The notes beneath the pieces are model-generated. The model searched no databases. It was not told the origin of the DNA and saw only the letters and a program-made list of their open reading frames with translations. The translations under genes and the position numbers were made by a program. This document shows, one piece after another, positions 1 to 64,000 of a stretch of 64,000 nucleotides of DNA. The stretch spans positions 41,912,001-41,976,000 of the forward strand of contig OX485806.1 of NCBI GenBank assembly GCA_950295325.1, in the 5' to 3' direction. Source of the DNA: Polytrichum commune. Lineage: Eukaryota > Streptophyta > Polytrichopsida > Polytrichales > Polytrichaceae. How positions within the stretch are numbered: position 1 is the first letter of the stretch; each line of letters opens with the position of its first letter.

Positions 1-601
1 TTATGGACTCCTCCCCAAGCAGCCTTTGACGTTTACAATCAGTTGCAGATGGAGAAGGACGTGCCACAGTATCGTACTTTCTTTGACCCTTGCGTGGCCG
101 CATGTTTGATTGCATTTCCTTTTCGAGTTGCATGTGTCGTTGCTCATGTTCACGCAAGCTAACTCCATCAGTCGTGACATTCCTCAATGGCCACCTGCGG
201 AGGGAGAACCTATGAGTGGGATCCACCTCAGAAGAAACGAGTGACTCCAATATGACAATCCCAACGTCCTCGGTGCCAAGCAGATTTTGATCAATGCAAT
301 CTTGTGGATGGGTGTTACGACAGATACCCTCCGCCACAACAACCCCATTGTCATTAAGAAGTAACACATCCAAATTCACCCATGAAGCTCTTGAAAGCAC
401 GGCACACTCTGGAATGGGACAGTATATGTATATGGAACGCGAAGGTATATCGAAATGCTCTTCATCTGAACTCTCATCCATAGTAGCCTCCCCGACAATG
501 TCTAGCTCTTCCTCAGATGCAGATGGCCAAGTGGCCATGTCTTCTCCAGACGAATACCCTCTTCCAGTATACCCATCCATTTTGCCTACACACATGAACA
601 T
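1..601 (-). CDS. Unrecognised protein, partial at window edge
   Basis: An open frame of 200 codons runs leftward from an ATG at 601 and leaves the window at base 1 without a stop. Later in-frame ATGs lie at 595 and 580; an in-frame TAA lies upstream of 601, so the protein may start at one of these ATGs or the exon may be preceded by an intron. The N-terminal part is acidic (Ser/Glu/Asp clusters, residues about 15-45). It is followed by a compact region with two cysteines (PIPECAVLSR) and a hydrophobic strand-like stretch (DVLLLNDNGVVVAEG), then a basic C-terminal part rich in Arg, Lys and Gln. I cannot assign a family. The middle region loosely recalls the C-terminal plant-transposase regions found in En/Spm-like elements, but that is only an impression. 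The undisrupted frame and balanced composition support real coding. Confidence 0.5.
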   Translation of the reverse strand, partial: MFMCVGKMDGYTGRGYSSGEDMATWPSASEEELDIVGEATMDESSDEEHFDIPSRSIYIYCPIPECAVLSRASWVNLDVLLLNDNGVVVAEGICRNTHPQDCIDQNLLGTEDVGIVILESLVSSEVDPTHRFSLRRWPLRNVTTDGVSLREHEQRHMQLEKEMQSNMRPRKGQRKYDTVARPSPSATDCKRQRLLGEESI

Positions 602-796
602 GGAACCTTGTAAAGAATTGACAAAAGCTATAGGGTCCAATAGAAAAACACAGAAACCTTATCAATTTCGATATCCAGAAAATACTCAACAATTTGTTGT
701 ATGAATATTATATCGATGGGTTCCAAAAAGATGGAGCGCACAACAGTTTATTCAGGATCCGTCTATGCACATCCCCATTGTGTGCATGAGGGTGGG

Positions 797-1667
797 TTTG
801 GGTCGAGCAACCCAAACCTCGTGATAGGATGGGCCTGCTAATCCAGGCCCAACCCGTGACAGGGGTGGGTTTGGGTCGCTCGACCCAAACCTCACAATGG
901 AGGTGGGTTTGGGTCGCTCGACCCAAACCTCACAATGGAGGTGTGTTTGGGTCGAGCGACCCAAACCTCGTGACAGGATGGGCCTGGTAATCCAGACCCA
1001 GCCCTTGATAGGGGTGGGTTTGGGTTGCTCGACCCAAACCTCGTGACAGGATGGGCCTGGTAATCCAGACCCAGCCCTTGATAGGGGTGGGTTTGGGTCG
1101 CTCGACCCAAACCTCGTGACAGGATGGGCCTGCTAATCCAGGCCCAACCCCTGACAGGGGTGGGTTTGGGTCGCTCGCCCCAAACCTCACAATGGAGGTG
1201 TGTTTGGGTCGTGCGACCCAAACCTCATGACAGGATGGGCCTGGCAATCCAGGCCCAGCGCGTGATAGCGGTGGGTTTGGGTCGCTCGACCCAAACCTCA
1301 TAATGGAGGTGGGTTTGGGTCGAGCGACCCAAACCTCGTGACAGGATGGGCCTGCTAATCCAGGCCCAACCCGTGACAGGGGTGGGTTTGGGTCGCTCGA
1401 CCCAAACCTCACAATGGAGGTGTGTTTGGGTCGAGCGACCCAAACCTTGTTACAGGATGGGCCTGCTAATCCAGGCCCAACCCGTGAGAGGGGGTGGGTT
1501 TGGGTCGAGCGACCCAAACCTCGTGACAGGATGGGCTTGCTAATCCAGGCCCAGCCCGTGATAGGGGTGGGTTTGGGTCGCTCGACCCAAACCTCACTAT
1601 GGGGGTGGGTTTGGGTCGAGCGACCCAAACCTCACTATGGGGGTGGGTTTGGGTCGAGCGACCCAAA
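797..1667. repeat. Tandem array of 16 palindromes (family A)
   Basis: Sixteen copies of a 20-bp inverted repeat, consensus TTTGGGTCGCTCGACCCAAA (centre CT or AG), start at 797, 870, 908, 946, 1019, 1092, 1165, 1203, 1276, 1314, 1387, 1425, 1499, 1572, 1610 and 1648. Spacing takes only two values, 38 or 73 bp (once 74). Short spacers read like cctcacaatggaggtggg. Long spacers add a second inverted repeat around GGGCCTG..CCAGGCCC. Because the arms lack stops in every frame, both strands translate into repetitive pseudo-proteins; these are not genes. Confidence 0.95.
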
Positions 1668-2372
1668 CATTCCGCAAATTCCGCCTTAAATTGCGGTAAT
1701 CTTCCATATTCAGCTACGTGGATACTAATTGGAAGAATTCAGGCCGTGCATGGCTGTTGTAATTAGCTACTCATCAACGGATGCATACACGAACCTTGCA
1801 CTCCACCACTACTTGAGAGAGCTTGCAACCATTTCAGAATGGAGAGATGAGAAAAAAAGAGCAAAGTTTGGGGGGTTTGGTACTTTATACTACCCGCCTC
1901 CGCCTTGGCCTTCCTCTTTGGATCCCTTTCCAGCCTGAACGTAAACCCTAAACCTAAGTTCAAACCTTCTGACAGAATTTCCCGCTTCTTGTTGGTAATA
2001 GAGCATCCATATTTAGCTTGCCTCTTCGTGGCGCCAACCATCAAATGACCTTGGACAACTAACCTCCTAATTCCGCTATTAAATAACTACACAAAATATG
2101 ATGTGTGGATTTGATTATATGTAGTGTTGTTACCACCAGTGTCCGAAAAGTTTTTGAAGTTATTGAGGTTAATTGCCTACCTCTTTAAAAGGGCATAGGC
2201 TATTTCCCTCATGGCATAGGTTGCATCCTACAATATCAAATTTTTGTAAGTTGAAAACCTTTTGAGTTTTTAAGTTACCTGCCAATTGCCTTTAAAACTA
2301 ATTTTTAGTAGGTTAAAATCCTTCATATCTTTTAATGTTGTAGGCTTTAAATTCAAAATTTGAGTACTAAGT

Positions 2373-2450
2373 GGTATCCTTGGCAGGAATTGAACCTGGC
2401 TAAGCCCTTCACCACGTTTGAAGGCCAAGGATTAACCAACTCCTTTTTAA
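2373..2450 (-). repeat. tRNA-like / SINE-like fragment
   Basis: On the minus strand there is a T-arm-like stretch CAGGTTCAATTCCTG containing a B-box-like GGTTCAATTCC. It is preceded by GAGTTGGTTAATCC, which resembles an A box. The acceptor stem does not pair convincingly, so this is at most a tRNA pseudogene or a SINE head. Confidence 0.2.
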
Positions 2451-3540
2451 AGAGTTGATTATAAGTTATGAAAGGTTGCTAAAATTCAAATGAGTTTAAG
2501 GGTGAAAGTCCTCACCATCTTCTGATTCAACCTCTATGCGGTGATGGGGCTTGGGCTGTGGTATTTGTAAAGATCGACGGGGAGGGAGTCAGGGCTATTA
2601 TTGATATCCGCCTATGTGCCACTCAAGAGCCCCGAGTATTAGCCTAAAGATATGTACTTAGGCCAACTAATTTCCCAATTTGAAGAAGGATGAATGGCTA
2701 AAATCCGCTCTTTTAAAAACTTTGTAGGCAAAATTTCCTACATGTTTTTTACCACATAGGTTGATATCCTATGTTTTAAAATTGTCCATAGGCTCTTTGT
2801 CCTACACTTTCAAAATTTTATAGGCTAAGTCACAAATTTTGTAGGCTGCATTTACACTAGCCTTAGGCTCTTGGCGGACTATGGTTACCACCCTTACATG
2901 CTCAACATTAATTTTCAATCCTATGACAGTTAGTGTTAGAAGTAAATGTGTTGCTACCTTCTACTCTCACGTATATTTCTTCTTTTCACATCCTTACTAA
3001 CACTAAATTCAAACATGTCAATGCCACATATTACTATAGCTTATATTTAATGTTTATTACTTTCATATGGTTATTGATATATTGTGTATTCACTTGTATT
3101 TAGTGTATCAAACACTAAATATCATACTTATTGTAGTTGTGTTTTGTACCTATAGTTTTTATTGATTTGGCTTGCCAAAAAAAATGTAATCAACTTTATT
3201 TGTTTTAACAAATGTTTGATGAAAAATCTAAACATATATAGTTGTATCTATTCAATGCAAGTTGAGCAGAACATGTCCTTAAATACATGTTGGTGTGTTC
3301 TAGTGTCACTACACTAAATAAGATATTTAGAGATTTATACACTAAATATGAACGCATCTACGACGTAACATAACATACATAACAAACATAACATGAAATG
3401 TAACCAACGTTCATGTTCATGAATTAGACTATTGTGATATCTATATACATTTGTTTTTAGAACCACAAGCGACTTGGCCCCCTCATTTGACCTATGCGCC
3501 ATTCATTTATGGCTTCGAGTGCAACAAGACACATTTATAT

Positions 3541-3573
3541 ACCCTAAACCCTAAACCCTACACCCTACACCCT
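3541..3573. repeat. Interstitial telomere-type repeat
   Basis: Two perfect ACCCTAA units are followed by ACCCTAC and ACACCCT variants. This is the plant-type heptamer (TTTAGGG) read on the other strand, and it supports a plant-lineage genome. It is too short to be a telomere. Confidence 0.7.
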
Positions 3574-4971
3574 CGTAGTTGTTCAGGGTTGCTTCCCACG
3601 GGTAGGTCACTTAGTGCATTTTAAAAACGACGTGCGGCATAATATAGAGAGGATTGAAATCATTTGAAATAAAAATTATAAAGGAATTCCAAATAATGAA
3701 GGGGCCATTAAATGTAGACAATCCCATTATAAGTAAGTTAGATGGACATAAAATGTGGGCCATTATTTTTTTGTAAAATTAATATAGGGGCTGAAGATAA
3801 GGTTCCTAGAAGGTATGTTTAGTATAATGTTTGCTATGGTCTCCTATGTGTTTTCTTCATAACTTTGTTTGCAATGATATTATTGTTTGCACCCTTCTTT
3901 GTTTCCATGGTTTCCCTTAACAGGAAGTAGATTAGCTTTTATTACTTAAAAGGAATATAGAGTACAAAAAATTGCAGTGACTTGGACAATATAAGTAATG
4001 GAAGGGTGCAAACAAATGGGCCATTTTTGAAATTCAAGTAATTATAGGGAGGCTTTAATTCAACCCTTGAAGGTAAATAGCCCCAAAACAAAAAACCCTG
4101 AGCCGCACGTGGTGCACAAAAATGCCTTAGAGTGACCTACCCGTGTGGCTTCCATATAGAACACCATCTACTGTAATTTGTGCCTCATTTCCTAATAAGA
4201 TATGTTGTTTAATATATGTGGAGGGATCATCCAACAACAAAGTGATTGCTTAAATGGCTTCATATAATGTTGAACTCCACATATTAGTATTTGATAGCTT
4301 CATATTTGTATACATGGTGCTTCTTTCATTTACTATCACTATATTCAATATTTGTAGACTTTATCTTGTCTCAACTAAATATATGAACAACAACAACATT
4401 GTCTAATGTTTGGGTCGTCCTACCTAAACCATCTTCATATGAGTTCTTAATTGGGTTCTTTAGCAAAAACACCCGCTTCAATATATTTGTATCTCATAAA
4501 TATGTAAACTTGTAAATAAGTATGTTAATGTTCCATCATGCTATAAATCAAACAACATCTTTGTTGCTTTTCGCAAACAACAATGATATTAAGTTGTCAA
4601 CACTTAATATTGCATAATTCCATATTATAATGAATGACACTACATAAACTTGTATAATTAGATTTAGTTCAATGGTATGTGTTAACGGATCCATCGTAGG
4701 CTATAGCATTGTCCTTTACCAACAACCTTCATAGATAATTACAATATATAACTCGAAACCATTCATTGTGTAAATGGTTACCATAGTTATATTATTCCAT
4801 TATGTAATTGCCTACGAGGATTGCAATATAATTATTAAATACTCCTCTTAGTCTAGTATCTATCATTCTCGATTCATGCATATGTGTAGATTACTAAAAT
4901 TACAAAACCAATACAGTTTCATTATTTGATATTAGCAAATCCATCGGGGGACCATTAAATTAAAAACCTTA

Positions 4972-5460
4972 GGCTATAAAGGTTTTTTAGTATCCTCAAG
5001 GATGGTATGGGATAGGTGGCTAAAGGATACCCACCTGCGAGGCCTATCGACCGTCGATGGGCCTGGGGCTCTCCAATGGCTCAGATTGTGTATTCGTTTG
5101 GGCCATGGAGCGCCCCGTGACACGTGGCGGCCATGAGCCGAACGGACACGAAAGGCGCCGGCCCGAATGGGTCCCGCCCTTGAGTGACCTTCCCCCTTTC
5201 ACTCTCCCCTCCGCACTTTCTCCTTCTCTCTCCTCCGCTCCAAGCTCCTCCTCCTTTGTACGTTCCTCATACTTTCTGGAGGCGCCGCCGCTCTTGAAAG
5301 CGCCGCCTCCTCCCTTGCATTCTCTCTCTCCTTGTCGAACTCGCATTCCCTCTCTCCTTCCCTCTTCATCATTATCTCATTCTCTCTTTCACTCCTCCTC
5401 TTCTTTTGATCTATTTTGTTGTTCATTGAGTGCGCATTGACCGAGTTCTGAGTGTAGTAT
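4972..5460 (+). promoter_or_regulatory. Possible promoter and CT-rich 5' leader of the 6.8-kb gene
   Basis: A TATA-like CTATAAAGG lies near 4973. It is followed by a GC-rich stretch and then a strongly CT-rich stretch at 5200-5410, typical of plant 5' leaders. The open frame 5057-5440 through it is low-complexity and probably untranslated. The next coding start (6778) directly follows a polypyrimidine tract ending in CAG, so a leader intron from about 5450 to 6777 is inferred. Confidence 0.3.
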
Positions 5461-5998
5461 GAGTTTAGGGTTTGTTTTTGTATTAAAGTCTATACATTTT
5501 AGCCATTTCAGAACGTCTTTGTTGTTTTGGAGTGTGAGTGTTGTTTCAAAGTGGTTGTGTCAGTTCCTCCTGGTCTTAGAAACATTCATGTGTGAGTGTA
5601 GAGTGATTTCGGAATTAGAATGATTGTTCGAAAATCAGGATGCATGTGTGGCCTTCAGATAGCTTCTTTGTTCATGTTTGTAAACACTTGTTACATTCAG
5701 AGTGAATGTTTGTGAGGCGTTCTTAGTTTTCTGATATCCAATCCTTTCTAGAATCAGCTTCCAAGACTAGCTTGTTAGAACTGCTTCCAACAGCAGCTTG
5801 TTGTGTAGTTTGCAAAGCAAGGTGATTTCTTCAACTTCTTTATGTGTGTCAATTTCTTTAGAGTTTCGCAGCATCTACAATGCATAAGCATTGTATATGC
5901 TGCGTAAACACATTATAAAGGTCTCTGGAATCAAAAGTGTTTCGAGAGACGACCCAAACTTCAGTTTGAAACCCTAAAACACTAAACTCTGCAGCTGG

Positions 5999-6752
5999 TT
6001 TGGGTAGAGCGACCCAAACTCTCCAGCTGGTTTGGATCGTTCGACCCAAACTCTAAAGATGGTTTGGGTCGTTCGACCCAAACTAGCAGATGCTCTGGGT
6101 CGTGGGCGCCAATCCATCTGCAGAGTTTGGGTCGCTCGACCCAAACCATAAGCATTGTTTGGGTCTAGGGTTTAGCCAAACTCCGCATCAAATGTTCATT
6201 TATAATTAATTTAATCATCATCTTGGGTGAATATCTAACCCTATCGACCCAATCCATCTGCAGAGTTTGGGTCGCTCGACCCAAACTAGCACATGCTTTG
6301 GGTCGCTCGACCCAATCCATCTGCAGAGTTTGGGTCGTTCGACCCAAACAGCGCATGAAATGGTAATTCATAATTTAGGTAATTATCATCTTGGGTATGA
6401 TCTAAGGCCATAGCCGATCATTCCATACCGCTACAAAGTTTGGGTCGAACGACCCAAACTTTGCGTAAATTTTTACTGCTTACGAACAATACTTACACTT
6501 ATAAACAACAACTCAAACACCCAAGCAATAATGAAATGACCCACAACTAGAACAGTAGCTCGTGATGATTGTTGTATCCATGAACTTAAAGATTGGTTTT
6601 CGTAGCCAAATAATATATTATTCATTAGCCATTGTAGGCACAGGTTTGGGTCGTTCGACCCAAACCTGTGAAAAGTAACCCCATATATAAATGTTACTAA
6701 ACCCAGACATAAGCCTATATGATTTGAAAGAGTTTGGGTCGCCCGACCGAAA
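5999..6752. repeat. Dispersed palindromes of family A in the leader intron
   Basis: Copies, some with mismatches, start at 5999, 6031, 6063, 6126, 6266, 6297, 6329, 6439, 6645 and 6733. Arms are TTTGGGTCG / CGACCCAAA. The central two bases vary (CT, AG, TT, AA), while the arms are mostly kept. Spacing here is irregular, unlike the 0.8-1.7 kb array. Confidence 0.85.
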
Positions 6753-8130
6753 CTAACATATGTATTTCTACTTGCAGATGCCCCCCAAGAAAAGACCTGG
6801 AGAACGATGGTTCAAGCCGGCACCAGACGCGATCTGGCAGGAGCACGAAACTCCTAAAAACCAATCCTACGTAGCAAAAGAAGACCTTGTAATTGCATGG
6901 TCTTTTCTTGTAGTAAAGGCAGCTCAATTCAAAATCCTCCTTGTTTTGAAGGTTGGCACGGAGGAGCAACACACATGGGATGCTTTGACGGGATGGGAGG
7001 TGGCATCAGTTCATGCTCTAGGAGAGCACGTTGACGTCATCCTGGAAAACTCTTCTCTGGAAAATGTGCACATGTTCATGCATGAGCAAGCCGAGCCATT
7101 CGATCCGGTATACGTGAAGGAATCCTGCGCTGAGCCAGACATTGTTAAACCGGATACAATCTTCATAGATGCGATCATTTCAAACACGAAGGTTGCAACC
7201 AGGTTCACTAAACTTAAGCAGGCAATCAACGCAATAAACAAGACCCAGCAAAGCAAGTCAAAATCTCAACAAGCTGTGAGGCGCAAGGCGACTGCTGAAG
7301 AGGGCGCAGGGTCGTCAAGACCTCAAACAGTGAGGAAGCCCCGACCGGTTCCAGCTGACTCGAGGAGAACAACACCTACGGCAACTCCTGTTGATAGTGA
7401 AACACCGACGCCATCACAAAGCCGGCAGACGACACCATCTAAGAGGCCGAGAGAGTCAGTATCTGCCATGACAGATGAGCCTGTTTCACCGGAGCTACGT
7501 ATGCCCAAGCCCGGGGAAGGAGTGGAGCCATCGGAGATCCAGAAAATACTCAACAATTTCGACACCAAGTGTTTACATTGTTTTTTCATGGGCAGAGAAT
7601 TCAAGTTTGATGTCAACATCGCACAATGCCACCTAGCGCCACCAGAGAAGTGCGTTCGGGCAAAGGAAGATGCGTATGTTGATTGGTTAATCGCCCAGAT
7701 GGTGAGCGACCAGTTTAAACATGATAGGCAGACTATTGTTGTCATGCCTCAGGGACACAAAAGAATGCCTACACCGGATATGTGGCCTTCTATAGAGAAA
7801 GGCGATTTTTGGCTGATTGACGGTCAGCACAGTGTTGAAGCTTCAAAGAAACTTCAACTGATGACGGAGTGGAATGATCCTAATGGTCTAAAGGAAAAAT
7901 TGAAGGTATGGAAGGCATTGGTCGTGTGGTCGGACGACGAAACCCGGCTGAGCGATATCTCCCGCTATTTCAACATGAATAACAAGAAGCGGGCATATCA
8001 AGCTTCTTGGATTAGGAACATCATGGCATCGCGGGATGTGTGGGAGTTCTACGGCCGGCCTCCCAAGGAAAGGGAGAATGCAAAAGACAAGAATCCAAAG
8101 TGGGAGGTGAGCATTGTTTCTCAAACAGAG

Positions 8131-8370
8131 TTTGGGTCGCTCGACCCAAACTTTGGGTTTCTTCATACAGTTTGGGTCGCTCGACCCAAACTTTGCGTTT
8201 CTTCATACAGTTTGGGTCGCTCGACCCAAACTTTGCGTTTCTTCATACAGTTTGGGTCGCTCGACCCAAACCTTGTGTTTCTTCATACAGTTTGGGTCGC
8301 TCGACCCAAACCTTGTGTTTCTTCATACAGTTTGGGTCGCTCGACCCAAACCTTGTGTTTTAGTTTGTGT
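8131..8370. repeat. Perfect 40-bp tandem repeat of palindrome A (intron 1)
   Basis: Six units start at 8131, 8171, 8211, 8251, 8291 and 8331. Each is TTTGGGTCGCTCGACCCAAA followed by a 20-bp spacer ending cttcatacag. The palindrome is identical in all six; only the spacer varies by one or two bases. It lies wholly inside the intron 8107-8459. Confidence 0.95.
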
Positions 8371-9821
8371 TTGTCTACGCAGTTTGTTGTTCATTATTTT
8401 TCTTCTTTGTTTGGAAACAACATATTGAGAATTAACACGCATTCTATGCTCTTGTGCAGCTTTTCAAATACCAAATGATAAACAAGTTCTCCTCAATTGA
8501 CAATTCAAGTCACAAGCAAAAGAAGTACAATGAGCTAAGAGGAGAGATCTACTTGATTACATCATCCGACATGGTTTGGCAGAAGTGGAAGACAGTGTTT
8601 GAGAAACATGAGACAGGGGATCTCATGGATCCTGACACATGCAACCTCTTCAACTCGTCCTCTCGATTCAAGGCGATGAAGCCTCTCATGAGAGAATTCT
8701 TTAGAAGTCTGCAAGGTCTTTCGGAGGCGGAAATGGGGAAGGCGGCAACGCACATCTTGCACAACAACCCGACCCCTAAGAGATTTTGGGTGTACCCCAA
8801 AATAGTCTTCACCAAGCCGAAATCCTTTGTTCCTTCATGCTACACAATGAAGGAATGGGCGGAGAATAGGAAGAAGAAAACAACGATCGTCCAGGAGCTG
8901 CAGAAGCTAATCCCGGAAAAGAACATTTTTGTCGATGACGAGGTGAACGAGGTGAACTGGAGAGCGTTCAAGGCTGAATACAACTTCACCAGTGCATCCA
9001 TGGCAGCTCTGATCAGGGAGGCAGGAGAAGACTTTCTAAAGTCAAAACTGGTGAAGGGTGGGAAGAACCTGGCTCTTCCAGAACACTCGACGCGTGCCTT
9101 CTCAAACTTTATAAAGGAGAAGAAGATTGTAAGTTTTGAAGGGGATGCGCATTTCAACCTTGTCGCTTTTGACCCTATTAAAATCCAGGGATGGCCCGGC
9201 CTTGATTCCAGGAAAGAAATACGAGTAAGAGCAGCGGACCGGTTCCCCTTTGGTATAATAGACTTCCGGAGCATTCCTGGGAGTACGTTTGAGGGCACAA
9301 TGGGTACACCCTTCTACGAGCCCTTCATGTCGAAGTTCGTGGAGTATGCAAGCCCTAAGCTTAGGGAGGTCGATATGTGGCTGTGGATAGTAGAGGATAG
9401 GAGAGCAGAGTAGGTGTATGAAATTGTGAGGAAATTGCAGCCTGAGTATGCGGTGTCTAAGTCTCACTACATTGCTGCACCGGCGGAGGGGGTGTACACG
9501 ACACTAAAGGACAAGAAAACCAAAGTCATGAATTTGTTGTGCTTGTACTTTGTGTTCAAAGCAACCTTGCTGAAGGTGGAGAACCACCCCATAACCCGGA
9601 TGCAGAAACTATTCCAAGTTCCAGAAGGCCTGGGCGCAAGTAAGTCCCTCTACGACGAGGCAAAATATGCCATATACCATTCGGACGAGTTGCGGATGGA
9701 ATTCTATCTCCGAATAATGAGGGCCTTGACGAGAAGAGGGGACTGTATATTCAACGTCTTCGGCGGCACCAAGCCCGTCTTCGCTGGCATGGTAAGCTCC
9801 TTACCATAATTGTTTTCATAG

Positions 9822-9949
9822 TTTGGGTCGAGCGACCCAAACTAACACCGATGCTAGTTTGGGTCGCTCGACCCAAACTAACACCGATGCTAGTTTGGGT
9901 CGCTCGACCCAAACTAACACTGATGCTAGTTTGGGTCGCTCGACCCAAA
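9822..9949. repeat. Perfect 36-bp tandem repeat of palindrome A (intron 2)
   Basis: Four units start at 9822, 9858, 9894 and 9930 with a spacer ctaacaccgatgctag. The first has centre AG, the other three CT. The repeat lies wholly inside the intron 9792-10049. Confidence 0.95.
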
Positions 9950-11179
9950 CTATAACCTTTGCAATTGATATTAGGTCTTGTATGTACTTCCCCTTTTCGG
10001 TGGAATCACATGTTATGCCATATAATAACATCTGGTGGGATTTCTGCAGATGCTGGGGCTGAACGTGTACAGCTATGTAGACCTTAATGACATCCAATTC
10101 TACAAGGCCCAAAAATCATTGGCGAAGAAGATGGATATACTAGACTGGATCCCTGGGAGCTACGCCGAGGAGACTGTTGAAGGGGGTGAGAGCCCGCTGG
10201 ATAAGGCGAGGCGTGTCAACCCTGAAGAATTGGCCATAAAGGTTCCAGTTGCTGTACCAGAGCCTCTGGTCCAAGTGCATCCAGGCACATCCTCTCGGCG
10301 ACCGCGTGACGAGGAGGGGGAGGAGGAGGAGGAGGATGAGGAGGTGGAAGAGGAGGAAGAAGAGGCTAAAGTGGAGGGCGAGGTCGAAGAAGGGGGAACA
10401 GGCTTCACTCAGGAATCTGAAGCCCCTCAACGAAAGAAGGCAATGCGGGTAGCAACTCCACAAAGTAAGTTGGTGCCCGTCCTGACGGTTGATGATGCCC
10501 GCGACATGTACTCCAGGGATGCGACTGCCGCGTTCAGGGAGAGGAGGAAACTAAAAGGCAAGAAACTCTATGGCGAATATGCCATCGAGGAGACAATTGC
10601 CATTAGCAGCGAAGACGAGGACGACATGGAGCTCGCGAAACGGCTCAGGTCGGACCCTCCCTCTCCAGGTGCCTTCGCAGGGATGGTGAAGGTGAAGCCG
10701 GAAGTCCTCACCGTGCAAGAAGCCAACGAGAAGATGTTAAGGGACGAAGAACAACGCGTCCGCTTGCAAAAGGCCGCTGCTGAAGAACCCTCAGTGCGGA
10801 ACGAAGTGGCAGAGCTAAGGGCTCTCCTATTGGAGCAAGAGCGACTGCGGGCATTGGCGCAACCTCCAACTAGTGCGGACTTGATCACGCAAGTGATTCG
10901 AGGCATGTGGGCGCAGGGTTTGGTGGTGGCTCCCCCGGGCTCATTTCCACACTTGCCCCCCGGCTTCCCTCCCCAGAACATTCCTCCGCAGCCCGTGCCG
11001 CAATCCTCCTTCAGCTTTCAGCACATGGTTCCCCCCACGTCCGTCCGTATCCGCCGGTTCAACAAGCGGATGACCCCAATATATGGCGCCTTCCCGGGTC
11101 TTCTAGACCTGTGACCCCCCCACCACTTCGGCCGCCCCTAGTGATCCCCCCGCCCCATCAGCAGGACGACCCCCACATG

Positions 11180-11199
11180 TTTGGGTCGGCCGACCCAAA
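11180..11199. repeat. Palindrome A inside coding sequence
   Basis: A fully self-complementary copy, TTTGGGTCGGCCGACCCAAA, lies in the proline-rich tail of locus 1 and is read as FGSADPN. Its length keeps the surrounding frame open. Confidence 0.85.
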
Positions 11200-11502
11200 C
11201 CCCGTTACCGCTCAGTCTTCAATGGACCAGCATGGGTCTGAAAAAGACACACCCATGCCTGATGTTGAAGGTCCTCGAGGGCCTGGTGATACCTCTACTC
11301 CTATCCCAATCGATGAACCTATGCATGATGCACATGCGGAGGTTGGGTTAGGAGAAGGTCCTGACACTGAGCGCTTGCAGGAGAGGGGTGCTGACATCGT
11401 CGGAGAAGGCGGTGGCAAGAGAGAACGACAAGCGGAGGCGGTGGAGGCTTCCATGGCGTCCAGGCATGACCAGGGAGAGGTAATACACTGAGACCTCCTC
11501 AG

Positions 11503-11522
11503 TTTGGGTCGCTCGACCCAAA
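11503..11522. repeat. Single palindrome A in intron 3
   Basis: One perfect copy (TTTGGGTCGCTCGACCCAAA) lies just inside the intron 11480-11968. It is the last perfect copy in the window; only decayed versions follow (13363 and 13880-14130). Confidence 0.9.
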
Positions 11523-11968
11523 CTCCTGGTCTATTGTCTTGTTGCCGTGGTCGTGTCCCCCCTAGCTAGGAGGAACTGCCCCCACCCCGTCCATCCGCTC
11601 TCGCATCCCTTCAGCCCCCCCCCCCGACGATCACTAACGTCGCCCGTCCCACGATTTTACTCGAACTTGGAGGCGTGCACACAATTTTGTAGATGTTGAA
11701 TTAGGATAGTTTGAACGGATCGTTCAACGCGGCTTCGCACCCCTAGGCATTTTGTACATAGAGCATTGCAAACAATAAAATTATTATTTTGTGCCCTTAT
11801 GTTTGTTTTCGTGTTCAAATGTATATTTTTTCCTCTTGCCCCCTCTTGCATTTGTATGGCCGCCTATGCATAGTGGTTCTTGTATTTTTCACAGAAAATA
11901 TTGTATTCACTTTAAGTGGACATAGCATGACATAGTCTTCCCCCGCCTTATGTCGCTCGTCTCCACAG

Positions 11969-12781
11969 GGATCGGAGCATAGCGTCGCGGCTCCCCGCCG
12001 GGCCTCTCCAAGAAGCGAGGAAGGTAGCGCGATGGTCCCCCCCATTTTACCCGTTCCACCTTTGCCGCCTAAGACCCGGTTCCTGGTGTTAGACCTCAAC
12101 GGGGTCCTCGTCCAATGCGTTCATTGCCCGAGGACCCCCACGGTGGCCTTTTGCAAACCCGAGGACGCGAATTACGACGGGCCGCCCACGTTCATAAAGA
12201 GCAAGCTAGTTCACCTCCGCCCGTGGCTTCGGACCTTCCTCCAGATCGCCCAACAACGATGGTGGGTGGTCGTGTGGAGCTCCATGAAGGCCGAGAACAC
12301 CAATGCAGTCGTGGAGTTCATCTTCAAGGGCATCGAGCCCCCCTGCATGGTCCTAGCACAGGAAGCCTGTAGAATATTGTACACACCGGACGGCAAAGTC
12401 GTCAAAAAACCAAACAACCCCGCTTCCCCCCAATACCTCAAGGTCTTGAAGCCCATTTTTTGGGACCAGCGTCCGTCATTGATAGGTGTCCCCTACGACG
12501 TCCGTCCCACCCGGGAGAACACGCTCATGGTGGACGACAGCGCCGCAAAGAACATGTTGAACCCGACGGCGAACTTAATAGTTTGCCCTACGTGGACGGT
12601 CGAGAAGGTCCGGGACCGATTTTTGTTAGACCTTAGTAAATACCTCCAGGCGCTCAGGGGAAGCGGACTACCTGTAAACAATTTTGTTAGGAATAATCCG
12701 ATAGGCGAGAGATACTTCGATCCACGAGACCATTTGTACAGAGAGTTGTTCTCTCACGCGAAATTTAACAAGCTCATTTGA
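11969..12781 (+). CDS. FCP1-homology HAD-like protein
   Basis: The frame opens at a 3' splice site (ctccacag, ending 11968) and runs to TGA at 12779-12781; an internal ATG is at 12032. HAD superfamily motifs are in order: motif I FLVLDLNGVLV (residues about 15-25 after that ATG), motif II VVVWSSM, a lysine-bearing VLKPIFW, and motif III NTLMVDDSAAKN. This is the arrangement of FCP1/SCP-type CTD phosphatases and TIM50-like proteins. The acid/base aspartate of the usual DxDx signature is Asn here (DLN), so full phosphatase activity is uncertain; DLNG variants are known to me from plant FCP1-domain proteins. The exon joins in phase 0 to the preceding exon, which ends at 11479, so it could be the C-terminal domain of the locus-1 protein rather than an independent gene. 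No internal damage is visible, in contrast to its neighbours. Confidence 0.75.
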   Translation, partial: GSEHSVAAPRRASPRSEEGSAMVPPILPVPPLPPKTRFLVLDLNGVLVQCVHCPRTPTVAFCKPEDANYDGPPTFIKSKLVHLRPWLRTFLQIAQQRWWVVVWSSMKAENTNAVVEFIFKGIEPPCMVLAQEACRILYTPDGKVVKKPNNPASPQYLKVLKPIFWDQRPSLIGVPYDVRPTRENTLMVDDSAAKNMLNPTANLIVCPTWTVEKVRDRFLLDLSKYLQALRGSGLPVNNFVRNNPIGERYFDPRDHLYRELFSHAKFNKLI

Positions 12782-12785
12782 GGCA

Positions 12786-12788
<3 letters not shown>

Positions 12789-12822
<34 letters not shown>
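12789..12822. repeat. (GT)n microsatellite
   Basis: About sixteen GT units lie immediately 3' of the FCP1-domain stop codon. Confidence 0.95.
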
Positions 12823-12824
<2 letters not shown>

Positions 12825-12930
12825 CGCCCGCCCACTTTGTGTAATATATGCTTCATATGTATCTTGATTTTCACGCGCTCTAGCAAACCCTCTTCCTTTG
12901 GGTTTTGTTTCGTTTCCTTTTTTGCGCCAG

Positions 12931-13737
12931 CGTTTGGAGCCCTCGATTGACATCGTCAGCGAGTCAGAGTTGGGGAGCTTCTTCTACGAGACCGTTTACG
13001 ACGCCGCGTCAACCATTGACTACTCCAAGGAGCCTATTGACGCCGGCGTCGTCGATAGCCCCCCACCCAAGCAAATCTTACGGCGATCTCCGTCCCCGTC
13101 GCCGCTCAAGGGCATAAATCGCAAATGCGTCCGGACATCCCCCTCTCGGCCCGGCGGAAGTATTACACCTCAACGGCGGCTGCGGATGGACGCACGGCCA
13201 ACGAAGAGTGGAACCCTTCCTATTCCTTTGCGGGACGCCTTGCCCCTCCTTGCCAACTCCGATGGGAACGCCCCCGGTGACAAGGTGAACCCCCCCCCCC
13301 TCTCTAAAACATGGTTAACCGCGCATTACAATCATTTTGCACTTAAAAAATGATCGTGTGACACGTTTGGGTCTTCCTCCCTAAACTAACACATGTGGTC
13401 TTGCAATGACGCGTTGCAGGTTGCTCCCACCCGTAAACCTATGCGGTCTAGTGCGTCCATCGAGTTCGAGCGTATGTACGCCATGACCAGAAATGCGAGA
13501 CAATCCACTTCATCGTATTCGAATTCTTCGACGTATATTTCGGGCGGCCGACGGACTCCAAAATGTCTTATGGATGGCGGTCACCCCAAGAATGGCTATA
13601 GTCGCGGGGCGGAGATTTTCAGGAATGTTGAAGCAATGCGAGCAAAAGAAGCCGCAGCAAAAGAAAAAGAGGCAAAAGAAAAAGAGGCAAAAGATAAAAA
13701 AGCAAAAGAAAAAGAGGCAATCTCCGAGGCTAGATAG
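12931..13737 (+). CDS. Unrecognised basic/low-complexity protein, two exons
   Basis: Exon 12931-13284 follows a splice acceptor (ttttttgcgccag) and ends at AAG/GTGAAC. Exon 13420-13737 follows gcgttgcag and ends at TAG. Both are phase 0 and open throughout. The first encodes an acidic start (IDIVSESELGSFFYETVYD) then a Ser/Pro/Arg-rich stretch. The second ends in a Lys/Glu/Ala run (AKEKEAKEKEAK-like) expected to form a charged helix. It has no known domain. It may be a separate small gene starting at the ATG at 12898, or 3' exons of an alternative transcript of the locus above; the FCP1 exon has its own stop, so the first reading is slightly favoured. The intron 13285-13419 contains a decayed palindrome A (13362-13385). 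Confidence 0.4.
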
Positions 13738-13875
13738 GCCATAGTAGGCGTAGGGTTTTGGGCCATAGGCAACATCATTTTGGGTCGCACTATCCAATGT
13801 ATGTGTGGTGTTAGCATGCTATGCATTTTACATGCCATACTTTGTATGTTTTTTTTGCAATAATATAAGTGTCAC

Positions 13876-14145
13876 ATGATTTCCCCTTCAATATGGTCCA
13901 AGGTTTGGATTGCCCTAATTAAACCATCACAAATATGAGTTTGGAATATTTTGTATGTTATATTATATTGGTTCACATAGTTCCCCTTCAATATGGTCTA
14001 AGGGTTTGGAGTGCCCTACCTAAAACATATTCATACAAGATCTCATATTTTGTGTGCGATAATATGAATGTTTTAAGATTTCCCCTTCAATTTGGCCTAA
14101 GGTTTGGATTGCGCATCCTAAACAATCCCAAATATGAGTTATTAA
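13876..14145. repeat. Three ~100-bp imperfect tandem repeats
   Basis: Units begin with ttccccttcaatatgg at 13881, 13981 and 14080. Each carries a GGTTTGGATTGCCCTAA-like stretch that looks like a decayed family A palindrome (GGTTTGGGTCG...). Confidence 0.7.
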
Positions 14146-14379
14146 TGGGGTTTTTGTTCTAAATACCCGACACAAAGTGTTCGCATCTTACAACTTTCTC
14201 CAATATGTGTTCCATTTATCCTTGTTCTTATTTATGTGAATGTCTCAAAATGCCCAAAAAGTCTCAATTTAACGAATATAGTGTTCCCATTATCTTACTT
14301 AACAACTCTTGCCTATTATTCGCTAATGCCTTTGTTAGAATATCTGCTACCATATATTGCATTGGACAATATTCTAGCT

Positions 14380-17097
14380 CTATAATTTGTTTTCAACTTT
14401 TTCTCTAATAAAATGATGTTGCACATCTATATGTTTCGACCTATCATGGTTGGTGGGGTTTTTGGCGAGTGCCATAAAACCTTGGTTGTCGCACATGATG
14501 GTCGTGGCCTCCTCTTGTACACAACCTATGTCGTCCATTAGTTGCCTAAGCCAAATGGCCTCCCTCGTGCATCCGTTCATAGCCATATACTCCACCTCCA
14601 TTGTAGATTATGCCACCGTTTGTTGCCATTTGCTATTCCACAAAATGACTCCCTCTCCAACAAAGAAAACAAATCTGGATGTAGACCTACGGTTCTCCAC
14701 GTTGCCCGTCCAATCCGCATCTGAATAACCTTTAAGGTTTATGTATTGGCCTCCAATTAGCAACCTCATATCAATGATGCCTTTTAAGTATCGCATCATT
14801 TGTTTGACCGCCATCCAATGCATCAGACCCGGTTCGACATAAATCGACTTACCACGCTTACCACAAATACGAGGTCCGGTTTTGTAGCCATCATTGCATA
14901 CATCAACGACCCCACCGCTTCTTGATACGGAATGTCTTTCATTTTGTGTGATTGCTCCACGTATTCCTCCTCCGAAAGCTTCGCCAATGAGGTCTTGGTG
15001 TCGAGCGGGGTTGCGATGGGCTTGCAATCACCTATGCTGATTCGCTCCAAAATAGTTTCGATGTAGCTTTGTTGATGCATGGTAATGGTGCGTGTCTTCC
15101 TATTCCACTCGAAATGAACTCCGAGGAAGAAATACAACTCGCCGAGGTCGCTCATCTTGAATTCGCGCTCAAGGCTAGACTTCAACTCGTTGATGGTGTC
15201 CACGTTGCTTGCCAAGATGATGAGGTCATCTACATATATGATTACAATCACAATGTAGCCGCAAGTTTGTAGAATACACAACAAGTGGTCCGCATGGCTC
15301 CTCGTAAAACCTCTATTCACAAAAAAATGTGAATCCACTCGTACCATGCTCGTCCAGATTGTTGCAATCCGTAGAGTGATTTCTTCAAGTTGCATACAAG
15401 ATGCTCACGGCCCTTTTGTACAAACCCTTCCAGTTTCTTCATGTAGATGACCACGTCCAATTCGCCATTCGATAATGCGGTTTTGACATCCATTTGATGC
15501 ATTTCCAACCCCATGGCGGCCCCGATTGCGAGGATGACTCGCATGGTGTTGAATTTGGCCACGGGTGCAAATGATTTGCCAAAATCCACACCTTTCACTT
15601 GCGAGCATCCCTTGGCCACCAACCTTGCTTTGAAACGCACCACCACGATGTTGGCATCCTTCTTCGTACAAAACACCCATTTACACTTTACGGCCTTGCG
15701 GCCCTTGGGTAATGGAGTCAACTCCCACATGGCATTGGCTATAAGAGATTTGTATTGCTCTTGCATAGCCAACTCCCACTTGCTCGGATCACTTGATGCA
15801 ATTGCCTCTCTCAAGTTTCTAGGTTCACCAATGATTCTCATGTTTGCATGTTTTTTGTCTTGGGTTGCGGAATGTGGTTCTTCCACCATTCCCCAAGCGA
15901 TTTGCAAGGCCTATCCGGGTACCTAGAATTGCCCATGGTTTCATTGCCATATTGCGGTGGTGGGGGTGGTTTGGTTGCGGGTTTCTTACCGTGGTTAAGT
16001 TTCGTTTCCTCCCCGCTACGAGTGGATTTGCGGCCGGTACGTCGGCCTCCGCATCCTCCTCCATGTTGGGCTCCTCGTCTTGCTCCGAAATGTTGCCGCA
16101 CGCGTGCGAGTCTTCCACGTCCGATTTGGGGGATATGTCCACCTTGACCGCAGGTGCTTCGTCAACTCTCCCACTTGGACAATCCTCCAAATGCGTTTTG
16201 TCTTCAAAAAACACCACGTCCAGACTTTTGATGATTTTCTTTGTCTCCAAGCAAATGAGGCGATACGCCTTCATGCCCTTGCAATATCCAAGAAACAAAC
16301 ACTTGATGCCCTTTGCATCCAACTTTGTTTGACTTTGATTTGGCACCTTTGCATAAGCCACACAACTGAACACCCACATGTGCGAGACGTGCGGCATCCT
16401 CCCGCTTCATGCCTCCTCAGGTGTCATTCCTTCGACGGCCTTGGTTGGACACCGGTTGCACATGTGCACCGCGTTGCACACCGCCTCTGCCAAAAATTCA
16501 TGGCAGAGGTGTTAGGCATGAATCTTGGGCCGCACCATCTCCACGATGGTTCGGTGGGCTCGCTCCACCACGCCGTTTTGTTGCGGCGTGTAAGGTGACG
16601 AGGTTTGCCGTGCAATGCCATGTTTGCTCAAAAAATTGTCAAACGTTTTTGACACATATTCCCCGCCGTTGTCTGTCCTAAGAACCTTCACTGTGTGCTC
16701 TGATTGCCTCTCCACCAAGGTTTTCCATTCTTTGAACCTTGCCAACACCTCGCTTTTGGACTTAGCCATGTACAGCCAAATCTTGCGTGAAAAATCATCA
16801 ATGAAGGTGAGAAAATACCTTGCGCCTTCTATGGACTGCGTTTTCATCGGCTTGCATACGTCGGAATGCACGAGCTCCAAGATCTTGGTGGCGCGGGTAT
16901 CTCCATCCATGGGGAATGGTCGCCTCGCTTGTTTGCCCTCCACACATCCTTCCCATGCGAAGGAATGCACATCGCCTTGCGCCGCTCCCACGTCCATCCC
17001 GCTCACCATATTTTGAAGCATTTTCATGCTATTCGCATTGAGATGCCCCAACCTCTTGTGCCAAAGCTCCAAAGAATGCAAGGTCCCATCGGAACGC
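14380..17097 (-). pseudogene. Ty1/copia retrotransposon polyprotein remnant
   Basis: Read on the minus strand in element order. The GAG-pre-integrase motif (LWHKRLGHLN) is near 17070. The integrase core follows (HSDVC near 16895, DNGGEY near 16660, PQQNGVVER near 16570). After frameshifts comes reverse transcriptase (WELTPLP, KCKWVF, ARLVAKG at 15600-15730; YVDDLIILA near 15225; TPLDTK near 15000). RNase H follows (EVEYMA near 14595, CDNQG near 14480, KHIDVQHHF near 14420). The order integrase before reverse transcriptase is diagnostic of copia. Reading frames break at about 16512, 16397, 15825, 15317 and 14608, so no functional polyprotein remains. No LTR pair was found. The 5' end is fused directly to gypsy sequence at about 17097. 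Confidence 0.85.
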
Positions 17098-17970
17098 ACC
17101 ATCAACAAGATGGCATCATACCCTTCTAACTCCGGCAAACTTGTGATCAAGTCCATGCACATACTATGCCATGGCCCCGGCGGGATAGGCAACGGCTGCA
17201 AGAGGCCGCCTTGCTTTTGGTAAGAGGCTCGGTTCACTCGGCACTTCATCCAAGCCTTCACAAAGTGGGCTATCTCTTCCTTTCTGCACCGCCAATGGTT
17301 ACTCCTTGATACCATTCTATAGTGGCTTCTTCTTTCACCTCTATGGCTGGCAATGGGAGTATCATATTTTTTCTTTAAACCCGATAGCTTCAATTTCCCT
17401 TGTGGCACATACTCCCTACTTTGCTTATACTTGAACAATCTGTCCACCAACTTAACCTCTTCGAGCACCTTGCTCTTGCAAAGCTCACCTAGAAGCTTTT
17501 GGCGGTAATTTTTTGAGCAACACATTGGTGAATACATCCTTGTACCTCACCAACATTCCACAAATGTGGTTTGGGGGAGGCCCATCTTTCCCATGAGTTC
17601 CTTGGAATTGCTCCAATTGAATGACGACCATTATTTATTTATTTTCCTTTATTTATCTGGTCCATTAAGGCCAAATTCAAATTGGTTCCTCCTACTATAG
17701 GAGTCCTTATCAATTTGAAGTTCAATTCTTTGCCATCATGACACATCACAAATGCAACGCAAGCGCATCGACTTACGCCTCACATCTACCATGTGAGTCT
17801 CAAAAAAGATGATCTTTACAATGACATTAACATCATTTATTTCCCATAGTGTGAAATCTTGACAAAAAACCAATGTCCCACATTAAAAGGTTATATGCAT
17901 CGCCACCTCCTTTGCGTTATGTGGTTTGCCCTTTACAAACCGCACCTTCATGGGCTTGCTCGGACGACAC
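17098..17970 (-). pseudogene. Ty3/gypsy fragment (integrase N-terminus and protease region)
   Basis: On the minus strand, 17098-17510 encodes the integrase zinc-binding and early core region (VNRASYQKQGGLLQPLPIP, then MDLITSLPE). This is near-identical to the gypsy copy at 44700-45110. Sequence 17505-17970 matches 46375-46860 of that copy (region around the protease). The roughly 1.25 kb between these blocks, where reverse transcriptase and RNase H should be, is missing, so this is an internally deleted derivative. It is joined in frame to copia sequence at 17097. Confidence 0.75.
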
Positions 17971-18250
17971 TCCTATGTGAGCGGTGAGCGGAGAGGAAGT
18001 AAAAAGAACAAACTTGTGAGATTAAATTTAGCAATATTTTTAAATAGAGTCAAATATACCTAGAATCTTTTTAAATCTTCCAAAAATAGTAAAAATGTTT
18101 GACATATTTCCGTGGAATGTATAGGTCCAAAAATAAATTAAAACGACCTGAATTTGAAATGGTCTCATTAAATTTGGAAACCAGGAAGTGCTAAAATGAT
18201 ATAAAATTTATGATAAAATAGATAAGTATATGATTAAAACCAAGGGTGAT
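17962..18250 (+). repeat. AGCGG-headed dispersed repeat, copy 1
   Basis: It begins with ggacgacactcctatgtgagcggtgagcgg and continues into about 230 bp of AT-rich sequence (tatttccgtgga, ataggtccaaaaataaatta) clearly homologous to 19701-20000. No coding region is visible. The type of element is unknown. Confidence 0.65.
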
Positions 18251-18496
18251 CCCAAAAAATGTTTAAATGAATATGATTTTATCGAGATTGGTATATTGAA
18301 GAATGAGTCAATCAAAATACAAAGGGCGACCAACTTGCTTTGTTTTTATTCCATCACTTTTGTGTTTGTCCTATGTGTGAGTCAACTCTAGAGCTTGGAC
18401 TTCAACAATTATTGTTTGTGCTCGAAGAGATTATCTTCAGCTAAATATATATGAGGACATAAGTTAGACTCGTATCCAATACAGATGTAGAGACAT

Positions 18497-19015
18497 ATGC
18501 ACACAATGGGAGAGGAGAGAGACATGTTCGCTCGCCTAGAATGGGAGAAGGAGATTAGAACTCTAGGAGATCCTCATGTTCCCTTTAATCCATTGCCGGA
18601 ACATGACATAGGTGCTGGAAATCAATATAGTGATGACTACGCGCTGACTTCATTTTTACAGTCCACACAAGCATGGAGGTGGGGGATGCAGGAGGAGCAG
18701 AAAAAATACGCAAAAAATGAAAAGAGGCGAGCGGATGTGCTTGAAAAGGACGCCACAAGGTGCATGAATAGTGAGGCAGATGATGCAACTGAGTTGAATG
18801 AAGAGAAGTCGAACGACAGGGAGGTCAAGGTGGTAGGCAAATCTTCGAGGCCTTTGTCTTTTCGTGAGAAAATGAAAGGATTATCTCCGCATCATCGTCC
18901 TTTGAAGGATCAAATGAGGGATAAAACGGTTTTGTACGTTGATTTGCTTCGACCAGGTCCACCTCCATCAAGAAGGGACGATGAAACATCTAGGAGGTTG
19001 GCAACACGGAAGTAG
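18497..19015 (+). CDS. Unrecognised 172-aa protein
   Basis: A single uninterrupted frame starts with ATG (a second ATG is three codons in) and ends TAG. It is acidic/basic mixed, Glu- and Lys-rich in the middle (residues 65-115, likely helical), with a C-terminal VLYVDLLRPGPPPSRRD. No domain is recognised. It lies between two AGCGG-headed repeats (17.96 and 19.70 kb) and on the opposite strand to the MULE-like copies, so it may be a passenger of a mobile element. Confidence 0.35.
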   Translation: MHTMGEERDMFARLEWEKEIRTLGDPHVPFNPLPEHDIGAGNQYSDDYALTSFLQSTQAWRWGMQEEQKKYAKNEKRRADVLEKDATRCMNSEADDATELNEEKSNDREVKVVGKSSRPLSFREKMKGLSPHHRPLKDQMRDKTVLYVDLLRPGPPPSRRDDETSRRLATRK

Positions 19016-19243
19016 ATTTGATAGACATAGGAAACACCTCAAATTGAACATGAAATGTTCAACCGGGAGAGAGACACATGGCACAAATGAATATTGTAAT
19101 ACAACATTTTGAAGGGAATAAAAAAAATCCATGATATTTTATTTATTATAGCAAACAATTATGAGTTCACATGAGGTCCAGAAATGATCACATCCATTAG
19201 GACAAAATGTAGTGCTAGGATGAGAGAAATTCTAGGAAGTAGA

Positions 19244-19720
19244 TTATATCAAGAGGCCCCCTTCGATGATGAGTTTGACCTCATTGAAGCTAAATATAGG
19301 GGCGTGAATGAACAAGTCAACTTCGGGGTCTACATTAGAGACCTTGACAAATATGAAGTAGAGGTGCTTACAATGCAGGAACGAATTTTGTTTGCAGCCA
19401 AACTTTGATATCATATCCTTGAAGGCCGGGCAATTACACTCAGGCAGGAAACTTAGTGTGAGTTGGTAAATTGATTGTGTAGGTGCAGGTTTGGACTGCA
19501 ACGTGATAACGCAACCAAATCCAGGGCGTGGAATCATGGTGACCTTCAATATGGTCCCGTCCATAGCTCGTGCAGATGCCACCATTTGCATTTGTTTTGT
19601 TGATGGTGCGGTGGCAGATCGTCTCGTAGTCTTGGACTGCCTGGAAGAATGATAAGAGTCTGGGTTGGCTGGAACGTCCACTCCGGAGGGGTCAAAGGGA
19701 GGACGACACTTGTATGTGAG
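19244..19720 (-). pseudogene. MULE-like transposase fragment (SWIM finger end), copy M1
   Basis: The minus strand encodes only the C-terminal part of the family described at 35450-39217: a Ser/Thr/Lys linker, a PGFGCVITLQS strand, and a SWIM-type zinc finger (CNCPAF, then CKHLYFIF), ending with FSFNEVKLIIEGGLL. Everything upstream is absent. The coding similarity stops at an AGCGG-rich repeat at about 19710-19760. SWIM fingers (CxCxnCxH) are DNA- or protein-binding modules common at the C-terminus of MULE transposases. Confidence 0.7.
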
Positions 19721-20000
19721 CGGTGAGTAGAGAGCGGAGAGCGGAGAGCAGAGATGTGGAGAGCGGAGAGCGGAAATGATGTAAAAATAGTAAAAATACC
19801 ATACTAAATTTAGATACGATGTGAATATTCTAGAATCTTCCAAAAATACTGAAATTTTATGACCTATTTCCGTGGAAAATATAGGTCCAAAAATAAATTA
19901 AAAGGCCCTAAATTTGAAATGGTCTCATTAAATTTGGATACGGGAAAGGGTTAGAATGATATAAATATTGTGATATAATTGGTGAGTAAATAGTAAAATG
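19701..20000 (+). repeat. AGCGG-headed dispersed repeat, copy 2
   Basis: It carries ggacgacacttgtatgtgagcggtgag, then an expanded run of gagagcgg units to about 19780. AT-rich sequence homologous to 18010-18240 follows, including tatttccgtgga and ataggtccaaaaataaatta. The repeat abuts the truncated MULE fragment M1. Confidence 0.7.
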
Positions 20001-20930
20001 CTTATAGAATATAAAAAGCAATTGAGAAGGTTCTACGTACACATTTGTAGTAACTTATTCTCTGTATCCGCCTATAGAGTATTCTTGCTTTTACCACTAG
20101 CTCATTGTAGGATAACACCAGTCAATGAAGCCAACTGGATTCGAACCTGAGTTGGTCCAGACCTTAATACAGTCTCTTACAGACAACTCGCATCCACAGG
20201 CGGATGTGCAAAAACCTAGTGACTATCTATATATTAACTAATCCTAATAACTAACTTCTTTGATTTTGTAGACCGTGGGCCTTAGCTCGAACCGCGAGCG
20301 GTTTGAGTGGCTCACAACATATATTGAACTGCTACCAAGATTTAGATGCTCAATCTGACCAGGGTGGAGACAAACTGATAATCTTATATTATTGAGTGCA
20401 AATCTTATATGACTTATTTGTTGGTGGTTATATTTCTCTATCCACCAGCTTTGTTGGTAACGGTTTGATTTATGTGGATGATGAGGCTATTAGTGAATAG
20501 ACCTCAGTTCTTTTTTTCTCAACCAGTTAATCATATCTCCAATTTGGAGAGCCATTGTAATGGCTACTTTTATGTTTTCAAACTATGTTACTCTCATTTT
20601 TACCACTGAATTACAACTATCATCAATCTTTGCCTATGGTACATCCATACCCTAAACCCTCGCATGAAACATGCATGAGTTATGTATTTTTGCAAGAAAT
20701 TACATACAATAGTTGTGGTTGTCTCTTTACAAAATAACCTAATTCTACGTTCGGCTAATTACAACTCGATGCCATGGGAGCCTATACAGAAATTTTGACA
20801 ACACCATTTCTAAGCATTTAAATTGAAAAAGACAATATGAATCTTGTATTGCTGACTCAGTACATGTAATGACAAGGGAATTTTGAGTGGCCACCGTCCA
20901 TTGACAAGAGTCTAGGCTCTTTGTAGTTTG
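20001..20930. other. Geneless stretch with a tRNA-like B box
   Basis: No coding region was found. On the minus strand near 20138-20148 a perfect B-box-like GGTTCGAATCC sits in a short stem (CAACTCAGG..., with CCAGTTGG). No convincing A box or acceptor stem accompanies it. Two ACCCTAA-type units occur near 20650. Confidence 0.4.
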
Positions 20931-20934
20931 CCTC

Positions 20935-23513
20935 CTACTTTTTAACCAAAGGGTGAGTCAAGAGTCCGCTTTCTAGGACTAGCTTGGCCTCGTTGAAGCT
21001 AAAGGTAGGCGCGTGAATGAAAAGGTCGGCCTCGGGATCACAGTGGCAAAACTTCAAAAGGATGAAGTAAACATGCTTGCAATAAGAGAATTGGGTCCTC
21101 CCTCGAAACTTAGTCATCGTCTTCCTGAATGCAGGGCAAGTGCAACCCAGGAAAGAGCTAATGGTAACCTGGTACTGTGTGATGGCAGGAGGAACACCCG
21201 AATCCAGCCCGATGATGCAACCATGGCCTGGATGAGGTATCATAGTGATGGAACGGAGGCAAGCTTTGAGGGAGTCAGAGGAGGCCATGGAGAGTCGCTG
21301 CGCCGGATTTGGGCGAGTGGCAGTGCGTTTGACCATCTTGCCGTCTCTCTTGCCAGGGTAGCGGTCTGCTTCTGCAGGAATGGGCACCGCACTAAGATTT
21401 GTAGCCGGCGGGGCAGAAGAGAAGAGGCGTCTTGGAGAGACCGGTTTCTTATGCGGGAGTTGGAATCCAGCCGCTTCAAGGGCAAGAATTTCAGTGAGCT
21501 TGAGTTCTTCGGGAATGTGCTTCTCGGTATACTTAACCATAGACTGGGTCCAATGAAACTGACAAGTTCTCTCCCGGTCGTCCATGCGGTCCTCTTTTTT
21601 CCCGTTGTCATATACAACCCGAACTGCATTCCAGTTGGCCTAGGCGCTGTCGGCCATGAAACCCTTGAAATTGGGCTCGACGACGCCATTCCTCACCATG
21701 ACAACATTGAGATTCTTCCAGAAAACGATCTGGGCCTCAAAGTCCTCGGATTGCATATCACAGCTTGCAATGGTCATAACACGGCAATACGTGGAGTCAT
21801 ACACGTGGCATGACATTGTGGTCCATTGTCTTACCCATTTGACATGGTCGAACATCATCCACGCATTCTCCAAATCTTCGCCGGGCTGCATACGCTTCAC
21901 CAAGTGTACCCCACTACCAGGTCCGACTTCCGACATCTTGAAGACAAAAACCTTGTCAAGATCAACACCTTGACCTGGAAATTTGTTCTCCTGAACAAAG
22001 GCCCATAAACTGATTCCACGAAGTTTGGTGATAGAGTCCATGACACCATACCTTCTCAGGAAACGGAAGCTCATGACCTTGTTGCGGATGTTTGGAGAAG
22101 CCATGTCCTTGCATCGGTCAAATACAGGAACAAACTCCTCAAGAGTCAGCTTCTTTGGTGGCGCGTCCTCGGGTTGAAGAAGAAAGTTGCCAATTAGAAC
22201 CTTGCTAGCCTCCAACACCACTGCGCTCTTGGTAGCTTGGGGAATCTTATCGATATGCTCTTCAATTAGGCCACTGATCTCAGCCTTAGTGTCTCTGTAG
22301 TCGCCCACCTTGACTGGGTGATCATGAGTTCCTAGGTGGATACATGCTCTTGTTTGGTTGCTTTTGGCAACCACATAATAAATCTTAGCTCCACATGTAG
22401 CAATACATGCAAGGGGTTCTTTACATACCTTGCAAACAAACGTAGACTCAGTTGGGGGTGTTTGATCCACTACAAAGGCTTGGAGGGTACAACCTTCAAA
22501 CTCTGTCTCGTTGACTTGGAAGGTGCGAGGTCGGCGGTTCAGATAGTCGCACTCCTGGTTGTTGCAGTGCAGGTGTCCAACGCAGGCGGAATAACGGAAG
22601 GACAAACCAAAGTCATTTGTGATGTTGGTGGTGATGGTCTTCGTCCACACATGGCCGTCGTAACGCTTGTCCATTCCCTGCATTGACTTGGCCTGTGACC
22701 GTGCGGCCGTGTCACCAGGGGGTGGCAACTCAAATATGACGGCCCCATCGAACACAATAGGAAGATATTGTACTTTCTCGTGTCTAATCACTGAGTAATC
22801 TAATTTTTTAAGAATTGTTTTTTTCCCGGCCTTCCTGCAAGTCGTTTTATCAATGGAAATATGCTAACAGTCTCTTGCGACAAAGGATATACTTTAGGAG
22901 CATTCCCACTAACTATAACGTGAGGCGGGGGCTTGGTGGGACTGCCCTCTTCATCTGAAGAAAGTGTAATTACAGACTTAACTCTAACATTTTCTACAAT
23001 TGGCGTCTCGAGCCCGGGCTCGAGCTTGACCTTCACATCACGGGGCAAAAGAGTTTGAATGGTGCAGGTAGAGGAACAACGAGGAGTGAGGATCTCAGTA
23101 GACACAGCCATCTGAGAATCAGTGAGGCCATACACACGGTAACTACCTGGATTAAGACTCCAAAACAAATTATTGTTCTCATCTCGATGTGATAACCGAT
23201 CAATCGTGTGTGTAACATCTGACGTCAAATCGTCAAAAATATCTTCCTCAACACTAATAGTGTCCGCTCTGAAGTTGAACCGAAGACTTAGACGTTGTGA
23301 CGTCACGTAAGCTAGTCCGTCCTCTTCCATCCGAAAGGTAAGTGGAATTCTTACTCCATGTGCATAGAGGACAACCATCCCCAACTCTCCTTTAGATGGA
23401 ATATGAGCCATGATGAGTGGAATGAGGACTTGCACTAAGAGGAAAATATGAAAGAAGATTCTCAACATTTTGGGCCATCTATTTATTACTAATGTGCTGC
23501 CAACGACAAACAT
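20935..23513 (-). pseudogene. MULE-like SWIM transposase, copy M2 (damaged, internally deleted)
   Basis: The minus strand has three open segments. 23513-22800 is an N-terminal beta-rich region with GSYRVYGL, then an acidic linker. 22791-21640 holds a cysteine/histidine-rich zinc module (RYDGHVWTKT, CVGHLHCNNQECDYL, CKVCKEPLACIATC, CIHLGTHDHPVK), then the DDE-like core (CHVYDSTY, GFMADSA). 21585-20935 has the CxxH motif (ERTCQFHWTQS) and the SWIM finger (CTCPAF...CKHVYF). Lesions: one base lost in the T run 22804-22809, and an in-frame TAG at 21640-21642 (CAG to TAG, by comparison with ADSAQANW in the sister copies). An internal deletion joins HIPEEL to LTEILALEAAGF, removing about 350 residues present in copy M4. 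The transposase role is inferred from family motifs; this copy cannot be active. Confidence 0.8.
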
Positions 23514-24019
23514 GTGATGAACATGATCGATATGATGGATGAACTCTGAACAAAAGCCTCAATAATATTTTCAAATTAGTAACAGTTGTCCTTAAATCTG
23601 AAAATGATGAATAACGTTGTCACGCTATATATAAATATAGCGTGGAAGTCATGGTATACATTTTACTCGACAAACAATTAAATGTGATTATTTGGCGCCG
23701 ACTGAAAGCATGATTCATAACTAAGTCTAGAGATAGATTTGACATTTCAGGACAGGAATAGAACGAATGACGAAGATCTAATTGGGCAATAAATATAGGG
23801 TTATCCCTCATACAAACACCTATATACGATCTCGTGATACTCATCTCATTTGTTTTAGTATCATAAGTTATGGGCTCTCAAGTGCCATAAGATGTGTTGG
23901 GAGTGTTGGAGTAGACATGCTCTAAAAGGGTAATACCTGACATACAAAACCATATCAAGAGAAGAAATAAGAAAGGGAAGTTGTATTTCAGTAGCACTAA
24001 GGCATTGAAAACGAGCAGA
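23514..24019. other. Spacer between M2 and ParB-methyltransferase locus 2
   Basis: AT-rich with no supported gene. The minus-strand open frames at 23620-23844 and 23878-24093 are short and hydrophobic without motifs; they are probably chance. Confidence 0.5.
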
Positions 24020-24439
24020 ATGGGCAGAAAGAAGGTTGCCCCTGAAAAATACAAGACAACTGGAATTAAAAAAAAATTAGATTTTGAAGACATAGGGGAG
24101 AACGCAACATTGTCGACGGTAGAAGAATCTGAAGGTCCGTCAACATCCCGGGGGCGAGGATCTCAATCTCGAGGAACATCGAAAGATATGGAACACAGTC
24201 CAACCCTGCATCCAATCCCGCATCGGAGGAGCAAAGTGCGGAGGACGAGGTTGAAGAGACGAGCTTGATGGAACCGGATGGTAAGTTTATGAAACATCTA
24301 CTCGATTATTGTGTTCGCCTCAGACTATGTGCCGCAGTGCTACAACAACTTCGTGTGAATGATCATTCGAGTAGGGTAGACAAGATTTAGGGACTGCCAC
24401 GGAGGAGGCGACGGTAATGGGTTTAAGGTTTTGGGTTTT

Positions 24440-24790
24440 GGTTGTTTAAGGTGTTTTCCACGTCTAAGTACCATGTCTAAGTGAGGCTGCTTGAAGGTGC
24501 CTGCAACGGCAGCCCCTTGGGGGCCTTTTTGTTTTTAGGTTCAGTACCTTGAAATGCAGGTGTTATCTTCGATATGGTGTACGATGCATTTATTTTTTTG
24601 GGTCTAAATACCATTGTGAGGCTGCACGAGGCTCTATTATGTTCGTGACATTTGTCTTTTCAGTGAGGCTGCTATGTTGTGGGACTGCATGCAGGAGGTG
24701 CCTGCAACAATAGCCTCTTTGGGTGTAATGTTTTTTAGATTTAGTCCCCTCAAATGCAAGTGTTCTCTCCGAAATGGTCTAGGAGGTGTT
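24440..24790. repeat. Two ~230-bp imperfect repeats in the first intron of locus 2
   Basis: Both units run from gtgaggctgc through ggtgcctgcaac..agcc to cctt/cctcaaatgcaggtgtt and a ctccgaaatgg/cttcgatatgg ending. Confidence 0.5.
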
Positions 24791-24854
24791 TGGGTTTAGA
24801 TTTTAGGGTTGTGGGGTTGTGGGGTTTAAGGTTTAGGGGGAAGCCATGCAATGC

Positions 24855-25530
24855 TTTCTTAAGCCATATCTTCTAGCCATTTCTTTGGTTTGCTTTAATA
24901 TTTTTAGACATTATAGATATTTATGTAAGTTCTCCATAAAGTCCAGAACCTCTTCCTTGGGATGTAGAAGTTATGGGCTCTGCTATGGAGGGTGGTCAAC
25001 TGGGAGGTATGCCGTTGACGGCATTAGGTTTCTAACCCATATATTCTAGGAAGTGCTTTGGTTTGGATTGAAATTCTAGGACATTGTAGATGCTAGAGTA
25101 GGCTTTCCAATGATGTAAAGACCTTCTCATTCAGAGTTGGCATGTCAAAGTTATGGACTCTGCAATATAGGGGGGTGAGCTGGGAGGAATGCCGTTGACG
25201 GTACTAGGTTTCTAACCCATAATTTCTAGGCAGTGTTTTGGTTTGGTGTGACATTTTGCAACATTGCAGATGCTGAAGTAGGCTTTCTAACGATGTAAAG
25301 ACCTTCTCATTCAGAGTTGGCATGTCAAAGTTATGGACTCTGCAATACAGGGTGGTGAGCTGGGAGGCATGCCGTTGACGGCACTAGGTTTCTAACCCAT
25401 AATTTCTAGGCAGTGTTTTGGTTTGGATTGAAGTTCTTGGACATTGCTGATGCTAAAGTAGGCTTTCTAATGATGTAAAGACCTCCTCATTCATGTAAAC
25501 GGGAGTTCGGAGGATATGCCGTTTGGATGA
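24855..25530. repeat. 180-bp tandem repeat inside an intron
   Basis: The phrase ggtttctaacccata recurs at exactly 180-bp intervals (about 25026, 25206, 25386), with a diverged first unit from about 24855. Shared phrases are catgtcaaagttatggac and tgggaggcatgccgttgacg. The array fills most of the inferred intron 24281-25562 of locus 2. Confidence 0.85.
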
Positions 25531-28500
25531 TATTGTACTTATACAGCTTCTCTTTGATGCAGTCCGCCTTATGGATGTTGAGTTAAAGCTGAAGCTTCAC
25601 GACCTCGCCATTAAGGAGAGCGTTCCAACAACTTCTCGGTTGGAGAAGCTAAAATGACAACCAAAATAGAAGGGTGGTTTTTTTCTTCCCCTCTGCCGCA
25701 TGACGTCTCTTCCGGTAGTGAGATATTCCCTCAAGAACGATGTATTCCAGCTTGCAACACATTTTATGACCGATGGCTACATGGAGGGGAATGGATTCTT
25801 TTATGTTGCACTTGAGGACAATCATGGCCGCACCAATGACGTTACCCCGAGTGTGGTGGCGAAGTGGTCACCAGAGTGGAAGGAGGTGAATGAGGAATTC
25901 GAGAAGAAACTTCTATCAGATAATGACTTGAAGGTTTTTTTCTAATAAGATGTTCATGGTTTGGGATGGGAACCATCGGCTCCAGGCATGGATGTCCATC
26001 ATTAAGCAGTTTCATACTCATGATATCAATTGGCATTTCTGTGTTGAGGTTGTAATTCTTAACCCAAAGGGAGACATACCCTCAGTGATACCCGCTCTGC
26101 ACGAAGTGAATTGGTAAGATCCTTATCTTTGCTGTGAATGTTTGAAGTACTCATGAATGTTTAAATATATGTAGCATTCTTATATACATTTTGGCGTTGC
26201 AAGAAGAATCAGAAATCTCACGTTACCACAAACCTAGTACACAAGTTATTTCGCATCCAAAATCTTCCTTCACAGCCGCTGTCGTACTTCGAGGGTTTGG
26301 TCTCTTCAACTATTTTGGAGGCTGCAAGAAAGAAGCAGGGTGGAAAGAATCGCACTTGGTTCACCCTCACCGTTGAAGGTCTCAATGCGGTCCTTTATCA
26401 GGTAATGTCTAACTAAAATGTTATCGTGTCATTTCATTTTCAATGGGGAATTCATGAAACTCATATCATTAATTGTTTGAACTATAGTAAGAGATTGCGG
26501 ACGCTGCACATGTTGCTAAAGATAAGTACAAGATGAAAAATCCAGACTCTAGCAATTGGACGGATCGTAATGCAGAGGATTGGGTTACGAAGGCCGTGAA
26601 GAAGGTCGAGGATAAGCTTGTCGCTGAGCTCAGGAAGCATTTATCTGTTGCGGATCCTAGGCTAACTCCTGTTTTTCTAGAGGAAATAAAGGCTCATTAT
26701 GAAAAGTTCGATGAACTTGAGATGCTCCATGAAAAGTTGTATATACTAGCTACTTCCGCGATGCCTCCTAGGATGATGGTGAAGTGGCTCCAAAGGTGGA
26801 ACTCCTCTACGGCAATTCGGGATGCGCATTGCTTTCCGAAGGCTAGCTTCACCGACTTCAAGTTTCCGGATTGGCTCAATCGGGCAACATGGTGGGCGCA
26901 GGTTAGTATTCATCTCACATTTCATGTTGTCATTTGATTGACCCGTAATGAGTTCATTTGATTGCAACCAATAAGACAACATTTTTTTGTGCATGGCCTC
27001 AGATAGCAGTGGAGGCTGAAGAGCTCTTTTCAGGTGTTCTCACTGACCTTGGAGAAATTATTGACTACAATCCCGATGGCGAAGATCCGATCTTGACGAT
27101 CTTCGATTACGTCGAAGCGATGAGGTGTCAGCTTTGGGAGTTTGCCTTATTCATTGAGTTGGGTGGAGATAACGGTGCTCACAAGAACAACCCCCCGGAG
27201 AAACAACATTTTTTTGTTCAGGCTGTCCGCAGGGTTCTTTACAGGTATTTTCGGTACGTTCTCCTACCCATGAAGGCCATCTCTAAGGTACCACTTTTTT
27301 TCCCTAACTATTTGGATATCCATGTTCACTCCTGCAATTCTAAAAATATGGGATCCAATTCACTTTCACCAATGCGGGTGGTATTTGGACTGCCCGTTGA
27401 AAAAACCTCCTCCCTTTGACATTGCACTGAGGGACTCAATCCAACCTCTCTTACCATCTCCCGCTGCCTCAGTTCCAGCCTCACAGTCTCCCACAGCCCC
27501 CAAAGGTGGCTCCTCCAGAAGCAAAACGGCCACTAAAAGGAGTAGGCCTCGGGGATCCAAGCGGAAGGTTGTTGAGTTGGTTGAGGAGCCAATGGATGAA
27601 GATATTCGTGCAACAGGTAGTGATATCAGTGTTCCAGATATTGAACTTGCAGAGCCTCTCAGCTCTCATCCTCCACGTGCACCTGCTCCGAAGCGTATTC
27701 ACCTCGGAGTTCCTAGTCAAGCCAAGACGATCAGGTTTGTCCCACCTGCGGTGAAGGCAATGTTGTCCTCCCAGGCATGGACCTCCTCCTCTGCTTCTTC
27801 TCGGGTTCTCATACTCAATGACTCGTTCCATGGAATGTTGGATTATAAGGCGAAAAACAACAAATTCCCTTCCACGTACGATGACATGGTTGCTTTTCTA
27901 AGTGAGGTACATATCCAGCTTCATTCCTATTCAATTTAGCTAGCATGCCCCTAATCACCAATTAATTCTCTACTAAACGCTATGGTTGTTTTGAAACAAA
28001 GGTTGGAGCATCCAGGGAATTCTTCTTTTCAGGCAAGGTGGTGCAGAAGGGTGCGGTGGACCTCATTATTGCATAGTATCCCGATGGTTTGCCTGTCCCT
28101 GGCGTTTCCGAATTCCCAGGGCAAGTTCCAAATTGGAATAAGCAAGTTCCAAACTTCATCAAGTTCATCATTGGGTTTTGTCAAGGCTATCTTTATGACG
28201 ACGGGGCTCTACTTCTATTTTATCATGACAGCGTGCAAATCAAGAAGGAGGTCTTGAGCTTTCTCTACAACAACAATCTAGAGGTCAAGGAGAAATGGAC
28301 TGTCGTTAATTCTCTCCACCTCATTCACCCTATACATAACTCCAAGTGGGTCCGTAATTTTAACCATTTTCAGCATATGTATGTGTATTTGTTGGGTTTT
28401 GTTAAGGCAGCCATATATTAGGGGCAGATGTTGTGGTTTCTGATATGTGCTTCGGTAGCATATGTATGTGAATGTGATGAGTTAAGGGGAAGGCAGCCTT

Positions 28501-29504
28501 AGATTAGGGGCAAATATTGTGGTTTTTTATTTGAGGTTAGACTGTATATTGATGTGAATCTGCTCTTCAAGTTCTCAGTCCTTCATGACTAGAATCACAT
28601 TGCTAACAATTCGGGCAAATGGTTGTTGTCCAGACTCTGAAATTCAAAGCGATTGTGCTGGTTCGGTCTTTATCCACACCTTTGGTTAGGCAACCGAAGG
28701 AGTTTGTCATTTCTTCTAGTGACGAGTTTGAGGATGTTGACCTTGCAAGTGATGATGTTCTTTTCAACATTATCACCGCTGATATTGCACTCAAGCGCAA
28801 GGACGGTGACAAATTCTGGAGGGGCCCTAAAGAGAAGGCAATGTCCTTGCTTCAGCTTCTAATCAGTGGCCTTAGCCCTCCAGGGGGGATTATATGTGAC
28901 CTCACTCCTGGAACTGGTATGAGTATTTTGTTCAACATTCTTATCTCTCAAGACTTAGGCAATTCAATCACATGCGACTAATTCATTTATTTCGGTCTTT
29001 GTAGGTGCCTCGATTCTTGCAGCACAATCTTCTAACAGGGCAATAGTGGCACTTGAGGGAGACAAGGAATTGTACGAAGAACTCCTGCAGCCACTTCAGG
29101 TCGCAGGGTCGGACTCTCAGGGGGTTGATCCAACCCATTTTGTAGACCTTGACGATGACGATGATACCCTCCCTCAACATGGTGCAGTTAATTTATGTGA
29201 GTAAGTCTTTTGTCATTTTAAACTTATTTTTCGAATATGTTGCATTTAATTTGAAGGATTCTAACAATCGTCATTTGTCCTCTGTTGGTGCAGTCTGATG
29301 GTTCAAGGCCGACGCTCACTAGACTACGATTCACCTCCTAGCATGCGACTTCCTTGTTATGCAGAGGATATGGCAGTAGCTTATGCCAATAACTCCTCCC
29401 CTAGTTCTAGTGCCTCTTCTAGTCCACGTCTGAGATACGATCCTAGAGTACTCAGATTCATAGATCAGAGTGCTTCGGAGAGTGAGGATGAATTTATTCC
29501 CTGA

Positions 29505-30412
29505 CCTCCATTTTGTATTGGATTTTATTATTCTATGATATGTACTCCTTTGCATTTGAATCTAGTTTATTTAAGATGATGGCACATGATTATTAAATAC
29601 GAAGCACCGTTTTTATTAAAACACCCAAATTGAAGATAATCATTGTATAATATGATGTCGTCCATTTAAACGAATTTAAATGCATGATCCAACTTAAATA
29701 CAAAGTTCAAGGAATCCACTTAGAGAGTGACACCACATTCATAGTTAAACATATTACATTGTTAATGTAAACGAAGGGATTAATCTAATCGGATAGTTAA
29801 AGTAATTGCAACGTTATCATAATTCAGAATTTAACCTAATTACTTCATTGATAGAATTGCAGATATAATGCAATAGCATTGTGATCTCTAGAATTAAATT
29901 CTTTCCATATATCAATTAAGTGTGGATTTTGATTAGTGTCAGTACGTATTTCATCATGTGAGCTAGAGTACATGCCACAATATTAATATTTTAACTAAAT
30001 CAACAACCTTTTAGGGTTATTCACCAGTTAAGTGGCCACCTTAAGAGGCCCCTATTCAAGGTTATTCTCTTTACTTTCTGATTATGACCATAGACATTGT
30101 GTTTATTGAGGTACCCTACCCTCTATATAGTTTTTTAATGTATTCTGAAGTCACTATGTTTTCTGAATGTTAGTACACGTGATTGGATATTGTATTGATG
30201 ATGTCATGCTGATGTAAACCCTAATTTTGTATTTCATTAAAATATTTCTATGTTTCAAAAACCTATAAATGTTATGAATGGGAAAATGTTGGCCTATCTA
30301 CACGGTAATAGAGTACCTTAATCCTAATTTTTTCTAAAAATAGTTCAAATATATTCCCTAAATCCCGCGGATATAGGTGCATTTTTCCTCTCAATTCATG
30401 TCTCAAATTGTG
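29505..30412. other. AT-rich spacer without a gene
   Basis: No coding region, RNA gene or clear repeat unit is visible between the stop of locus 2 and the AGCGG motif at 30413-30440. Confidence 0.6.
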
Positions 30413-30440
30413 TTTTCTGCTCTCCGCTCTCCGCTCGCAT
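30280..30440 (-). repeat. AGCGG-headed dispersed repeat, copy 3 (inverted)
   Basis: On the minus strand gcgagcggagagcggagagcag (30413-30437) is followed by AT-rich sequence with a tatatccgcgggat-like stretch, matching tatttccgtgga of copies 1 and 2. Orientation is opposite to copies 1 and 2. Confidence 0.55.
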
Positions 30441-33400
30441 ACTAACTTTCCCGTCGAGGGGAGGACCCGATGTGTTGAAGAGGCGAGTGGGCGTGATGCG
30501 TTCTTTTTTAGGGAGATGAAAACCGGCATTCTCCAGCTTCAAGATCTCTAGACAAGTGAGGTTGGTACCAAGCTTGATAGGCCACACGGGCGGGATAGGA
30601 GGTCGTTCTTGGTCTGTAGAGAATTTGTCGACCCACTTGCAACGTGATCCTTTGACACAACGTTTAATGTTGTCGGGGCAAAAAAAAAACTTCTCGACTT
30701 TAGGTGTTGTAAATTTGTAATAGTTCTAAACTCTAAGGTATGCCGGTGCATGGGTGCTCTTGGAGTTGGAGAGTATTTTGGCAGTGCATTTCTCCTTGGT
30801 GACAGCATGCATGGCCCAACATGCCTTGGAGGAATTGTAAGGAACGCGAGAAATATGCCAGAGCTTCTCATCCACTTTGGATTCTTGTACAGTATTGACA
30901 CGGCGAAAATCCAAACCAGTAGGAAGGGGTGGTGGAACCTCGATCACGGTCGGGGAGGACTCCTCGACAATGGTAGGCAAAAGTGAAGCATGAGATCTTG
31001 TGGTTCTCTGAGTGACACGAGGGCGAGAGAAGTTGACGGTGTCGGGCCGGTGGGTTTCATTGTCAGCTCCAATGGGGGTGTCGGGCTTGCGTTTCTGCGA
31101 GCCGAATACATCGGCACCCTTGTGAGCCCAATATGGTGCCCACATTTGGTGTGAATTTTAATGACCAATAGAATTTAGATTTTTTTCAATTAATTAAACA
31201 TTCAAAAATAGTATAAAAAGAGTGAAGTTGTGTGTGTTGGGTGAAGTTAGGATTAGGGACCTCTCTAGGCTATGAAGTGGAAGTAGGAGTTGTGGGATTG
31301 AATTAACGATTAATCGACTAACGGTTAAGTGCTAAGCTTGAGATTAAGCGTAGTTGAGGGTGTTTTAGAATTATTGATTTAGTAGTAATGTGTTGTCAAA
31401 AGTTGGAATTCTGCCTTAAAGAAGGTAGAACTGGGCTTAGGATTGTGAGCTGGGTTTTGGTGTCCAAAAAAGGATGCGGGCCAAACCAAACAGGGGAGGG
31501 GAGCACTATTTACCCTAGGATTTTCCGGAATTTGGAAGTTGGTGACAGTTGCGGGCGGCCAGGAAGAAACTCTCTCTGTTCTGTTTGGTTAGCCAAGGAA
31601 AAGGCTCCGGGATGAGCCCCTGGCCAAATAGGGTAATGTGAGGGGAGCGAGCTAGAGGTGGATTCGAGAAGCTCAGTAAACAGCTAGCTTGATGTTGTGG
31701 AACGATGGCTGAAGAAAAAACAACTGACTGGAAGGGGGTCTGAGATGAATTTTGATGTTACAGAGCTGATTAAAGGAGAGAAACGCCTTCGAGGTGGGGA
31801 GCAGCTGAATTCAGTTGTCTCCAGACTGGGAGTCAGAGCAAGCAGCTTGCAAGAGAGGTGAAGGCCAACAATTGAATTTTGAGCTTCATTAGATCTAGCA
31901 GGAGGCGAGTCAAAAACCTGGATAAGGGGTGTTTGAGTGGAGACAAGCGGCGATCTGGGAGGAACAAGGGGCTCGGTGAGAAAACCAGGATCGAAGCTTT
32001 TACTAGGGCATTTGACGAATTCGCCAAAGGGGAATTCTGGCGGGTACGCGCCAAAGCTGACCACGGCATTGAGGGAATGTGGGTCGGAGACTAGAGTTGG
32101 AGGTGGGAAGGGTCAGGCAATACTCAGACAGGGGAGCTACCAGCTCAAAACCGAGGCTGCACCGTGGAGTTCAAGGGCGGCACTGGGCTTGAGCAGCCTG
32201 GCCAAATGTGGGCGGCAAATCCAACTGGGAACCTGGCCAGGGGACTGGGTGGACTGAGAGGCAAGACAACCAAGCTTTGAGGATCCGGGTCAATGAAGGC
32301 CAATGGCTAGCAGAACAGAAAGGGATGAGTAGGCGCTGGAATAGTGTTCACACCGCAATGCAGAGTAGGGATTGGAGATTAGGTAGTAGAGTGGAGTAGA
32401 TTAGTAAGTGTGGTGAAAACTAATGGGGTTGGAGTATTTGTTCAATACTTACAACCTTGTGTTCTTCTTGAAATAAAAGTGTGCGATTCATGTTGAAAGT
32501 GTCGGAGTGTCAAAAAGTCACTCTCAAGGATTGAAAGACTTCATACGAGTGCATGTGAGCCTGAGGCCCTCACCCGGATCACGACGCATAAGGGTGGGGT
32601 TTTAAGGCTGACAACCCTCGAGGTGGGGACTACGAGTACAGAATTCGTCTCCGCCAAGCATGTCGAGGAGAACCTTCTGTAGGACAGCGGGGTCACCAGT
32701 ACGTTGAGCACAACGTTGAGCGCATCAAAGCTTGAGTTTTTCTTTGCTAGGGCCATCGCCCCCAACGCCACCCTTTAAAAACTGATGGTACGCGACAACT
32801 TGGAGGAACGCTCGAATATAGTCATCCACAGTGGCCACGTAAAGATTGCCACCCTTGTTGCCGGACGCTTGAAGCCATTTGTTGTGAATGGATTTGGCAA
32901 GGTTGCAATTGGGCATTTGTGCGAATTCCTCGGCGGTCATGATTTTCTCCTGCAAAATGGAAAGGCACTGTAAAGAATAAGCAAAGCTTGGAAAAAAGGA
33001 TAAAACAAACAAGATAAAACAAAACAAACGCACCAATTTCATGAAGCCACCCCATTGTTGATATCGATAGTGCCAGAAGGCCAGCCAAAGTTGAAGGTGT
33101 TTCAGCCCCTCTTCGGAGGTGCAGTTAGATGAAGCCACCAGGCCTTGATGGCGAGGTACCTCGTCTCTGCCTCAAGCATAGAGGATGTGTCGCGATACTG
33201 GAGGCAAAGACGTTTATGTTGGTCTTGCAAGTTGTGCTTGATATAGAGTTTGGTGTGTTTCTCCAAAGACTGGGTCCAATGGAAGTAGCAGGTTCTCTCG
33301 CGCCCATCGATGGGAACCTTTGGATCTCTGGACCCGTAGACAATCCTCACGGCATTCCAATTGGCTTGCGCACTGTCCGCCATGAATCCTTTTAAGTGAG

Positions 33401-35007
33401 GCTTGGGAATTTCATGCCTAGCCATGACGTGGTTGAGGTTGTGCGAGAAAAACACTTGAGCATCCTTGTCCTCGGATTGAAAGTTGCAGCAAACGATGGT
33501 CATGACGCGCTGGTAGGTTCCGTCGTATACGTAGTTGGCCATGGTGGTTCACTTGGCGACGCGTTTGACATGGTCGGACATGATCCAAGCATGCTCGAGA
33601 TCCCCACCAAGTTGCATGCGCTTAACCAGGTCGACCCCACTACCAGGGCCGACCTCAGACATCTTGAAAACAAAAACTTTGTCCGTCTCGTCACCCTGGC
33701 CTGGGATTTGATAACGCTAGACATAGGCCCAGGTGCTGACACCTCGAAGCTTGGCGATGCCATCCATAACCCCTAACCTACGTAAGTATTTGAAAGTGGT
33801 AACCTTGTTTCAGAGGTGGGGGGAATTCAACTCCTTGCAACGATAAAAAACGGGCTCAAGTTCTTCCAAGGAAAGAAGTTGATGAGGATCACTATCATTG
33901 CGAAGGAGGAACTCACCCACAAGGTCCTTCTTGGCTTCAAGGACAATTTTGCTATGAGTGGCTTGGGGCGTTTGCTCGACGTGCTCCTCGATTAGGGCGT
34001 CGATACGCTGGCGGCTATCTCTGCAGTTTCCGACCTTGACTGGGTGGCGATGGTTGCCCAGATGAATGCACGCATGCTGAGTGGTGTCATTGCCGTGGAA
34101 GTAGAAAATTTTGGCGTGGCATGGTGCAATGCACGTGGGGGGCTCCTTACAGATCCTGCACATTAGAGTGGAGCCCAAAGGGAAGGGACCACCAATGGGA
34201 AAGGGCTCCTTTGTGAAGCCGTCGAAATGAGTATCATTGACCGGGGAGGTGCGATGAGCACGTTGGAGGTAGTCGCAAAGAGGATTTTGGCATTGGAGGT
34301 GGCCAACGCAACTGGAGGAGCGAAAAGCAATGCCCATGTCATTGGTGATATTGGTGGTCTGGGTTTTGGTCCAAACATGGCCGTCGTAGCGTTTGTCCAT
34401 GCCATCCATGGATTTGGCCTTCGTATGAGAGGACGAGATGCCTACTGGGGGGAAGACAAACATCCGATTCCCATCAAAGTGAGGCGGCAGGAAATTCACC
34501 TCTTCTATTTGTAAGGTGTCATAATCCAGCTTCTTGAGGATGGTTTTCCTACCGAGCATGGAGGCAAAAGTATGTAGACATTGAAGAATGGAAATGGGGG
34601 GTTTGGCAGGGGAAGGACAAAGAAGAGACAGAAGAGACGGGGTAAGAAAGGTGGAACGGAAGGAGGATGGAAATGGCTTGTGAATGGGAGTGGATACGGG
34701 GGGCTCATCACCATCGGAGGAATCGGAAAGATGTATGATAGTGTGCATACCAGGCCCACTCTTAGCTTTGACCAGGGGAGGAGTGTTGAAAGTGGAAGCA
34801 CAAGAATGGGGAGGGGTACGGATTTCCGTGGATACATTCGTGCAAGGAACTGGGAGTCCGTACACCCTGTATTTACCAGCGCAAAGTCCCCACATTGAAG
34901 ATCCGTTGTCGGCAACCCTAGGATTTTCACGCATGGTCAATGACAACAAGGAAGTAGCACTATCATAAATCTCACGTTCGACCCATATTGGGACGAAGCT
35001 ATTTTGC
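30441..35007 (-). pseudogene. MULE-like SWIM transposase, copy M3 (interrupted)
   Basis: Read from 35007 down: an N-terminal region with GKYRVYGL, an acidic linker, the zinc module (RYDGHVWTKT, CVGHLQCQNPLCDYL, CRICKEPPTCIAPC, CIHLGNHRHPVK), the DDE-like core (VYDGTY near 33530, GFMADSAQANWNAV, ERTCYFHWTQS), LWLAFWHYRYQQWGGFM, an 84-bp intron (32950-33033), NCNLAKSIHNKW, then GGDEF near 32660. An insertion of about 1.4 kb follows. Reading resumes at ADVFGSQKRKPDT (31115) and continues to LTCLEILKLENAGFHLP. The protein ends abruptly in AGCGG repeats at 30440, so the SWIM finger is missing. In-frame stops at 33810-33812, 33717-33719, 33549-33551 and 32725-32727 all fit C-to-T changes relative to M2 and M4. 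Confidence 0.8.
31150..32590. mobile_element. Unclassified ~1.4-kb insertion in M3
   Basis: Comparison with M4 shows that residues LEG (near 32600) and ADVF (near 31120) should be almost adjacent. The intervening sequence has open frames on both strands (31684-32064 minus, 31937-32257 plus) but no motif I recognise. Exact ends and target duplication could not be fixed by eye. It could be a non-autonomous DNA or LTR element. Confidence 0.45.
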
Positions 35008-35449
35008 AAGCGGTGAGCGGTGAGCGGTAACTTCCGAGATATTTTGATGAAAATGTTATTTTAAGTAGTAAGTTCAGGGTATTTTTGGACTACATATATT
35101 TTTAGTAATTTTTTTCTTGTAAACTTAGTGAACAGTGGGACCTATGACCGTGGGCAATTAAGGGCTCTGATACAGGAAAAAACATTATTGTATCAGTGAG
35201 AAATATGGTTTAGGGTGTTAAATTGAACATTTGGAACTAATATCAATAATAAATATGGGTTTAGGTCAAGTCAAACACGTACTGTTTCAGTATAATAAGA
35301 AATAGTGGTACTCCAAAAGGGTCACGCAACTTTGGAAAAGAGAAATACATGTGGTGCATCAAATGTCTTGTAGTGGCCCTTTTAGTCTCACTACATTATG
35401 ATTATAAAAAATCTTGCATACATATGTTTCTTCAAAGAAACGGAAAACT
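35008..35449 (+). repeat. AGCGG-headed dispersed repeat, copy 4, and spacer
   Basis: tattttgcaagcggtgagcggtgagcgg (35001-35028) is followed by AT-rich sequence including cctatgaccgtggg. Both phrases recur at 56000-56091 in inverted orientation. No gene lies between it and the M4 stop. Confidence 0.6.
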
Positions 35450-38400
35450 TTAAGAGTCAAGGTACTTCAATAAACCAGCCTGCAAAACTCGCTTCACTTC
35501 GTTGAAGCTAAAACTAGCTGCATGAATGAACGTGTCTGAATCTGAGTCCAAACCACACAGTACAGTAAACAAATAGTACAAATGCTTACAGTTGGCCCAT
35601 TGACCCCGTTTTCCAATTGCCTTAGTTGCCATCTCCTTGAAGTTAGGACAAGTGCATGCTGGCAGCTGCGAAATCGTCAAGTAGTATTGCTGAACCTTTG
35701 GGGGCGTGCCGGAATCCAACGAGACTATGCATCCTAAGGCAGGGGCTGGAAGCATGCACAATTTGTGCACTTTGGCTTTCAGTGATAGGGCTGAGGCACA
35801 ATTATTGGCGTGTTTTGTTGACGGGGCCTTCTTGTTGCGCCTAATCAACTTCCCTGAACGCCGGGTGGGAAACTCATCCGGATATGCAGGTGTCGTGTAG
35901 CTTGTTAAGTCCAAAGGTAACGGGTGGTCCTGAAAATTTCTGGAAGGTGTCATTTCCTTCCGCTGGGGCAGTCTAAATCCTGCGTTTTCTAAGGAGAAGA
36001 TCTCTTTGCAGGTTAAGTTGGTCCCCAACTTAACCGGCCATACCTCCGGAACGTTCGGGACTGAGACCACCCATCTTCTTTTTGTCCCCTTAACGCATCT
36101 CTCAATGTCGTCATTGCAGAAAAAGAAGTCTTGAGGGTCCAATTTCTTCTTCCGAAAGTTATCCATGAGGCCTGAGTAGGTAGGTGCAGCGGTGCTCTTC
36201 CCGTCTTGTACAATCCGAGCGACGCACTTCTTTTTGGTGATTGCTTGTAGAGCAAAGCAAGCCTTTGCAGATGTTTTGGGCAGCCGTGCGATGTGCCACT
36301 GGGCAGGGTTGCATAATGTCTCCTCAATCGCGGTGACGTGGTGTCGATCCACCTGCTGCGGAGCTACGTGTGTTGGAAGTTGCGGCTGCTCTTCATCTGC
36401 GTTTGTGGGAGAATGTGGAGTTGTGGGAGAATCTGGAATTGTCACAGGAGGTGGAGAATCGTCAAGTCGGGCATATCAGGTTTGGACGCGAGGTTAGGAT
36501 ATACTGATTTTGTATGGCCTGTGAGATTCATGTTCGTCACCGAAAGCAGTGTCTGGTTTACGCTTCATAGAAACAAATACCTCTTCCCCTTCAAGGTAGG
36601 GAGTCGTGGTGTACCACTCGTCACCGCCAGGCATCTTCAAGATGGCCTCATGCAGCGGTTTCGATATTCCTGTTTTTGCGGCAGACCTCTGAGCACGCCT
36701 CAGCTTCAATTCCTCCTTCGAGGGTCTAGTTCCAGGGTTGTCTCCCTTTAGGAATTGGGAATATGCTGAGCACTGCATGAAAGCACGCACGAAATCATCG
36801 ACTGTTGCCACATAAAGGTCGCTGCCTCGATCGCCGGATTGTTGCTTCCACTTGTTATGGATAGATTCAGCAAGGTTACAGGATGGCATTTCCGCTAGTT
36901 CAGCTTCACTTAGATCCTGCAATGCCCATAGAGTTCGATTTAGGTTTTAGGGGATATCAATGTAGTTGAACTATAAAGAGTGAAATATACAAGAAAGGAT
37001 TTGGCAAGTAGAGACTTACCAACTCCATAAATCCACGCCATTGGCGGTAACGGAAATGCCAGAAGGCCAGCCAGAGCTCCAGTCGAGGTAGAGCTTGTTC
37101 AGTTGCTGCACCGGATGGCATCCACCATGACCGAATTGCCAGAAACTTTGTCTGTGCCTCCGCCATCGATTTCGCATTCTTGTATTGCTGGCATAGTATT
37201 CGATGTTGATATTGCAGGTCTTAACGGATATCGGCCTTGGTATGTTTATCCAAGGACTGCGTCCAATGGAAAAGACAAGTCCTCTCTCTGTCCACCATCT
37301 TCTCAGACGCATCTCCACTTCCGTATATGATTCGAACAGCATTCCAGTTTGCTTGGGCACTGTCGGCCATGAAACCCTTAAAATTTACTTTGTGCACTCC
37401 ATGTTGAGCCATGAGAGCGTTCAAGTACTTCCACACGACTGACTGGGCAGCAACATCTTCAGACTGCATGTTGCATACTGCGATGGTCATGACACGGCAA
37501 TATGTGGAATCGTACACATGGCAAGCCATTGTGGTCCACGACCTGACCCGTTTGACATGGTCAAACATTATCCACGAGTTCTCCAGGTCACCACCGGGCT
37601 GCATTCGTTTGACGATGTCGACGCCGCTGCCCGGCCCAACTTCAGACATCTTGAAGACAAAGACCTTGTCCATGTCCGCTCCTTGCCCTGGAAACCTATT
37701 CTGCTGCACGAACCTCCAATTGCTAGCACCGCGTAACTTGGTAATACTGTCCATGACTCCAAAGCGACGCATAGTCCTAAACGTGGTAACTGCGTTACGA
37801 ATGTTGGGCGAGGTTAGGTGCTTACACCGATCGAAAATACTTGCAGCTCGTCCAACTCCAAGATCTTCTGTGGGTCACCTTCTTTAGCAAGGAGGAGTGG
37901 ACCCAGTACTTCCTTTACAGTTTCAAGCACAATAGCAGAGCGAGTGGCTGAGGGGGTGCGTTCAACTTGATCCCCAATCAAGCTGTCTGTCAAATCGATG
38001 AAGTCCCGATGTTCACTTGACTTCACGGGATGGTCATGAGATCCCAAGTGCACACAAGCCCTCGTCATGTGAGGTGTCCCAATAACATAGTAGATCTTGG
38101 CAGTGCAGACAGCTACACAGGTGGGAGGGACATTACAGGATTTGCAAACAACTGTGGAACCATCGGGAGGTTTGGACCCTACTTCAAACAATTTCTCGGA
38201 TAATCCTTCCCACTCTGTTTCATTCACTTTGGAAGTCCTGTGGTCTCGCTGAAGATACTCACAGGCATGATTGTCGCAACGGAGGTGGCCCAAACAAGAA
38301 GATGTACGAAACAAAAGCTTGAGATCATTCTGAATATTGGATGTAATTGTGCGAGACCAAGCATGGCCATCGTACCTTCTGTCCATTCCTCGGAGCTGCT

Positions 38401-39217
38401 TGGCCTTTGTAATCTGCCCATGGTCACCTACAGGTGGAAATTCGAAGATAACGTCCCCATCGTAATGAGGGGGAAGGTAATCAACCTGCTGGAGTCTGAT
38501 CGCATCAAAGTTAATTCGAGACAACACACTTTTGGACCGCTTACGAGCTCCAAGACGCATCAAGGAATGAATGATACTTAGAGCAGGACTTGCCACAACC
38601 TTGGCCTGACCAGGATGACTAGAGGGACTAACAGGAGGAGTTTTTTCCTGGCGAACTGCTTCTGTAGAGAGCAAAGGTCGGACTTCACTATCTGACTTTA
38701 AAACTTCTACATTGCTGTCGGAATCATCACTCAACTCATAAATTGTATTTAGACCGGACTCAATTTTGACCTTGGACAACAACGGTCTCTCAATGCTAAT
38801 AGTGGACGACTCCCTAGGTGTTAAAAGTTCAGTCGAACAATCAAACATAGACTCAGAGACTCCATATACGCGATATTTTCCAGGCTTCAGCAACCAGAAC
38901 GAACCGTCATCATTCTCAACTCTAGTCTGACGAACTGCATGTGAAACTAGACCGGTATGATCGTCAAAAACTTCTTCTTCGACAAAGATAGTGACCTCAC
39001 GATACTGAAACCTCAAACTCAAAGTTGCACAAGTGACTATAGCATGACCGTCTTCACCTAATGGAAAGAGGACCGGAACAGAATGAGATTCAGCACGAAG
39101 CAGGGCCATAGTGTACGACAGAACTTTGATCAAAACAAGTCCTCTGAACATTGAAATGGCGATAATATATAACAGGAAAGGAATTACAAAGCCAACTGGC
39201 AACTTATGTACCAGCAA
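35450..39217 (-). pseudogene. MULE-like SWIM transposase, copy M4 (most complete)
   Basis: This is the reference copy, about 1,150 codons in two main exons with a 103-bp intron at 36917-37019 (matching the one in M3). Order: a possible N-terminal hydrophobic segment; GKYRVYGV; an acidic Ser/Asp linker; a zinc-binding region (RYDGHAWSRT, CLGHLRCDNHACEYL, CKSCNVPPTCVAVC, HLGSHDHPVK) resembling WRKY/GCM1-type modules of MULEs; the DDE-like core VYDSTY, GFMADSAQANWNAV and ERTCLFHWTQS; LWLAFWHFRYRQWRGFM; SCNLAESIHNKW; a basic region; and a SWIM finger (CTCPNF...CKHLYYLF) ending FSFNEVKRVLQAGLL. Lesions: a one-base frameshift near 37843 and in-frame stops at 37221-37223, 36494-36496 and 36476-36478. 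The product would be a nuclear transposase that cuts and pastes its element. Terminal inverted repeats were not found. Confidence 0.85.
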
Positions 39218-39897
39218 GCGGAATTACAGATGTTAATAGAGAGTCATGCATAGGAAGATGAAAGACGGCTGAAAAACCAATTTTAGATGCAAGTGCGAGA
39301 TATGCAAGATACTGAATAGTAGAATCCTATAACATGCAAACATATCAAATAGTTTAATCCAACAACAGACATACATTCTAAACATTGATGATTATAATAT
39401 ATATTGGCAAATAAGGTCATAAGAATGACGGCTGCCACGAATAATGTGGAGAGCATGATAATAGGCATACAATAATAAATCCTAAACAATTGAGATTAAC
39501 GACGAATACGCTTATGGGGCCCTTTGCCATTTTTGTCACACTCATGTTTATGATAATGGTCAATCCCTAAACTATGAACTGCAGTGCATCCTGCGCATCC
39601 GAGTCCTTGACCTTGGGGATGTGGGACACTCCCTAATAGAGATCTAGAGTAAGTGCCCGGTCTAATAACTCTTACTCTAGAATAGGCATGAGTCTGTAAA
39701 GTAGACTTGTTCTCTATCAACGTTGCAACATCCGTCTGCAAAGATGGAATCCGGGGATGTGGACTCTGAACTGCGACCGCCGGAGTAACTGAGCAGTCAG
39801 GTGGGTTTAGACTCTTCATGTTGTCGACGTCTGCAAAACCGGGGAAAGACGACGTGATGTGGATTTGTGATGAACTAGGAGCACGTAAAGGAGCAAG
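39218..39897. other. Region upstream of M4 with one weak open frame
   Basis: An open frame on the minus strand (39819-39496, 107 codons) encodes a Ser/Pro/His-rich peptide ending HKRIRR, with a possible metal-binding look (CAGC, HYHKHEC), but it lacks recognised homologues and splice support. It could be a 5' exon of M4 or chance. The remaining sequence shows nothing. Confidence 0.3.
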
Positions 39898-40550
39898 GCT
39901 CGGGATTTCAGTTTGAAGGTAGAATTCAAGTCAATTCAGATTCAAGGGTTTCAAGGTCATAGGGTTAGTGGGTCATATTCATAATGATTTTCAATTTTCA
40001 ATTTTGGCTGATATATCAAACTTGCAGCCTTTAGAGAGTCCATTCGGGGCCGAGCATAGTATCTAGGGATTTCAGTTTGAAGTTAGAATTCAAGTCAATT
40101 CAGGTTCAAGGGCATTAAGGTCATAAGGTTAAGAGGGGGGTCATATTCATATTGATTTTAGATTTTCAATTTTGGCTTATATATCAAACGTGCAACCTTT
40201 AGAGAGTCCATTCGGGGCCGAGCATAGTCTGTAGGGATTTCAGTTTGAAGTTAGAATTCAAGTCAATTCAGGTTCAAGGGCATTAAGGTCATAAGGCTAG
40301 GGGGGGGGGGTAATATTCATATTGATTTTAGATTTTCAATTTTGGCTGATATATCAAACTTCTTGCCTTTAGAGAGTCCATTCGGGGCCGAGCACAGTAT
40401 CTAGGGATTTCAGTTTGAAGTTAGAATTCAAGTCAATTCAGGTTCAAGGGCATTAAGGTCATAAGGTTATGGGGGGGGGGTTATATTCATATTGATTTTA
40501 GATTTTCAATTTTGGCGTATATATCAAACTTCTTGCCTTTAGAGAGTCCA
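39898..40550. repeat. ~170-bp tandem repeat, four units
   Basis: gggatttcagtttgaag recurs near 39901, 40065, 40236 and 40405. Each unit contains gtcaattcaggttcaaggg, a G-run of variable length, gattttcaattttgg and tttagagagtccattcgggg. The G-run expands from 2 to 9-10 G across units. Confidence 0.85.
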
Positions 40551-40576
40551 TAGAAACTTGGTTGCCATGCCTTTGG

Positions 40577-41551
40577 TGTTGCGCAACTCTCCATGAGGAG
40601 TGCCCGAAACACCATGGGCACAAGGGGGACCCCGGAGTGACACCCGGGACTTATGGCGCCGTTCGTGAGAGGGCCCAAGTGATCCTAGTGTGGGTGAGGG
40701 CCCCGGGCGTTGGGAACGCCTCCCACCCACCGAGACTAGGAGGCATGAGGGTATCGCCAAGAGCTATGCGTAGCTCATGGCGTGGTGATTGTAGAACGCT
40801 CAAGAACACCTCAATCGGAGGAGTGAGCTAGGAGTTATGGCCATTTGAGTGGGGCGCTGTCCCGGGACAGCGCCCTGGTCCAGCAGTGCCTGGGAGTGAT
40901 TCCCGGGACTGCCAAGGTTCAAACAGGCATAACTTCGTGAATACTTGCCCGAATGGGGCAAGTGAGGAGTCCATCGGCATCTACGTGAAGCGTAGATGCA
41001 GATGGAGTGGTTGACTGTTGGAATCAGACAACATACAAGGAAGTTATGATGGTCTGAAGCTGCTTGGGGGCTTCTAGGACCAGCGGCTAAGGGAAAATGT
41101 CCAATTGGCCCCAGCTCTTGGTAGAGAGACAAGAGGTTGGTTGACGGTGGGGTAGGGGCCCTGTGTAGAGTCCTAGAGGCTTATATGGGTGAGGTGGTGT
41201 GGCCTCACCCACCCGAGGCCAAACGGCACGGCCTCCATGGGCATTGGCCCAATGTGAGGCCATAGTTGCCTAGTATGGTTCGGGTTGTTGTAGTGTTGCT
41301 CCGGCAACGCGATGATCAACATGGGATTGGACTTCCATGGATGGAAGTCCACATCTAGGAATGGGCTACCGATTAAGGGGTGAGTCCCGAAAGCAAAGTA
41401 GGAGGGTTGGTTCCCTCTTATGAGCTATATGGTCCGGGGTAGGAGGAACTAACCATTAGCATGGTGGGATGCGAATGGTTAGCGCTCGTAACCTTTGCTA
41501 GAATTGAAAATTGGCAAGATTGTCAAGGGGGGGCTAGCAAGGGTTGCGACA
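40577..41551 (+). mobile_element. Solo LTR A (family of the 42-50 kb element)
   Basis: The element begins TGTTGCGCAAC and ends GTTGCGACA; the canonical family termini are TGTCGC...GCGACA. It is flanked by a perfect 5-bp target duplication TTTGG (40572-40576 and 41552-41556). Length is 975 bp. It contains the perfect palindrome at 40852-40875 and a TATA-like cttatatggg. No internal element sequence is attached, so it is the product of LTR-LTR recombination. It sits just upstream of the ParB-domain exon of locus 3. Confidence 0.9.
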
Positions 41552-41888
41552 TTTGGTGAGGCCTACCCTCTAGAGTGACCTCGATAAGCTTGAACAAGAG
41601 TTTGTTCATGGCTATCGCGACGGGGCTGCAGTGTTCTACGTTACATTGACTAATGAACATGGAAGTATTCATGAGGTTACATCTGCGGTGAATGACAAGT
41701 GGGGAACCATCTGGAATGCGCAAAATGAGGAATTCAACAGGTATCTCCTATCAGTACCTGAACTTTCACATATGGAGAATCTAATGTTTTTTGTCTGTGA
41801 TGGTAATCACAGACGCCAAGCATGGCTCAACCATATTGACCGCCTTCATAAGAATGATCATTCCTGGCATTTTAGAGTGGACTCCATT

Positions 41889-42862
41889 TGTCGCAACCCT
41901 TGCTAGTCCCCCTTGACCATCTTGCCAATTTTCAATTCTAGCAAAGGCTACGAGTGGCTAACCCTTCGCATACCGCCATGCTAATGGTTAGCTCCTCTAA
42001 CCCCGGACCAATAGTTCATAGGAGGGAACCAACCCTCCTACTTTGCTTTCGGGACTCACCCCTTAATCGGTAACCCATTTTCCCAATGTGGACTTCCATC
42101 CATGGAAGTCCAATCCTATGTTGATCATCGCGTTGCCGGAGCAACACTACAACAACCCGAAGCATACTAGGCAACTATGGCCTCACAATAGGCCAAAGCC
42201 CATGGAGGCCTTGCCGTTCGGCCTCGGGTGGGTGAGGCCACACCACCTCACCCATATAAGCCTCTAGGACTTTACGCGGGGCCCCAACCCCACCGTCAAC
42301 CAACCTCTTGTCTCTCCACCAAGAGTTGGGGCCAAGTGGACACTTTCCTTTAGCCGCTGGGCCTAGAAGCCCCCAGCAGCTTCAGACCATCATAACTTCC
42401 TTGTATGATGTCTGATACAAACAAGCGACCACTCCATCTTTATCTACGCTTCACGTAGATGCCGATGGACTCCTCACTTGCCCCATTGGGGCAAGTGGTG
42501 AGGAAGTTATTCCTGTTTGGACCTTGGCAGTCCCGGGAATCACTCCCAGGCACTGCTGTACCAGGGCGCTGTCCCGGGACAGCGCCCCACTCAAATGGCC
42601 ATAACTCCTAGCTCACACCTCCGATTGAGGTGTTCTTGAGCATTCTAGAATCACCACGCCATGAGCTATGCATAGCTCATGGCCTTACCCTTGTGCCTCC
42701 TAGTCTCCGTGGGTGGGAGGCGTTCCCAACGCCCGGGGCCCTCACCCACACTAGGATCACTTGGGCCCTCTCACCAACGGCGCCACAAGTCCCGGGTGTC
42801 ACTCCGGGGTCCCCCTTGTGCCCATGGTGTTTTGGGCACTCCTCATGGAGAGGTGCGCGACA
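41889..42862 (-). repeat. 3' LTR of the gypsy element
   Basis: On the plus strand it begins TGTCGCAACCC and ends GCGCGACA. It is near-identical to the LTR at 48950-49924. Open frames across it are recurrent in all five LTR copies because the LTR is GC-rich; they are not genes. Confidence 0.92.
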
Positions 42863-43639
42863 CTCATCCCCACCAAACGGAGTCGATGCCCTCATCGACT
42901 ATACTCGTAGTCGGCACACCAATTCTCAAGTTGCCATCCTCTATGGTGCGGCATTATGTTTACCTTAGGGCGCGACGCCCACAATGCATCTTCAAATTTG
43001 GCATAGTCCCAAAGGTGTCGTTCTTAGGTGGTCCGTTAGCGACCTTGGATCTCTCCTCCAAGGACCTAACCTATACTGGACCCACCTACTTTGGGACTCA
43101 CTTGGGTTTCCCCTCCTTTGGGGCCTCCCCCCGTTAGGCTCCACTAGCCTAACATGACACATCTAGGCGAGACCTCAACGCTTCCACTAAGTTGTCTCGG
43201 TTGCAACTCCGAGATGGCTTTCCATTGTTAAGCCACGCCTCGATCGCACGGGGGTGATGCCAAGTCCCGCCCGACTCGGTTCCTACTTTGTTCTTTCGAG
43301 ACATGGGTTCATGACTCCCATGCGCCAACTCTCGTTAGCTCGCGGGTAGCACTTTTATGAGCACGCGCCATCACCTTGTCCCCGCCCGGACAAGCCCACA
43401 ACTAAGAAGTTTCTTGGTTTTATCCAAGGCCCCTCCAAGCCATGGCCCCCAATTACTCGGCTTATCCAACCTAGTTTGGCATATCTATTCCCCCTCTTCC
43501 ATTAACCAAGCACAAGTACAAGACTAGGACCTCATCTCATACTTTTCTCTTTGCACCACTAAAGTTTGGACTTTATTCCCTCAAGCCAAAGCACAAGTTC
43601 ATGTTGTGGAGTAATTAGCCTCGAAGTTAAGTGTGCTAC

Positions 43640-46600
43640 TAGCGTCTCTCCCCCACTAAAGGAGATTGATGTCCTCATCAATGCCTACGCTTCATTTTAT
43701 TGGAATGTCTAGCCTTAGTTTCTTCAAAGTGCTTTACCAATTCCTTGGCGTTCATCATGTCTCTTGCCGCTACCCAAGCGGTTTCTTTCTACCATTTCAC
43801 CAAGTACTTCTTTGTACATTTTCTTTCCTTTTCATTTGGGCTTCCTACACTTGAGGATGCCCTCTTACCTCATGTTCCAAATGACCTCCACAAGGTCGGG
43901 ACGTGGCCTAATCACTTGCTTGTGATCGGGCCACAAGGTGTCGTCCTAAAATGACTTTCGTAATGAGACATGAAATGTCGGATGCACTTTGATGTCCGGC
44001 GGTAATTCCAACTTATACATGTCCTTGAACACTTGTTCCACAATGGAAAACGAAGCTCCAATTTTGGACATGAACTTTTGGAGCGAGGCCTTCCGGCTAA
44101 GTGAAGTTGTTCACATTCAACAACACCTTTTGGCCCACCTCATACTCCACTTCGCGTCTTCCGGCATTTACTAGCACTCCGTAGCACCTTCGGGCTTTCT
44201 CCACCAACAACGTGGTCATCTCCAAGACTTGTTTACCATCCTTGGCCAAGTCCTCACCATCTTGGTTGAACTCTAGTGTTGAATGTGCCCCCTCGAGAGC
44301 TAGGTTAATAGGTTGGAGCACATCCACTCCATAAGCCACCACGAAAGACCACCCCTTGGTGGCCAAGTGCGTGGCTACATTGCAATTACACTCCGCTCGA
44401 CCCACATAGTCCGCCCAATCTCCTTGGTCCGCCCCCACCAAGTTCCTTAAGTATTGCTTCAAGACTCCATTCACACACTCCGCTTTCCATTCATTTGGGA
44501 ATGTAAGGCCATGCTAAGCCTTAATTTCAATACAACCTCTTTAGATAAATGCATTGTAAATGCAATTGTAAACTTTGGATCTTGATCCCACACAATCACT
44601 CTTGGCAACCCGTGGTGCTTCAACCATCCTTTGACAAAAGGCTATGCGGTCTCTAACGCGGTCGCGATTCCCACATTCGGCACCATGTGTGCCAACTTGG
44701 CCAACCGCTCTACCATCAACAAGATGGCATCATACACATGTGACTCCGGCAAACTTGTGATCAAGTCCATGCACATACTATGCCATGGCCCCGACAGGAT
44801 AGGCAACGGTTGCAAGAAACCGCCTTGTTTTTGGTAAGAGGCTCGGTTCACTTGGCACTTCATCCAAGCCTTCACAAAGTGGGTTATATCCTACTTTATG
44901 CACCGCCAATGGAACCTCCTTGATGCCATTCTATGGCGGTTTTTTTTCTTTCTCTTCTATGGCTGGCAATAGGACTATCATATTCCTCCTTCAAAACCGA
45001 TAGTCTCAACTTGCCTTGTGGCACATACACCCAACTTTGTTTGCACTTGAACAATCCGTCCACCAACTTAACATCTTTTAAGCACCTTGCTCTTGCGAAG
45101 CTCACCTAAAAGTTTTTGTGCTTTGGGGTAGTTAATTTATCCCTCCCGTATCTTGCATCACAAGTTTCTTTTGCCGGCACACATTAGCCACAAGGTTTGG
45201 ATGGTTCTCATTGCTTGGAACTCTTCCGGTCTACTTCGCGCATCCGGCACCACATTTCTACGGTCCGGTTTGTGGATCAAATCCACCTTCATAAGCGCCA
45301 AACTATCATGCCACCGCAATGACTTGGCGCTCACTTGCGCTTGTATGTCAAAATTCTTTTAGGACACAATGTCCATGTAGACCTTTACTTTGTGCGACCC
45401 TAAATAATGTCGCCACATCTTCAAGCAATGCACTACGGCAAAGAAGTTCTTTGTCATGAGTTGGTTGTCTTTTTTGACAACCATCGAGCCTCAAGCCCCC
45501 ATATGCAATGGCCATCCATCTTACATTAACAATCCACCATTGGCAAAGTTACTTGGCCCCGTATGCACCTCAAAAGGTTTGTCAAACTCCACGAACTTGA
45601 GCATGGGCGGCGAAGAGAACTTGCTCTTAAGCTCCCTAAAGACTTGGTGACAAAGCTAGTCCCACTCTTGGGATAGCCATTTCTTTCACAAGTCGGACAA
45701 GGTCGGACAACCATCGAGCTTCATGCTCCCATATTAAATGGCCATTTTTTTTTACATCAACATCCACTAATAGTAAAGTCACTCGCCCCCATATGTACCT
45801 CAAAAGGTTTGTCAAGCTCCGGGAACTTGACCACGGGCGGCGAAGAGAACGTCGTCATAAGCTCCTTCAAAGACTTGGTGAAAAGGTTCATCCCACTCTT
45901 GGGTTAGCCATTTCTTTCACAAGTCGCACAAGGTTCGACAACCATTAAGCTTAATACTCCCATATGCAATGGGCATCCATCTTGGATCAACATCCACCAA
46001 TGGTAAAATCACTCGCTCCCGTATGCACCTCAAAAGATTTGTCAAGCTCCGCGAACTTGATCACGGGCGGCGAAGAGAACTTCGTCTTAAGCTCCCCAAA
46101 AGAATTGGTGAAAAGGCTCATCCCACTATTGGGATAGCCATTTTTTTTTCAACAAATTGACTAAGGTCCTAGCAACCTTAGAAAAACCTTGAATGAAATG
46201 GTGGTAGCAGTTGGCTAGGCTAACAAATGACCTAACTTAGCCGTTTTTTTTTTTTAGTCAAAGACCAATTCTCCTCTTGGATTGCATTGACATTTTTCAT
46301 GTTCTTCCACCAACTTCCTTTGTCACCACATACCTCAAAAACTCAATATCTTGTTGAGCAAAGTTGTTTTTCACTCCTTGGCGGTAACTTTTTGGGCAAC
46401 ACATTGGTGAATACATCCTTGTATCTCACCAACATCCCACCAATGTGATTTGGAGGAGGCCTATCTTTCTTAGCCTCTCCATACATTCCTTGGAGTTGCT
46501 CCAATGGAACCACGACCATTATGTTTTCTATTTTTCAGTTGGTCCATTAAGACCAAATTCAACTTGGGTCCTCCTACCATAGGAGTCTTTGTCAATTTGA

Positions 46601-46860
46601 ACTTCAGTTCTTTGCCATTATGACACATCATAATGCACCACAAGCTCACCGGCTTGCACCTCATATCTATCATGTGAGTTTCAAAGTAGGCGGCCTTCAC
46701 AATGACATGCATTTCATCTATTTCACATGGTGTGAAATTTTGACAAAAATCCAATGTCCCACATTGAAAGGTTACATGCATCGCGGCCTCCTTTGTCTCA
46801 TGCGGTTCGCCCTTTCCAAACCGCACCTTGGTGGGCTTGTTTTCTCTATCAATCGGCAAG
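43640..46860 (-). pseudogene. Decayed gypsy pol region (integrase, RT region, protease)
   Basis: Minus-strand fragments: 46859-46470 around the protease (segment with MRCKPVSLWCIM), 45105-44896 and 44875-44642 with the integrase zinc and core start (VNRASYQKQGGFLQPLPI, MDLITSLPE), and 44474-44097 with integrase C-terminal sequence (LATKGWSFVVAYG..., EYEVGQKVLLNV). Between 45150 and 46400 the reverse transcriptase/RNase H region is unreadable in any single frame. It contains about 260-bp repeats of ccatatgcaatgg..ggcgaagagaac (45490, 45740, 45970). No intact polyprotein survives, so any recent movement must have used enzymes from another copy. Confidence 0.7.
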
Positions 46861-47009
46861 CCCCAACTCCCTTGTGAATTTTGGGCTCAAGAAGGAGTGG
46901 TAGCCTCTTTGTCAACACATGAGACATTTCTCCCATTCATTGAGCCTCAAGGTACAAAAGATTTGGCCTTGGCTTAAGGCTACTAGCCTTGGCCACAATG
47001 CCATCGTCT

Positions 47010-47330
47010 TACATTCGGTCCTCGGCAACTTGGCTTGGCTTGGTCCGCAAAGCCAACTTTAAACATTTCGTCCGCGGAACAAATTGGTTTGGTGCCACAA
47101 AACCAATTTCTAATAGTTTGTCCGCAAAACAAACATGTTTTGCCTTGGTAGCACAAAGCCACATTCCCACACTCCGTCCGCGGCACGAACATGAATTGCC
47201 TTGGTAGGACAAACCCACCTCCCAACATTCCGTCCGCGGCACAAGTATGATTTGCTTTGGAAGCATAAAGCCACCTTTCAACATTCCGTCCGCGGCACCA
47301 ACATGTTTTGCGTAAGTAAAATGGACCAAA
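47010..47330 (-). repeat. ~62-bp tandem repeats in the gag-proximal region
   Basis: About five units share the phrase cattccgtccgcggcac(a/g)a and ttgg(t)a(g)cataaagccac. Both frames stay open across it, giving Cys/Gly-rich repetitive peptides on the minus strand. They could be relics of a gag zinc-knuckle region, but the CCHC spacing is not seen. Confidence 0.6.
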
Positions 47331-47906
47331 CAATTTGCACTCATTTCTTTGGGACCTAATTTGGCTAAAGCCACTTGTAGTGATGCGCCGCCAAACTTCT
47401 CTTTGGGACCATCGGCTTCAATGCTCTTGCAAATTTGATGGTCCCCACCATGTCCTCAAGAAGCCTTGGGGACTTAAACAAGGCATCCACCACCCGCTTT
47501 TAAAACCCCACCTAAAAGGATGCATTTCTTAGAAAGCTCGTCCGTTTTAGGTGTATCCTTCATTTGTGCGTTTGAATAGCGCACATAGGCCTTAAGAAGC
47601 CCCGGGTGCCTCATTTGCACCAATTCCAACATCACCACCTTTTAAGCATTTCAAATTGGAATTTCAATCCAAAATTAATACCCTCCAAGGTTTTAGGTGC
47701 ATTCGGTATTCTAGGCCCCAAATACTTTTGGAGGTTTGTGGGAGCCCTTTTCAAAGCACTCCTTCATTTTCCTTACCGAATCCACCTTAGTGCCCACCAT
47801 TGTCATTAGAACCAATGGTATGGTCAAACTCCACTTGCACATGATCCTTGTTCCAATTTAAGCCTCACAACCTTTTGGAAACCACGGGCTCACCATCATA
47901 ACCCGC

Positions 47907-48878
47907 TGTCGCGCACCTCTCCATGAGGAGTGCCCGAAACACCATGGGCACAAGGGGGACCCCGGAGTGACACCCGGGACTTGTGGCGCCGTTGGTGAGA
48001 GGGCCCAAGTGATCCTAGTGTGGGTGAGGGCCCCGGGCGTTGGGAACGCCTCCCACCCACGAAGACTAGGAGGCACAAGGGTAAGGCCATGAGTTATGCG
48101 TAGCTCATGGCGTGGTGATTCTAGAAAGCTCAAGAACACCTCAATCGGAGGTGTGAGCTAGGAGTTATGGCCATTTGAGTGGGGCGCTGTCCCGGGACAG
48201 CGCCCTGTTACAGCAGTGCCTGGGAGCGATTCCCAGGACTGCCAAGGTCCAAACAGGCATAACTTCCTCAATACTTGCCCGAATGGGGCAAGTGAGGAGT
48301 CCATCGGCATCTACGTGAAGCGTAGATGAAGATGGAGTAGTTGGTTGTTATGATCAGACATCATACAAGGAAGTTATGATGGTCTGAAGCTGCTGGGCGG
48401 TTCTAGGCCCAGCAGCTAAAGGAAAATGTCCACTTGGCCCCAACTCTTGGTAGAGAGACAAGAGGTTGGTTGACGGTGGGGTAGGGGCCCCGCGTGAAGT
48501 CCTAGAGGCTTATATGGGTGAGGTGGTGTGGCCTCACCCACCCGAGGCCAAACGGCAAGGCCTCCATGGGCATTGGCCCAATGTGAGGCCATAGTTGCCT
48601 AGTATGGTTCGGGTTGTTGTAGTGTTGCTCCGGCAACGCGATGATCAACATGGGATTGGACTTCCATGGATGGAAGTCCACATCTAGGAATGGGTTACCG
48701 ATTAAGGGGTGAGTCCCTAAAGCAAAGTAGGAGGGTTGGTTCCCTCCTATGAACTATAAGGTCCGGGGTAGGAGGAGCTAACCATTAGCATGGCGGAATG
48801 CGAATGGTTAGCGCTCGTAACCTTTGCTAGAATTGAAAATTGACAAGATTGCTAAGGGGGTTAGCAAGGGTTGCGACA
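47907..48878 (+). mobile_element. Solo LTR C nested in the gypsy element
   Basis: It begins TGTCGCGCACC and ends GTTGCGACA. The perfect target duplication CCCGC lies at 47902-47906 and 48879-48883. It is of the same family as its host element but in opposite orientation, so the pair 47907-48878 and 48950-49924 forms a near-1-kb inverted repeat separated by only about 70 bp. Confidence 0.92.
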
Positions 48879-48935
48879 CCCGCATTTTTGATAGCCATGT
48901 CTACCTCAAAGTGCTAGCTCAAATATTGGAACCCT

Positions 48936-48947
48936 GCTCTGATACCA
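48936..48947 (-). promoter_or_regulatory. Primer-binding site (initiator tRNA-Met type)
   Basis: The minus strand reads TGGTATCAGAGC two bases after the 5' LTR end. This 12-mer is the standard plant LTR-retrotransposon primer site complementary to the 3' end of initiator methionine tRNA. It fixes the element's strand. Confidence 0.9.
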
Positions 48948-48949
48948 AG

Positions 48950-49924
48950 TGTCGCAACCTTTGCTAGCCCCCCCTTGACCATCTTGCCAATTTTCAATTC
49001 TAGCAAAGGCTACGAGTGGCTAACCCTTCGCATACCGCCATGCTAATGGTTAGCTCCTCTAACCCCGGACCAATAGTTCATAGGAGGGAACCAACCCTCC
49101 TACTTTGCTTTCGGGACTCACCCCTTAATCGGTAACCCATTTTCCCAATGTGGACTTCCATCCATGGAAGTCCAATCCTATGTTGATCATCGCGTTGCCG
49201 GAGCAACACTACAACAACCCGAAGCATACTAGGCAACTATGGCCTCACAATAGGCCAAAGCCCATGGAGGCCTTGCCGTTCGGCCTCGGGTGGGTGAGGC
49301 CACACCACCTCACCCATATAAGCCTCTAGGACTTTACGCGGGGCCCCTACCCCACCGTCAACCAACCTCTTGTCTCTCCACCAAGAGTTGGGGCCAAGTG
49401 GACACTTTCCTTTAGCCGCTGGGCCTAGAAGCCCCCAGCAGCTTCAGACCATCATAACTTCCTTGTATGATGTCTGATACAAACAAGCGACCACTCCATC
49501 TTTATCTACGCTTCACGTAGATGCCGATGGACTCCTCACTTGCCCCATTGGGGCAAGTGGTGAGGAAGTTATTCCTGTTTGGACCTTGGCAGTCCCGGGA
49601 ATCACTCCCAGGCACTGCTGTACCAGGGCGCTGTCCCGGGACAGCGCCCCACTCAAATGGCCATAACTCCTAGCTCACACCTCCGATTGAGGTGTTCTTG
49701 AGCATTCTAGAATCACCACGCCATGAGCTATGCATAGCTCATGGCCTTACCCTTGTGCCTCCTAGTCTCCGTGGGTGGGAGGCGTTCCCAACGCCCGGGG
49801 CCCTCACCCACACTAGGATCACTTGGGCCCTCTCACCAACGGCGCCACAAGTCCCGGGTGTCACTCCGGGATCCCCCTTGTGCCCATGGTGTTTCGGGCA
49901 CTCCTCATGGAGAGGTGCGCGACA
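48950..49924 (-). repeat. 5' LTR of the gypsy element
   Basis: 975 bp, plus strand TGTCGCAACCT...GCGCGACA, followed by the target duplication CCATT. It should carry the element's promoter; a TATA-like cccatataag lies near 49314-49323. Confidence 0.92.
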
Positions 49925-52900
49925 CCATTATCCTCAACACGAAAGACAAAATCGGCTTGGTTATGCAAGTGATGCACAACATAAACAAGTAAGTGTGATT
50001 TTCAGCGTTTTTATTGTCTTTGAACATGTACCTGTATTCGATACATTTTCATATATGTATTGTTGTGTTTCAGGCACACCGAGGACTTCCATGTCAAAAC
50101 GAACACAGTCCACATGTTATTCAGAGTTAGAAAATATGGACAAATGGATCTTGAGAAACTGAAGGACATATTGTCAGCAACTGACTTTATGCGTTGTAAG
50201 CGTGGTCAAAAGAAAACATGGTACACCTTACCATTGAATGTTTTCACCTCCTTCATCTTTCAGGTTTGTGCACTTGTTCCTTTTCATTTCAAGTCATTTC
50301 AAGTCATTACTAAGCTTCAGTCATTTTGATTGAATGTATAGTTCGTTGACGTTACTGAATTCTTTTGTTTAAGGATTTTTTTGTAACATGCCTGTGTATT
50401 GTTTGCAGCATGAACTAACTTGTTGATAATTGGCAGCATGAAATAAGCATGGCTGTTGACGAAGGTGTCCGCTAGCTTATTGAGCAGTCTGATGGGGTTG
50501 TATCTCCTCCTCAAAAAGCGGCCGCGATGAAATCCGCAGTGGAGAAACAATGTATTGCATTGCGCCAGAAGATGGGAAAACTGGTCGCGGTTGCAAATCC
50601 AGACCTCACTGATGGTTGGTTTGATGAGGTTATTTGCATTCCTTGAATCCAGTGATTTATCATGTTAGTCATTCTAAATTTGATTTCAAAATATCTACTT
50701 TGTCTATTTTTAATGAGGACGTTGGCAATTGTCTAGATTGAGCGGCATTATACCAATAATTCAATATCTCCAGAGCTCAACTTAGAAAAACTTCAGCTAA
50801 TTGCTACGTCAAGAGCATCCCCGATTTCCAAAATCAAGTGGCTTCAATACATAAACGCCTCTGCCGCAACTCGAGAGGCAAGAAGAGTTCCTGCGAAGCG
50901 CGTTACCGAAGAAAAACTTTCAATTTTCCTAGCAAAGGCATGTTGGTGGGCTGGGGTATGAATATCTTGACACTTCAGTGTTTTCCAACAAAGTTTACAA
51001 TGTTCTTGCTGCATTCTAACTCATGTGTTAATTTTGAAATACTACATAAATTTGTTATATGGATCATATCAGTAGAAGTTTGAGAATTTGGAAAATTAAG
51101 CAAACACCTTTGCCCAAAGCTTGACCTCCAATGGTTGCTTTGGATTATGATAGGCCTAGTTGGTGCCCTTTTGAACCTAAACACTAATTGCAACCTCAAC
51201 ACATAACCCTTGAGAAGGTATCGTGATATTCTGGAACTAACCGGACTCAGCTGAGTGCTCCTTAACATTCCGCCGCCGCAGTGTGTGTATCGGGGCTGAT
51301 ACGTGCAAATCCTTTTTTTTTTTTTCCAAGTTGAATAATATGTCTTTGCTTTGCTTGTATCGGGGCCGATACATCCTCTATTGCATAATCAATTTGACCT
51401 CGTCCTTGACCATTAATTCGTTTCCTTGTTTTTCATTACTAATTTTTCATTTCATTTGGTAATTTTAATCCAACTCATTTATCAACTCGTTGATATTGTG
51501 TAATTTGTTTTCATTCAGATTTCCAATCATGCGACAAACATGTTTGAAGACATAGTTCAACAGGATCGCATCCCCATCGACATGTCTGTGTTTTCGGAGC
51601 CTCTAACTTTGGTTGCATATATTGAGGAATGCAGGATCATGCTTTGGGACCATGCATTTGTCTCGGTGTTTCGCAGTCACGACTGCTTTAAGAAAATTGA
51701 TGATTTCCAGGGATACAAGGGAACGAACCTTGTTGTGAGAAGAGTCCTATTCAGGTGTTTGCTCTGTTTTCCTTTCATCCTTTGATTTGATACTTCTATT
51801 TCCCTCTTTATCAATTCCAACTTTTTCATATTCTTATGGCCATCATTATTTTCCAGGTTCTTCAAGTATGAGCTCCTCCCAAAGAAAGCGATTCTGAAAG
51901 AGGACTTGCCGGTTTTCTTGAGTACTTGGTTGGACCGGTCCAACGCTTCATGCATGTTCACAGCTGCCCAGAAGAGGACATGGACGACTTCGCACCTTAC
52001 TTCTGGCGCGTGGTATCTCGATTGTGCTACACATTACACCCCACCTTTTGAGATGGAATTGAGGAAATCACGCGAGGCTATTGGAGAGTCTGGAGAGGAG
52101 ATGGAGGACTTGAAGGGCATCCATGATGACAACGACAGGGCTAAGGCACTCAAGAGGTGGATTGAAGAGGACCGCAAAAAAACCCTCAAGGTCAAGGAGG
52201 CAGAAGAAAAGGCTCACCTGAAGGAGTTGGAGAGGCAGCAGAAAGCAACTGCAAAATCGACGAAGAAAGGCAAGAAGAAGGTGACTACTCCTGGAGAGGT
52301 AGAAATGATAAGTCATGTGCAGCCTAGTCCAACCGTGGACTCTGGTTCCCAGATTCGCTCAGTTTCAGCTAGGGGTACTAAGAGGGACACCTCATATGAG
52401 CTTCTTTCCCAGTTGCCGATTGTTGATCTCACAGAGGACACCAATTGCATGAATGATGAGTTCATTCTAAACTCTTCATTGTTTGAGGTCCTTGGCGGTG
52501 AATCGGGCAGTTTGTCACCCCTCTACGATGACCTCAAAGCTTTTATGTCTAAGGTATTTTTGTTTTTATTTGCCCATCTGATGTGGTTCTCTTTTGCAAC
52601 TGCTAGTATTACTTGTCCAATTCTGTTTGCTTTTGAAATTGTTACGTTTCTTACATGCATTGAATTGCTCATTGAGCAACATTCATCTGATAAAAGGCGT
52701 GCGCACAAAGGATCTTCTGGAAACCACCCTTGTGTGGATTTGATCCTTGTGGACCAACCAGAAGGTCTCCCAATTCCAGGTATTTCGAACCCTATTTCAT
52801 CTGTGCCCTTATGGAACCAGGATTCTAAGGAATGGCTGGAGCCCATTTTTTATTTTGCCGACCAACACCTCCAGGATGATGGTGCATTCATCATCCTTCA

Positions 52901-54199
52901 TCCGTTTCGATTGAGCACAAAGTCAAACATACTCGGATACTGCAAGTCATACGGTTTTGAAATCCGCAAGGAGTGGTGAGGGATGAACCGTCTGCATTTG
53001 ACATCAGCAGTATATCCGACATCCACTGTAAGTGATTTGATCTTGAAATGCATATGTTTTTGTTTGTCATATATTTGTTATTATTTTTGATTGTAATCTT
53101 TGCCCTTTGTTCTTGTCCAGCATGCCCAGTTTGGATCTTCACACATTATTTGATTCTCCATGGACATTGTCAATCTTGTCTAATCTTCTTGTTCGAATGC
53201 CAGACCATGAGATTTGGCATCTGTTTGGCGGTGAGGAGTCTTCCAGGGGTTCCCAAGTCTACATTTTCTTTTCAGCCAATCCCTGCTCTTGACCACCACG
53301 GAGTAGACTTTGCCAGAGATGACATCCTCATGAACCTGGTCACGAAAGATGATCAGCTCATGAATGGCAATTTACCTTGGCGAGGCCCTCGGGAGAAGTC
53401 CGTCTTGCTCAGGCAGATGCTTATAGAAGCATCTACCTTTCCTGGGGATCTCGTGGTTGACTGCACTGCAGCCACTGGTTCGTTTTTTCAACCTAAACCC
53501 TACTCAGTCTCAGTTTATTTGTACATTCACTTATCACCTAAATCATGTTCACTTCTCTAGGGTCGTCCATACACGCTTGTCGCAATATCAACCGACATAT
53601 TGCTGCGTTGGAGCCGGATGAGGAAATCTTCAAGGCCTTACTGGCACCCCTCATCCGGGCTTCACCTACTCTTTCGCCTCCTCACCTGGATCCACTCACC
53701 ATCGTGGATGACATTGATGGCGAGGAAATTGAAGTTGAGCGGATCGTGAAGAAATCCCGATTCAGTAAGTAAGTCTAAACGGTCAAGTATGCATTTCTAT
53801 TGAGATCATGTTGATTTATGTTACTTCTTTTTGTTGTCACTTCTTATTGAAGCCTTTCATTTTGCAGGTGCGAGATCTTGATTTCTCCACATCATCGACC
53901 TTTTTTTTGTAGGCCGACATTTTTCCCAAGCCCTCCTAAACCCTTTGAGTTGCCTACATATGCCGAAGAAATTGCTTTTTGATTTGCAAGTGAGGACATA
54001 CGGAATCCCACTTCGCGCTCCCGTTCTCTGTCTCGTAGAGGCTTGAGTTTTCTAGATCTAGAAGTTGTTCAGTGTGATGAGGAGGAGTGAACGCATTCGT
54101 ACACTTTTTCAATGATTGATTGCGATTTTAGGCGAATGTTGTGTTGAATAAATGACCCTAAACCATTAGTGTCACCTCATGTAACTTGGCATTCAAGTG

Positions 54200-55171
54200 T
54201 GTCGCGCACCTCTCCATGAGGAGTGCCCGAAACACCATGGGCACAAGGGGGACCCCGGAGTGACACCCGGGACTTGTGACGCCGTTGGTGAGAGGGCCCA
54301 AGTGATCCTAGTGTGGGTGAGGGCCCCGGGCGTTGGGAACGCCTCCCACCCACAAAGACTAGGAGGCACAAGGGTAAGGCCATGAGCTATGCGTAGCTCA
54401 TGGCGTGGTGATTCTAGAATGCTCAAGAACACCTCAATCGGAGGTGTGAGCTAGGAGTTATGGCCATTTGAGTGGGGCGCTGTCCCGGGACAGCGCCCTG
54501 GTGCAGCAGTGCCTGGGAGTGACTCCCGGGACTGCTAAGGTTCAAAGAGGCATAACGTCCTCATAACTTGCCCAAATGGGGCAAGTGAGGAGTCCATCGG
54601 CATCTACGTGAAACGTAGATGAAGATGTAGTGGTTGATTGCTAGCAATGGACATCATACAAGGAAGTTATGATGGTCTGAAGCTGCTAGAGGCTTCTTAG
54701 CCCAGCGGCTAAGGGAGAATGTCCACTTGGCCCCAACTCTTGGTAGAGAGAGAAGAGGTTGGTTGACGGTGGGGTAGGGGCCCCGTGTAAAGTCCTAGAG
54801 GCTTATATGGGTGAGGTGGTGTGGCCTCACCCACCCGAGGCCGAACGGCAAGGCGTACGTGGGCATTGGCCCATTGTGAAGCCATAGTTGCCTAGTATGG
54901 TTCGGGTTGTTGTAGTGTTGCTCCGGCAACGCGATGATCAACATGGGATTGGACTTCCATGGATGGAAGTCCACATCTAGGAATGGGTTACCGATTAAGG
55001 GGTGAGTCCCGAAATCAAAGTAGGAGGGTTGGTTCCCTTCTATGAACTATATGGTCCGGGGTAAGAGAAGCTAACCATTAGCATGGGGGTATGCGAAGGG
55101 TTAGCGCTCGTAACCTTTGCTAGAAAGCAAAATTGGCAAGATTTTAAAGGGGACTAGCAAGGGTTGCGACA
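54200..55171 (+). mobile_element. Solo LTR E
   Basis: TGTCGCGCACC...GTTGCGACA, 972 bp. The perfect target duplication AAGTG lies at 54195-54199 and 55172-55176. It is inserted about 110 bp downstream of the stop of ParB-methyltransferase locus 3, in its 3' flank. It is slightly more diverged from the other copies (for example ggcgtacgtggg in place of ggcctccatggg). Confidence 0.92.
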
Positions 55172-55176
55172 AAGTG

Positions 55177-57823
55177 TCTTTTCTAATACCTCTGAATGAG
55201 TATGTTCAACAATGATATGAGATGCACACCTATATTACACAATGGTCTACAAGTTGACTAAAGTGTACACCAACGAAAAGTGTACCCTAAACCCTCCTTC
55301 CACTCTATTACTCAATAAGACATAGAGGTTAACTAAAAAAGATAAAGAAATATAGTTGTAAACATATAGATCAAAACATGAAACAAAGACTAAGGAAAAC
55401 TAAACCGAAAAACTAAACCAAAAAATTAAAGATGATAAGTATAGAATATCAATACGTTTTTTAGAATTACAAATAATAAGAAGATACATTGGAAGAAGAA
55501 TGGAAGAATTAAAAAATGAGAAGATAGACTGGACGAAGAATGGAATAACCCAAAAAAGGCTTGTGCATAAATTATGGACATCATCCTATGTTTTAGGTTC
55601 AAATCAAACATCAAACCCCAAGAAATCCGGGGCCATATCCAAAGTGGCCACTCCCATATGAAATATGAACCATTTGGCATGCCGAGACTCAACCTGAAAC
55701 CAATGATTTGAGGTCAAATTTATAAATTCAGGTTGAATGTAGCTAAGCATGAAACCCAAACATTGCATGCCCTCATTCAACCTGAAGCTATCAACTTGAC
55801 CTCAAATCAAATTTAAAATCCCTAGGCCTTGTCCAAAGTGGCCATATATGCCGAGACCGAACATGAAATCTAAGCCGTTGGGCATGTCGAGACCCAAATT
55901 AAAACCAATGATTTGAGGTCAAATTTATAACCATGGTTATAGGTTCCTCAACCACGGTTATAGGTTATTTTTGTCAAAAATATTGTCAAAATATTTCAAT
56001 ATTTAGCTCTACACCGCGGTCATAGGGCATGTTTCACCACACAAAATTTCAATATTCTAGAAAACTTACCGCTCACCGCTCACTGCTCGCAAAATAGCTT
56101 TTCCCACCCATATTGTACTATTTTGCAACAAAACCTGATACTAAGGTGAAGGGAAAAGACAGATGCAAATCCGTTCGCATGAATGGGGGGAAGAAGGGGG
56201 ATCCCGATGCCATTGGCACGGAACTCAACCATTTCTCATACACATGGCATTGTGGATGAAGAAGCCATGGACAAAGAGAGGGACAAATAATAGAAAAATC
56301 CAAATAAGGAAAATGAGGCACGGCTACCAAAGAATTGTAAACCCTTAACGTTGAACAGTGGTACTATAAAGGTAAGAGAAGGTCGGTGAAGGGTCATTTT
56401 GTGAGTAAAGTAAAGGGATGCCCAAAGAGTAGAGAGCACGAAAGAGAGGAAGAAAAGGGAACTGGAACGCACACATGAATGAACCAGACCAAAATACAGT
56501 CTCCATAATCGATCCATGAAAGAAGCGTAAAAAGATAAAGAGAAGGACGAGTTTCAGCAATTCGAAACAGAGGAGACGGAGAGAACTAAAGAAGAAGAAG
56601 GAAACGTGCATAGAAGGAAGAGGGACCCCATTAGACTCGCAGACTACGTGTGCAGTGGATAAGGGAGGGTTGAATCTGCAGTCAATAGACGAAGAAGGGG
56701 AAGACAGTGGTTCACAAACACCATCTATGGCAGAGAGCGTGCATCGCAACAGTTTCAATCAGAGCAGGTCCCGCGAGGGGAGAAGGGAGAATTCGATGAA
56801 TACCGTAAGTTTGTCGTAAAGCTTATATGCACAAGGGGTACTTCAAGATTTAGGTTTATGGGAATATGACACATGAAATTCAATTATCTAAATATGGGAG
56901 AGAACTTGCAAAGAATAGGGCAAACAATATATGGATAGGGCTAAGGAAACAAAAAGGAACCTTGAGTGGGAGACATGCACCTGGGTGGGTTTGACACCCA
57001 CCTGCCTGCATTATAGCAAAAAACCTTAGTTGGTTATGGACTAAAGAACGACCCTCTCGGATTCGAGAGGGTCTTTCATTGAGGGATTGAGGATAAGATT
57101 TTGAATTCAAGGTTGTATATGTTCAATGTGTAGATAAGGCAAAGTTGTGTGGACTAGTTCGGTTGATAGTGTCGGGTAGGACATAAGGACCATATTTTGA
57201 ATTCAAGGTTGTGTATGTTTTATGTGTAGATAGGTACAACTTGTGTGCACTAGTTCGGTTGATAGTGCCGGGTAGGACATAAGGACCAGATTTTGAATTC
57301 AAGGTTGTGTATGTTGTATGAGTAGATAGGGTAAACTTGTGTGGACTAGTTCTCCTGATAGTGTCGGGTAGGACATGAGGACTAGATTTTGACTTGAATG
57401 TTGTGTATATTGTTAGTGTAGTTGGGTTCAACTTGTTTGGACTGGTTCGGTTGTGATGGTGAAATAATTGGGTATGGACTAGAGAAGGACCCTCTCGGAC
57501 CCGAAAGGGTCTTCAGTTGAGGGCTTGAGGACCAGATTTTGACTTGAATGTTGTGTATATTGATTGTGTAGTTGGGTTCAACTTGTTTGGACTGGTTTGG
57601 TTGTTCTAGTTTGAGGGCATTAAGACTAGATATTGACTTCAAGGTTGGCACTTTATGTGTGTAGTTAGGGTCAACTTGTGTGGAGTAGTTGGGTTGGGAT
57701 GTTGAAATATTTTGGTGTAGACTACAAAATGACCCTCTCGGATCCGAGAAGTCTTTTCTTTAAAGCATGTTGACCACATTTGACTGCAAGGTTCTAAAGC
57801 TTGAATGTGTTGAAATTTTGCAG
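55177..57823. other. Geneless spacer with repeat fragments
   Basis: No supported gene. A direct repeat aaccaatgatttgaggtcaa occurs at about 55698 and 55903. An inverted copy of the AGCGG-headed repeat lies at about 55980-56091. Open frames at 56118-56758 on the minus strand are hydrophobic, overlapping and without motifs. From 57050 the palindromes of family B begin, embedded in imperfect repeats of the phrase agggcattaggaccagattttgacttcaagg. Confidence 0.5.
55980..56091 (-). repeat. AGCGG-headed dispersed repeat, copy 5
   Basis: On the minus strand gcgagcagtgagcggtgagcgg is followed by AT-rich sequence with cctatgaccgcggtg, matching copy 4 at 35008. Confidence 0.55.
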
Positions 57824-58290
57824 GGATCACCATCCATAGATCTCATTCTTTCGGAGGAGCCCTCAATGGAGAACCATAATGTTCCATTGGCGGTTCCTAT
57901 GGTATGAAATGGGGCATTGCTTCATCTCTTTTGTCAATAGATGTTTCATTTATTCGAGTTCCCTTCTTTGTTGTTCCTTGTAATTTTAGTCGTTGCCTAA
58001 TATTTTGGTGGTTACCCTTGTAGAATGATGCACAAGTTGCAACCGACTTTTTGTGTCCTCTTGATGAGTCCAACCCAGAGGAGACTGAGCTCTTGATTCG
58101 GAGATCGCAAAAACAAGACTCTAATGTTGTGATTCACTGGCTTCGAATGAAACCTCTTCATAAGTCGCGTTTCTCTATCCCATTGTGCCGCTTGTGATGT
58201 CTTCCACTTGTTCGTCCCATCAACGAGGTTGATGTCGCTTGGTTGGAAAATGAGTCCGTCATGGGTTACCGTGACGGTGACCGAGCCTTG

Positions 58291-58307
58291 TAGGGTTTAG
58301 GGTTTAG
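58291..58307. repeat. Telomere-type repeat inside the ParB exon of locus 4
   Basis: TAGGGTTTAGGGTTTAG lies where the sister locus 3 reads a strand of the ParB-like domain. It breaks the frame. Confidence 0.75.
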
Positions 58308-59569
58308 AACCTTGTTGTCTCTCCCTACAACAACCTCAATGAGGTACTCGATGTCTCCGATGACATCCACAATTCTTGGAGTTCCTTATGGCAAGATGCT
58401 AATGAGGAATTCGACGCCATGCTCCAAACTGACCCTGACCTTGAACACCTTTGTGGCAAGGTGTTCTATGTGTGGGAGGGTAATCACCGTTTGTCGGCTT
58501 GGTGGAGGCACACTAATAAGCATCATTCACTAGATAAAGGTTGGCATATCTCTGTTGACTGTATTGTCGTGGATCCAAGAAATTGCACCGCCGTCTTCTT
58601 GAATGCCATGAATGACATCAATTGGTAAGTTCAGGTTTCTTTCCCTTGTTTCTTTTCCTTTTCTGTTTTCCTTTTATGTTTCATTGTTTTTGGGACCCTC
58701 ATTATTATTATTTTTAGGTCCACGGAGCACGATCATGTTAAGGACAACCTCCCCGCCAAATTGCTTCGCATTCATACATTTGCAAAAATGAAGCTTGAGG
58801 ATTTCAAGGACTTCATTTTTGTTGACGACTACAAGATGTGCGAGGCTAAGATGGAGAAAAATCTTACTTGGTATCCCCTCACATTGGACATCTTCGTCAA
58901 GTTTTTATACAAGGTAATTTTTCTTCTCGCTCTAGTTTTTTCCTTTCTCATGTTTTGTGCATTTATCCTTACACACATTTATGTTTGTTTTAGAGAGAGA
59001 TCTCCAATTCGGCGGATACTGCTGCACGGTTATACCGTGAGGCCACTCCTGAGACTCTAAGATCTGCTCATGGGATTTGGGATGCTATGACAAAAGCCCA
59101 GGATAGATTGATCAAAAGTATTCGATCTTGGAGCTTTGAAAAATTCAACTCCGTCGCCCACAAGGACAATGGCGATGACTTCTTCCAAGAGGTACTCCCT
59201 GCACCTCTTTAATTTTTGTTTGCTTCCACCTTCGTGCTTTTCTACTTGTGCTTTATGTATATTCCCTTACATTACACTATTCATTTTTGCAGATTGACCG
59301 TCATTTTTCCACCTTCCTCGTCCCGGATATGACTATTGAGAAACTGCAAAAGGTGGCAACTACACATGTGGATGCTTCCTTTAAGGCTAGATGGCTTCGG
59401 TGGTGGAATTCCCCCGCCGAGGTCAAAACCATAAACAAGTTCCCCTCTTCTCTTCCTCTTCGCGAGAAAGCCCTCGATGACTGGCTTCACAAAGCTTCTT
59501 TTTGGGCACATGTGCTCCAATACCTTATACTTTTTAATTTGTTCTCTTTCACTCTTTGTCATTTCTAAC

Positions 59570-60360
59570 TGTATGTTTGTTGAGGGTGACATTGCCTCAT
59601 TTCAACCTCGAGGGCATTATGACTATATTTTGACCTCAAGGTTGTAAAGCTTGTAAGGGTAGATAGGCTCAACTTGTACGTAGTAGTTTTTTTGATATGT
59701 TGTATTAGTTGGGTATGCACATGACCTCGACCCTCTTGGATCTGAGAGGGTCTTCGTTCATAACAATAGGACTAGATTTTGACTTCAAGGTTGGGAAGGT
59801 TTGATGTGTAAATTGGTTCAATTTCAGTGGACTAGTTTGGTTGATAGTGTGAGGGTAGGGCATTAAGACCAGATTTTGGCCTCAAGGTTATGAAAATTAT
59901 ATGTGTATATAACGTGAATTTGTTGTGGACTAGTACGGTTGATAGTGTTGGGTAGGACATTAGGACCATATTTTGACTTCAAGGTTGGGTACATTGAGTG
60001 TGTAGTTAGGGTCATGTTGTGTGGACTAGTTTGGTTGTGATGTTGAAATAGTTGGGTGTGCACTAGAGAACGACCTTCTCGGATCCAAGAGGGTCTTTTG
60101 TTGAGAGTATTTAGACCAGATTTTGATTCCAAGGTTGGGTGCCTAGAGTGTGTATATAGGTTCAACTTGGGTGGCCTAGTTGGGTTGTGATGTTGAAATA
60201 GTTTGGTGTGTTCTAGAGGACGACCCTCTCATATCCAAGAGGGTCTTTTGTTGAGGGCATGAGGACCAGATTTTGCCTTCTATGTTGGATACTTTGTATG
60301 TTTAGTTAGGCATTAGGACCAGATTTTGACCAGAATTCTAACTTCATGTTTGTCTCATTT
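59570..60360. repeat. ~150-bp imperfect repeats in intron of locus 4
   Basis: Recurring phrases are gaccagattttgacttcaaggttggg, gtggactagtttggttg and gttgaaatagttgggtgtg, each cycle ending with a family B palindrome and gggtcttttgttgaggg. Related units occur at 57080-57790. Confidence 0.7.
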
Positions 60361-62800
60361 TAGTTGGAGAAAGGGGTTGAGGGTGAGATCGCCTCATTTG
60401 AAAATGAATGCTCCATCGACATCGCCTGGGTTTCTACGGAAGATCTTTTGCAACCTGCTCATTTTGTCGAGCATTGGAGGCTCATTTTGTGGGACAAGGC
60501 TTTTCGGGTGTATTTTGATGACAAGGGAGTCTTGAAATTCACCAAAGGACTCGATCTCATGGAGTTCGAGGAAGGTCCCATAGCTATCAAACGCGTTACT
60601 TACCGGTAATCATTTTTCTTCTTCTTCCTTTGTTTGTTTTCATTTTTTTAACTCCATTTATTTGTTCTCATGTTCTCCAATGTGTAAGTACATTAATCGT
60701 GAGCTTGTCGTAAAGAATGCTATACTTTCTTTGTCCTTACCGTCATTCCTTGACGACTGGATCAATGACAACTCAAATCTTTGTATGTACACGACCATAT
60801 AATTTGTAAAATTTCCATGCGTGCATTTGGTGTCTGGTGGTTGGTACTTGGATTGTTCTCGTGGATTCGTTCCCGATGTAGAAGAACCCCTCTACGACAG
60901 CCTCACTTCCTCTGCCCCTAAGGTAATTGAATTGGAAGAAGAGCTGGAAGAAGATGAAAATCCGGCTCCTCCCACCAATGACAAGGAGGTTGAATTGGTG
61001 AAGGCTAAGGGCAAAGGCAAGAGGGTGGCCTCCAATCAAGTTTCCACCCGTTTTTTCACCAAGGCCTCCGTTTAGCGCACTACAGCTCCAGCTACCACGG
61101 TTGTCGGAAGTCCAACGGCAACTCCTTCTGCCCTTGCTCGGGACCATGTTCCAGCTCATTTCCATAGCGGTGTCACCATTCCCTCCGTGCCGCGCAAGAA
61201 GAAGGCCGTTGCCCCTGATACCTCCCCAACTTCTTCTAAGAAGTCGTTTTCTGTCTTTTTGATTGAGAATGTCGACATGGGGGACCTCATAGAGGATCTC
61301 ATGCGGTCTAAGGTTCCCCCTCCGGTTTACCGCCACATCCAAGAATTCCTTACTAAGGTCAGTGCGACATTATTCTGTTTACCCGTTCTTTCATTCTAAT
61401 TCAACACTTGTTTTCTTATATTTTTCTTTGGATTTTTAATTTGCAGGTTGGAGCGGGTTGTACTCGTCCTAATAGCAAGCCTAAGGTGCACACTGGGTTT
61501 AATATACTCTTCGTAGATGTGTTGGAGAACCTTTCTATGCTGAGCATCTCGTCATCATCGTCGGATGTTCCTCAATGGAACAAACGTTCTTCGACTTACT
61601 TTGAGGTTTTGTTTGCCTTTGCAAACGCCAACCTCCATGACAACGGCGTTCTTGTCTTTGCACACGCCTCTGATCCTGATGTGTCTAGATCCATACATAA
61701 CTAGGCACATACAGAGGACTTCTATGTTGCCGAAGATTGGTTTGGCATGAATGACCTTGACCTCTAATCGCCCATTAATCCATCTGATTTGGTAATTTCT
61801 TTCTTGCCTCATCATTTTCTATTCTTATCTTTTTTTTCCTTGCATTTTTGTATTCCTAATTCTACCCTTTTCATTTCTTGCAAACTCGCAAGTTCTTCAT
61901 CAAGGTGCTCGTGTGTAAGGAATCTGTTTTGAATGTCCGGACCTCGGACTTCGAAGACATGGGTTACAATCTCAAAAGAGATGGTTGGCTCAATAGCTTC
62001 GCCGATTCGAAGAACCAGTCGATGAGGAAAGACGGGGTGCCTTGGAGAGGTGCTCCTGAAAAACGCCCCGAGTTTTTCTCCATCATTTTCTCCTCCTTCA
62101 CTGACAAGGACGATATTATCATGGATTGGTAATATGGCGTTGGTTGGTTTTCAATCTCCTTCTTCTTCATGTCTTAGTTTTTTTATGTTTTGCTTTCTTT
62201 TATGTTCTTTCTATTTCCCAATCATTCCCTTATGCTTACCTTCTCGCATTTTGTTCTTCTAGGAGGTTCCATCATTGCATGTCGATCCATTCAACGCCAT
62301 ATTGTGGCGCTTGAATCGGATATCGACATCTTCAAGTCCATCCTCCTCCCCATGCATGAGACTGAGCAAGAACACACTTCTCAGGATGCTACCCCAAAAC
62401 GAGGGTCGGTTTTTGCTCCTCCTCCCCGGAAGATGGCAATGCACAATTTTCATTTGTTATGTGCGTAAGTTTGTTCTTGGCTTCTAACTTGCTTGCTTGC
62501 ATTTCTATCTTCTCGATTCCGGATTTTTGGCATGTGCTATTTTTTTTTGTTTTCTAGTTCTATGTTTTCTGAGTTCATATTGAGAGCCCGATTCGTGTCC
62601 TTAATGCGGACATGTTTACAACCCCTTCGACAACATTTAAGCTCCTTTCGTATCCTGCTGACCTTGCCCATATTTTGGATGAAGTACCGTCCCCACCTCC
62701 TAGTCGCACCCGCCCTTTCAACAAGCTAGTTTTGGATTTCCTAGACATAAAGGCCGACCATGGTGAGGATAGTGATAGACATGGTAGTCCAAGTTCTTGA

Positions 62801-63090
62801 CTATGCCTCGTGCATTTGGAACCTCCATCTCCTATGTATTGTTTATGTTTAAGTTTTTTATAATTTCATTTGTTGAATTTTCATTTCCTTTTTTCAAACC
62901 ACATTCAACTCCTCCTTCATCTTATTTTGTTGTTTGATTTCAATTGCTCTTGAAGGTTCACAGCTTGTATTTGTACATATGTTCAAGTAGTTGGTTGATA
63001 GGTTCAACTAGTTTGTTTTTTGGCTGGAATTTGACCTTCTCGGAACCGAGAGGGTCTTAGTGTAGGAATCAAGAACGAGATTTAAGATAG
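62801..63090. other. 3' flank of locus 4
   Basis: T-rich sequence without a gene. One family B palindrome lies at 63033-63056. Confidence 0.4.
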
Positions 63091-63490
63091 GTTCGGGTGG
63101 ATGGGGTTGTATTTTTTTTGGTTGGGTTCATATTTCTCATGTTAAGGTGTTGTGCAATGTAGGGCCCTCTCGGTTCCGAGAGGGTCCAGGGGTTGGGGGT
63201 TTACACCACATTTTTGGGTGTCTAAACAAGTTGGGTTTGACGGGTTGAATTTTTTTTTGTTGGGTTGATATTTGTCAAGTTAAGGGGTTGGACTATGTAA
63301 GGACCCTCTCGGTTCTGAGAAGGTCCAGGGGTTGGGGGTTTGCACCACATTTTTGGGTGTCTAAACAAGTTGGGGTTGACGGGTTGAACCTTTTTTTGTT
63401 GGGTTGATATTTGTCAAGTTAAGGGGTTGGACTATGTAGGGACCCTCTCGGTTCCGAGAGGGTCCATGGGTTGGGGGTTGGGGGTTGGGC
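63091..63490. repeat. ~138-bp tandem repeat carrying palindrome B
   Basis: Three units share gggttgatatttgtcaagttaagg, ggaccctctcggtt and ggttgggggtttgcaccacatttttgggtgtc. Palindromes start at 63163, 63301 and 63440, so the period is 138-139 bp. Confidence 0.85.
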
Positions 63491-63764
63491 ATTATAGCCA
63501 TAATGTTATATTTTGCATCCCCGGTCATTATGTGGTGTACTAGCTAGGATCCCCTAATCAAGTTAGGATTGAGCCCATTAATCTAATGCATTCAAAGCAT
63601 ATATCCTACCAATTATGGTCACATCCCTGTACATCTTTTTCACATGTGAGCGCTCCAAGCACATGCACTCCAAGCACAATGAAAGATTTCCAAGCACAAA
63701 TATTATGCTACTCCATCCTGGTGAGTGTTCATACTCTTCATCATAGTGATTCTTCTTTATTTTT

Positions 63765-64000
63765 TGGCCACATTCTCAACTTTGAATCATAAGATGAATG
63801 TTTGTGTTTTTTTGGATGCTTTCACTTTGGAAATGAGACTAGATGTGTAGGCCAAATTCTCAACTTTGATTCATGTGATGAATGTTTGTGTGTTTTTGAT
63901 GCTCTCACTTCCGAAATAGGTCTAGATGGGTAGGCCAGATTCTCAACTTTCAATCATGTGATGAATGTTTGTGGTTTTTTGGATGCTCTCATTTCCAAGA
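63765..64000. repeat. ~83-bp tandem repeat running off the window
   Basis: ttctcaactttga recurs at 63773, 63857 and 63940, each followed by tgatgaatgtttgtg and ggatgctctcact. The third unit is cut by the window end. Confidence 0.85.

Follow-up and report, generated by a model that had tools for sequence, protein, structure and literature searches.

Broken copies of a ParB-methyltransferase-like transposon gene and element-specific palindrome arrays in a Polytrichum commune genomic region

Four loci on the forward strand, L1 to L4, were delimited in the 64,000-nucleotide stretch of Polytrichum commune DNA analysed here (the window; contig OX485806.1, positions 41,912,001 to 41,976,000), together with transposase-like genes, LTR insertions and palindrome arrays (Table 1). 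The ParB-like signatures DGQHSVEA, DGNHRLQAW, DGNHRRQAW and EGNHRLSAW, named in the preliminary description, were found at L1, L2, L3, and L4, respectively. Its WRGPxEK block was likewise recovered, as WRGPKEK in L2, WRGPREK in L3, and WRGAPEK in L4, each with a motif-I-like end. The GGWYLDC string attributed to loci 2-4 occurs in its literal form only in L4, L2 carrying CGWYLDC and L3 GAWYLDC. The extent of 41.6-54.1 kb given for the third locus is inflated by a solo LTR and an LTR element in its ParB exon; a gene start of L3 was looked for upstream of 40555 and not found. All four copies are broken: L1 by a TAG, L2 by a frameshift and a stop within motif IV, L3 by an in-frame TAG and the two LTR insertions in the ParB exon, and L4 by stops and a frameshift.

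Table 1. Coordinates of the loci, mobile elements and palindromes in the window
Feature	Position	Strand	Remarks
L1 palindrome GTTTGGGTCG-NN-CGACCCAAAC	796..11523	.	39 sites (0-2 mismatches; 31 perfect 22-mers)
L1 exon 1	6778..8106	+	ParB-like signature
L1 exon 2	8460..9791	+	in-frame TAG at 9411; motif-I-like end FGGTKP, MTase assignment without profile support
L1 exon 3 and tail	10050..11114	+	
T2 SWIM-like transposase-like gene	20938..23558	-	head-to-head with L2; matching layout in subY
L2 ParB-MTase-like pseudogene	24027..29504 (start uncertain)	+	
180-bp tandem array in L2 intron	24957..25493	+	holds TGCCGT-NN-ACGGCA (25010, 25370 exact; 25190 one mismatch)
L2 ParB-like part	about 25690-26116	+	frameshift near 25940
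L2 middle part	about 26204-27440	+	
L2 MTase motif IV exon	about 28000-28350	+	stop at 28074
L2 WRGPKEK and motif I	about 28607-28920, then about 29004-29200	+	
Right terminal repeat of T2-L2 element	30418..30452	-	matches subY
T1, third transposase-like copy	30453..35060	-	in pieces; T3-L3 element starts at 34991 in its 5' part
Complete transposon with T3 (-) and L3 (+)	34991..56106	.	21.1 kb; TIRs at both ends; 9-bp TSD CCCATATTG at 34982-34990 and 56107-56115
T3 SWIM-like transposase-like gene	35453..39223	-	several ORF pieces; reads away from L3; relatives within subX elements
L3 ParB-MTase-like pseudogene	40555..54090	+	MTase part matches Pfam PF01555
L3 ParB-like exon, three pieces	40555-40576, 41557-41888, 49930-49988	+	
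Solo LTR inside L3 ParB exon	40577..41551	-	TSD TTTGG
LTR retrotransposon inside L3 ParB exon	41889..49924	+	TSD CCATT at 41884-41888 and 49925-49929
L3 middle exons	50074-50263, about 50437-50640, 50737-50955, about 51516-51755, about 51852-52553	+	
L3-intron palindrome TGTATCGG-NN-CCGATACA	51286..51373	.	two sites: one exact, one with two mismatches
L3 motif IV (DQPEG) exon	about 52697-52978	+	
L3 WRGPREK and motif I exon	about 53198-53482	+	
L3 last exons	about 53560-53770, about 53868-54090	+	
Solo LTR between L3 and right element end	about 54199-55172		
L4 palindrome GACCCTCTCGG-NN-CCGAGAGGGTC	57050..63464	.	10 sites (0-4 mismatches)
L4 ParB-MTase-like pseudogene	58024..62800	+	signature near 58475, GGWYLDC near 60838, WRGAPEK near 62043

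L3 lies together with T3 in a complete transposon whose TSD is perfect (9/9) and whose TIRs, beginning with AAGCTATTTTGC, match in 33 of 35 positions when aligned by eye. This element appears to have inserted into the 5' part of T1. In case of the T2-L2 element, the TIR search yielded the right end only, and a search between 16 and 24 kb gave no copy of its TSD candidate GTCGAGGGG within one mismatch. Ends of the L1 and L4 elements were searched for and not found, nor was a transposase-like piece found beside either locus. Outside the window, in the 408-Mb assembly (64 contigs), three relatives likewise hold a transposase-like gene and a ParB-MTase gene inside their element ends, i.e., C1m (TSD TTTAGGACT, 9/9), C2b (TSD GTGCAAACT, 9/9), and C5p (TSD 8/9). 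TIRs and 9-bp TSDs are therefore present in all four elements with both ends resolved, and in complete elements a SWIM-like transposase-like gene is situated head to head with the ParB-MTase gene on the opposite strand. The codon pattern of DGNHRxQAW has 49 exact matches in the genome, including L2, and none in the control.

Pfam scans of the transposase pieces gave nothing above cut-off; SWIM reached E=0.0055 in T2, below cut-off, and a MULE transposase domain is absent among the above-cut-off matches of the pieces scanned. Mutator-like (MULE) elements are characterised by TIRs and TSDs of 8-11 bp, a combination also found in the four resolved elements (9-bp TSDs, one of them 8/9). L2-L4, and probably L1, are read as broken copies of an accessory gene of TIR/9-bp-TSD DNA transposons resembling the Mutator type, and not as the multi-copy plant gene family proposed in the preliminary description. 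The latter noted neither transposase-like partners nor palindrome arrays. Sola membership was considered and rejected, the 9-bp TSD arguing against it in view of the TSD length of Sola elements. Scans of viral contigs with the L3 middle piece, A4, A3, and L1 exon 2 revealed no relatives, and an Rfam scan of the window gave no match.

The ParB and MTase parts of the hand-spliced L2-L4 proteins align, with 27-37% identity to L2. The MTase part of L3 matches Pfam N6_N4_Mtase (PF01555) with 28.7 bits (cut-off 26.7, E=1.6e-6); L2 stays under the cut-off (17.8 bits, E=0.0034), and for L4 and L1 no match to this family was obtained. A profile of L2-L4 matches DpnA (5hfj, E=1e-6) and CcrM (E=0.0044) and, compared with phage ParB-MTase fusions, reaches a score of 61.6, where 20 shuffles gave at most 21.5. 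The order of motif IV, HPxEKP block and motif I is present in the L2-L4 alignment and by hhalign. At the level of sequence, the C-terminal part of L2-L4 is identified by these matches as a beta-class N6/N4 MTase domain, and the methyltransferase-like end described earlier holds for these loci, via PF01555 for L3 and DpnA for the profile; for L1 it is not supported by any profile.

For the N-terminal part, the best profile score was 23.3, exceeded by one of 100 shuffles, and searches against Pfam and PDB returned no ParB match. The L3 ParB part had no match among plasmids, and the L2 ParB part found seven phage records, all with E-values of 0.9 or worse and none annotated as ParB. An AF2 model of the L1 ParB exon, made without an alignment, was uninformative (pLDDT 34). 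A ParB/Srx-type DNA-binding domain is probably present here; the ParB reading of the preliminary description is plausible but not proven, homology in L2-L4 being only suggestive.

The MTase part of L1 scored 15.9 against the phage profile (shuffled maximum 18.4) and 20.8 against the L2-L4 profile (shuffled maximum 21.2). Since this end remains at shuffle level, the layout formerly ascribed to four loci is shown for three only, L2-L4. An unrelated gene family with a chance resemblance would account for these values, and also for the L1 ParB part scoring 16.8 with the L2-L4 profile (shuffled maximum 20.1), although with the phage profile the same part lies above its shuffles (19.4 versus a maximum of 15.0). 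Against such an origin speak the signature, the order of the motifs and the presence of a similar palindrome array, which we consider a serious possibility short of an even chance; L1 is tentatively taken as the fourth member.

The catalytic motif of beta-class N6/N4 MTases is [DNS]PP[YFW], the aromatic fourth position of which has a role in base stacking. In none of the nine copies read is this motif present; DPPY is mostly replaced by DxPE or EYPD, and the fourth position is D, E, or N, which bears out the loss of the catalytic aromatic residue reported before. Several relatives have open ParB and motif IV exons. For the ParB exon, omega is 0.05 in the pair subY/subW (13 nonsynonymous and 41 synonymous changes), and for its 3' piece 0.12 in subY/L2 and 0.18 in subW/L2. 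The motif-IV exon gave 0.09 for subY/L2 and 0.06 for C4p/subW-inverted, and the motif-I exon 0.28 for subY/L2. Pairs of subX (omega 0.04-1.64; at most seven changes of either kind) were left out because the copies are too close, and saturated pairs (dS infinite) have no omega. These substitution patterns demonstrate purifying selection on the protein in the relatives, and due to the values of 0.06-0.09 in motif-IV-bearing exons the change itself is regarded as selectively retained in the family. Given the replacement of DPPY by conserved DxPE or EYPD, the MTase domain has probably lost ordinary base methylation; binding of DNA or SAM was probably retained.

Palindromes were observed upstream of L1, in both of its introns (8130-8351, 9821-9950) and downstream, with no match at up to five mismatches beyond 14.2 kb in the window. 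The same L1 22-mer recurs in arrays whose units differ (40, 36, 32, and 73/38 bp), and it also occurs singly. The L4 palindrome is located upstream, in one L4 intron (59729, 60072, 60222) and downstream, and has no match elsewhere in the window at up to six mismatches. P2, a palindrome first noted in the L2 intron, was met again at 17 sites in subY (C1:29607259-29623258), an L2-like element examined subsequently; the subY palindrome reads TGCCGTTAACGGCA. The relative C4p contains 22 sites of TCTCGG-NN-CCGAGA, most of them extended to TGTCTCGG-NN-CCGAGACA, part of which may fall outside the element. In L1, L4, subY, and C4p, palindromes are situated between ParB-MTase exons.

A palindrome family was counted if it had at least four exact sites with an arm of 6 and a spacer of 0-4; sites within tandem arrays are not independent. 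By this rule, families occur in 6 of 13 loci and in none of five control stretches (8 kb, arbitrary round coordinates), which are shorter than the elements compared. Relatives with families have 17, 22, 24, and 4 sites, and the seven loci without one are L2, L3, C1m, C2a, C3m, subW, and subZ. C4p and subW, each with two ParB-MTase genes or gene pieces, were counted once, and palindromes occurring once per LTR copy (five copies) were left out. Under a looser rule, small clusters of 4 and 3 sites appear in the 170-bp array upstream of L3 and some additional ones in L1 and L4, whereas L2 yields none and none of three other window stretches is positive. One hundred Markov-1 windows never contained more than two sites (arm 6, spacer 2). 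Another palindromic motif (AAATCT, spacer 0) also recurs in the C4p arrays, a pattern that a simple tandem repeat would produce. In C1m, a single family of four sites with spacer 6 falls outside the counted rule, and in C2a six sites of ATCCCA are spread over 26 kb and were not counted as element-linked. Arrays of this kind, each specific to its element and placed in introns and upstream of the genes, are a new observation of the present analysis.

Proteins with ParB-like and N4/N6 MTase-like parts, transposon-borne and encoded opposite to the transposase, are already published from brown, green, and red algae; in the accessible text they are suggested to bind their own transposon, with no target site named (PMC12477816). 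The present elements differ by the 9-bp TSD and the SWIM-like transposase, and the family by its selected, altered motif IV and its element-specific palindrome arrays, the accessible text mentioning neither arrays nor motif. No mention of ParB was found in the accessible part of PMC12695648. The VANC/VANDAL system of Arabidopsis is similar in that the element encodes a second protein besides the transposase. The VANC targets are tandemly repeated within introns and ahead of the transposase gene and differ between related elements; the arrays observed here in 6 of 13 loci may be their counterpart. This and the following are taken from the available portion of PMC5735166. The domains named for VANC, instead of ParB and MTase, are DUF1985 and DUF287, neither of which was listed in Pfam scans of the ParB-MTase pieces. 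The text of that paper contains no word starting with "palindrom", and loss of DNA methylation over the targets is a feature of VANC. Phage fusions (Ruminococcus phage NatCom_23091 and others) also place ParB before MTase in one protein, and a tblastn search with the L3 MTase part returned the Ruminococcus phage gene, albeit weakly (E=0.1); unlike the present family, that protein has a canonical TDPPYG and an ordinary uninterrupted gene. The DIRS1 retroposon is comparable as a eukaryotic mobile element with a catalytically inactive N6-adenine methylase-like domain, but has a tyrosine recombinase and, in the portion of PMC3537659 available, no ParB part is named.

By analogy with VANC, self-recognition or anti-silencing is proposed as the most likely role of this transposon accessory protein, and we judge the chances of the explanation as a whole to be about even. 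A dimeric ParB-like domain would read the element's own palindrome in introns and upstream DNA, the bound protein would mark its element or shield it against silencing by the host, comparable to VANC in VANDAL elements, or recruit the transposase, and the MTase domain lacking DPPY would still hold DNA or SAM. A more far-reaching version, in which a phage-type ParB-methyltransferase turned into a self-recognition system with lineage-specific parS-like palindromes, a tetrad-less MTase as DNA/SAM-sensing module shielding or licensing the element, and co-evolution of protein and palindrome, is conceivable and put forward tentatively. The arrays might instead be bound by the transposase, or be plain minisatellites in long elements unconnected with the ParB-MTase protein, as the many sites within tandem arrays and the seven loci lacking a counted family would allow; with the L1 22-mer constant across different array units and single sites, sites between ParB-MTase exons in four elements, and no family in the controls, this appears rather unlikely.

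An active MTase methylating the element's own palindromes by means of an unusual motif IV (EYPD or DxPE) would be in agreement with a motif IV exon under strong purifying selection, the recognisable motif I, and the suggestion, in the accessible text of PMC12477816, that an Ectocarpus protein modifies its own transposon. Considering that no copy read has retained the catalytic motif or its aromatic position, such an enzyme is improbable. Even less probable is a ParB-like domain acting as nuclease or nickase aiding transposition rather than as site reader: DNase or nicking activity is reported for several ParB domains, including one in a fusion with an adenine methylase (available part of PMC5512222), but the palindrome arrays are left unexplained. 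That the four loci are relics of an ancient enzyme with no present function fits the damage in every window copy; the low omega (0.05-0.09) over the ParB and motif IV exons of relatives, in several of which these exons are open, contradicts it for the family, and as a general explanation it is highly improbable. Decay of an ancestral enzyme, as considered in the preliminary description, applies to the window copies only and is disfavoured family-wide, since purifying selection maintains motif IV in its altered form.

Transposon-borne ParB-MTase proteins of eukaryotes being known from the accessible part of PMC12477816, the present family represents a variant with palindrome arrays and an altered motif IV. 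Due to the arrays between the gene's own exons, the selected motif IV change and a resolved TIR/TSD element, the idea of an accessory protein reading the palindromes of its own transposon is directly testable. If true, VANC-like self-targeting by a transposon would have evolved a second time, independently, from phage-like parts.

The four ParB-methyltransferase-like loci of the window, L1 to L4, were spliced by hand from GT-AG borders and homology among copies, and the signatures named in the preliminary description are present in the sequence at these loci. L2, L3, and L4 align in both the ParB-like part (34-37% to L2) and the methyltransferase (MTase)-like part (27-36%). By profile comparison, the MTase identity of the L2-L4 group can be regarded as statistically safe: hhalign against phage ParB-MTase proteins gave 61.6 (maximum over 20 shuffles 21.5), and the group profile matched DpnA (E=1e-6) and CcrM (0.0044) in the PDB. 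In Pfam, L3 scored 28.7 bits (cut-off 26.7), the L2 MTase part remained below the cut-off, and no match was obtained for the MTase parts of L4 and L1. The best-covering phage tblastn match of the L3 MTase part reached only E=0.1; the gene matched bears the annotation ParB-like partition nuclease and contains both domains. Compared to the MTase part, the evidence for the ParB part is weaker, with a score of 22.9 when three sequences were used (20 shuffles peaked at 18.3), a score of 23.3 for twelve sequences (1 of 100 shuffles above, at 23.65), and no ParB match in Pfam or PDB.

L1 stands apart from the other loci. Its MTase part did not beat shuffles against the phage or the L2-L4 profile, and its ParB part did so against the phage profile (19.4, shuffles 15.0) but not against the L2-L4 profile (16.8, shuffles 20.1). 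Thus, the MTase-like end previously assigned to all four loci holds for L2-L4 but lacks profile support in L1. Context C2a contains a sequence related to L1 exon 2 at 39.7% identity (E=1e-54), so that the L1 type is present at another genomic site as well. A phosphatase domain of NLI/FCP1-like type (Pfam NIF, E=1.2e-15), possible cargo of the L1 element, is situated directly downstream of L1.

The ParB-MTase loci are part of a transposon, as its second gene. Three minus-strand transposase-like genes (T1-T3; mutual identity about 35-71% in tblastn pieces) occur in the window, with a C-terminus that is SWIM-like but below the Pfam cut-off. T2 and T3 form head-to-head pairs with L2 and L3, respectively; beside L1 or L4 no transposase-like piece was found. 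The DGNHRxQAW codon pattern has 49 exact matches in the assembly (408 Mb, 64 contigs; the window is C4:41912001-41976000), L2 included, and the control has 0. Six of the copies with one common exact motif (subX), fetched with 30-kb contexts, share an element with inverted-repeat ends GAGCGACGCTATTTTGCGAGC... / GAGGAATGCTATTCTGTGAGC..., between which a transposase-like gene and a ParB-MTase gene lie on opposite strands, in the divergent layout of T2-L2 and T3-L3. The three copies with both ends found show 9-bp target-site duplications (TSDs) TTTAGGACT, GTGCAAACT, and CCCAAGACC/T. The terminal repeats of the T3-L3 element have AAGCTATTTTGC..GTGAGCGGTGAGCGGTAA in common (33/35 aligned by eye). 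One or both ends were not found in C2a, C3m, C4p, subY, subW, subZ, and T2-L2, nor was either end of L1 and L4. Left of T2, further C-terminal pieces of SWIM-like transposase each adjoin terminal-repeat-like sequence. In context subW an inverted L3-like ParB-MTase gene is nested in an L2-like one, and thus elements seem to insert into one another.

All four window copies are broken. Besides the stop in L1, L2 carries a T-run frameshift and a stop within motif IV, L4 several stops and one frameshift, and L3 an in-frame TAG plus two LTR insertions, both in the ParB exon, which was regained by joining the insertion flanks and aligns with L2 and L4. The LTR family around L3 (~975 bp) comprises one element and two solo copies, with an additional nested, inverted copy.

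Coordinates of features in the window and in fetched contexts
Feature	Position, strand	Details
L1 palindrome sites	796 to 11523	
L1 damage	9411	in-frame TAG
Phosphatase domain	11936-12778 +	
Ty1/copia-type retroelement remnant	14608-17546 -	RVT_2, rve, gag_pre-integrs
SWIM-like pieces left of T2	17961-19897 -	terminal-repeat-like sequence at 17967, 19706
T3-L3 element	34991 to 56106	terminal repeats, perfect TSD CCCATATTG
Solo LTR, L3 ParB exon	40577-41551	TSD TTTGG
LTR retrotransposon, L3 ParB exon	41889-49924	TSD CCATT
Inverted LTR copy	about 47907-48900	
Second solo LTR	about 54199-55172	
L4 palindrome sites	57050 to 63464	
Relative of L1 exon 2, C2a (L079-L081)	4365-5159 -	
Inverted L3-like gene, subW (L098-L099)	10354-15886 -	terminal-repeat-like sequence at 8420

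Motif IV, canonically DPPY, reads DQPEG in L3, DIPEG in C4p, DLPEG in the inverted copy in subW, EYPDG in subY, C1m, and C3m, KYPDG in C5p, stop-YPDG in L2, and, by alignment, VDVLEN in L4. The loss of the aromatic catalytic residue, which the preliminary description had stated for every window copy, holds in the copies read here ([DNS]PP[YFW] in 0 of 9). Decay of an ancestral enzyme, which it had raised as one possibility, is contradicted for the family by Nei-Gojobori counts, according to which the motif IV exon is under purifying selection: omega is 0.09 for subY/L2 (dN 0.048, dS 0.532, 109 codons) and 0.06 for C4p/subW-inverted (95 codons, dS near saturation at 2.1). The changed tetrad is therefore a kept feature, though the window copies themselves are dead. 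Omega is 0.05 for the ParB exon (subY/subW, 144 codons), 0.12 (subY/L2) and 0.18 (subW/L2) for its 3' piece, 0.15 for the transposase piece, and 0.28 for the motif-I exon.

Palindrome arrays are present in some elements. The L1 palindrome GTTTGGGTCG-NN-CGACCCAAAC has 39 sites at <=2 mismatches (31 perfect), surrounding L1 and within both introns, as arrays of differing repeat units (40, 36, 32, 73/38 bp) and single sites. The 10 sites of the L4 palindrome GACCCTCTCGG-NN-CCGAGAGGGTC are confined to L4 and its surroundings within the window; 6 of their 17 mismatches are C>T or G>A changes within CpG dinucleotides, as expected from 5mC deamination. Apart from once-per-LTR-copy sites and local tandem repeats, no further family of >=3 sites was found in the window. 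In subY (L2 family) 17 sites TGCCGT-NN-ACGGCA occur, of which a weak trace in the L2 intron had been noted before subY was fetched. The C4p context (L3 family) holds 22 sites TCTCGG-NN-CCGAGA, mostly as TGTCTCGG-NN-CCGAGACA; the 12 sites to the left of 4 kb may lie outside the element. Another palindrome (AAATCT, spacer 0) recurs within the C4p arrays. GTGCCT-N-AGGCAC has 24 sites in C2b, in those printed mostly within GGGTGCCT-N-AGGCACCC, and 4 in C5p. Under a strict count (arm 6, spacer 0-4, >=4 exact sites), a family is present at 6 of 13 loci (L1, L4, C4p, subY, C2b, C5p) and absent from 7 (L2, L3, C1m, C2a, C3m, subW, subZ), the C2a family ATCCCA (span 889-26988) being left out. Sites that share a tandem array cannot be treated as independent observations. 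No strict family occurred in five 8-kb stretches at arbitrary round coordinates, which are shorter than the elements, and none under a looser rule in three other window stretches; 100 Markov-1 windows never had more than two sites (arm 6, spacer 2).

With the transposon, its second gene, the MTase homology, the changed and selected motif IV, and the palindrome arrays of some elements established, we propose that a ParB-like dimer may read the palindrome, that the MTase-like domain may bind DNA or SAM without ordinary catalysis, and that the complex would protect or license the element. A rival that we retain is that the ParB-like domain instead nicks or cuts DNA, an activity described for ParB domains of phage and plasmid proteins in passages of PMC5512222. 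For the proposed protection or licensing, the Arabidopsis anti-silencing protein VANC is a parallel: passages of PMC5735166 place its targets in tandem repeats, both within introns of element genes and in the DNA upstream of the transposase gene, with differences between related elements. The layouts are close, with arrays in introns and upstream. According to the published passages on ParB-MTase proteins in algal transposons (PMC12477816), the kind itself is already known. Measured against these passages, the novelty consists of an element of another type, a non-canonical motif under selection, and palindrome arrays that are specific to each element.
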